Below, in pieces: positions 1-34,729 of a stretch of 34,729 bases of DNA; the stretch's first letter is position 1; each line of letters begins with the position of its first letter. Made by a program: the position numbers and the translations under genes. The notes under the pieces were generated by a model, which saw only the letters and a program-made list of their open reading frames with translations, was not told the DNA's origin and did no database searches. The stretch is taken from NCBI RefSeq assembly GCF_002786325.1, contig NZ_PGTB01000031.1, positions 1 through 34,729 on the forward strand, read 5' to 3'. Source of the stretch: Pseudooceanicola lipolyticus (GTDB lineage Bacteria; Pseudomonadota; Alphaproteobacteria; Rhodobacterales; Rhodobacteraceae).

Positions 1-1
1 C

Positions 2-208
2 GGGGTGGTTGCGGTCACCGGCCGGTTCGGCCGTGGCGATCCGGTGGCGATCCTGGGCCCCGACCGGGCGCGGCTGGGCCAGGGGCTGTCGCGCTATACC
101 GCCGCCGAGGCGGGGCGGATCCGGGGCATCCGCACCGGCGAGATCGAGTCGGTGCTGGGCTATCCCGGCCGCGCGGCTTTGATCCACCGGGACGATATGG
201 CACTATGA
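2..208 (+). CDS. proB: Glutamate 5-kinase, C-terminal part (5' end outside window)
   Basis: Partial gene entering from the left edge; the reading frame is open from base 2 and ends at TGA 206-208. The 68 visible residues look like the end of a PUA domain, with a [11 protein letters not shown] stretch and the final segment [10 protein letters not shown] followed by a short tail ending in DDMAL, as in C-termini of bacterial glutamate 5-kinases. The enzyme phosphorylates glutamate in the first step of proline synthesis; the catalytic kinase domain lies outside the window. The next gene, 25 bases downstream on the same strand, is proA, the next step of the pathway, which supports the call and suggests a proBA operon. 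Confidence 0.88.
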
Positions 209-233
209 GCGGCACAGAGAGAGGCGAACGGAC

Positions 234-1499
234 ATGAAAGATCTCGACACCATTCCCGGTCTGATGGCCGATCTCGGCGCCCGTGCCAAGGCCGCCGCGC
301 AGGACCTGGCCTTTGCCAGCGCCGAGGCCAAGGAACAGGCGCTTACCGCCGCTGCCGATGCGATCTGGGCGCGCCGGGACGAGATCATCGCCGCCAACGC
401 GCAGGACATGGAATTCGGCCGCGACAAGGGGCTGTCCAAGGCGATGATGGACCGGCTGATGCTGGACGAGTCGCGGGTGCAGGCGATGGCCGACGGTATC
501 CGCGCGGTGGCCGCGCAGCCGGATCCGGTGGGCGAGGTTCTGACCGAATGGGACATGCCCTCGGGCCTGCATATTCGTCGCGTGCGCACGCCGCTGGGGG
601 TGATCGGGGTGATCTATGAAAGCCGCCCCAACGTGACGGCGGACGCCGGGGCGCTGTGCCTGAAATCCGGCAATGCGGTGATTCTGCGCGGCGGGTCGGA
701 AAGTTTCCACTCGGCCCGCGCCATTCATGCTTGCCTGGTCGATGGGCTGCGCGCCGCCGGTCTGCCCGAGGATGCGATCCAGCTGGTGCCGACGCGCGAC
801 CGCGCGGCGGTCAGCGAATTGCTGACCATGACCGATTATGTCGATGTCATCGTGCCGCGCGGCGGCAAGGGTCTGGTCGGGCTGGTCCAGCGCGAGGCGC
901 GGGTGCCGGTCTTTGCCCATCTCGAAGGCATCGTGCATATCTATCTCGACCGCTCCGCCGACCTGCAGACGGCGGTGGACGTGGTGCTGAACGCCAAGAC
1001 CCGGCGCACGGGGATCTGCGGTGCCGCCGAATGCCTGTTGGTGCATGAGGAAATTGCCGCAACCGTGGGCCGCGCGGTGATCGAAGCGCTGGCGGCCGCC
1101 GGGGTCGAGGTGCGCGCCGCCGGTGCGCTGGCCCAGATCGACGGCACCCTGCCGGCTTCGGAGGCCGATTGGGGCAAGGAATACCTGGACATGATCATCG
1201 CGGCGAAACCGGTGGCCGATGTCGACGAGGCCATCGCCCATATCCGCCGCTACGGGTCCAGCCATACCGATTGCATCATCGCCGAAGAGGCCGACACCGT
1301 GGCGCGGTTCTTCGAACGGCTGGACAGCGCCATCCTGATGCACAACGCCTCGACCCAGTTCGCCGATGGCGGCGAATTCGGCATGGGGGCCGAAATCGGC
1401 ATCGCCACCGGCAAGATGCATGCGCGCGGCCCGGTCGGCGCGCGCGAGCTGACCAGCTATAAATACCTGGTCACGGGGCAGGGGGCGCTGCGGGGCTGA
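234..1499 (+). CDS. proA: Gamma-glutamyl phosphate reductase
   Basis: 421 residues, the usual ProA length. It reduces L-glutamyl-5-phosphate with NADPH to glutamate-5-semialdehyde in cytoplasmic proline synthesis. Family landmarks are [12 protein letters not shown] near residues 125-137, [10 protein letters not shown], and the aldehyde-dehydrogenase-like catalytic cysteine at Cys262 within [14 protein letters not shown]. The C-terminal [14 protein letters not shown] and the LTSYKY motif are also typical. The ATG at 234 is preceded by AGAGAGGCGAA, a reasonable ribosome-binding site, and sits 25 bases after proB, so co-transcription is likely. It runs tail to tail against chpT with only 27 bases between stops. 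Nothing unusual was seen. Confidence 0.97.
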
Positions 1500-1526
1500 A
1501 ACCGCCGCGCGCAGTGCCGCCGCGCC

Positions 1527-2120
1527 TCAGAACCGGATTGTCACCCAGTCTTCGCCGCGCGCCAGCGACACGCGGCGCCCGGCCTCCTGTGCCAGCACCG
1601 GCAACAACGCGAATTGCACCCGCGCCGGGCTGATCTCGCAAAACGTGCCGCCCTCCAGGCTGGCCCAGATATCGGCATCGGCATGCAGCTTGTCGGCGCG
1701 GCCGGCGACGGTCCAGTCGCCGTCTTCGGCCGTCACCGTCACCCGGCCGCCGAAGGGCATCGCGGTTTCGCAGCATTGCAGCGCCAGGAAGGCCAGCCGC
1801 ACATCGTGCCGGGGCTGCGCGCCGGGGGGCGACCATACCACCTCCAGCTTGGCGCCCGAACCGAACCCGTCCAGCACCGACAGGATCTCGGGCCGGCCCA
1901 GCGCCTGGTCGCTGGCCGCGCCATAGGCGATGCGGAAGAACCGGATGCGCGCGCCGGCGCTGCGCACGCTGTCCGAGATCAGCGCCAGTTCCGGGCCCTG
2001 CATCGCGCCGGCCAGATCCAGCAGTTCCAGCCCATTGGTGATCGCGCCCACCGGGCTGATCAGGTCATGGCAGATTCGCGACCCTACCAGAGCGGCGAGA
2101 TTGGCGTTAGTTTCGGTCAT
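1527..2120 (-). CDS. chpT: Histidine phosphotransferase ChpT
   Basis: 197 residues from the ATG at 2120, chosen because GGAGGAGG lies just upstream of it; a longer reading to 2177 would overlap the divergent DUF3553 gene. The N-terminal half-helix SRICHDLISPVGAITNGLELL carries the phospho-accepting His18 in the H-D-L-I-S-P motif of ChpT proteins, which look like histidine-kinase DHp/CA domains but do not autophosphorylate. The C-terminal part (from about residue 85) is the degenerate CA-like domain. In Caulobacter and its relatives ChpT passes phosphate from CckA to CtrA and CpdR, controlling cell cycle, motility and, in roseobacters, gene-transfer-agent-linked programmes. No cckA or ctrA is in the window. 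Confidence 0.92.
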   Translation of the reverse strand: MTETNANLAALVGSRICHDLISPVGAITNGLELLDLAGAMQGPELALISDSVRSAGARIRFFRIAYGAASDQALGRPEILSVLDGFGSGAKLEVVWSPPGAQPRHDVRLAFLALQCCETAMPFGGRVTVTAEDGDWTVAGRADKLHADADIWASLEGGTFCEISPARVQFALLPVLAQEAGRRVSLARGEDWVTIRF

Positions 2121-2149
2121 GTCCCTCCTCCAAACCGGGTCCGGAACCG

Positions 2150-2332
2150 ATGTCAGACATGAACGCCATACTTGCACCCGGAATGTTGGTGCGCCACCCG
2201 GATTTCCCTGATTGGGGTATCGGGCAGGTACAGTCCAACATCGCGGGACGGATTACCGTGAATTTCCGCGAACAGGGCAAGGTCGTCATCGATGGCAACC
2301 GGATCGAACTGGTGCCGGTCTTTGATGCGTGA
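2150..2332 (+). CDS. Small DUF3553 family protein
   Basis: 60 residues beginning MSDMNAILAPGM; a second possible ATG is at 2159. The body (LVRHPDFPDWGIGQVQSN, then GRITVNFREQGKVVIDG) matches the DUF3553 type, a small beta-rich domain of unknown function that resembles the CarD/TRCF-interaction-like SH3 folds with a pattern of strands and a G-x-G-x-V turn. It has no signal peptide or membrane segment, so it is probably cytoplasmic. The gene is divergent from chpT, with start codons only 29 bases apart, so each promoter must lie largely inside the other gene. Function unknown; the fold comparison is inference. Confidence 0.85.
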   Translation: MSDMNAILAPGMLVRHPDFPDWGIGQVQSNIAGRITVNFREQGKVVIDGNRIELVPVFDA

Positions 2333-2338
2333 AACTGG

Positions 2339-2354
2339 TTGACGAAAGGTTAAC
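2339..2354 (+). promoter_or_regulatory. Near-consensus CtrA-type site
   Basis: TTGA-N7-TTAAC, one mismatch from the alphaproteobacterial CtrA consensus TTAA-N7-TTAAC. It starts seven bases after the DUF3553 stop and about 86 bases before olsB. The chpT gene next door belongs to the CtrA pathway, which makes the site worth noting, but roughly one such one-mismatch match is expected by chance in a window of this size and GC content. Confidence 0.35.
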
Positions 2355-2374
2355 GGCGCCGTCGGACGGGTCGG

Positions 2375-2404
2375 TTGCTATTGCCGCGTGAAATGCGGTA
2401 TCAG
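2375..2404 (+). promoter_or_regulatory. Possible promoter of olsBA
   Basis: TTGCTA, an 18-base spacer and TATCAG lie about 36 bases before the olsB start. The match to the sigma-70 pattern is partial and the spacer is long, so this is only a candidate; the upstream CtrA-like site would lie just before its -35 element. Confidence 0.25.
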
Positions 2405-2439
2405 CCCGCAACCTTTGCCAAGCCAGTGACAAGTAAACA

Positions 2440-3204
2440 ATGCCGGACAGTGGTCCTGCCTATTCCATCAAGATTGCCGAGTCCGAAGCGGACCTGCGCG
2501 CGGCCCAGGCGCTGCGTTACGAGGTCTTCGTGCGGGAACTGGGCGGTGGCGGCGTGCTGGTCGATCACCAGGCCGGGTTGGAGCGCGACCGGTTCGACCC
2601 TTTCGTCGATCACATGCTGCTGACCGACGAGGGTACGGGCCGCGTCGTGGGGGTATACCGGCTGCTGCGCGACGATCAGGCGCGGGCGGCGGGCAGCTTC
2701 TATTCGGAAAGCGAATATGACCTGTCGCTGCTGAAATCCAGCGGCCGGCGGCTGCTGGAACTGGGCAGGTCCTGCCTGCATCGCGACTATCGCGGCGGCA
2801 CGGCGATGTATCATCTGTGGAACGGGCTGGCCAATTACGTCAGCCAGCACGGGATCGAGCTGCTGTTCGGCACCGCCTCGTTCCATGGCACTGATGTCCG
2901 GTCGCTGGCGGCGCCGCTGTCGCTGCTGCACCACGCCCATCTGGCGCCAGAGGAGCTGAGGGTGCGCGCGGTGCCGGGGCATTATCACAGCATGAACCTG
3001 GTGCCGCGGGACGAGATCGACCGCAAGGCGGCGATGGTGGCGGTCCCGGCGCTGATCAAGGCCTATCTGCGGCTGGGTGGCGTGGTGGGCGATGGCGCCT
3101 TTGTCGATCATGCCTTCAACACCACCGATATCTGCCTGATCCTCGACACCGCCCGGATGACCGAAAAACAACGGCGGTTCTATACCGGCGGCGGAGGGCG
3201 ATGA
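2440..3204 (+). CDS. olsB: L-ornithine N-alpha-acyltransferase OlsB
   Basis: 254 residues with a GNAT (hemolysin-like) acyltransferase fold. It is expected to transfer a 3-hydroxyacyl group from acyl-ACP to the alpha-amino group of ornithine, giving lyso-ornithine lipid, at the cytoplasmic face of the membrane. Visible marks are the early RYEVFVRELGG segment, the VVGVYRLL strand, ELGRSCLHRDYRGG (acyl/phosphopantetheine-binding region, about residues 106-119) and LLFGTASFHGTD. The ribosome-binding site is poor (ACAAGTAAACA before ATG). The stop overlaps the olsA start as ATGA, indicating coupled translation with the second enzyme of the pathway. Confidence 0.93.
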   Translation: MPDSGPAYSIKIAESEADLRAAQALRYEVFVRELGGGGVLVDHQAGLERDRFDPFVDHMLLTDEGTGRVVGVYRLLRDDQARAAGSFYSESEYDLSLLKSSGRRLLELGRSCLHRDYRGGTAMYHLWNGLANYVSQHGIELLFGTASFHGTDVRSLAAPLSLLHHAHLAPEELRVRAVPGHYHSMNLVPRDEIDRKAAMVAVPALIKAYLRLGGVVGDGAFVDHAFNTTDICLILDTARMTEKQRRFYTGGGGR

Positions 3205-4034
3205 GCCAGACCTGGCACAGCGCCGAGGCGCCCGAACCGGTGACAGTCACGCCGGCGGGCTGGCTGCGGGTGCTGCTGCGTGGCGGGCCGCTTGCGCTGC
3301 TGCTGCTGGTCTGCTTTCCGCTGCTGCTGCTGATCCGGCTGATCGAAGCGCCGGTATTCGGGCAACGGCGCCCGGTCACCCCCTATATTACCTGTTTTGT
3401 CTGCCGCTCCGCTTTTGCGCTGATGGGGATAGGGTTTTCCAGCCGTGGCGTGCCGATGGCCGGGGCCGGGGGCGTGGTGGCCAACCACAGTTCGTGGCTC
3501 GACATCTTCGCGCTGAACGCGCGCCACCGGATCGTGTTCGTCTCCAAGGCCGAGGTGGCGGGCTGGCCGGGCATCGGCTGGCTGGCGCGGGGCACCGGCA
3601 CACTGTTCATCGAGCGCAACCGGCACAAGGCGCGTGAACAGCAGCAGATGTTCGAAGACCAGCTGCGCGCCGGGCAGCGGCTGGTGTTTTTCCCGGAAGG
3701 CACATCCACCGATGGAATGCGCGTTTTGCCATTTAAAACAACGCTTTTTCAGGCGTTTTTCACGCCAAGCCTGAACCGGGACATGCAGATCCAGCCGGTC
3801 ACCGTGATCTATCGCGCGCCACGCGGTGAATCGCCGCGCTTTTATGGCTGGTGGGGCGATATGGGGTTTGGCACCCATTTGTTGAAAGTCCTGTCCGCCC
3901 CCCGGCAGGGCGCGGTCAAACTGGTCTATCACCCGCCGGTGCAGGTCGCAGCCTTTGCAAGCCGCAAGGCGCTGGCCGCGCATCTGGAGCAGACGGTGCG
4001 CGGCGGTCTCCCTTTTATCAACGGGTCGGAATAG
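3201..4034 (+). CDS. olsA: Lyso-ornithine lipid O-acyltransferase OlsA
   Basis: 277 residues of the PlsC/1-acylglycerol-3-phosphate acyltransferase family. It adds the second, ester-linked fatty acid to lyso-ornithine lipid. One hydrophobic segment (about residues 29-48) anchors it to the inner membrane. The catalytic HX4D motif is NHSSWLD (His96, Asp101), and the substrate-binding FPEGTSTDG motif is at 164-172. Translation is coupled to olsB through a 4-base overlap. Some PlsC proteins act on lyso-phosphatidic acid instead, but the fusion of reading frames with OlsB makes the ornithine-lipid role much more likely. Confidence 0.92.
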   Translation: MSQTWHSAEAPEPVTVTPAGWLRVLLRGGPLALLLLVCFPLLLLIRLIEAPVFGQRRPVTPYITCFVCRSAFALMGIGFSSRGVPMAGAGGVVANHSSWLDIFALNARHRIVFVSKAEVAGWPGIGWLARGTGTLFIERNRHKAREQQQMFEDQLRAGQRLVFFPEGTSTDGMRVLPFKTTLFQAFFTPSLNRDMQIQPVTVIYRAPRGESPRFYGWWGDMGFGTHLLKVLSAPRQGAVKLVYHPPVQVAAFASRKALAAHLEQTVRGGLPFINGSE

Positions 4035-4124
4035 GGCGGATTGCCCCATCCCGCACCGTTGACGAAAGTCGCGGTGCGTCGGTGCCGGCCGGGCAGGGGG
4101 GGCTGCAAATCTCTGGCAGACGCA

Positions 4125-4155
4125 GGGGTGAGGGGTTTCCGCCCCTCTACACCCC
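4125..4155. terminator. GC-rich hairpin between convergent genes
   Basis: GAGGGG-TTTCCG-CCCCTC at 4130-4147 with a flanking GGGGT/ACCCC extension (4125-4129 with 4151-4155) across a small bulge. It sits between the ends of olsA and the minus-strand isomerase and covers the stop codon of the latter. There is no T-run on either side, so it may stabilise 3' ends rather than act as a classical intrinsic terminator. Confidence 0.4.
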
Positions 4156-4743
4156 CGCCGCATGGGCGATTGCCTGCTCCAGCCGGTCGTCGCCCCAGAA
4201 CAGTTCATCGCCGGCGACAAAGCTGGGCGCGCCGAAGATGCCCAGTTCCATCGCCTTGGCCACCTTGTCCTTCAGCGCCGCCTTGGCGGGCTCGGTCCCG
4301 GCCTCGTCCACCAGCGCCGGGGACAGGCCGCACCGTTCCAGCAGGGCGCGGATCAGGTCGGGATCAGAGATGGTTTTGCCTTCGCCGAATTCGGCGGCAT
4401 AGACGGCGCGGCAGAATTCCGGGCCGGCAGGGTCGCGCAGCGCCAGCAGCGCGGTGCGCGCGGCCAGGATGCCGTTCTGCGGGAAGGGATCGGGATGCAC
4501 CAGCGGCAATCCGCGCGCCTTGCAGATCCGCGCCATGTCGCGCCACATATACTGGCCCTTGACCGGGAACAGGTTGAACGGAGAACTGTCCCAGCCTTGC
4601 GACTTGAAGATCGGACCCAGCCAGAACGGGTGCCACGACACCGAAACCCCGGCCTTGTCGGCCACCTCCTGCACCCGCATCGCCGACAGATAGGAATAGG
4701 TCGAGGCGAACTCGAACCAGAACTGCAATTCCTGCTTGGCCAT
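4147..4743 (-). CDS. DsbA-fold 2-hydroxychromene-2-carboxylate isomerase family protein
   Basis: 198 residues from the ATG at 4743, which follows GGGAGGAG. The start ELQFWFEFASTYSYLSAMRV has the thioredoxin-like first strand and the S-x-Y-S-Y-L motif (Ser14 region) that replaces the Cys of DsbA in the HCCA isomerase/GST-kappa group; these use glutathione as cofactor. Further marks are WHPFWLGPIF, the helical insertion PVKGQYMWRDM and the cis-Pro loop GIFGAPSFVAGDELFWGDDRL, characteristic of this family. Known members isomerise hydroxychromene carboxylates in naphthalene breakdown, but most homologues have unknown substrates. It is a single gene, divergent from rpsB, behind a palindromic operator candidate. 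Confidence 0.85.
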   Translation of the reverse strand: MAKQELQFWFEFASTYSYLSAMRVQEVADKAGVSVSWHPFWLGPIFKSQGWDSSPFNLFPVKGQYMWRDMARICKARGLPLVHPDPFPQNGILAARTALLALRDPAGPEFCRAVYAAEFGEGKTISDPDLIRALLERCGLSPALVDEAGTEPAKAALKDKVAKAMELGIFGAPSFVAGDELFWGDDRLEQAIAHAAGV

Positions 4744-4758
4744 CGGCTCCTCCCGTGA

Positions 4759-4776
4759 CTGGACCATTTGGTCCAG
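4759..4776. promoter_or_regulatory. Palindromic operator candidate of the isomerase gene
   Basis: CTGGACCA-TT-TGGTCCAG is an inverted repeat with perfect 8-base arms, 16 bases upstream of the isomerase start codon. On the minus strand a perfect TTGACA -35 element (4799-4804) would place the transcription start inside this palindrome, although the -10 region is poor. A bound repressor would block initiation. The pattern fits a dimeric helix-turn-helix regulator; no regulator gene is adjacent. Confidence 0.55.
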
Positions 4777-4810
4777 CGTTGCCGCAGGAAGCGGCGGCTG
4801 TCAAACCCCC

Positions 4811-4839
4811 TTGCACCTTTCCGGCGGCTGGCCTATATG
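4811..4839 (+). promoter_or_regulatory. Sigma-70 type promoter of rpsB-tsf
   Basis: TTGCAC (4811-4816), a 17-base spacer and TATATG (4834-4839) form a very good housekeeping promoter. Initiation near 4846 would give a leader of about 120 bases before rpsB, long enough to hold the two hairpins that follow. Confidence 0.65.
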
Positions 4840-4848
4840 CCCGCCATT

Positions 4849-4893
4849 CAAACCCGCAGGCGGGGTTTGGGCCATTGGGGGAGACATCCCCAA
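4849..4893 (+). promoter_or_regulatory. Two tandem hairpins in the rpsB leader
   Basis: Hairpin 1 pairs CAAACCC (4849-4855) with GGGTTTG (4863-4869) around a 7-base loop. Hairpin 2 pairs TTGGGG (4875-4880) with CCCCAA (4888-4893) around GAGACAT. Both lie between the promoter and the rpsB ribosome-binding site. In E. coli S2 represses its own operon through the leader; whether this leader does the same is inference. Confidence 0.4.
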
Positions 4894-4967
4894 AGGTCCG
4901 CCGGTTGGCCCGGATGATCCGGTGCTCAAGACCCCCGCCGAGGCGAAACCGGAAAGGATAAGAAGGC

Positions 4968-5756
4968 ATGGCTCTTCCCGAGTTCACCATGCGTCAGCTG
5001 CTGGAAGCTGGCGTTCACTTTGGTCACCAGACGCAGCGCTGGAACCCGCGCATGGCGCCGTTCATCTACGGCGACCGCAACGGCATCCACATCATGGACC
5101 TGACGCAGACCGTCCCGATGCTGGACCAGGCGCTGCAGGCGATCCGCGACACCGTCGCCAAGGGCGGCCGGGTGCTGTTTGTCGGCACCAAGCGGCAGGC
5201 GTCCAAGCCGGTGGCCGACGCTGCCGAGAAATCGGCGCAGTATTACATCAACCACCGCTGGCTGGGCGGCACGCTGACCAACTGGAAAACCGTGTCGCAG
5301 TCGATCAACCGCCTGAAGGCGATTGACGAGCAGATGGATGCCGGTTTCGAGGGCCTGACCAAGAAAGAGCGTCTGGGCATGGAACGCGACCAGACCAAGC
5401 TGCAGGCCAGCCTGGGCGGGATCCGCGAGATGGGCGGCACCCCCGACCTGCTGTTCGTCATCGACGTCAAGAAAGAGGCGCTGGCGATCTCCGAGGCCAA
5501 CAAGCTGGGCATCCCGGTTGTCGCCGTGGTCGACACCAACTGCTCGCCCGACGGCGTCGATTACATCATCCCCGGCAACGATGACGCCGCCCGCGCCATC
5601 GCGCTGTATTGCGACCTGGCCTCGCGCGCCGCGCTCGACGGCATGAGCGCCCAGCTGGGCGCCGCCGGCATCGACGTGGGCGCGATGGAACAAGCCCCGG
5701 TCGAAGAGGCCCTGGCCGAAGAGACGGCCGAGGAAACCGCCGCAGCCGAAGGCTGA
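4968..5756 (+). CDS. rpsB: 30S ribosomal protein S2
   Basis: 262 residues. The sequence is a standard bacterial S2: [20 protein letters not shown] at the N-terminus, [23 protein letters not shown], and the nucleotide-fold-like [26 protein letters not shown]2 binds the head-body junction of the 30S subunit together with S1. The start is preceded by GGAAAGGATAAGAAGG. The last about 25 residues are an acidic, Ala/Glu-rich tail ([17 protein letters not shown]), a common alphaproteobacterial extension. The gene is followed by tsf, the conserved bacterial rpsB-tsf arrangement, and is led by a strong promoter and structured leader. Confidence 0.98.
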
Positions 5757-5780
5757 TTGCCTGTCACATCACTGACATGC

Positions 5781-5801
5781 GGGGCAGGCATGACCTGCCC
5801 C
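5781..5801 (+). other. Perfect hairpin between rpsB and tsf
   Basis: GGGGCAGG-CATGA-CCTGCCCC: an 8-base perfect stem with a 5-base loop in the 75-base gap between the two genes. No T-run follows, so it is unlikely to be a full terminator. It could attenuate transcription or act as an RNA processing or stability element that sets the S2 to EF-Ts ratio. Confidence 0.5.
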
Positions 5802-5831
5802 GGACCACCAAGAATTTGAGGAGAGCCTGAC

Positions 5832-6707
5832 ATGGCAATCACAGCAGCAATGGTGAAAGAACTGCGCGAAAAATCCGGCGCAGGCATGATGGACGCCAAG
5901 AAGGCGCTGACCGAGACCGACGGCGACATGGAAGCGGCCATCGACTGGCTGCGCACCAAGGGCCTTGCCACCGCCGCCAAGAAATCGGGCCGGACCGCCG
6001 CCGAAGGGCTGGTCGCCGTGGTCGTGAAGGATGGCAAGGGCGTCGCGGTCGAGGTGAACTCGGAAACCGATTTCGTTGCCAAGAACGGCGATTTCCAGGC
6101 GATGGTTGGCAAGTTTGCCGATGCCGCGCTGAACGTCGCGGATGTCGAGGCGCTGAAAGCTGCCGACCTGGGCGGCAAGACCGGCGAGCAAACCCTGACC
6201 GAGGCGATCGCCACCATCGGCGAAAACATGAGCCTGCGCCGCATGGCGTCGGTCGAGGGTGAAACCGTGGTGTCCTACGTGCACAACGCCGTGACCCCGG
6301 GCATGGGCAAGATCGGCGTGCTGGTGGCGATGACCGGCGGCGACGAGGCCTTTGGCAAGCAGGTGGCGATGCATATCGCCGCGACCAATCCCGCCTCGCT
6401 GAGCGAAGACGATCTGGACCCGGCCGTGGTCGAGAAGGAAAAGACCGTGCAGATGGACATTGCCCGCGAAAGCGGCAAGCCCGAAGCGGTGATCGAAAAG
6501 ATGATCGTTGGCCGGATGAAGAAGTTCATGGCCGAGGTGACGCTGGTCAACCAGCAATTCGTGGTCAATCCCGATCTGACCGTCGGCAAGGCCGCCGAAG
6601 AGGCCGGCGCCACCATCACCGGTTTTGTTCGGTTGGAAGTCGGCGAAGGCATCGACAAGAAGGAAGAGGATTTCGCCGCCGAGGTTGCCAAGGCCGCCGG
6701 CGCATAA
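5832..6707 (+). CDS. tsf: Translation elongation factor Ts
   Basis: 291 residues. EF-Ts exchanges GDP for GTP on EF-Tu. The N-terminal UBA-like domain ([20 protein letters not shown]) and the core motif [11 protein letters not shown] (about residues 75-85), which inserts into EF-Tu, are intact; the [15 protein letters not shown] repeat of the core and the final [18 protein letters not shown] segment are also typical. GAGGAG lies before the ATG. It is the last gene of the rpsB operon and is followed at once by a strong intrinsic terminator. Confidence 0.98.
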
Positions 6708-6733
6708 GCGTTCTCTACTTCGCAATGATTAGG

Positions 6734-6767
6734 AAAGCGCGCCGCCCGAGCGGCGCGCTTTTTGTTT
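6734..6767 (+). terminator. Rho-independent terminator of rpsB-tsf
   Basis: A 12-base perfect stem (AAAGCGCGCCGC with GCGGCGCGCTTT) around the loop CCGA, followed by TTGTTT. It starts 27 bases after the tsf stop. This is the clearest intrinsic terminator in the window. Confidence 0.92.
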
Positions 6768-6815
6768 GGCCTGGCGGCCGCGACAGGCCGCATCGGTGCT
6801 GACCTGCGCGACCTG

Positions 6816-7236
6816 CTAGCTGCGAGGGTAGGGGCGGCGCTCCATCTTCTGTACCTTTAACTCTCGGAAGACCTGTGCGGGATCCTCCGGCCGCGGCATT
6901 TGCGCGGCGAGTCGTTGAGCGGATCGCAGAGCGTTTTGAGCTTATGCTCTGCAACCGCGTGAATATCACGCTGTCAGAGAAGCCATCGCCAAACCCGGCG
7001 GTTGGTACGGCCGCGCTTGGTTGCCGTGGAGCCTGCGGATCGCAAAACAACAGCTCGGTGCCGATCCCGAAGTTCCGTTTGCGCCAATTCCGGTGCGCGG
7101 TTCCACGGCTGAAGTTGATCGATCGTCGGGCGGTCCAGGGCTCGGGGTTCATGTGGGCCGCAATCCGGGCCTGCCAAGCGCTGCCGCAGTCTTGCTCACC
7201 GCGCGTTTCACGCAAATCCAGCTCGGTGTGAGCCAT
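6816..7236 (-). pseudogene. Decayed IS30-family transposase remnant
   Basis: The minus strand starts with MAHTELDLRE behind AAGGAG, the N-terminus of many IS30 transposases, then jumps to the C-terminal third: INFSRGTAHRNW, then GIGTELLFCDPQAP. After a frame change it continues as TKRGRTNRRVWRWL, then LKTLCDPLNDSPRKC, and after another as DPAQVFRELKVQKMER to a stop at 6816-6818. About 420 bases remain of the roughly 1 kb expected, so there is an internal deletion plus at least two frameshifts. The acidic residue of the TFDRGTE motif has become Ser and the Glu before TNRR is lost, so it cannot be active. Terminal repeats were not convincingly found; GGGGCTGTGTCGCAACCC near 7266-7283 might be one old end. 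Confidence 0.8.
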
Positions 7237-7476
7237 ATCCGTTCTCCTTGCTTTTCAGCAAGTTAGGGGCTGTGTCGCAACCCAGCTTAGAATGTGCCGT
7301 GACTTCAGAGGTGTTTCGTATAATCGGTATTATGTAAAATATGATGTGGAATTACCTTCCGTAACGCGGAAACAGCGTTGGCACAATGGATCTTCCCCCC
7401 TAACATCGCGATGACAAGAGTCGTGATGCCGACTGCGCCTTACTTCGGACAGTTGCATCGCATGGGAGGACATCAC
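7237..7476. promoter_or_regulatory. AT-rich regulatory region before the ACAD10/11-type operon
   Basis: 240 bases without a convincing gene. Base composition drops sharply around 7310-7360. A perfect TATAAT hexamer lies at 7319-7324, but its -35 partner is weak. It overlaps an inverted repeat ATAAT-CGGT-ATTAT at 7320-7333, followed by a second -10-like TAAAAT at 7335-7340. The arrangement suggests an operator sitting on a promoter that serves the dehydrogenase-SDR-SDR operon. The part nearest the IS30 remnant could be insertion-sequence end. Confidence 0.4.
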
Positions 7477-7620
7477 ATGCCAGATCACCGGTCCCGCTTT
7501 GGGCACGGGTGTGTCCTGTGTCTGCTTGGCGGTTATGCGCCCGGCGCCGTGCCTTCCCAATGCCGGCCAGCACGCCTGATCTGCCGGCGCGCATTTCCCA
7601 GACCCTGGAGACCTGTATGA
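7477..7620 (+). CDS. Possible 47-residue leader ORF
   Basis: The ATG follows an excellent ribosome-binding site (GGGAGGA with a 6-base spacer). The frame runs 47 codons, MPDHRSRFGHGCVLCLLGGY and on, and its TGA overlaps the next gene's ATG as ATGA, an arrangement used for translational coupling. The product is rich in Arg, Pro and Cys, has no recognisable domain, and its codon use (AGA, CCA, CTT) is unlike neighbouring genes. It may be a translated leader that controls the dehydrogenase gene, or chance. Confidence 0.35.
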   Translation: MPDHRSRFGHGCVLCLLGGYAPGAVPSQCRPARLICRRAFPRPWRPV

Positions 7621-8903
7621 CCCAAAGCATCCCGTTCGAGATGAACAACCTGGAAATGTCCGACAAGGCCAAGCCGCTGCTGGCTGCGGTGATCCGGCAT
7701 ATCGAAGAGAATGTCGCGCCGATCACCGAGGAGTTTTATCGGCTGGGCGAAGGTCGCACCAATCGCTGGTCCTATGCGCCCGGACAGCTGGAATTGCTGG
7801 ATGGCGCCAAGAAAAAGGCAAAAGAATCAGGGCTTTGGAACTTCTTCCTGCCCAATGCCGAAACCGGCGAAGGCCTGTCGAACCTGGATTATGCCTATAT
7901 CGCCGCCGAGCTGGGCAAAAGCCCGCTGGCGCCCGAGACGCTGAACTGTTCGGCGCCCGATACTGGCAATATGGAGGTGCTGGAACGGATCGGCACGCCG
8001 GCGCAAAAAGAGCGCTGGCTCAAACCCTTGCTGGCCGGCGAAATCCGCTCGGCCTTTGCGATGTCGGAACCCGATGTGGCCTCGTCGGATGCGCGTAACA
8101 TCTCGACCCGCGCGGTGCTGGAAAACGGCGAATGGGTCATCAACGGCGAAAAATTCTATATCTCGGGTGCTGGAGATCCGCGCTGTAAGATCATGATCGT
8201 GATGGTAAAAACCTCGCCCGAGGCCGAAACCTTCCGCCAGCAGAGCCAGATCCTGGTGCCGATCGACACGCCCGGTGTCGAAATTGTCGGGCCGATGCAT
8301 GTCTTCGGCCATGATGACGCGCCGCATGGCCATATGCATATCCGGTTCAAGGATGTGCGCGTGCCCGAAGACCACATCCTGTGGGGCGAAGGCCGCGGCT
8401 TCGAGATCAGCCAGCTGCGGCTGGGCCCCGGCCGCATCCATCACTGCATGCGCTCGATCGGCGCCGCGGAAAAGGCGCTGGACCTGATGATCGCTCGCGG
8501 CGTCAGCCGCGAGGCCTTTGGCAAGCGCATCGTCGATCTGGGCAAGAACATGGAAACCATCAGCCGCGCCCGCATCGAGATCGAGGCGATGCGGCTGATG
8601 GTGCTGAAGGCGGCCAAGGCGATGGATACGCTGGGCAACAAGGAGGCGCGCATCTGGGTCAGCATGATCAAGGCGATGGTGCCGGAAAAGGTGTGCCAGA
8701 TCATCGACCAGGCGATGCAGGTGCATGGCGCGGCCGGCCTGTCGCAATGGACCCCCCTCTCCGGCATGTATACCGCGCAGCGGACATTGCGCTTTGCCGA
8801 TGGTCCGGACGAGGTGCATCACCACGTGGTCGCCCGTGCCGAGTTGCAGGACTACCAGAATTCGAACCGCCGCCAGGCCGCGGTGCGCGGATCGGGCACG
8901 TGA
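7617..8903 (+). CDS. ACAD10/11-type acyl-CoA dehydrogenase
   Basis: 428 residues from the ATG at 7617 (GGAGA 6 bases upstream); upstream in-frame codons to 7509 lack a good site. It is an FAD-dependent acyl-CoA dehydrogenase most like the dehydrogenase part of human ACAD11: MSEPDVASSDARN (149-161), SGAGDPRCKI (183-192), GEGRGFEISQLRLGPGRIHHCM (257-278) and DGPDEVH (395-401), where an Asp stands at the place of the usual catalytic Glu. ACAD10/11 proteins and the bacterial LvaC act on 4-hydroxyacyl-CoAs after phosphorylation by an APH-type kinase; such a kinase is encoded at 19488-20513. It heads an operon with two SDR genes, overlapping a GTG of the next frame by 4 bases. Confidence 0.88.
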   Translation: MTQSIPFEMNNLEMSDKAKPLLAAVIRHIEENVAPITEEFYRLGEGRTNRWSYAPGQLELLDGAKKKAKESGLWNFFLPNAETGEGLSNLDYAYIAAELGKSPLAPETLNCSAPDTGNMEVLERIGTPAQKERWLKPLLAGEIRSAFAMSEPDVASSDARNISTRAVLENGEWVINGEKFYISGAGDPRCKIMIVMVKTSPEAETFRQQSQILVPIDTPGVEIVGPMHVFGHDDAPHGHMHIRFKDVRVPEDHILWGEGRGFEISQLRLGPGRIHHCMRSIGAAEKALDLMIARGVSREAFGKRIVDLGKNMETISRARIEIEAMRLMVLKAAKAMDTLGNKEARIWVSMIKAMVPEKVCQIIDQAMQVHGAAGLSQWTPLSGMYTAQRTLRFADGPDEVHHHVVARAELQDYQNSNRRQAAVRGSGT

Positions 8904-8908
8904 TCGCG

Positions 8909-9682
8909 ATGGACCGGCTGTTCGACCTGACCGGCCGGGTGGCGCTGCTGACCGGGGCGTCGCGCGGCATGGGCCTGGCGATGGCCACCGGGCTGGCGCA
9001 GCATGGTGCGACGGTGGTGATCTCGGCCCGCAAGCAGGACCAGCTGGACGCGGCGGCCGAGCAGATCAACGCCACCGTCGGCGCCCGCCGCGCCCATGGC
9101 ATCGCCTGCAATGCCGGCTACAAGGACCAGCTGGCCGCGCTGGTTGGGGCCACGCGACAGACCGCGGGCAAGATCGACATCCTGATCGGCAATGCCGGGG
9201 TGAACCCCTATTACGGCAAGACCTCGGAAATTCCCGACGATGCCTATGAAAAGACGATGCAGGTCAACGTGCAGGCAAACCTGTGGCTGGCGCAGCTGGT
9301 CGCGCCGGATATGCTGCAGCAAGGCCGTGGATCGATGATGTTCACCTCCTCCATCGGCGCCTTCAAACCCTCGGACATGCTGGGCACTTATGGCATGTCC
9401 AAGCTGGCGCTGATCGGGCTGGTGCGCAACCTGGCGGCCGAGTTCGGGCCCGGTGGCATCCGCTGCAACGCCATCTGTCCGGGCTTGGTTAAAACCGAGT
9501 TCGCGCGTGAATTGTGGGACAAGCCCGAGGTCGAACAGCGGATCCGCAACCAGATCCCGCTGCGCCGCCTGGGCGAAGCCGAGGATTTCGCCGGCATCGC
9601 AGTGTTCCTGGCCTCGGATGCCAGCCGCTATATGACCGGCCAGGCGCTGACCGTCTGTGGCGGATCGAACATGTGGAGCTGA
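8909..9682 (+). CDS. Short-chain dehydrogenase/reductase
   Basis: 257 residues from ATG 8909; a GTG at 8900 overlapping the previous stop (GTGA) would add three residues and is a real alternative. Classical SDR: TGASRGMG nucleotide-binding turn (15-22), IGNAG (93-97), the Ser pair at 147-148 and the catalytic YGMSK (Tyr161, Lys165). The C-terminal VFLASDASRYMTGQALTVCGG is typical of FabG-like 3-oxoacyl or hydroxyacyl dehydrogenases. The coupling to the ACAD10/11-type enzyme suggests oxidation of the hydroxyacyl-CoA it releases, which is inference; the substrate cannot be read from sequence. Confidence 0.9.
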   Translation: MDRLFDLTGRVALLTGASRGMGLAMATGLAQHGATVVISARKQDQLDAAAEQINATVGARRAHGIACNAGYKDQLAALVGATRQTAGKIDILIGNAGVNPYYGKTSEIPDDAYEKTMQVNVQANLWLAQLVAPDMLQQGRGSMMFTSSIGAFKPSDMLGTYGMSKLALIGLVRNLAAEFGPGGIRCNAICPGLVKTEFARELWDKPEVEQRIRNQIPLRRLGEAEDFAGIAVFLASDASRYMTGQALTVCGGSNMWS

Positions 9683-9692
9683 GGAGGTTCGG

Positions 9693-10463
9693 ATGGAACT
9701 GAAGGACAAGATCATCGTCGTCACCGGCGCCGCCAGCGGCATCGGCAAGGCGATGGCTGCCCGGTTTGCCGCCGAGGGCGCGAAACAAGTGATCTGCGCC
9801 GATCTCAACCTCAAGGACGCCGAGAAAACTGCGCGTGAGGTCAAGGGGATCGCGGCCGAGGTGGATGTATCCCGCGAGGACCAGATCGCCGGGCTGATCG
9901 ACTGGGTCGAGCGCGAGGTCGGGCCGATCGACCTGTTCTGTTCCAATGCCGGGATCCTCACCCTGGGCGGCACCGAGGTGGCCAATGCCGACTGGCAACG
10001 GATCTGGGAGGTCAACGTGATGTCGCATGTCTGGGCCGCGCGCCACCTGGTCCCGCGGATGGCGGCCCGCGGTGGCGGCTATCTGCTGAACACTGCCTCG
10101 GCCGCCGGGCTGCTGAACCAGGTCGGCTCGGCCCCCTATGGCGTGACCAAACACGCCGCGGTGGGCCTGGCCGAATGGCTGGCGCTGAGCCATGGCGACG
10201 AGGGCATCAAGGTTTCGGTTCTGTGCCCGCAAGCGGTGCGCAGCGAGATGACGCGCGGCCACGAGGATGGCGTGGCCGCGATCGACGGGATGCTGGAGCC
10301 CGAGGTGGTGGCTGACGCCTGCGTTGCGGCGATTCGGGCCGAGACCTTCCTGGTGCTGCCGCATCCCGAGGTGCGGAGCTATATGCGCAACAAGGCCGAG
10401 GATTACGACCGTTGGATCGGCGGAATGCGCAAGCTGAACCGCGCCTATGGCGGACCGCGCTAG
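9693..10463 (+). CDS. Short-chain dehydrogenase/reductase
   Basis: 256 residues; ATG 9693 follows GAGGAGG by 5 bases and lies 10 bases after the previous SDR stop, so it is in the same operon. SDR marks: TGAASGIG (11-18), CSNAG (83-87), Ser136 in NTASAAG and YGVTK (Tyr149, Lys153). Unlike its neighbour it has a longer C-terminal region (PEVRSYMRNKAEDYDRWIGGM) of the type seen in SDRs with a substrate-covering tail, instead of the Gly-rich FabG ending. The two adjacent SDRs therefore probably carry out different steps. Substrate unknown. Confidence 0.9.
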   Translation: MELKDKIIVVTGAASGIGKAMAARFAAEGAKQVICADLNLKDAEKTAREVKGIAAEVDVSREDQIAGLIDWVEREVGPIDLFCSNAGILTLGGTEVANADWQRIWEVNVMSHVWAARHLVPRMAARGGGYLLNTASAAGLLNQVGSAPYGVTKHAAVGLAEWLALSHGDEGIKVSVLCPQAVRSEMTRGHEDGVAAIDGMLEPEVVADACVAAIRAETFLVLPHPEVRSYMRNKAEDYDRWIGGMRKLNRAYGGPR

Positions 10464-10464
10464 A

Positions 10465-10482
10465 AGGGGGGCGCGCTCCCCT
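10465..10482. terminator. Short hairpin between convergent SDR and tesB genes
   Basis: AGGGGGG-CGCG-CTCCCCT forms a 7-pair stem with one G-T wobble in the 24-base gap between two converging stops. It lacks a T-run, so termination strength is uncertain. Confidence 0.35.
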
Positions 10483-10487
10483 GCCCT

Positions 10488-11378
10488 CTACCGCGCCTCC
10501 GGCTTGCGATAGCGGCGCACCAGCCCTTCCTGCGCGACGCTGGCCACCAGGCTGCCGTCCTCTGCATAGATGGTGCCGCGGTTGAAGCCGCGCCCGTGCC
10601 CGGTGAACGGGCTGTCCATCGCGTAAAGATGCCAGTTCTCGAACTGGATCGGCCCGTGAAACCACATGGCGTGGTCCAGGCTGGCGGTCACCACGCCGCC
10701 GCGGAACCAGCTGATCCCGTGCGGGCGCAGGGCCGAACCCAGCAGGTTCATGTCCGAGGCATAGGCCAGCAGGCAATGCTGCATCGGGGCGCCCTGCCCC
10801 TGTGCCGCCGGCATCCGGAACCACATCTGGTTCACGTCGTCCAGCGGCTTGGGATTGAACAGGTCCTGTGGCTTGACCTCGCGCACCTCGATCGGCCGAG
10901 GCCGCAGGAAGTCGGCGCGCAGGTGGTCGTCCACGGTGTCGGCCTGCGCCGCGCGCCGTTCCGCGCGACTGGCCAGGCCTTCGGGCCCGGCCACCTTGGG
11001 TGCGCTATGCTGGTGGTGCCAGCCGTCCTCGTCGGAATGGAACGAGGCCGACAGGTTCAGGATCTGCTTGCCGTGCTGGATCGCCACCACCCGGCGGGTG
11101 GTGAAACTGCCGCCATCGCGGGCGCGGTCGACGCTGTAGATCACCGGGATCGACGGGTCGCCGGGGCGGATGAAATAGGCATGCAGCGAGTGGCACAGCC
11201 GGTCCGGCACCGTCCGATAGGCCGCCATCAGCGCCTGGGCGATGACATGGCCGCCAAAGATCCGCTTGGTTGTCTCGCCGCCCAGCCCGGTGCCGCGGAA
11301 CAGGTCGACTTCGAGCGTTTCGATGTTCAGAAGATCAAGGAGTTCTTTTGCCGGATCAACCACTTGTGGGCCTTTCAT
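10488..11378 (-). CDS. tesB: Acyl-CoA thioesterase II
   Basis: 296 residues with the double-hotdog fold of TesB: an N-terminal hotdog (LFRGTGLGGETTKRIFGGHVIAQALMAAY) and a C-terminal one (YASDMNLLGSALRPHG, SLDHAMWFHGPIQFENWHLY, RGTIYAEDGSLVASVAQEG). The Asp, Thr/Ser and Gln of the known active site lie in these three segments. It hydrolyses acyl-CoA to free acid and CoA and probably relieves CoA trapping during degradation of an unusual acid. The ribosome-binding site is weak. The gene lies 78 bases downstream of a 25-codon ORF and the serine hydrolase, all on the minus strand, and may be co-transcribed with them. Confidence 0.93.
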   Translation of the reverse strand: MKGPQVVDPAKELLDLLNIETLEVDLFRGTGLGGETTKRIFGGHVIAQALMAAYRTVPDRLCHSLHAYFIRPGDPSIPVIYSVDRARDGGSFTTRRVVAIQHGKQILNLSASFHSDEDGWHHQHSAPKVAGPEGLASRAERRAAQADTVDDHLRADFLRPRPIEVREVKPQDLFNPKPLDDVNQMWFRMPAAQGQGAPMQHCLLAYASDMNLLGSALRPHGISWFRGGVVTASLDHAMWFHGPIQFENWHLYAMDSPFTGHGRGFNRGTIYAEDGSLVASVAQEGLVRRYRKPEAR

Positions 11379-11455
11379 TTGCCACTACGCGCATTCCGGA
11401 ACAGACCTGATCGGCGTCAATCCTGGCAGAGGTCGTCAGGGTGCCGCGGGTGGTC

Positions 11456-11533
11456 CTATTCCGGATCGTCCTCCCATAGCAGCATCTGCACCGGCACGGC
11501 CAGCGCCCGGCGCGTCTGGCCGGCGCCGGTCAT
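11456..11533 (-). CDS. Possible 25-residue ORF after the serine hydrolase
   Basis: The ATG overlaps the hydrolase TGA as ATGA and the frame ends at TAG 11456-11458. The peptide starts MTGAGQTRRALAVPVQM and ends in an acidic WEDDPE. No homology is recognised. The overlap is the kind used for coupling, but the length makes chance quite possible. Confidence 0.22.
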   Translation of the reverse strand: MTGAGQTRRALAVPVQMLLWEDDPE

Positions 11534-12771
11534 TCCACCAGCGCGCCGTGCACCAGCGCCTTCAACTCGGAGCGGCAGGGATACGAGCTGGAGGGGGACA
11601 GCTGGGTCAGGAACACCACGCTGAGGTCGAGAACCGGGTCGATCCAGAAAAACGTCGATGCCATGCCGCCCCAGCTGAAATCGCCGACGCTGCCGGGAAC
11701 ATGCACCCGGCCCGGATCCAACACCACCGACCCGCCAAGGCCAAAGCCGGTGCCCACCATCGGCTGTTCGGCAAAGCTTTGCGGTCCCATCGAGGCGATA
11801 TCGCCGGGCAGATGGTTGCGCATCATGAACTCGACGGTTTTCGGGCTGAGCAGGCGTTCGCCGCGGAACGCGCCCTTGCGGCGCAGCATCTCGGCAAAGC
11901 GCATATAGTCGTCCAGCGTGCCCACCAGGCCGCCGCCGCCGGAATACAGCGTGGCCTGCTCAAAGGGCGAACTGCCGGCCTTGTCCACCAACCGCAGCGT
12001 GTCGTCACCACCCTTGGCCGCGTTCAGCGCCATCGCGTCGCCGGCCAGCGGCGTATAGAGCGAGGCAAAACGGTCGCCGGTGCCCTCGGGCACCCGGAAA
12101 GCGGTGTCGCGGATGCCCAGCGGGTCGAAGATCTGCGATTGGAAGAACTGTGCCAGGCTTTGCCCGGCGACGATTTCAACCACCCGTCCCAGGATGTCGA
12201 TCGAAACGGAATATTCCCAGCGCGTGCCGGGCTGGAACGCCAGCGGCAGCGCCGCGACCTGTCCGACCAAGGACTCAAGCTGCCCCTGATCGGGGCGGAA
12301 CAGCAGATCGGCGTCATCCATCGCCGCCGGCAGCACGCCGGGGTTGAACGGATAGCTGAGGCCACTGGTATGGGTCAGCAACTGGTGCAGCGTCGGTGCC
12401 GGTGCCGGTTCGGTCTGGTCGATGCGCACCGCCTTGGGGATCAGCGCCTGCATGTCGTTGAAGGCGGGGATGAAATCCGAGACCGGCGCGTCCAGGTGGA
12501 ACAGGCCCAGCTCGGCCAGCATCATGACCGCAACCGAGGTGACCGGCTTGGTCATCGAGTACAGCCGCACGATGGTGTCGCGCTGGAACGGCAGCCCCTG
12601 CTCGACACTGCGCAGACCGGTCGAATTGAAGAAGATCTCGGCCCCGTCGCGCGCGATCAGGATCGAGGAACCGGCAAATTTGCGTTCGCTGACATAGCGA
12701 TCCATCCAGCCGGCAATCCGCTCCAGCCGGGCGGGATCGACGCCCTTGCTGCTGGGTTCGGCGGTTCTCAT
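11530..12771 (-). CDS. Serine hydrolase of the class C beta-lactamase / esterase family
   Basis: 413 residues from ATG 12771, behind GGGGAGGA; an upstream in-frame extension to 13032 has no domain and no good start. The beta-lactamase fold is shown by the S-x-x-K motif SMTK (Ser72, Lys75), the Tyr motif in TRWEYSVS, and a C-terminal FSWGGMASTFFWIDP strand at the KTG-equivalent. Members of this group (EstB, CubicO-like) are mostly esterases acting on short esters or lactones rather than beta-lactams. No signal peptide is visible, so it is probably cytoplasmic. It lies upstream of tesB on the same strand, consistent with a role in ester or lactone opening, which is inference. Confidence 0.88.
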   Translation of the reverse strand: MRTAEPSSKGVDPARLERIAGWMDRYVSERKFAGSSILIARDGAEIFFNSTGLRSVEQGLPFQRDTIVRLYSMTKPVTSVAVMMLAELGLFHLDAPVSDFIPAFNDMQALIPKAVRIDQTEPAPAPTLHQLLTHTSGLSYPFNPGVLPAAMDDADLLFRPDQGQLESLVGQVAALPLAFQPGTRWEYSVSIDILGRVVEIVAGQSLAQFFQSQIFDPLGIRDTAFRVPEGTGDRFASLYTPLAGDAMALNAAKGGDDTLRLVDKAGSSPFEQATLYSGGGGLVGTLDDYMRFAEMLRRKGAFRGERLLSPKTVEFMMRNHLPGDIASMGPQSFAEQPMVGTGFGLGGSVVLDPGRVHVPGSVGDFSWGGMASTFFWIDPVLDLSVVFLTQLSPSSSYPCRSELKALVHGALVE

Positions 12772-13264
12772 GTTCCGTCTTCCTCCCCGCTGTGTCAGCC
12801 CGGATCGCCGCTCGGTTCCCGGGTTAGACCGACTCGTCTTGTGGCCCTCTCCCTTGGCCACAAGACCGCGATTCCCTCCGGATGTCGAGCCATCCGCATC
12901 ATGGGATTTGCTGCGGATTTTCCACTGCGCGCGGGGCAACGTCAGGGGCCGCCTCATGGCGCGGCCTGTGTTTGCTTTCCACCATGCGACAGCGCAAGGC
13001 GGCGCTGCCGGCCAGATCTGGCCGGATCGCAATCGTCACGGTTCATCTACTTGTCCCCCAAATGCATTTCGCCGCCGGTGCCCGCATGCACTCCCAAGCC
13101 GGTCTGCGCCGGCGCTTGTCGGAGTGGTGGGCGTCGGGCGACGTCCCGTTGTTATTGACTGTGTTAAAAGCCTAAAGCTAGGTACGCGAGAGTGTTCCCA
13201 CGCCGCGATGCGCGTGTCAAACTTGCTGTGCCGCCGCCGGGAAAAAGACAATCAGGGGGAGAAC
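12772..13264. other. 493-base gap with three inverted repeats
   Basis: No convincing gene on either strand. It holds a perfect 11-base inverted repeat, GTCTTGTGGCC (12836-12846) with GGCCACAAGAC (12856-12866); a 7-base repeat ATCCGCA (12892-12898) with TGCGGAT (12912-12918); and a perfect 18-base palindrome CCGGCCAGATCTGGCCGG (13008-13025). The first lies 65-95 bases before the hydrolase start. None is followed by a T-run. They may be operators for the divergent hydrolase and GST genes or remnants of a mobile element. Confidence 0.5.
13155..13184 (+). promoter_or_regulatory. Candidate promoter of the GST gene
   Basis: TTGACT, an 18-base spacer and TAGGTA in a locally AT-rich stretch, about 80 bases before the start codon. 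The -35 is good and the -10 moderate. Confidence 0.4.
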
Positions 13265-13870
13265 ATGAAGCTTTATTTTGCGCCCAGAAGCCGGGCGGTG
13301 CGGATCGCCTGGCTGCTGGAAGAGCTGGGGCTGGATTACGAGCTGGAGCGGTTCAGCCTGGGTGACAGGACGATGCGCGAACCCGGCTATCTGGGGGTGC
13401 ACCCGATCGGCCGGGTGCCGGCGCTGGAGGATGGCGATGTCACCATCTTCGAATCCGGTGCCATCGTCGAATACCTGCTGGCCCGGCACGGCAAGGGCCG
13501 TCTGCGCCCGGCGGTCGACTCGGCCGATTTCCCCGCTTACCTGCAATGGCTGCATTACTCCGAGGGCATGATCATGCCGCAGGTGAATGTGATCATGGTT
13601 GAAACCGTGTTCCTGCCGCCCGAGCGCCGCAACGAGACCAATGTAAAGCGCGCGACCAAGCTGTTGAATCAAATGCTGTTGGCGGTGAACGCGCATATGG
13701 CCGGGCGCGACTACCTGGCGGGTGACTTTTCCGGCGCCGATATCATGACCGGCCACGCGGTGATCGGCGCCGAGGGCATGGGCATCGATTTTGCCGACAA
13801 GCCGAACCTGGTGCCCTATGCCGAACGGCTGAGGGCGCGCCCGGCGTTGCAAAAGGCGCTTGCGCTTTAA
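13265..13870 (+). CDS. Glutathione S-transferase family protein
   Basis: 201 residues from ATG 13265, preceded by AGGGGGAG; the longer in-frame reading to 12746 crosses the regulatory gap and is rejected. The N-terminal thioredoxin-like domain has MKLYFAPRSRAVRIAWLLEEL with a Ser/Arg at the usual glutathione-activating position, the cis-Pro loop IGRVPALEDGD and the glutathione-binding FESGAIVEYLL (about residues 64-74). The C-terminal all-helical domain ends with the N-capping-box-like FSGADIMTGHAVI. Many bacterial GSTs serve detoxification or catabolic isomerisation; nothing here fixes the substrate. It is a single gene, convergent with the liv operon. Confidence 0.9.
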   Translation: MKLYFAPRSRAVRIAWLLEELGLDYELERFSLGDRTMREPGYLGVHPIGRVPALEDGDVTIFESGAIVEYLLARHGKGRLRPAVDSADFPAYLQWLHYSEGMIMPQVNVIMVETVFLPPERRNETNVKRATKLLNQMLLAVNAHMAGRDYLAGDFSGADIMTGHAVIGAEGMGIDFADKPNLVPYAERLRARPALQKALAL

Positions 13871-13883
13871 GGGGGCTTTTTGG

Positions 13884-13954
13884 GGCACAGGTCCCGGATC
13901 ACGTCCGGGACTGCGGTGCCGTGAAGCTTCGCCGCCCCGGCCGCGGCGCCGGGG
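13884..13954. terminator. Two strong hairpins between GST and livF
   Basis: Hairpin 1: GTCCCGGA-TCACG-TCCGGGAC (13891-13911), extended by an outer GGCAC/GTGCC stem (13884-13888 with 13916-13920). Hairpin 2: CCCCGGC (13935-13941) with GCCGGGG (13948-13954). They occupy the gap between converging genes. On the plus strand a CTTTTTGG tract comes before, not after, the stems. Probable 3'-end structures; termination mechanism unclear. Confidence 0.5.
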
Positions 13955-13982
13955 TCTGCCGCCCTCGCCGACAGTCCGGCCG

Positions 13983-14684
13983 CTACACTTCCAGCCATTC
14001 CTTGCGCACGTCTTCGCGCTGTTTCAGCTCTTGCGGCGTGCCTTCGAACACCACCTGGCCATGGCCCATGACATAGACCCGGTGGGCGATATCCAGCGCG
14101 ATCGACAGTTTCTGTTCAACCAGCAACGTGGCAATGCCGCGCCGGGCGATTTCCTGCAGCAGGGACGCCACCCGCTGCACCATCTGAGGGCTGAGTCCCT
14201 CGGTCGGTTCGTCGATCATCACCAGGTCCGGGTCGCCCATCAGGGTGCGGCACATGGTCAGCATCTGCTGTTCCCCGCCGGACAGCACCGAGGCCTCGAC
14301 ATCGGCACGTTCGCGCAGGTTTTCGAACAGGTCGAACATGTCGGCCATCGACCAGCGCCCCTGCCCGTCCTTCTGGCCCGGTTTCAGCCCCAGGATCAAA
14401 TTCTGCCGGGTGGTCAGGCCGGGAAAGATATCGCGGTTCTCGGGCACATACCCGATGCCCAGCTTGGCGATCTCGAAGGCCTTGCGCCCGGCGATTTCGG
14501 CGCCCTTGAAGACCACCGATCCCACTGGCGGGACCTCGCCCATCACCGCTTTGCACGTGGTCGAACGCCCCACCCCGTTGCGACCGAGAAGTGCAACGAT
14601 TTCACCCTCTTCTATGGAGATATTCACCCCCTGCAGGATGTGCGATTTGCCGTAGTAGGCGTGCAGGTCGCGGACTTGCAGCAT
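13983..14684 (-). CDS. livF: LIV-type ABC transporter ATP-binding protein LivF, Walker A Lys replaced by Arg
   Basis: 233 residues, normal LivF length. It is one of two nucleotide-binding subunits of the importer. The signature LSGGEQQ, the Walker B LVMIDEPTEGL and the LLVEQ switch region are intact. The P-loop, however, reads GRNGVGRST: the invariant Lys is Arg40. The codon is CGT, three base changes away from AAG and two or more from any Lys codon, so this is not a single read error. The partner LivG keeps its Lys. The gene is last in the operon; its ATG overlaps the livG stop (TGATG). Activity of this site is uncertain; an asymmetric transporter with one working site is possible. Confidence 0.93.
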   Translation of the reverse strand: MLQVRDLHAYYGKSHILQGVNISIEEGEIVALLGRNGVGRSTTCKAVMGEVPPVGSVVFKGAEIAGRKAFEIAKLGIGYVPENRDIFPGLTTRQNLILGLKPGQKDGQGRWSMADMFDLFENLRERADVEASVLSGGEQQMLTMCRTLMGDPDLVMIDEPTEGLSPQMVQRVASLLQEIARRGIATLLVEQKLSIALDIAHRVYVMGHGQVVFEGTPQELKQREDVRKEWLEV

Positions 14685-15442
14685 CAGTGTTCCGCCTCCA
14701 GCGCGGCGCCCAGATAGGCCTCTTGCACCCTGGGATTGGCGCGCACCTGTTCGGGTGAGCCGGTGGCGATGATCTCGCCATAGACCAGCACCGAGATGCG
14801 GTCGGCCAGGTCGAAGACCACCCCCATGTCATGTTCCACCATGACCAGCGTCTTGTCCTCGGTCACGGTGCGGATCAGGTCGACGATATAGTCGGTTTCC
14901 GAATGGCTCATCCCCGCGGTGGGTTCGTCCAGCATGATCACGTCGGCGCCGCCGGCTATGGTGATGCCAATTTCCAGCGCCCGTTGCTCGGCATAGGACA
15001 GCACCCCGGCAGGCAGCTCGGCGCGTGCGGTCAGGTTGATCTGGTCGAGGATCCGGTGGGTGCCTTCGGTCAACGCACGCGAGCGGCTGACCAGGTTCCA
15101 GAAGGAATAGCGGTAGCCCTGCGCCCAGAGCAGCGAACAGCGCACGTTCTCGAACACGCTCATCCTGGGGAAGATATTGGTGATCTGGAACGACCGGCTA
15201 AGCCCCATCCGGTTGATCTGGAACGGCGCCAGCCCGGTCACGTCATGGCCGTGCAGCCGCACCTTGCCGCTGGTCGGTGGAAACCGTCCGGTGATCAGGT
15301 TGAACAGGGTGGATTTGCCCGCGCCGTTCGGCCCGATGATCGCGTGGCGTTCGCCGCGCGGGATCTCCAGGTTCACCCCGCGGATGATCTCGGTCTTGCC
15401 GAAACTCTTGCGCAGGCCATCCAGGTGCAGCGCGCTGCTCAT
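14684..15442 (-). CDS. livG: LIV-type ABC transporter ATP-binding protein LivG
   Basis: 252 residues, typical for LivG. Walker A is intact, GPNGAGKST with Lys43; Walker B is VIMLDEPTAGM. The signature region reads LSYAEQR, the variant normal for LivG. The LivG-specific insertion around VTGLAPFQINRMGLSRSFQ is present. With LivF it powers uptake through LivH-LivM. The start overlaps the livM stop by 4 bases (ATGA), so translation is coupled. No oddity apart from the contrast with LivF. Confidence 0.95.
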   Translation of the reverse strand: MSSALHLDGLRKSFGKTEIIRGVNLEIPRGERHAIIGPNGAGKSTLFNLITGRFPPTSGKVRLHGHDVTGLAPFQINRMGLSRSFQITNIFPRMSVFENVRCSLLWAQGYRYSFWNLVSRSRALTEGTHRILDQINLTARAELPAGVLSYAEQRALEIGITIAGGADVIMLDEPTAGMSHSETDYIVDLIRTVTEDKTLVMVEHDMGVVFDLADRISVLVYGEIIATGSPEQVRANPRVQEAYLGAALEAEH

Positions 15443-16731
15443 GCCCGGCCTCCTTCCGGCGTGTTGGCGTCATGCCAGGCCGCAGTCAGTTCCGGCACGC
15501 TTCGGCGCGCCAGCAGAAAACCACCCAGCAGCATCGCCAGCCCGGCGATCCAGGGCCCCAGGCTGTGGCTGTTCAAATCAGTCCAGAACAGCCGGACGGT
15601 GGTGTCGCCCGCCACCGCGTGGCGGGTGTGAAAGGTCAGTTCCAGCAGGATGATCGCGCCGAGAATGGCGATCACGGCCGGTATCAGGGTTTTGGCATAG
15701 GGCACCACCAGGCGGCCCAGCTTGCCCAGCCTGATCGCCGGCACATGCATCATCAGCACCCCGGCCAGCCCGCCGGGGAAGAACATCACCGTCGCCACGA
15801 ACATCGCGCCGAGATAGAGCTGCCACAGCTCGGTCTGCAGGCTCATCACCGTCTGCAACATGGTGAAGACCAGCGCGCCCAGGATCGGCCCGAAGAAAAA
15901 GCCGACGCCGCCCAGGAAGGTGACCAGCAGGATCACGCCCGATTGCGCCAGGTTCAGGTTGCCCTCGGTCAGGATCTCGTAATTGATCGCGAACAGCCCG
16001 CCGGCGACACCGGCAAAGAACCCGGCAATGCAGAACGAGAAGTATCGCACCCAACGTGCTGAATAACCAAGAAATTCCGCCCGTTCCGGGTTGTCGCGCA
16101 CGGCATTGGCCATGCGGCCGACCGGGGTGCGCGAGAACAGGTACATCAACAGCGCCGACAGCACCGTCCAGAAGGCCAGCACGTAATAGACCTCGACCTG
16201 GCGCAGGAATTCGATGCCGAAGACCGGCAGGCCATAGGTGCGGTCGCCGCTGATGCCTTCCTCGCCACCGAAGAACACCACGATGATCACCGAACAGGCG
16301 GCGATCAGCTCTCCGATGCCCAGCGAGATCATCGCAAACACCGTGCCGGCCTTGCGGGTCGAGAACGAGCCGATGATGGTGGCCAGCCCCAGCCCGAATA
16401 GGCCGCCGAAGACCGGCAACAGCGGCAAAGGCAGCGGCAATTCCCGGGTTTCGACCATGTTCATGATATGCATGCAGAAAAAGCCGCCGACGCCCATATA
16501 AACCGCGTGGCCAAAGCTGAGCATGCCGCCCTGCCCCAGCAGCATGTTGTAGGACAGCGCGAAGACGATGGTGATCATCATCTGGTTCATGATGGTGATC
16601 GCGCTGTTCGAGTCGAAGATGAACGGCATCAGGCCGAGAAAGGCGATGCCCAGCAGCCAGGGCAATACCGCCTGGAGCGTCAGCCGCGGCGCGCGGGTCA
16701 CGGCGGCGGTTTTGTGGATCGCGTCGGTCAT
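15439..16731 (-). CDS. livM: LIV-type ABC transporter permease LivM with C-terminal membrane extension
   Basis: 430 residues, about 90 more than a plain LivM. The core has the transmembrane LivM fold with NMLLGQGGMLSFGHAVYMGVGG, the cytoplasmic coupling segment RMANAVRDNPERAEFLGY (the EAA-like loop touching the ATPases), and the GGVGFFFGPILGA motif. After a VPAIRLGKLGRLVVPYAKT linker near residue 335 come two extra hydrophobic segments (AVIAILGAIILLELTF and GPWIAGLAMLLGGFLL) separated by a periplasm-like loop. The start overlaps the livH stop as ATGA. Function of the extension unknown. Confidence 0.93.
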   Translation of the reverse strand: MTDAIHKTAAVTRAPRLTLQAVLPWLLGIAFLGLMPFIFDSNSAITIMNQMMITIVFALSYNMLLGQGGMLSFGHAVYMGVGGFFCMHIMNMVETRELPLPLPLLPVFGGLFGLGLATIIGSFSTRKAGTVFAMISLGIGELIAACSVIIVVFFGGEEGISGDRTYGLPVFGIEFLRQVEVYYVLAFWTVLSALLMYLFSRTPVGRMANAVRDNPERAEFLGYSARWVRYFSFCIAGFFAGVAGGLFAINYEILTEGNLNLAQSGVILLVTFLGGVGFFFGPILGALVFTMLQTVMSLQTELWQLYLGAMFVATVMFFPGGLAGVLMMHVPAIRLGKLGRLVVPYAKTLIPAVIAILGAIILLELTFHTRHAVAGDTTVRLFWTDLNSHSLGPWIAGLAMLLGGFLLARRSVPELTAAWHDANTPEGGRA

Positions 16732-17684
16732 ACGTCCCGCTTTCCGAACAGGCCGTAGGGCCGGAACACCAGGATCAGCACCATCAGCAGATACGGCAGG
16801 ATCGGCCCGATCTGCGGCAGAGTCAGGGTCCAGAGATCGGCCAGATAGCTGTCGCTGAGGTCGACGGGCCGTTCCAGGCCCAGCGCGCCCAGCAGCGTGG
16901 CGAATTCGAAATTGTAGGAGGCGGCAAAGGTGGTCAGCCAGCCGATCAGCAGCGACGCCACCAGCGCCCCCCAGAGCGAGCCCAGCCCGCCGATCACGAT
17001 GGTGACAAAGACGATCGAGCCCAGCAGATAGGCCATGCCCGGAAAGGTGCCCAGCACCGGCCCGGCGATCACCCCGGCCACCCCGGCCAGCGCGGTGCCC
17101 ACCCCGAACACGCCCATGAACACCAGCGGCACGTTATGGCCCAGCGCCTCGACCGTGCGGGGATAGCTGAGCGCCGCCTGGATGATCATCCCGACGCGGG
17201 TGCGGGTCAGCACATAGAGCAGCGACAGGAAGATCCCCATGGAAATGAAGATCATGAACACCTTATAGGCCGGAACCGCGTTGCCGCCGATCGAGAACAG
17301 GGTGAAGGTCAGTAGCTCGGGTTCGTTATAGGGCACGATGTTCTTGCCCCAGAAGAACTGCACGATCTCTTCGATCAGCAGCGCCAGCCCGAAGGTAAAG
17401 ATCAGTTCGGGCACATGGCCGTATTGATGCACGCGGCGCAGCCCATAGCGTTCGACCAGCGCGCCCAGCACGCCGACCAGCGGCGGCGCCAGGATCAGGC
17501 CGGGCCAGAAGCCGACATATCGGCTGATCTGATAGGCGAAATACGCCCCCAGCATGTAGAAACTGGCATGGGCAAAGTTCAGCACGCCCATCATCGAGAA
17601 GATCAGGGTAAGCCCGCTGGACAGCAGGAACAGCAACAGCCCCGTCACCAGCCCGTCCAGCAGGTTGATTGCAATCAGGTCCAT
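16728..17684 (-). CDS. livH: LIV-type ABC transporter permease LivH
   Basis: 318 residues with about eight hydrophobic segments. The N-terminal LLSSGLTLIFSMMGVLNFAHASFYMLGAY is the LivH hallmark, followed by LIEEIVQFFWG, the coupling loop with TRVGMIIQAALSYPRTVEALGHN, and VIGGLGSLWGALVASLLIG. It forms the membrane channel with LivM. AAGGTGG precedes the ATG. The gap of 79 bases to livK holds a strong hairpin. Substrate cannot be told from the permease; the whole system may carry a carboxylate rather than an amino acid, given its neighbours. Confidence 0.94.
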   Translation of the reverse strand: MDLIAINLLDGLVTGLLLFLLSSGLTLIFSMMGVLNFAHASFYMLGAYFAYQISRYVGFWPGLILAPPLVGVLGALVERYGLRRVHQYGHVPELIFTFGLALLIEEIVQFFWGKNIVPYNEPELLTFTLFSIGGNAVPAYKVFMIFISMGIFLSLLYVLTRTRVGMIIQAALSYPRTVEALGHNVPLVFMGVFGVGTALAGVAGVIAGPVLGTFPGMAYLLGSIVFVTIVIGGLGSLWGALVASLLIGWLTTFAASYNFEFATLLGALGLERPVDLSDSYLADLWTLTLPQIGPILPYLLMVLILVFRPYGLFGKRDV

Positions 17685-17724
17685 CGGCCACCTTTCCGCA
17701 GCGGAGGGTCAGAGATGCGAGGGT

Positions 17725-17752
17725 CCGGCCCGCCGCGATATGGGCGGGCCGG
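17725..17752 (-). other. Intercistronic hairpin between livK and livH
   Basis: CCGGCCCGCC (17725-17734) pairs perfectly with GGCGGGCCGG (17743-17752). It lies just after the livK stop and before livH. Such stems after a binding-protein gene commonly protect the upstream message or partly terminate transcription, giving more binding protein than permease; that role here is inference. Confidence 0.6.
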
Positions 17753-17763
17753 GGGCAAGGCCC

Positions 17764-19014
17764 TCAGGGACGTTTCATCTCGCAGGTGGTGGCGCTGTCC
17801 TGCCCGGCCATGGCGACCGTCGACTCGACCTTGGTGCCAAAGCCCGACCCGTCGAAGTCAAAATCGATGCCTTCGTTGGTATGCACCTGCACATGCATGT
17901 CCTGGATCAGCTGGTGGTCCTGTGGCCGCATCATCAGCTTGGAGCCCCAGATGCTGTCATATTCCATGCCCTCCAGCGCCTTGGCGATGGCAACGACATC
18001 GTCGGTGGTGCCGGCCTGTTCGATAGCAGCTGACAACATGCCGATGACGTTAAAGATCCGGGTCTGGTCGACATTGCCGTCCGGATACCGCGCCTTGAAG
18101 GCATTGTAATATTCCGAAGCATCATCATTGGGGGGCGGGTTGACCTGCCCTTCCGAAACCAGCCGGATCACATCCTTGCCGGAATCGCCAAACGCCGCGG
18201 TGATGCCGCTGCCGGCGGCATAATAGGTATAGATCGGCCCGGAATAGCCATTGGCAACCAACGACTTGCCCAGCCCCAGCATATCGGCCCCCCAATTGCC
18301 GGTGATCACCGCATCGGCTTCGGAGGCCACGATCTTGCGGGCATAGGGGGTGAAATCCTTGACCTTGCCGATCGGGTGCAACTCGTCGCCGACAATCTCG
18401 ATATCGGGGCGTTTTTCGGCCAGCATCTTGTTGGCGGCGGCGGCAACCGCCTTGCCGAAGGAATAGTCCTGGCCGATGATATAGACCTTTTTCAGGTCGT
18501 CGGCCTGGGCGATCACATCGGTCAGCACGTCCATCTTGATATCGGCATTGGCGTCAAAGCGGAAATGCCAGAAATTGCAGTCTTCGTTGGTCAGCGCCGG
18601 ATCCACCGCCGAGTAGTTCAGGAACAGCACCCGGCTGTCCGGATTGCGGCGATTGTGCTTGTCGATGGCGTCGGTCAGGGCATGGGCCACGCTGGACCCG
18701 TTGCCCTGGGCGATAAACCGATAGCCCTGGTCGATGGCGACCTGCAGCTGGATCAGCGATTCCTGCGGGCTGGCCTTGTTGTCGAAGCCTTCCACCACGA
18801 TCTTGGAGCCGTCGACGATTCCCCCCTTGTCGTTGACCAGCCAGTCAGCCGCGAACTTGTACTGGTTCAACCCGTTCGACCCGGTCGAGGCAAAGGGCCC
18901 GGACAGCGGATCAATGAAGGCGATCTTCACATCCGCGGCCCAAGCCGCGGCCGCCCCGACCGATACGGATAGGGCAAGCGCGGCGCGAACGCCGAACCTT
19001 CTGAAGTTTGACAT
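17764..19014 (-). CDS. livK: LIV-type ABC transporter periplasmic substrate-binding protein
   Basis: 416 residues from ATG 19014, behind GGGAGGAAA; the upstream in-frame extension is rejected because the signal peptide starts here (MSNFRRFGVRAALALSVSVG with a cleavage site after AWA). The mature protein has the Peripla_BP_6 fold: VKIAFIDPLSGPFASTGSNG, VDGSKIVVEGFDNKASP, then YIIGQDYSFG and the second lobe with DAVITGNWGADMLGLGKSL. One Cys pair (NEDCNFWHF and TTCEMKRP) might form a disulfide. It delivers substrate to LivHM. Closest relatives are annotated as branched-chain amino-acid binders, but this group also binds aromatic and other carboxylates. Confidence 0.9.
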   Translation of the reverse strand: MSNFRRFGVRAALALSVSVGAAAAWAADVKIAFIDPLSGPFASTGSNGLNQYKFAADWLVNDKGGIVDGSKIVVEGFDNKASPQESLIQLQVAIDQGYRFIAQGNGSSVAHALTDAIDKHNRRNPDSRVLFLNYSAVDPALTNEDCNFWHFRFDANADIKMDVLTDVIAQADDLKKVYIIGQDYSFGKAVAAAANKMLAEKRPDIEIVGDELHPIGKVKDFTPYARKIVASEADAVITGNWGADMLGLGKSLVANGYSGPIYTYYAAGSGITAAFGDSGKDVIRLVSEGQVNPPPNDDASEYYNAFKARYPDGNVDQTRIFNVIGMLSAAIEQAGTTDDVVAIAKALEGMEYDSIWGSKLMMRPQDHQLIQDMHVQVHTNEGIDFDFDGSGFGTKVESTVAMAGQDSATTCEMKRP

Positions 19015-19487
19015 CTGATTTCCTCCCAAACGATAGCCCGCTTTGTCTTGTGCAAATTTTTTGCGGGCTTGCTCAAAAGCCTTGCACATCGGGATTCAAA
19101 GTCAAGCTTCACGCGAACACAATTCAAGGTTGATTAAATTGAAGCGGAACACCAGCCGACCATTGCCAAAGCGCTTGCTGTTCAATGTGCAAACCGGCAG
19201 GGAGATTTTGGTGCTGATATATGAATATTAGTTATTATAATTAGATGACTAAGGGGTCTAATTAATTTTATTTTCAAGGAAATCCGGGCGGCGGTGACAG
19301 TCCATATTCCCACCCGGTTGAACCGGGATGCGAAACAGTTCGGCGCAATCAGGAGATGTCTCAACTGATCGCCCAAGGTGCAGGTGTCTGCCAGCCACGG
19401 CGCGGCAATCGGCCGGCCGGGGCGCATGCACGGTTTCCGCATTGCAGAAACATGTTCTGCAAATCGCGGTGATTCTCTCCCGGGCGT
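19015..19487. promoter_or_regulatory. 473-base upstream region of the liv operon
   Basis: No gene seen. From livK outward it holds GCAAA-TTT-TTTGC (19052-19064), flanked by TGTGCAA (19049-19055) and TTGCACA (19082-19088); a third TGTGCAA at 19186-19192; an AT-rich island at about 19215-19280 containing TAATTAGA-N11-TCTAATTA (19238-19264) followed on the plus strand by ATTTTATTTT; and TTGCAGAA-N5-TTCTGCAA (19442-19462). On the minus strand a TTGACT at about 19112-19117 could be a -35 for livK. Likely an operator-rich promoter region, plus the 3' end of the kinase operon. Confidence 0.5.
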
Positions 19488-20513
19488 CTACCGGTCCAGC
19501 GCTTCGAGACCGGATTCGGCAAACATCGGCACATAGCGACCGATCTGAAGGGCGCGTTCGGGATTGGAGGCATTGCCGTCCAATGCGCGTTTCAGCACGC
19601 CCTGGATGATCCCGCCCATGCGGAAGAAGCAGAAGGCCAGGTAAAAGCCGAAATTGTCGATTCCCGACAGGCCGCGCCGTTCGCAATAGCGGTTGATAAA
19701 CTCCTCGTCCGACATCAGTCCCAATGCCGCGCGGTCAACGCCCGCCAGCCCGCGCCCCTCGCGCCCTTCGGGCATCTGCCATTGCATGATGACCGAGGCC
19801 AGATCGGCATAGGGATGCCCGGTGGTGGACAATTCCCAGTCCAGCACCGCCAGGCAAGCCGAACCGTCGTGTTCGAAGATCATGTTGTCGATGCGGTAAT
19901 CGCCATGCACCAGCGTGCGCTGGCCATCCTCGGGCGGCATCCGTTTCGGCAATTCGGCAATCAGACGGTCCATCGCCGCAACCGGCTCGGTTTCGGAGGC
20001 GCGGTATTGTTTGGTCCAGCGGGCGATCTGGCGTTCGTAATAATTGCCCTCGGGACCGTAATCTCCCAGCCCGACGGCTTCGACATCAACCATGTGCAAC
20101 TCGGCCAGCACGCGGTTCATCTCGTCGATCACCGCATGGCGGGTGGCGTTGGAAAACCCCTGCATCGACGGCTGGCGAATGTTGCGTCCCTCGACATGGC
20201 TCATCACGTAGAAGGCGGAACCGATCACGCTGTCATCCTCGCAGAGCAGGTACATCTCGGCCACCGGCACCTTGGTCCCGGCCAGCGCCTTTTGGACCCG
20301 GTATTCACGATCCACCGCATGGGCCGATTTCAGCAATACACCGGGCGGCTTGCGGCGCAGCACGTAATTGCGCGCCGGTGTCTTCAACAGGAAAGTGGGG
20401 TTGGACTGGCCGACGTCGAATTTCACCGCCTCGACCGGCCCCTGGAACCCCGGCAGGTGCCGCGACAGGTAGGCGGTCACCGCCTGGGTGTCGAGTGTCT
20501 GGGTATCGGTCAT
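19488..20513 (-). CDS. APH-family phosphotransferase, ACAD11-kinase / LvaA type
   Basis: 341 residues with the aminoglycoside phosphotransferase-like kinase fold. The N-terminus HLPGFQGPVEAVKFDVGQSNPTFLL is the form found in the N-terminal domain of ACAD10/11. The catalytic loop is LVHGDYRIDN (Asp205, Asn210) and the metal-binding motif is VLDWELSTTGHPYADLA (Asp225). Human ACAD10/11 kinase domains and bacterial LvaA phosphorylate the hydroxyl of 4-hydroxyacyl-CoA. By family this is a better guess than antibiotic resistance. It is the last gene of the ACAD-ACAD-SDR-thiolase-phosphatase series on the minus strand, 12-16 bases after the phosphatase-fold gene. Confidence 0.88.
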   Translation of the reverse strand: MTDTQTLDTQAVTAYLSRHLPGFQGPVEAVKFDVGQSNPTFLLKTPARNYVLRRKPPGVLLKSAHAVDREYRVQKALAGTKVPVAEMYLLCEDDSVIGSAFYVMSHVEGRNIRQPSMQGFSNATRHAVIDEMNRVLAELHMVDVEAVGLGDYGPEGNYYERQIARWTKQYRASETEPVAAMDRLIAELPKRMPPEDGQRTLVHGDYRIDNMIFEHDGSACLAVLDWELSTTGHPYADLASVIMQWQMPEGREGRGLAGVDRAALGLMSDEEFINRYCERRGLSGIDNFGFYLAFCFFRMGGIIQGVLKRALDGNASNPERALQIGRYVPMFAESGLEALDR

Positions 20514-20529
20514 CGGTTCCCCCCCTCAG

Positions 20530-21177
20530 CTATAGGTCAGCAACGCTTCGCGCTCGGCGCGAAGAAGATGTGACACGGCATTGAATTCCTGTAGGAAAAA
20601 ATTGCGGACCCGAAAACACGAACCGGGTGATCGAGCTGTTCTTCATCTGCAGGTTCAGCTCCATCATCATCGGCTTGGGCGATGCCAGCGCGCGCGCCAC
20701 CAGTTGGCCGATCACACCGCCGGAACTGATCACCAGCACCCGCCGCGCCTTGGTGTCGGTGGCAAAGCGCCGCGCCTCCTCGACCCGGGCTTCGAAATGC
20801 GCCCAGCTTTCCCGCGCGCCTTCCAGCCCGCCTTGCTGCCAGTCCAGGATGGTGTCGCGCAGGGTGCGGAAATGGGTTCTGCGGTCACGTTTCACCGGCC
20901 CCGGCACCTTGCCGTCAAAGCGCACCGCCAGCAGGTCGTGGAAATCGTATTCGTTGAACCCGGGATGTTCCTCGCGACTGCCGTCCAAGCCCATCGCGGT
21001 CAGCGTGTCCTGCTGTCGGCGCAGGCTGCCGGTGATCAGGCGGTCCGGCACCCAGCCGGCGGCGCGCAGGGTCTCGCCAACCAGGCGGGCCTGTTCATGG
21101 CCCACCTCGGACAGCGCATCGTAATCATCGGCGCCGAATGACGCCTGCCCGTGCCGGATCACCAACAGCTCGGCCAT
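20530..21177 (-). CDS. Histidine phosphatase-fold protein with C-terminal frameshift and missing second His
   Basis: 215 residues as read. The RHG motif is at 8-10 (VIRHGQASF), as in phosphoglycerate mutase-like phosphatases. The second catalytic His, normally in a VSHGG-like motif, is replaced: VISSGGVIG (Ser152). Near the end the frame breaks at a run of six A/T bases (20596-20601). The read product ends PTGIQCRVTSSSRRARSVADL-like, but dropping one base gives FLQEFNAVSHLLRAER and a TYS ending with TGA at 20526-20528, which looks like the true family C-terminus. The core is unaffected. It lies between thiolase (7 bases) and kinase in one operon, suggesting work on the same phosphorylated intermediate; this is inference. 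Confidence 0.82.
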   Translation of the reverse strand: MAELLVIRHGQASFGADDYDALSEVGHEQARLVGETLRAAGWVPDRLITGSLRRQQDTLTAMGLDGSREEHPGFNEYDFHDLLAVRFDGKVPGPVKRDRRTHFRTLRDTILDWQQGGLEGARESWAHFEARVEEARRFATDTKARRVLVISSGGVIGQLVARALASPKPMMMELNLQMKNSSITRFVFSGPQFFPTGIQCRVTSSSRRARSVADL

Positions 21178-21184
21178 CTACGGC

Positions 21185-22381
21185 TCAGAACACTTCGAAC
21201 AGGCCGGCCGCACCCATGCCACCGCCGACACACATGGTGCAGACGACGTATTTGGCACCGCGCCGCTTGCCCTCGATCAGCGCGGTGCCGACCATGCGCG
21301 CGCCGGACATGCCATAGGGATGGCCGATCGAGATCGCACCGCCATTGACGTTCAGCAGCTCGTCGGGAATGCCCAGCCGGTCGCGGCAATACAGCACCTG
21401 CACCGCGAAGGCCTCGTTCAGCTCCCACAGGCCGATATCGTCGATCTTCAGCTTGTGGGCGTCGAGCAGTTTCGGCACCGCAAAGACCGGGCCGATGCCC
21501 ATCTCGTCCGGCTCGCAACCGGCGGCCATCACGCCAACATAGCGGCCCAGCGGTTCCAGCCCGCGCTGTTCGGCCAGCTTGCTTTCCATCACCACCGCGG
21601 CCGAGGCACCATCGGACAGTTGCGAGGCATTGCCGGCGGTGATGTATTTGCCTTGCTTGATGTGAATGCCGTCCTTGAACACCGGTTGCAGGCCCGCCAG
21701 CGTTTCGGCGGTGGTGCCGGGGCGGTTGCCCTCATCCTTGGACAGGGTCACCTCGTGTTCCGAGATCGCCCCGGTCTCGCGGTCCTGCAGCTTCATCACC
21801 GTGGTCATCGGCACGATCTCGTCGCTCAACCGCCCGGCCTGCTGGGCCTGGTGGGTGCGCTCCTGGCTTTGCGCCGCATAGGCATCCTGAACGTCGCGGG
21901 GGATGCCATAGCGTTCTGCCACCGTTTCGGCGGTTTCCAGCATCGACATGTAAATTTCCGGCTTGTGCGCGGTCAGCCAGGGGGCGCGGTTCACCCGCAT
22001 CTCGGGCGTCTGCACGGTAGAGATGCTTTCGACGCCGCCGCCAATCACCACATCCATGCCGTCGGTCACCACCTGCTTGGCCGCGGTGGCGATCGCCATC
22101 ATGCCGCTGGCGCATTGCCGGTCCAGCGACATGCCAGCCACCGTCACCGGCAGCCCGGCGCGCAGCGCGGCCTGCCGGCCGATATTGCTGCCTTGGAAGC
22201 CCTGCTGCAGTGCTGCGCCCAAAATGCAATCGGCAATTTCGGCCGGGTCCACCCCGGCGCGGCTGACCGCGTTGGAAATTGCATGGGCGGCCAGCGCCTG
22301 CGGCGTGGTGGCGTTGAAGGCGCCGCGATATGCCTTGCCGATGGGGGTGCGGGCGGTAGAAACGATGACAGCGTCACGCAT
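21185..22381 (-). CDS. Acetyl-CoA C-acyltransferase (thiolase)
   Basis: 398 residues, the full thiolase length. It cleaves 3-oxoacyl-CoA with CoA to acetyl-CoA (or propionyl-CoA) and a shortened acyl-CoA. Catalytic residues are all present: nucleophile Cys90 in [10 protein letters not shown], the His of [11 protein letters not shown], and the second Cys in [22 protein letters not shown] is the usual NEAFA motif. It sits between an SDR gene (18 bases upstream) and the phosphatase-fold gene in the minus-strand operon, and would complete a beta-oxidation turn with the ACAD pair, a hydratase and the SDR. Confidence 0.95.
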
Positions 22382-22399
22382 AGGTAAAATCCTTTCTAG

Positions 22400-23329
22400 T
22401 CAGGTGCCCCAGTCGAGCTTCAGCCCGAGGGCCTCGGCCCCGTTGCGGGCGTATTTCTGGGTTTGTTGGAAGGCCTGGGTCAGTTCCTGCTGGCCCTCCG
22501 GGTTGCTGATCCGGTCAAAGGCCGCGGCCACGCCCTCGGGCGTCAGTGCATCGCCGGTCAGCGTGGCGCCCGGCGTCTCGTAGATCTTCGTCACCGCGAA
22601 ACTGCCCGCACCCGCACCCAGGATCACCCGGCTGGGCGCATCCTCGCTGACCAGGTAGAGCACGCCGGGGGTGATGGTTTCGGGGCGCAGCAGATCCAGC
22701 GCCTCGGGCGGCATCAAATCCCGGGTCATCCGCGTTGCGGCGGTGGGGGCCAGCGTGTTCACCCGGATGTCGTCGCGCGCACCTTCCAGGTGCAGCACGT
22801 TCATCAGCCCCACCATCGCCGCCTTGGCCGCGCCATAGTTCGACTGGCCGAAATTGCCGTAGAGCCCCGAGGACGAAGCGGTCAGCACGATGCGGCCAGA
22901 GCGCTGGTCGCGCATGATCGGCCAGCAGGCATGGGTGACGGTGGCGGTGCCCATCAGATGCACCTCGACCACCTTGCGGAAGTCCGACAGCTCCATCTTG
23001 GCAAAGGTCTTGTCCCGCAGGATGCCGGCATTGTTCACCAGGATGTCGATGCGGCCCCATCTGTCCCTGGTGCGGGCCACCATGTCGGCCACCTGTTCGG
23101 CATCCGAGACATCGGCGCCATGGGCCATCGCCTGCCCCCCGGCGTCGGTGATTTGGTCGACCACCTGCTGCGCCGCGCTGTCGGACCGGCCCGACCCGTC
23201 TAGCGCGGCGCCCAGGTCGTTCACCACCACCTTGGCGCCGCGCTTGGCCAGTTCCACCGCGTGGCATCGGCCCAGCCCGGCCCCCGCCCCGGTCACGATG
23301 GCGACGCGCCCGTCAAACCTTATCGCCAT
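22400..23329 (-). CDS. SDR of the MFE-2 / HSD17B4 type (3-hydroxyacyl-CoA dehydrogenase)
   Basis: 309 residues, longer than a classical SDR. It starts with FDGRVAIVTGAGAGLG (nucleotide-binding turn 13-20) and VVVNDLGAALDGSG, a segment typical of the dehydrogenase unit of peroxisomal multifunctional enzyme type 2. The active site is SSSGLYGNFGQSNYGAAK (Ser152 region, Tyr165, Lys169). The C-terminal extension from about residue 235 is also of that type. It would oxidise a (3R)-hydroxyacyl-CoA with NAD. The matching R-specific hydratase could be the MaoC-like protein at 27610-28080. Same operon as thiolase and the ACAD pair. Confidence 0.92.
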   Translation of the reverse strand: MAIRFDGRVAIVTGAGAGLGRCHAVELAKRGAKVVVNDLGAALDGSGRSDSAAQQVVDQITDAGGQAMAHGADVSDAEQVADMVARTRDRWGRIDILVNNAGILRDKTFAKMELSDFRKVVEVHLMGTATVTHACWPIMRDQRSGRIVLTASSSGLYGNFGQSNYGAAKAAMVGLMNVLHLEGARDDIRVNTLAPTAATRMTRDLMPPEALDLLRPETITPGVLYLVSEDAPSRVILGAGAGSFAVTKIYETPGATLTGDALTPEGVAAAFDRISNPEGQQELTQAFQQTQKYARNGAEALGLKLDWGT

Positions 23330-23364
23330 GCTTCAGTATTCCCTTCCAACAACCTGATCTTCCG

Positions 23365-24480
23365 TTAAAAACCGCGCAGGGCAGCCACCCGTTCGGCGTG
23401 ATAGCCATAATCGCCCAGCCATTCGGCACCGACCCTGGCGCGCTTCATGTAGAACCCCATGTCGAAGGCATCGGTCATGCCGATGCCGCCATGCATCTGC
23501 ACGCCTTCGATCACCGCCTGTTTCGCCGTCTCGGTCGCCCGCGCCTTGGCCAGCGACACCGCCAGCGTCGCGTTCTGCGGATCGGCGTCCAGCATCCGAC
23601 CGGCATGGGCGATGGCCGAGGCGGTCACCTCGGTCTGGCACCACAGATCCGCCGCCCGGTGTTGCAGCGCCTGGAATTGGCCGATCAGCACGCCGAACTG
23701 CTTGCGTTCCTTCAGATAGCCCACCGTCATTCCGAAGGCCCCGGCCGCCAGCCCCGCCATCTCGGCGGCCAGCGCCGCCTGTCCGGCCTCCAGCGCCGGT
23801 TTCAGGACCGTCATGGCCTGGTCGACGCTGCCCAGCACGTCGTCGCCCGTGGCCTCGACCGCGTCGAAGGTGATCCGCGCCGCGTCGCGGCTGTCGATCA
23901 TCGCGCGCTTGTCGCGGGAGATCCCGGCCCGGTCGGCGGGCAGGTCGAAGAGGGTCAGCCCGTTTTCTGTGCGGGCCAGCACCAGCAGCCGGTCGGCCAA
24001 GCCGCCATCCACCACGAAGGTCTTGCTGCCGCTCAGGCGAAAGCTGTTGCCGTCGCGCCGTGCCGGCATCTGCGCCGCGTCGGGATCGAACTTGCGCCCC
24101 TCGTCCACCGCAAGCGCATAGGTCGCCTCGCCCGCCGCGATCCGGCGCAGCGCCTCGGTCGCGCGGCTGTCGGACACCTGGCGCAGCGCGGTTGCGGCGA
24201 TCACGGCGCTGGACAGGAAGGGGCTGGCCACCAGGGTGCGGCCCATCGCTTCGGCCAGGATCCCGGCGGCGGCATGGCCCATGTCGGAGCCGCCACAGGA
24301 TTCCGGCACCAGCACCCCGGCCCAGCCCATCTGCGCCATCTCGTGCCACAGCGCCGGGTCATGCGTCTGCCCGGCATCGCGCAATGCGCGCAGATGCGAC
24401 ACCGGGGCGGTATCGTCCAGGAAGCCGCGCGCCATGTCGGCCAGCAGGGTTTCCTCTTCGGTTCTCACAAGCGTCGCCAT
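23365..24480 (-). CDS. Acyl-CoA dehydrogenase, probable non-catalytic partner of an ACAD pair
   Basis: 371 residues with the three-domain acyl-CoA dehydrogenase fold: helical N-terminus (FLDDTAPVSHLRALRD), GWAGVLVPESCGGSDMG, a short beta domain, and a C-terminal QMHGGIGMTDAFDMGFYMKRARV. The segment that should hold the EGTSE-type catalytic Glu is replaced by WLGDYGYHAERVA, and the FAD/substrate loop MTEP-like motif is not recognisable. This resembles the weaker subunit of alpha2beta2 FadE pairs (for instance FadE26-FadE27 and FadE28-FadE29 in mycobacterial steroid breakdown). Its start is 3 bases from the stop of the larger ACAD, so the two are made together. Heteromer formation is inference. 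Confidence 0.88.
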   Translation of the reverse strand: MATLVRTEEETLLADMARGFLDDTAPVSHLRALRDAGQTHDPALWHEMAQMGWAGVLVPESCGGSDMGHAAAGILAEAMGRTLVASPFLSSAVIAATALRQVSDSRATEALRRIAAGEATYALAVDEGRKFDPDAAQMPARRDGNSFRLSGSKTFVVDGGLADRLLVLARTENGLTLFDLPADRAGISRDKRAMIDSRDAARITFDAVEATGDDVLGSVDQAMTVLKPALEAGQAALAAEMAGLAAGAFGMTVGYLKERKQFGVLIGQFQALQHRAADLWCQTEVTASAIAHAGRMLDADPQNATLAVSLAKARATETAKQAVIEGVQMHGGIGMTDAFDMGFYMKRARVGAEWLGDYGYHAERVAALRGF

Positions 24481-24483
24481 ACC

Positions 24484-25668
24484 CTACCCCGGCAGTCCCA
24501 GAACCCGGCGCGCGACGATGCCCAGCATCACTTCGGAGGTGCCGCCCTCGATCGAGTTCGCCTTGGTGCGCAGCCAGTCTGCCGGGCGCGCCTCAAAAGC
24601 ACCGTCCCAGTCCAGCGCATCGCTGCCGCCGGCGCTCATCAGCAGTTCGTGCCGGTCCTTGTTCAGCTCGGTGCCGACATATTTCAGCATCGCCGAGGCA
24701 TGGCCGACGCCCTGCCCGGCCTCGGCCATGTCCTTGTAGCGTTCGGCGGTCAGGGCAAAGGCCAGCCCGTCGATTTCGGCCTTGAGCGCGGCGGCGCGCG
24801 TCACCGCATCCATCACCCCGCCCAAATCGTCCTGCAGCACCGCGCCCAGCGGGCGGGCGGCGCTGCCCCCCATGCCGGAAATCATCGTGCGTTCGTGGGT
24901 CAGCAAGTATTTTGCCACGTCCCAGCCGCGATTGACCTCGCCCACCACCGCCGGGATGCCGCCGGCATCGGTCTTGGGCACGACGACATCGTCGAAAAAG
25001 GTCTCGCAAAACGGCGACATCCCCGAGATCAGCTTGATCGGCCGGGTCGACACGCCCGGACTGTCCATGTCGATCAGCAGAAAGGTGATGCCCAGATGTT
25101 TGGCCGCCTCGCGATCGGAACGAACCAGCGCAAAGATCGCATCGGCCTTATCGGCGTAAGAGGTCCAGATCTTCTGGCCGTTGACCAGCCAGTGATCACC
25201 CTTGTCCTCGCATTTGGTCTGCACGCTGGCCAGATCCGATCCGGCGCCCGGTTCGGAATAGCCCTGGCACCAGCGGATCTCGCCCCGGGCGATGGGTGGC
25301 AGGTAGTGCTGTTTCTGCGCTTCTGTCCCGAACTGCAGCAGCGCCGGCCCCAGCATCCAGATGCCGAAACTTTGCAGCGGATAGCGCGCGTTGATGCGGG
25401 CCATCTCGTCGTGGAAGATCTTTTCCTCTTCCCGGCTCAGCCCGGCGCCGCCATAGTCCCTGGGCCAGGTCGGCACGGTCAAGCCGCGCGCCACGCAGCG
25501 GTCCAGCCAGAGTTTTTGATCCTCGGAGGCGAATTGCCAATTGCGCCCGCCCCAGCAGACCGCCTCCATGCTGTTGTTGCCGTCGCGCAGGCTGGGCGGG
25601 CAATTTGCCTCAAGCCATTCGCGCAGCTCCGCCCGGAAGGTGTCCGGGTTACGCGTCTCCTCCGCCAT
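24484..25668 (-). CDS. Acyl-CoA dehydrogenase, probable catalytic partner
   Basis: 394 residues from ATG 25668 (GGGAGGAG upstream); an ATG 12 bases earlier is less well placed. The FAD/substrate motif WCQGYSEPGAGSDLASVQT, LVNGQKIWTSYADKAD and the C-terminal SIEGGTSEVMLGIVARRVLG are typical of this larger FadE class; the Glu in EGGTSE is at the catalytic-base position. It has the long N-terminal helical region (CPPSLRDGNNSMEAVCWGG) seen in FadE enzymes for branched or ring-bearing acids. It is the first gene of the minus-strand operon and is divergent from the quinone oxidoreductase gene across 128 bases. Confidence 0.92.
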   Translation of the reverse strand: MAEETRNPDTFRAELREWLEANCPPSLRDGNNSMEAVCWGGRNWQFASEDQKLWLDRCVARGLTVPTWPRDYGGAGLSREEEKIFHDEMARINARYPLQSFGIWMLGPALLQFGTEAQKQHYLPPIARGEIRWCQGYSEPGAGSDLASVQTKCEDKGDHWLVNGQKIWTSYADKADAIFALVRSDREAAKHLGITFLLIDMDSPGVSTRPIKLISGMSPFCETFFDDVVVPKTDAGGIPAVVGEVNRGWDVAKYLLTHERTMISGMGGSAARPLGAVLQDDLGGVMDAVTRAAALKAEIDGLAFALTAERYKDMAEAGQGVGHASAMLKYVGTELNKDRHELLMSAGGSDALDWDGAFEARPADWLRTKANSIEGGTSEVMLGIVARRVLGLPG

Positions 25669-25700
25669 GTCTCCTCCCACTGGCGCGCGTCATTCCGCAG

Positions 25701-25751
25701 TGCAAAATTGCATTTCGCAGATTGATTGACAACAGGCTTTTGAGTCTCAAA
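25701..25751. promoter_or_regulatory. Shared divergent regulatory region with two palindromes
   Basis: TGCAA-AA-TTGCA at 25701-25712 lies between the diverging starts. A perfect TTGACA -35 (25726-25731) faces the quinone oxidoreductase gene; where its -10 is expected stands TTTGAG-T-CTCAAA (25739-25751), a 13-base palindrome that contains GAGTC, a GANTC methylation site of alphaproteobacterial CcrM. The second palindrome could be an operator overlapping the promoter. Confidence 0.5.
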
Positions 25752-25796
25752 GACTGGCGGCACTGCAGGCTGCGGCCGCATTCCGGGAGGTCATTG

Positions 25797-26792
25797 ATGA
25801 AAGCCATGTTCAGCACCGCCGTGGGCGGGCCCGATTCCCTTGAACTGACGGAGTTGGACACACCGCAGCCCGGCACAGGCGAAGTGTTGGTGCGCACCCG
25901 CGCTTCGGGGGTGAATTTCCCCGATGTGTTGATGCTGCGCGACCTGTACCAGTTCAAGCCGCCCCGCCCCTTTGCCCCCGGCGGCGAGATTGCCGGCGAG
26001 ATCGCGGCGGTTGGCGCCGGCGTTACCGGTTTTGCCGCCGGCGACCGGGTGCTGGGGCTGACCGGGCATGGCGGCTTTGCCACCCATACGCTGGCCGGCC
26101 CCGACCGCCTTGTCCGCATCCCCGACGAGATGCCCTTCGAAGATGCGGCGTGTTTCATCTTTACCTACGGCACCTCCTACTACGCGCTGAAGGACCGGGC
26201 GCAGCTGAAGCCGGGCGAAACGCTGCTGATCCTGGGCGCGGCGGGCGGCGTGGGCTCGGCCGCGATCGAACTGGGCAAAGCGATGGGCGCGCGGGTCATC
26301 GCCGCCGTGTCGTCCTCCGACAAGGCGGCGTTCTGCAGCGATTGCGGCGCCGACGCCACGGTGATCTATGACCGCGAGTTGGACAAGGACGGGCAGAAGG
26401 CGTTTTCCCAGCAAATCAAGGAGGCCGCCGGGCCGCATGGCTGTGACGTGGTCTATGACGCGGTGGGCGGCGCCTATGCCGAACCCGCGGTGCGCGCGCT
26501 GGCCTGGCAGGGCCGCTTTCTGGTGGTGGGCTTTCCGGCCGGAATCCCCAAGCTGCCGCTGAACCTGGTGTTGTTGAAAGGCTGCCAGATCGTCGGCGTG
26601 TTCTGGGGCGACGCCACCCGGCGCGATCCCGAGGGTCACGCGAGAAACGTGGCGGAACTGTTTGATATGTATAAGAAAGGACAGATCAAACCGCGGATTT
26701 CGGCAAGCTTTCCCCTAGCGCAGGCTGCCGAGGCGTTGACGCTGATGCAGGACCGCAAGGTGCTGGGCAAGGTCGTGGTGACAACCGACTGA
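25797..26792 (+). CDS. Zinc-independent quinone oxidoreductase / MDR family protein
   Basis: 331 residues from ATG 25797, with GGGAGG seven bases before. It belongs to the zeta-crystallin-like medium-chain dehydrogenase/reductases: GVNFPDVLMLRDLYQ, the APGGEIAGEI turn, and the NADPH-binding ILGAAGGVGSAAIELGKAMGA; no structural zinc cysteines are present. Related enzymes reduce quinones or enoyl-CoA/acrylyl-CoA-type substrates. In a CoA-ester cluster an enoyl reductase role is plausible. Divergent from the ACAD operon with a common regulatory region, and only 6 bases from the convergent second phosphatase gene. Confidence 0.9.
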   Translation: MKAMFSTAVGGPDSLELTELDTPQPGTGEVLVRTRASGVNFPDVLMLRDLYQFKPPRPFAPGGEIAGEIAAVGAGVTGFAAGDRVLGLTGHGGFATHTLAGPDRLVRIPDEMPFEDAACFIFTYGTSYYALKDRAQLKPGETLLILGAAGGVGSAAIELGKAMGARVIAAVSSSDKAAFCSDCGADATVIYDRELDKDGQKAFSQQIKEAAGPHGCDVVYDAVGGAYAEPAVRALAWQGRFLVVGFPAGIPKLPLNLVLLKGCQIVGVFWGDATRRDPEGHARNVAELFDMYKKGQIKPRISASFPLAQAAEALTLMQDRKVLGKVVVTTD

Positions 26793-26798
26793 ACCGGC

Positions 26799-27455
26799 CT
26801 AGACCAGATGCGCACAGTCGTTGAAGCCCTTGACCCACATGCGGTCGCCCCGCACCACGATCCGGCTGATCGAGCCGTTGGCGGCGCCGTTGAAATGGAA
26901 CGGTTGCGCGCCGCTGGCCACCGACACCGCCGCACCGATCACGCCGCCATGTACAAAGACCGCCACCCGTTCGTCGGGATGCGCCGCGGCGATGCGCAGC
27001 AGCCCGGCCCGCACCCGCGCCTGCAAATCGGCGGTGCGTTCGCCATTGGGGATTTCGCCCCATTCCTGGGTTTCGATGGCGCGGCGGAATTCCGGTGCAC
27101 CTTCGGCGGCCTTGATCCGGTATTCGCCGCCATCCCAGTCGCCCAGCCGCACCTCGCGCAGATCCGGTTCCACCCGCAGTTCCAGCCCCAGATGCGCCGC
27201 CAGCGGCGCGGCGGTCTGGTGCGTTCGTCTCAGGGTCGTCACGTAAATCGCGGAAATCGGGTCGGTTTTCAGCCGCTCGGCCACTTTGACCGCCTGCTGT
27301 TCTCCCTCGGGATGCAGCGCCGGATCCCCATGGCCGTCGACCATCGGGAAGGATTGGCCGGGGCGCGCCGCCTCGGTGCGGCCATGCCGGATCAGCAGCA
27401 GGTCGGCCGCTCCGGCCGGCGGGCTGTAAGTGGTTTGGTGATATTCCCGGCTCAT
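26799..27455 (-). CDS. Histidine phosphatase family protein
   Basis: 218 residues from ATG 27455 (GGGAG 8 bases upstream); the longer frame to 27548 has no support. It has the full catalytic set: LLIRHGRTE (His24), the phosphate-pocket Arg in TTLRRTHQTA, the acidic LREVRLGDWDGGEY and the second His in VFVHGGVIG (His169). It is therefore likely a working phosphatase, in contrast to the neighbour at 20530-21177. The substrate is unknown; candidates are phosphorylated metabolites, including phospho-acyl-CoA intermediates if the kinase hypothesis holds. Convergent with the MDR gene and divergent from the MaoC-like gene. Confidence 0.9.
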   Translation of the reverse strand: MSREYHQTTYSPPAGAADLLLIRHGRTEAARPGQSFPMVDGHGDPALHPEGEQQAVKVAERLKTDPISAIYVTTLRRTHQTAAPLAAHLGLELRVEPDLREVRLGDWDGGEYRIKAAEGAPEFRRAIETQEWGEIPNGERTADLQARVRAGLLRIAAAHPDERVAVFVHGGVIGAAVSVASGAQPFHFNGAANGSISRIVVRGDRMWVKGFNDCAHLV

Positions 27456-27609
27456 ATGCGCGCTCCCGCCTGTGACTGTTCCGGTCCTAGCGGCAAAGCA
27501 AATAAGATGACAAGCCGTGCGCCGGGCGAAACCGCGTGGGTCGGCCATGGCGCCGATGCACCGCGAGAAGCGCCTCGCACCCCCATATTCTGATCATCGG
27601 AGGACTGAC

Positions 27610-28080
27610 ATGGCCGCAATCGACGACGCGCTGGCCCAGGGCAAGGCCATAACCGGCACCGAATTCGGCGTTTCGGACTGGATCACCGTCGATCAGGAGA
27701 TGATCGACCGTTTTGCCGAATGCACCTTCGATGATCAGTGGATCCATGTCGATCCCGAGCGCGCCGCGCGGGAGACGCCATTTGGCGGCACCATCGCGCA
27801 TGGATTTCTGACGCTGTCGCTGGCGTCGAAATTTGCCCGGGACTGCACCGCGCCCTATCCGGGCCAGGCGATGGCGATCAATTACGGATTCAACAAATTG
27901 CGCTTTCTGTCGCCGGTCCGGGCGGGCAGCCGCCTGCGCGGGCGATTCGCGCTGAAGGATATCCGCAAGCGTTCGGATACCGATCTGCTGCGCGTGTTGG
28001 CGCTGACCATCGAGATCGAAGGTCAGGACGCACCGGCGCTGGTGGCGGAATGGCTGGGCCTGGTGGTTTTTTCCCGCTAA
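27610..28080 (+). CDS. MaoC-like hotdog dehydratase
   Basis: 156 residues from ATG 27610, after GGAGGA. Single hotdog fold with the hydratase-2 motif region FDDQWIHVDPERAARETPFGGTIAHGF: the Asp and the His of the D-x4-H-like catalytic pair fall in this stretch (FDDQWIH). NodN/MaoC relatives hydrate trans-2-enoyl-CoA to (R)-3-hydroxyacyl-CoA. This would supply the substrate for the MFE-2-type SDR at 22400-23329. No membrane segment. It is separated from aroQ by 117 bases, so it probably forms its own unit or is the last of the catabolic cluster. Confidence 0.88.
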   Translation: MAAIDDALAQGKAITGTEFGVSDWITVDQEMIDRFAECTFDDQWIHVDPERAARETPFGGTIAHGFLTLSLASKFARDCTAPYPGQAMAINYGFNKLRFLSPVRAGSRLRGRFALKDIRKRSDTDLLRVLALTIEIEGQDAPALVAEWLGLVVFSR

Positions 28081-28119
28081 CGCACTGCAATCCAAGGATT
28101 GACCGCGCCGACGCGACGG

Positions 28120-28142
28120 CCAATTCTTAACAATTGGTAAAC
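28120..28142 (+). promoter_or_regulatory. CtrA-like motif and inverted repeat before aroQ
   Basis: CCAATT-CTTAAC-AATTGG (28120-28137) is an inverted repeat in the gap after the MaoC-like gene. Overlapping it, TTAA-N7-TAAAC at 28127-28142 is one mismatch from the CtrA consensus, 56 bases before the aroQ start. A chance match is quite possible. Confidence 0.3.
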
Positions 28143-28197
28143 TGGACAAGCCCCGGTTGTGCCGTTTATGCAGTTGCGGCCTTGGGATAGTATTAAC

Positions 28198-28644
28198 ATG
28201 AAAAGCATACTGGTTCTCAACGGACCAAATTTGAATCTGCTCGGCACCCGCCAGCCCGAGGTCTACGGGGCGACAACCCTGGCGATGATCGAGGCTTCCT
28301 GCACCGCCCATGCCGCCGAGGCCGGGCTGTCGGTGAGTTGCCTGCAATCCAACCATGAAGGCGTGTTGATCGATGCGATCCATGCCGCCAAGGGCAAGCA
28401 TGACGGCCTGATCCTGAATGCCGGGGCGCTGACCCATACCTCGATTGCGCTGATGGATGCCATCACCTCGGTCGAACTGCCCCTCGTCGAGGTACACCTG
28501 TCCAACATCCACGCCCGCGAGCCGTTTCGCCACAAGTCCTACATCGCCCCTGTCGCGCTGGGCCAGATCTGCGGGTTTGGCGCGCAGGGCTATCTGTTGG
28601 CCATCGACGCGCTGAAGGCACATCTTTCGGGAACAGAACCTTGA
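28198..28644 (+). CDS. aroQ: 3-dehydroquinate dehydratase, type II
   Basis: 148 residues, the usual type II size; these form dodecamers in the cytoplasm. It removes water from 3-dehydroquinate in the shikimate pathway (or in quinate use). Start region [21 protein letters not shown] has catalytic Tyr23 in the mobile loop; [17 protein letters not shown] and [19 protein letters not shown] (His100) complete the active site. ATG 28198 has only a weak GGGATAG before it. The TGA is overlapped by the TTG start of the LuxR gene (TTGA), tying the expression of the two. Confidence 0.97.
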
Positions 28645-29399
28645 GCGATCTGCGCGAATACATGCTGTACCTGTCCAATGTGCCGACGCTGGAAGAATTG
28701 TGGTCGGCCCATACGGAACAGATGAAATCCTACGGGTTTGACCGGCTGATTTACGGTTTTACCCGGTTCCGGACCCAGACCTCGCTGGGCGATCCCGAAG
28801 ATTTTTTAATCCTCACCAATCATTCATCGGCCTATATCGATGGCTTTATCAACAAGGGTTTATATTTCCACGCGCCGATGCTGCACTGGGCGCTGGAAAA
28901 CGAGGGCGCGGGCAGCTGGCGGCTGCTGGGCGAGAAATTCGACAAAGGCCGCCTGACCCGGGAAGAGCTCAAGGTCATCGAGTTCAACCTCGCCATGAAG
29001 GTCACCGCCGGATACACCATCAGCTTCAAATCGGTATCGGCCCGGTCCAAGGGCGCAATATCGCTGGCGGCGCGGGTCGGCCTCAGCCAGGAGGAGGTCG
29101 ACGAGATCTGGGCCGAGCATGGCGACGACATCCACCTGATCAACAATATTGCCCATCTCAAGATCCTCACCCTGCCCTACCTGCCGCCCCACCGGGTGCT
29201 GACCCGGCGCCAGCGCGAGGCGCTGGAATGGGTGGGCGACGGCAAGACCACCCAGGATATCGCCCTGCTGATGGGGCTGACCTCGGCCACGGTGGAGAAA
29301 CACCTGCGTCTCGCCCGCGAGGCGTTGTCGGTGGAAACCACGGCACAGGCGGTCATGAAAGCCGCGCTGCACAACCAGATGTTCGTACTCGAGGCCTGA
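28641..29399 (+). CDS. LuxR-family regulator (solo) with unusual ligand pocket
   Basis: 252 residues if started at TTG 28641, which overlaps the aroQ stop and has GGGA upstream; ATG 28662 is an alternative that would remove seven residues. The N-terminal autoinducer-binding-type domain (about 20-165) is followed by a Lux[25 protein letters not shown] with [16 protein letters not shown]. In the pocket the stretch [12 protein letters not shown] stands where canonical AHL receptors have a Tyr...Asp-Pro pattern: the Pro is kept, but the Asp appears as Ala, and the Trp and Tyr before it as Tyr and Phe. No luxI lies in the window. It may sense something other than an AHL or act without ligand. Confidence 0.9.
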
Positions 29400-29860
29400 C
29401 ACGCGCCGGCCCGCATTCCGCTGAATTGTTGGAGGGGTTGGCGGCGCAAGATTCGGACTTCTGACGCCGGGTAAGGAATCCATTACTTTCGAATGTTAAA
29501 TAAAGATCGCAAACTGTGATCGTTCCGTGAGTGGTGGCTTTGGCCATGGAACTTCGGGAAAAGAACCTTGTGATTTGAAGGCTCTCTATCCTGTCCGGTC
29601 TGGGCGTGTATTGATCCACGTCCCGGCCGGAGCTCGAATATTGGTCCTGTCCATCCCCAATGCAGCGGACCATCGAGAGACCGGGGCCGGACATGTTCCG
29701 GTTCGGCCCTGGTTGCTGTTTTGCGAATTTCGGCCTCCCCCACCCGCAGTGATCCGAATGCGGTGCCCCATCGCCCAACCGCAGCATCCCCGCGCGACGG
29801 TTCTTGCATTCAGGGCCAGTCGGCGTATGCAAGGCACTTCGAATGCCCGGGGGAATTGCC
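29400..29860 (+). promoter_or_regulatory. 461-base gap before psd, with a candidate promoter
   Basis: No credible gene; a plus-strand frame starting at 29527 runs through it but has no domain and conflicts with psd. TTGCAT (29804-29809), a 16-base spacer and TATGCA (29826-29831) could be the psd-pssA-pmtA promoter, with a start about 23 bases before the ATG; the same bases make an inverted repeat CTTGCAT/ATGCAAG. An AT-rich patch GAATGTTAAATAAAG lies near 29490-29504. No terminator for luxR was seen. Confidence 0.35.
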
Positions 29861-30535
29861 ATGCGCATGCACGAAACTTTCATCAAGCCGATGCACCGCG
29901 AAGGGATCAAGTTCGTGGCGATCTTCGCCGCCGTGACCCTTATGCTGTTCCTGGTGTCCGACCTGCTGGGCTGGATCGGCGTCGGCCTGACGGTGTGGTG
30001 CTATTACTTCTTCCGCGACCCCGAACGGGTGACGCCCGCCCGCCCCGGCCTGGTGGTCAGCCCCGCCGATGGCATCGTTTCGCTGATCGAACCGGCGACG
30101 CCGCCGGCGGAACTGGGGATGCCCGATGTGCCGCTGACCCGGATCAGCGTGTTCATGAGCGTGTTCAACTGCCATGTGAACCGCGCCCCGGTCGCTGGCG
30201 AAGTCACCGCGGTGGCCTATCGGCCGGGCAAGTTTTTCAACGCCTCGCTCGACAAGGCCAGCGCCGACAATGAACGCAACGGCCTGTGCATCCGCGTCGC
30301 GGATGGCCGCAACCTGGCGGTGGTGCAAATTGCCGGGCTGGTAGCGCGGCGCATTGTGTGCTTTGTCTCGCCCGGGGAAGCGTTGCAAACCGGCGAACGG
30401 TTCGGGCTGATCCGCTTTGGCTCGCGCCTGGATGTCTATCTGCCCGAGGGTGTCGTGCCCTTGGTGAGCATCGGACAGACCATGGTGGCGGGCGAAACCG
30501 TGCTGGCCGAACTGAACGCGCCGACATCTGAATAG
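29861..30535 (+). CDS. psd: Phosphatidylserine decarboxylase proenzyme
   Basis: 224 residues from ATG 29861 (GGGGGA 6 bases upstream); ATG 29867 is possible. Short-form Psd (archaeal/alphaproteobacterial type). Membrane segments at about 16-50, [18 protein letters not shown], the [13 protein letters not shown] active-site stretch, and the self-cleavage site RFGSRLD, where cutting before Ser188 would give the alpha chain with its pyruvoyl group. It decarboxylates phosphatidylserine to phosphatidylethanolamine at the inner membrane. It is first of a three-gene operon whose other members make its substrate and use its product. Confidence 0.95.
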
Positions 30536-30541
30536 TAGAAA

Positions 30542-31294
30542 GTGCCGATGCTGGGACCGTCCAGAAAACCGGATAGCGAACTCGCAATAACCCAATTGCT
30601 GCCGAACATGCTGACCATTCTGGCGATCTGCGCCGGGCTGTCGGCGATCCGCTTCGGCGTGCAGGGCAACTACACCCTGGCGGTGCATCTGGTGATGGCG
30701 GCCTGCGTGCTGGACGGGCTGGACGGGCGCATCGCCCGTCTGCTGGGCAGTGACAGCAAGATGGGCGCCGAACTGGATTCGCTGGCTGATTTCCTGAATT
30801 TCGGCGTGGCACCGCCGCTGATCCTGTATTTCTGGGCGTTGCAGGACATTCGCAGCCTCGCCTGGCTGGCGGTACTGATCTACGCGGTCTGCTGTGTGAT
30901 GCGGCTGGCGCGATTCAATGTCAGCAGCAAGTCGGAAGAGGCCGAACCGGCAAGCGCCTACTTTCAGGGCGTCCCGTCGCCGGCAGGCGGGCTGCTGGTG
31001 ATGCTGCCGATGTATCTGTCCTTCGCCTTTACCAACGCGCCGCTGGTGCCGGCCCCGGTGATCTGTCTTTACATGGTGTTCATCGGCTTCCTGATGATCA
31101 GCCGCATTCCCACCTGGTCGTTCAAGACCTCGCGGGTTTCCCGTCAGAACGTCAAGTTTTTCCTGGTCGGAGTCGCCTTTATCGGTGCCGCGGTGCTGAC
31201 CTTTGCCTGGGTGACCTTGATTTTGCTGTGCCTTGCCTATGTTGGAATGGTGGCTTGGGCATGGCTGGAAAAAGAAATCCCTTCAGGTCGATAA
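30542..31294 (+). CDS. pssA: CDP-diacylglycerol-serine O-phosphatidyltransferase
   Basis: 250 residues from GTG 30542; ATG 30548 is an equally possible start, neither with a strong binding site. It is an integral membrane enzyme with about eight hydrophobic helices. The CDP-alcohol phosphatidyltransferase signature D-G-x2-A-R-x8-G-x3-D-x3-D is complete at residues 61-83 (begins DGRIARLLG). It joins CDP-diacylglycerol and serine to phosphatidylserine, the substrate of Psd encoded just 6 bases upstream. This is the membrane-bound (type II) PssA class, not the E. coli PLD-like enzyme. Confidence 0.95.
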   Translation: MPMLGPSRKPDSELAITQLLPNMLTILAICAGLSAIRFGVQGNYTLAVHLVMAACVLDGLDGRIARLLGSDSKMGAELDSLADFLNFGVAPPLILYFWALQDIRSLAWLAVLIYAVCCVMRLARFNVSSKSEEAEPASAYFQGVPSPAGGLLVMLPMYLSFAFTNAPLVPAPVICLYMVFIGFLMISRIPTWSFKTSRVSRQNVKFFLVGVAFIGAAVLTFAWVTLILLCLAYVGMVAWAWLEKEIPSGR

Positions 31295-31303
31295 GGCAAA
31301 GAC

Positions 31304-31927
31304 ATGGATATCAAAACCGTCCAGAACTCCTATGCGCGCTGGGCTCCGGTCTATGACAACACCTTCGGCGCCGTCACTGATGTGGGCCGCCGCCGCACCG
31401 TGAGCTATATCAACGGCGCGCCTGGTACGGTGCTGGAGGTCGGGGTCGGCACCGGGCTGGCGCTGCCGCATTACGCGCCGGGCATGCAGGTGACCGGGAT
31501 CGATTTCAGCGAGGACATGCTGCAGAAGGCCCGCGACAAGGTTCAGCGGATGAAGCTGCGCCAGGTCGTCGAACTGCGCCAGATGGATGCCCGAACCCTG
31601 GACTTCCCGGACAATTCCTTCGACACGGTTGCGGCGATGCATGTGCTGTCCGTGGTGCCCGAGCCGGAAAAGGTGATGTCCGAGATCGCGCGCGTCTGCA
31701 AACCCGGCGGGCGGGTGGTGATCACCAACCACTTCAAGCGCCAGACCGGGATGCTGGCCTCGATCGAGCGGTTGTTCTCGCCGTTTTCGCATATCCTTGG
31801 CTGGCATTCCGATTTCGAGATCGAGACGGTGTTGCAGGAAGAGACCCTGCGGGTGGAAGAACAGCGCTCGATGCCGCCGCTGGGGATGATGACGCTGCTG
31901 ATCCTGCGGAAAACGACCGGCGGCTAA
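31304..31927 (+). CDS. pmtA: Phosphatidylethanolamine N-methyltransferase PmtA
   Basis: 207 residues, the Rhodobacter-type PmtA. Class I SAM-dependent methyltransferase: VLEVGVGTG (43-51) binds SAM, followed by VTGIDFSEDML, the acidic MDARTLDFPDNSFD strand and ARVCKPGGRVVITNHF. The N-terminal YARWAPVYD is typical of membrane-associated PmtA/UbiE relatives. It would methylate phosphatidylethanolamine three times to phosphatidylcholine. The gene lies 9 bases after pssA, so psd-pssA-pmtA is one operon running from CDP-diacylglycerol to phosphatidylcholine. A quinone methyltransferase is a less likely alternative. Confidence 0.92.
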   Translation: MDIKTVQNSYARWAPVYDNTFGAVTDVGRRRTVSYINGAPGTVLEVGVGTGLALPHYAPGMQVTGIDFSEDMLQKARDKVQRMKLRQVVELRQMDARTLDFPDNSFDTVAAMHVLSVVPEPEKVMSEIARVCKPGGRVVITNHFKRQTGMLASIERLFSPFSHILGWHSDFEIETVLQEETLRVEEQRSMPPLGMMTLLILRKTTGG

Positions 31928-32074
31928 AGCGCCGCGCCGGTGAAGGCCGGCCGCTGTTCCAGGCGTGAACGGAATCGTCTCGCTGGATATGCGCCACCTT
32001 CAAATGCGACTTCCGTTAGAAACCAACGGGCTATCCATTGGGGCGCCTCTGGACCAGGAGCCGCCAACGCGGAA

Positions 32075-32236
32075 CTCGGCAGCCAAGAACGTCGCAGAAT
32101 TAAACGTTGGCGACAGGCCAAAGTTGCGGTTCCGAAGGTGGCACAGGCCCTGCGGCGTCCGAAAGCGAGGATTCATCGGGAGTTGACGCGGAATTTCTTT
32201 CCCGTGGCATGCTTGTCGAACCGCGATGGCCGCTAA
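32075..32236 (+). pseudogene. IS30-family transposase fragment (N-terminal HTH)
   Basis: A plus-strand frame reads LGSQERRRIKRWRQAK, then VPKVAQALRRPKARIHRELTRNFF, which matches the start of many IS30 transposases (usual form ...RLGRHRSTIFRELRRN). It stops at 32236; no DDE domain follows, and the HTH itself is eroded. It differs from the subtype at 6816-7236. The rest of the 400-base gap between pmtA and purB holds no other gene; a weak TTGCCG-17-TAAGAG promoter for purB lies at 32262-32290. Confidence 0.65.
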
Positions 32237-32329
32237 GGCGCCCCCCTCGCCCGCCTTGACCTTGCCGCGCCAGCCCTGCCGGTCTAAGAGGCGCGCAACT
32301 GTCGCAATCAAAAATCGGTGCCGCTGCCA

Positions 32330-33634
32330 ATGATCCCTCGCTATTCCCGTCCCGACATGGTCGCCATCTGGTCGCCCGAAACCAAGTTCCGCATCTGGTT
32401 CGAGATCGAGGCCCATGCCTGCGACGCGATGGCCGAACTGGGCGTGATCCCGAAGGAAAACGCCCAAGCCGTGTGGAAAGCCAAGGACGTGGAATTTGAC
32501 GTCGCCCGCATCGACGAGATCGAGGCGGTGACCAAACATGACGTGATCGCCTTCTTGACCCACCTGGCCGAGATCGTCGGCAGCGACGAGGCGCGCTTCG
32601 TGCATCAGGGCATGACCAGCTCGGACGTGCTGGATACCTGTTTCAACATCCAGCTGGTGCGCGCCTGCGACATCCTGATCGAGGATATGAAACAGCTGCT
32701 CGCCGCGCTGAAGAAACGCGCCTACGAGCATAAGGACACGGTGCGCATCGGCCGCAGCCACGGCATCCATGCCGAGCCGACGACGATGGGCCTGACCTTT
32801 GCCCGGTTCTATGCCGAGATGGACCGCAACCTGAACCGGCTGGAAAAGGCCCGGTTCGAGGTTGCCACCGGGGCGATTTCCGGCGCTGTCGGCACTTTCG
32901 CCAATATCGACCCGCGGGTCGAGGAACATGTTTGCAAAAAGCTGGGCCTCGAGCCCGAGCCGATTTCGACCCAGGTGATCCCGCGCGACCGCCACGCGGC
33001 GTTTTTCGCGGCGCTGGGTGTGGTCGCCTCGTCGGTCGAGAACATCGCCATCGAAATCCGCCATATGCAGCGCACCGAGGTGCTGGAAGCCGAGGAGTTC
33101 TTCTCGAAAGGTCAGAAAGGCAGCTCGGCGATGCCGCACAAGCGCAACCCGGTGCTGACCGAAAACCTGACCGGCCTGGCCCGGCTGGTCCGCATGGCCG
33201 TGGTGCCGGCGATGGAGAATGTCGCGCTGTGGCACGAACGCGACATCTCGCATTCCTCGGTCGAGCGCAACATCGGCCCCGACACCACCGTGACGCTGGA
33301 TTTCGCCCTGGCACGCCTGACCAGCGTTGTAGAAAAACTGGTGGTTTACCCGGACAACATGATCAAGAACATGAACAAGTTTCGCGGTCTCGTCATGTCC
33401 CAGCGGGTGCTGCTGGCGCTGACCCAGGCCGGGGTCAGCCGCGAAGACAGCTATCGTCTGGTGCAGCGCAACGCGATGAAGGTCTGGGAAGAAGGCAAGG
33501 ATTTCAAGACCGAGCTGCTGGCCGATCCCGAGGTTACCGCCGCGCTGAGCGCCGAGGAGATCGAAGAGAAATTCGACCTCGGCTATCACACCAAACATGT
33601 CGACACCATCTTCGCCCGCGTCTTCGGCGACTGA
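32330..33634 (+). CDS. purB: Adenylosuccinate lyase
   Basis: 434 residues from ATG 32330, because MIPRYSRPDMVAIWSPETKF is the standard PurB N-terminus; a GTG four codons upstream is less likely. Fumarase/aspartase superfamily enzyme that releases fumarate from SAICAR and from adenylosuccinate in purine synthesis. Marks: TKHDVIAFL, HQGMTSSDVLDT, GRSHGIHAEPTT with the catalytic His, and the signature GSSAMPHKRNP with the mobile catalytic Ser around 265-266. The binding site before the ATG is weak. Not linked to other purine genes here. Confidence 0.97.
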   Translation: MIPRYSRPDMVAIWSPETKFRIWFEIEAHACDAMAELGVIPKENAQAVWKAKDVEFDVARIDEIEAVTKHDVIAFLTHLAEIVGSDEARFVHQGMTSSDVLDTCFNIQLVRACDILIEDMKQLLAALKKRAYEHKDTVRIGRSHGIHAEPTTMGLTFARFYAEMDRNLNRLEKARFEVATGAISGAVGTFANIDPRVEEHVCKKLGLEPEPISTQVIPRDRHAAFFAALGVVASSVENIAIEIRHMQRTEVLEAEEFFSKGQKGSSAMPHKRNPVLTENLTGLARLVRMAVVPAMENVALWHERDISHSSVERNIGPDTTVTLDFALARLTSVVEKLVVYPDNMIKNMNKFRGLVMSQRVLLALTQAGVSREDSYRLVQRNAMKVWEEGKDFKTELLADPEVTAALSAEEIEEKFDLGYHTKHVDTIFARVFGD

Positions 33635-33640
33635 CCGGGT

Positions 33641-33670
33641 CCGGGCATTGCCCTGCGCAATGCCCGGTTT
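33641..33670 (+). terminator. Terminator-like hairpin after purB
   Basis: CCGGGCATTGC (33641-33651) pairs perfectly with GCAATGCCCGG (33657-33667) around a 5-base loop, followed by TTTC. The stem is very stable and lies 7 bases after the purB stop, though the T-run is only three bases. Confidence 0.7.
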
Positions 33671-33787
33671 CACGCCCGGATCCACAGCGGCCGCGCGCGC
33701 TGCGCCGCCGAGGTTTGTGAAAGCGTTTTGACCCCACGTCATTCCGGGTTACCTTTCTGGCATTGCCGCTTTGAAAGGACGTTCCCA

Positions 33788-33946
33788 ATGACATTGAAGA
33801 CCGCCCTCGCCGCCCTGACCCTTACGCTTGTTCCCGCCGTCGGTTTTGCCATGTGCTCGGGCCATGAAACCCAGGCGCAATCCTGCGCCGAAGGCAGCGT
33901 CTGGGACGCCGCCTCGCAATCTTGTGTGAAGCAAGCCACAAGCTGA
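33788..33946 (+). CDS. Small exported protein with C-x4-VWD-x5-CV motif
   Basis: 52 residues from ATG 33788, behind AAAGGACG. The first about 21 residues (MTLKTALAALTLTLVPAVGF) form a signal peptide. The mature part is only about 30 residues with three Cys and contains SCAEGSVWDAASQSCV, i.e. C-x4-VWD-x5-C-V. The same spacing occurs in the next protein. The spacing recalls small disulfide modules of chitin-binding-like type, but no such function can be claimed. Probably periplasmic or secreted, with a disulfide between the two motif Cys. Function unknown. Confidence 0.75.
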   Translation: MTLKTALAALTLTLVPAVGFAMCSGHETQAQSCAEGSVWDAASQSCVKQATS

Positions 33947-33967
33947 TCGGCTATCAGCACGTAGACA

Positions 33968-33989
33968 GAGGGTGGTTTCTGCCGCCCTC
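33968..33989 (+). terminator. Hairpin between the two small exported-protein genes
   Basis: GAGGGTGG (33968-33975) pairs with CCGCCCTC (33982-33989) with one G-T wobble and a loop TTTCTG. It could end the small gene's transcript; only a weak T-rich CGATTCTT follows. Confidence 0.4.
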
Positions 33990-34041
33990 CGATTCTTGAG
34001 GACGCGAGCGTAACCGTTCACGTTAGTTAGGGAGTTCCCAT

Positions 34042-34578
34042 ATGCGCCTCGTTCTTGCCCTTGCCTTGTCCCTGCCCGGCCTGGCCTTTGCCGCCGGTTC
34101 CGGTGACGACAATACCTCGCCCCCCAGCACCACCAAGACCACCCAGTCTTGCAAGGGGGCCCAGGTCTGGGATGAAAAGACCAAGAAATGCGTCAACCCG
34201 CAGGATTCGCGGCTGGACAGCGACACGCTCTATGGGGCGGTGCGCGAATTGGCCTATGCCGGGCGCTATCGCGATGCCCAGGCGGTGCTGGCGGCGATGC
34301 CCGACCAGGGCGATGACCGGGTGCTGACCTACTGGGGCTTCACCCACCGCAAGATGGGCGATACCGACCAGGCCAACCGTTATTACCGGCAGGCCATCGC
34401 CAAGAACCCCGACAACATCCTCGCCCGCTCCTATATGGGTCAGGGCTTTGTCGAGGCTGGCGACCTGGACGCCGCCATCGCGCAATGGCGCGCGATCAAG
34501 GCCGCGGGCGGCGAAGGCAGCTGGGCCGAGGCCTCGCTGCGCGAGGCGATCCGCAGCGGCACTACCTACAGCTACTGA
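34042..34578 (+). CDS. Exported TPR protein with C-x4-VWD-x5-CV motif
   Basis: 178 residues from ATG 34042 with GGGAG 7 bases upstream. Signal peptide MRLVLALALSLPGLAFA, then a Ser/Thr/Asp-rich linker (GSGDDNTSPPSTTKTT), then SCKGAQVWDEKTKKCV, the same C-x4-VWD-x5-C-V module as in the preceding small protein. Residues from about 65 on form tetratricopeptide-like helices: YGAVRELAYAGRYRDAQAVL, the repeat VLTYWGFTHRKMGDTDQANR and SYMGQGFVEAGDLDAAIAQW. TPR domains bind proteins, so a periplasmic assembly or scaffold role is likely; the partner is unknown. Lies 95 bases downstream of the small gene on the same strand. Confidence 0.85.
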   Translation: MRLVLALALSLPGLAFAAGSGDDNTSPPSTTKTTQSCKGAQVWDEKTKKCVNPQDSRLDSDTLYGAVRELAYAGRYRDAQAVLAAMPDQGDDRVLTYWGFTHRKMGDTDQANRYYRQAIAKNPDNILARSYMGQGFVEAGDLDAAIAQWRAIKAAGGEGSWAEASLREAIRSGTTYSY

Positions 34579-34653
34579 TCCTTTCAGGCCTTCTTTACCC
34601 CTCTGCGCCTAGACTGCCCCATCCTCCGGGGGCGTTTGGGCAAGGGTCACTGA

Positions 34654-34729
34654 ATGCAGGATCACAACGCAATCGCGCGGCTGCCAGCGGCGGCCGCGCC
34701 TGCCGGCACGGGGCCGGGCGGCGCACGCG
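34654..34729 (+). CDS. Start of an unidentified protein (truncated by window end)
   Basis: From ATG 34654, preceded by CAAGGG, the frame stays open to the right edge, reading MQDHNAIARLPAAAAPAG and on. The 25 visible residues, Ala/Gly/Pro-rich, are too few to assign a family. Codon use is GC-rich like the neighbours. It could be a real gene start or a chance frame. Confidence 0.35.
   Translation, partial: MQDHNAIARLPAAAAPAGTGPGGAR

Follow-up and report, generated by a model that had tools for sequence, protein, structure and literature searches.

A gene island in Pseudooceanicola lipolyticus encodes a kinase and an acyl-CoA dehydrogenase (ACAD) whose closest characterized relative, judged by similarity, is in both cases ACAD11, and the kinase adjoins a histidine-phosphatase-fold protein (HP) with serine in place of its second catalytic histidine. 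We consider it an even call that the island breaks down a hydroxylated acyl-CoA by the route of ACAD10/11 and the Lva proteins, with the activities on separate genes and HP as the kinase's partner. An initial annotation of the window (the whole 34,729 nt that we analyzed; contig NZ_PGTB01000031.1, positions 1 to 34,729, forward strand) had interpreted these genes as a split ACAD11-like module, which our results partly support. It had also described the pathway as not previously laid out, which is not supported in that form: the lva operon and the chemistry of ACAD10/11 are already known, and so is a cluster of kinase, HP, LvaC, and LvaD in Pseudomonas citronellolis (2019; PMC6692424, cited, like the other papers below, from excerpts).

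Layout of the island

The open reading frames of the ACAD, the kinase, and HP were found at the coordinates in Table 1, and their translations agree with those quoted in the initial annotation. The ACAD and the kinase had been described as 11 kb apart in different operons; they are separated by 10.6 kb and lie on opposite strands, in two facing operons. The kinase operon has the order ACADl-ACADs-SDR3-THL-HP-KIN, with intergenic gaps of 3–35 bp, and a 473-bp spacer divides it from livJ. Among the neighbors that had been listed, the Liv-type importer, the ACAD pair, the three short-chain dehydrogenases (SDRs), and the thiolase are present, but none of the 16 window proteins that we scanned with Pfam is of the MaoC type. 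The hotdog-type gene encodes a TesB-like thioesterase, which scores 254.8 bits, below the NCBIfam cut-off for acyl-CoA thioesterase II (292.85 bits). No member of the CoA ligase family (LvaE-like) was found among the same 16 proteins. The likeness of ACADs and ACADl to Tcur3481 and Tcur3483, a pair that we take to be linked to steroid-type substrates, is a hint, and no more, that the acyl groups are bulky or cyclic. The serine hydrolase is possibly an esterase or lactonase.

Table 1. Genes of the island in the 34,729-nt window
Feature	Coordinates	Strand	Evidence and remarks
ACAD11/LvaC-type acyl-CoA dehydrogenase, "type A" subtype, phosphate-eliminating candidate	7617..8903	+	428 aa; PDB ACAD11 E 2.3e-119
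SDR1, short-chain dehydrogenase	8906..9682	+	Pfam adh_short_C2 E 1.2e-61; after the ACAD in the 8 family loci carrying ACAD and kinase
SDR2, short-chain dehydrogenase	9690..10463	+	Pfam adh_short E 1.7e-42; kept in the 8 family loci with ACAD and kinase
TesB-like acyl-CoA thioesterase	10488..11378	-	Pfam Acyl_CoA_thio E 7.9e-35
Beta-lactamase-family serine hydrolase	11530..12774	-	Pfam PF00144 E 4.5e-63
Glutathione S-transferase family protein	13220..13870	+	Pfam GST_N E 1.9e-17
livF-livG-livM-livH-livJ, branched-chain-type ABC importer	13983..19014	-	Gene order conserved among relatives; livFGMH named by eye from sequence, livJ by Pfam Peripla_BP_6
ACAD11/LvaA-type APH-fold kinase (KIN)	19488..20513	-	341 aa; PDB 3dxp E 3e-109, ACAD11 E 2.8e-81
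Histidine-phosphatase-fold protein (HP), Ser replacing second catalytic His	20530..21177	-	215 aa; Pfam His_Phos_1 E 2.8e-16
Thiolase (THL)	21185..22381	-	Pfam Thiolase_N E 6.2e-63; PDB 8gqg E 1.3e-120
SDR3, like the (3R)-hydroxyacyl-CoA dehydrogenase domain of MFE-2/HSD17B4	22400..23329	-	PDB 2et6 E 1.3e-118, 1zbq E 5.8e-71
ACADs, small partner of two-gene ACAD	23365..24480	-	PDB Tcur3481 (6wy8) E 3.9e-35
ACADl, large partner of two-gene ACAD	24484..25665	-	PDB Tcur3483 (6wy9) E 8.5e-45
Zinc-type dehydrogenase family protein	25797..26792	+	Pfam ADH_zinc_N E 7.2e-25; conserved in island; label "quinone-oxidoreductase-like" given by eye
HP2, histidine phosphatase retaining HGG (contrast to HP)	26799..27455	-	Pfam His_Phos_1 E 1.3e-44
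LuxR-type regulator, autoinducer-binding domain, island edge	28662..29399	+	Pfam Autoind_bind E 1.4e-25; present in some relatives

The dehydrogenase and the kinase resemble ACAD11

The initial annotation had called the dehydrogenase ACAD11-like and had likened the kinase to the N-terminal part of ACAD11, and both assignments stand. The nearest relative of the dehydrogenase in the PDB is ACAD11, and the best match to an ACAD of another type is at E = 1.9e-37; Pfam detects ACAD domains in the protein. With the residue landmarks of the mouse ACAD11 kinase and ACAD given in the excerpted text of PMC12440821, its residues R268, R273, H276, R279, and D395 correspond to R626, R631, H634, R637, and D753. 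The region of the HCMR motif, RLGPGRIHHCMR, and ADGPDEVH are both present, so the phosphate-binding residues and the catalytic Asp are kept. Equivalents of R626, R631, H634, C635, R637, and D753 occur in all 94 ACAD11-type ACADs compared (window included), whereas the other two ACADs of the window lack these equivalents, save R631 in one. By similarity, the dehydrogenase belongs to the ACAD11/LvaC clade.

In the kinase, Pfam identifies an APH domain (E = 1.9e-51), and ACAD11 ranks second to 3dxp among its PDB matches. Its D205 and N210 correspond to D220 and N225 of ACAD11 and are kept in 191 of 191 distinct kinases compared; if R176 is considered as well, equivalents of all three residues are found in every one of 196 kinase ORFs (the window's among them; 5 are repeats). 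Homology identifies it as an ACAD11/LvaA-type kinase. For both proteins, the tie to LvaA and LvaC runs via ACAD11, to which these two are reported to be homologous (PMC12440821). A genome scan for this type of kinase gave one match, the window gene, and the window ACAD is the sole ACAD11-type ACAD of its genome.

The initial annotation had set co-occurrence across relatives as a test, and the two genes do occur together. In the family sample (n = 198, own genome included), 92 genomes have both, 3 have the kinase alone, 1 has the ACAD alone, and 102 have neither (p = 9e-52); in the class sample (n = 190, own genome included), the corresponding numbers are 64, 4, 3, and 119 (p = 1e-41). These are counts at strict cut-offs and Fisher tests that ignore relatedness. 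Co-occurrence is less neat if the kinase cut-offs are loosened: 93 family genomes then have both genes and 17 the kinase alone, and in the class these numbers are 67 and 5.

In 8 of the 13 other family genomes with an ACAD at least 80% identical (not counting G297, whose 81% match is partial and stop-containing), the kinase lies 12–16 kb from the ACAD in the same opposed arrangement, and in the phylum sample an ACAD11-type ACAD lies no more than about 5 kb from the kinase at 60 of 98 loci. Some members of the family retain the kinase-HP operon (kinase-HP-SDR3-ACAD pair) in an island that lacks the 7617-8903-type ACAD. In other families, the window's ACAD subtype stands without kinase neighbors at 13 loci in 12 genomes (at L263, one flank extends for just about 2 kb), so this exact combination of ACAD and kinase is family-specific. 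Those 12 genomes hold a second ACAD11-type ACAD too.

HP has the histidine phosphatase fold with non-standard catalytic residues and often adjoins the kinase

Pfam (His_Phos_1) and an AlphaFold2 model of the ortholog at locus L043 place HP in branch 1 of the histidine phosphatase superfamily, yet it is a non-standard member as judged by its catalytic residues. It retains R8 and the nucleophile H9 (RHG/RHA), R54, and E76, and its S152 aligns with the His of HGG (profile alignment, motif gap-free). When we scanned genome contigs for HP relatives with two search patterns, the best 80 of 574 all kept both Arg residues, the nucleophile His, and the Glu, and Ser replaced the second catalytic His in the same 80 of 80. 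This second count is partly selected because one of the two patterns contains SSGG; 12 of these best 80 (5 GSGG, 6 TSGG, and 1 SSAG) cannot derive from that pattern, and the HPs of kinase-centered loci (cut-off 100 bits) were likewise obtained independently of it. Ser is also found in 22 kinase-linked HPs from the non-alphaproteobacterial classes of the phylum. We rejected the idea that Ser marks kinase-linked HPs only: weaker relatives in four genomes (G000, G022, G154, and G117), away from the kinase, carry TSGG, and the residue is therefore not confined to partners of the kinase. Three weaker histidine-phosphatase matches of under 100 bits (L220, L224, and L232) retain HGG.

The initial annotation had compared HP with the phosphatase domain of ACAD10. 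The parallel holds for the position beside the kinase but not for homology, which we rejected because ACAD10 has a HAD domain and HP has the histidine phosphatase fold (Pfam; the same AlphaFold2 model).

The adjacency of HP and kinase, also noted at the outset, recurs in many loci. HP adjoins this type of kinase in three classes, the Alpha-, Beta-, and Gammaproteobacteria; several gene orders occur (ACAD-HP-KIN in Vannielia L124, by aligned coordinates), both with and without an ACAD close by. HP is the kinase's neighbor in 26 of 36 hand-chosen neighborhoods, a non-random set (35 of the 110 kinase-bearing family genomes plus sampled ones, and G051), and the kinase is within 1.5 kb of HP in 57 of the 80 HP-centered loci (best 80 of 574). 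Some loci are repeated (L056-L059 overlap L036, L039, L040, and L043; the L110 kinase is the L037 kinase), and several contigs from the HP scan end beside HP (L099, L129). The phylum sample gave 103 kinase rows, of which we counted 98, leaving out the window, G022, G154, and two partial kinases (G618:C96 and G649). With the 98 loci assigned by hand from the kinship column, HP is within 5 kb of the kinase at 22 of 41 loci outside Alphaproteobacteria and near it at 0 of 57 alphaproteobacterial loci, or 2 of 60 if the window and G022 (with HP) and G154 (without) are added. HP is an accessory because its family is found in 5 of 190 class genomes, versus 72 with the kinase. On the kinase tree, the presence of HP changes 14 times, with at least 10 changes forced by supported branches. 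We recognized no LvaB-like gene among 137 small same-strand ORFs beside kinases, which were clustered without an LvaB reference sequence; the clustering gave one family, Pfam SCP2 (one of its 8 members scanned).

Proposed pathway and alternatives

The chemistry of phosphorylation and elimination is known for relatives, whose kinases take 4-hydroxyacyl-CoA rather than the free acid, and we carry it over to the window genes by analogy. The kinase would phosphorylate a 4-(gamma-)hydroxyacyl-CoA, and the 7617-8903 ACAD, presumably its partner in the pathway, would eliminate the phosphate via bound FAD to give a 2-enoyl-CoA. The SDRs, the thiolase, and the two-gene ACAD could take this product through beta-oxidation, and the Liv-type importer may bring in the substrate. 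HP is most likely a slow or altered phosphatase, a brake that would remove stalled or wrongly phosphorylated acyl-CoA and thereby limit its build-up; together with the kinase it would form a kinase/phosphatase pair like those of PFKFB and PPIP5K.

Alternatively, though we think this rather unlikely, HP could be a pseudo-phosphatase, a subunit without catalytic activity that holds the kinase back by binding to it; it would be convergent with the ACAD10 HAD domain and would perhaps replace LvaB. The second His is replaced throughout the best 80 of 574 HP relatives, as it is in the 22 HPs of other classes, which is consistent with this view, as is the location of HP beside the kinase whether or not an ACAD is nearby. 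Furthermore, the HAD domain of ACAD10 has negligible phosphatase activity and its mutation raises kinase activity (excerpts of PMC11342911), and the excerpted report on P. citronellolis describes HP next to the kinase and found no LvaB (PMC6692424). However, the invariant nucleophile His, both Arg residues, and Glu (best 80 of 574) seem more than binding alone needs, PPIP5K is active although Lys990 is at the place of the second His (PMC11836120), most alphaproteobacterial kinases have no HP neighbor, and HPs distant from the kinase carry Ser too. It is highly improbable that HP is an on-path phosphatase that takes the phosphate off 4-phosphovaleryl-CoA, a role put forward for P. citronellolis in PMC6692424: despite the conserved nucleophile and Arg residues, plain hydrolysis would return the 4-hydroxyacyl-CoA, so that ATP would be spent for nothing, elimination of the phosphate is already carried out by ACAD10/11 and probably by LvaC, and HP is absent from most class genomes that bear the kinase.

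Another view is that the kinase-HP operon and the 7617-8903 ACAD belong to separate pathways that share one island, with the kinase's product going elsewhere. The distance and opposed strands, the free-standing ACAD subtype in 12 genomes of other families, and the operons that lack the window-type ACAD in part of the family all fit this, but we doubt it: each protein is the single one of its type in the genome, the joint island is kept in 8 of 13 family genomes, co-occurrence is nearly complete at strict cut-offs, and the phosphate-site residues of the ACAD are all kept. It is very unlikely that these are ordinary fatty-acid catabolism genes side by side and that the kinase acts on another small molecule. 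APH-fold kinases are diverse, and the NCBIfam matches of this one are weak and various (aminoglycoside, thiamine, lanthionine-synthetase, homoserine, and capreomycin kinases, all far below cut-off), but its similarity to the ACAD11 kinase domain, the kept equivalents of R176, D220, and N225, and the statistical coupling to ACAD11-type ACADs argue otherwise.

More broadly, we raise the tentative possibility that ACAD10/11-type hydroxyacyl-CoA kinases of bacteria have a phosphatase-fold partner of their own, a Ser-for-His subfamily that has given up its second catalytic His for good and controls the kinase or the phospho-acyl-CoA. If so, HP would be an independent counterpart, of unrelated fold, to the crippled HAD domain of ACAD10, and the phospho-acyl-CoA intermediate would have needed a brake more than once in evolution. 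ACAD10 poses the puzzle of what prevents 4-phosphoacyl-CoA from accumulating, as its HAD domain holds the kinase back but is not itself a phosphatase; with a small kinase-linked HP in three classes of Proteobacteria, simple reagents would suffice to test this question. The Ser-for-His subfamily would also become a clear case for functional naming.

Comparison with known systems

The levulinate cluster of P. citronellolis LA18T (2019) resembles the window in bringing together a kinase, a histidine phosphatase family protein (the gene's only annotation), an LvaC-like ACAD, and an LvaD-like SDR, but it is one compact cluster rather than two facing operons (PMC6692424). Its HP is likened to ours by description only, and the Ser-for-His replacement is known here from other HPs.

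In the lva operon of P. putida KT2440, as far as the excerpts describe it, the kinase (LvaA) and ACAD (LvaC) are also separate genes with an SDR partner (LvaD). Unlike the 16 scanned window proteins, that operon includes a CoA ligase, LvaE, and its regulator is of the sigma54 type rather than the LuxR type. The window has in addition a Liv-type importer, a two-gene ACAD, a thiolase, and an MFE-2-type SDR. LvaB binds LvaA; in the window we recognized no LvaB, having looked without an LvaB reference sequence.

PFKFB is an enzyme that pairs a kinase with a phosphatase. In both PFKFB and PPIP5K, a kinase is paired with a histidine-phosphatase-superfamily domain, but the domains are fused, the kinases are of other kinds, and the substrates are sugar and inositol phosphates. 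PPIP5K, like HP, lacks the second His, but its phosphatase resembles the phytase/acid phosphatase branch (PMC11836120).

In humans, ACAD10 and ACAD11 break down 4-hydroxy fatty acids by kinase and ACAD activities (excerpts of PMC11342911 and PMC12440821). The window shares with the mammalian proteins the kinase family and, in its ACAD, the catalytic Asp and the residues that bind phosphate; its genes are separate and 10.6 kb apart, and their activities are predicted. In ACAD10, as in the window, a phosphatase fold accompanies the kinase, but there it is a fused HAD domain, which lacks one Asp of the DxD motif and lowers kinase activity without hydrolyzing the product (PMC11342911), and in the window it is a separate gene with the histidine phosphatase fold.

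Active-site residues of the dehydrogenase and kinase

The closest solved structures to the window's ACAD11/LvaC-type dehydrogenase (ACAD) are ACAD11 (8v3u, E = 2.3e-119), 4hr3, and human ACAD11 (2wbi); after these, further acyl-CoA dehydrogenases appear only at E = 1.9e-37. According to a structural study of ACAD11 (PMC12440821), R626, H634, and R637 are the phosphate residues and D753 is the base. These four letters are present in ACAD, within RLGPGRIHHCMR and ADGPDEVH, and the phosphate residues and the aspartate are conserved in all 94 distinct ACAD11-type dehydrogenases in our alignment (window included). In the same comparison, the other two acyl-CoA dehydrogenases of the window have neither the phosphate residues nor the aspartate. 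Of the genome's 34 acyl-CoA dehydrogenase matches, one is ACAD11-type; the runner-up is 31% identical.

The kinase, which is the genome's single copy of the ACAD11/LvaA type, is closest to 3dxp (E = 3e-109) and to the ACAD11 kinase domain (E = 2.8e-81). The equivalents of D220, N225, and R176 are conserved in 196 of 196 kinase open reading frames (191 distinct, window included).

Organization of the island

The window is an entire 34.7-kb contig from a 5.2-Mb genome in 439 contigs. The island is flanked by rpsB/tsf on one side and pssA/purB on the other (names assigned by eye from translations). Gaps within the kinase operon are 3, 35, 18, 7, and 16 bp, and 473 bp separate the kinase from livJ.

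Features of the island and a related protein elsewhere in the genome
Feature	Position	Strand	Remarks
ACAD	7617-8903	+	left part of island
SDR1, SDR2 (short-chain dehydrogenases)		+	follow ACAD
TesB-like thioesterase, beta-lactamase-family serine hydrolase, GST			between SDR2 and livFGMHJ
livFGMHJ (branched-chain-type importer)		-	
Operon ACADl-ACADs-SDR3-thiolase-HP-kinase			upstream of livFGMHJ, likewise on the minus strand
Kinase	19488-20513	-	
HP (histidine-phosphatase fold)	20530-21177	-	Ser (S152) for second catalytic His
Divergent C-terminus of HP	20530-20598	-	after residue 194
Zinc-type dehydrogenase, HP2 (ordinary histidine phosphatase)			beyond kinase operon
LuxR-type regulator	28662-29399	+	beyond kinase operon, at island border; autoinducer-binding domain
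Second HP-family protein (L161)	G000:C409:17922-18557		own genome, away from kinase; TSGG

The two-gene dehydrogenase ACADl/ACADs resembles the Tcur3481/Tcur3483 pair, and SDR3 resembles the MFE-2 dehydrogenase. Judging from these likenesses, a bulky or branched hydroxyacyl group would fit as the substrate.

The LuxR-type regulator is also kept in some relatives (L056, L059, L060, L061, and L079), and quorum control of the island is possible. Relatives of the kinase at 70-75% identity are found on Sulfitobacter plasmids (matches H1-H13), and some or all of the island may therefore be mobile.

Co-occurrence of the kinase and ACAD

The initial annotation had proposed that the kinase, the dehydrogenase, and the phosphatase-fold protein form one module, to be checked by looking for the three genes together in other genomes. 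Among 198 Rhodobacteraceae genomes, 92 have both, 3 have the kinase only, 1 has ACAD only, and 102 have neither (kinase E <= 1e-80). Across 190 alphaproteobacterial genomes, the corresponding numbers are 64, 4, 3, and 119 (kinase E <= 1e-70, ACAD E <= 1e-80). With looser kinase thresholds, they become 93, 17, 0, and 88 for the family (E <= 1e-60) and 67, 5, 0, and 118 for the class (E <= 1e-30). Any HP-family protein (E <= 1e-15) is present in 5 of the 190 class genomes, and beside the kinase in 3 of these. Because the kinase itself (E <= 1e-30) is present in 72 of the 190, HP is an accessory.

Thirteen other family genomes carry an ACAD that shares 80% identity or more with the window's. In eight of them, the kinase lies 12-16 kb away on the same contig in the same opposed arrangement, and the window's gene order is reproduced (GST in four of the eight). 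Among the other five, the kinase is on a separate contig in three, one assembly is fragmented, and in the last a different kinase (43% identical) adjoins ACAD. Another 13 loci (L045, L046, L048-L055, L060-L062) have the island in shortened form.

Outside the family, the window's ACAD subtype occurs in 12 genomes (13 loci, L262-L274; 71-77% identical), each of which also carries another ACAD11-type dehydrogenase. Within about 5 kb of ACAD in these 13 loci, we found no kinase, HP, or island genes except for one weak GST match and one weak SDR match. Taken together, these results give good support to a pairing of kinase and ACAD in this genome and family, but the pairing is not universal.

Recurrent linkage of HP to the kinase

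HP adjoins the kinase in 26 of 36 hand-chosen neighborhoods, nearly all from its own family. We also used an HP alignment to search the genomes of bacteria and archaea, and examined the loci of the best 80 of 574 relatives. Of these 80, 57 have a same-strand kinase no more than 1.5 kb away, and 20 have an ACAD11-type dehydrogenase in the flank (up to 6 kb). As read from aligned coordinates, the order is HP-kinase in 37 of the 80 loci, HP-kinase-ACAD in 10 (Burkholderia, Paraburkholderia, Caballeronia), HP-ACAD-kinase in 5 (Shewanella, two Zhongshania, Microbulbifer, Pseudoteredinibacter), and ACAD-HP-kinase in 5 (Oricola, Defluviimonas, and Vannielia among them). ACAD-kinase-HP is seen in L066 and in seven loci from other classes of the phylum.

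In a kinase-centered sample of Pseudomonadota, HP is within 5 kb in 22 of 41 loci from classes other than Alphaproteobacteria and in 0 of 57 alphaproteobacterial loci (2 of 60 with the window and G022, which have HP, and G154, which does not, added). On a FastTree phylogeny of 191 kinases, with some long branches and part of the rows picked for HP, HP-linked rows fall in both deep branches, and the HP label changes 14 times (at least 10 on supported branches) versus 63 in shuffles. Linkage of HP to the kinase thus recurs.

In eight loci (L242, L243, L247-L252) from one family, which we take to be Pseudomonas-like, HP and the kinase are separated by a gene encoding about 105 residues (SCP2 in the one scanned). 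An SDR comes next and no ACAD11-type dehydrogenase lies within 5 kb; here the kinase-HP pair is put to another use. Three alphaproteobacterial kinase loci (L220, L224, L232) have weaker histidine-phosphatase matches with the ordinary HGG, and proteins similar to L161 are found in G022, G154, and G117.

Possible roles of HP

The nucleophile, both arginines, and the glutamate of HP are invariant among the best 80 of 574 relatives. For this reason we consider it more likely that HP keeps an altered catalytic activity, with which it would remove phospho-acyl-CoA, than that its role is purely structural. The HAD domain of ACAD10 is short of one aspartate; its phosphatase activity is negligible, and it holds the kinase back (PMC11342911). 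In PPIP5K, where a kinase is fused to a domain of the histidine phosphatase superfamily, the second place carries no histidine, yet the enzyme is active (PMC11836120). A protein with RHA in place of RHG is active as well (PMC3866925). That HP is instead an on-path phosphatase acting by plain hydrolysis is quite improbable, as this would merely reverse the kinase step.

The last 20 or so residues of the window's HP are unlike those of 13 aligned relatives, as if out of frame, which reflects either an assembly error or a real change.

Comparison with known systems

The lva operon and the chemistry of ACAD10/11 are already published (PMC12440821, PMC11342911, PMC6692424). For Pseudomonas citronellolis, PMC6692424 describes genes for a kinase, a histidine phosphatase, and LvaC-like and LvaD-like proteins, with LvaB missing; the authors propose 4-phosphovaleryl-CoA as a possible substrate of the phosphatase, which they call on others to study. 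This was the only report of the kinase-HP-ACAD combination that we found in an open-literature library with few subscription journals. Relative to these systems, and to our knowledge within the open literature searched, the breadth of the HP-kinase linkage, its limits, the serine-for-histidine trait, and the island itself are new.
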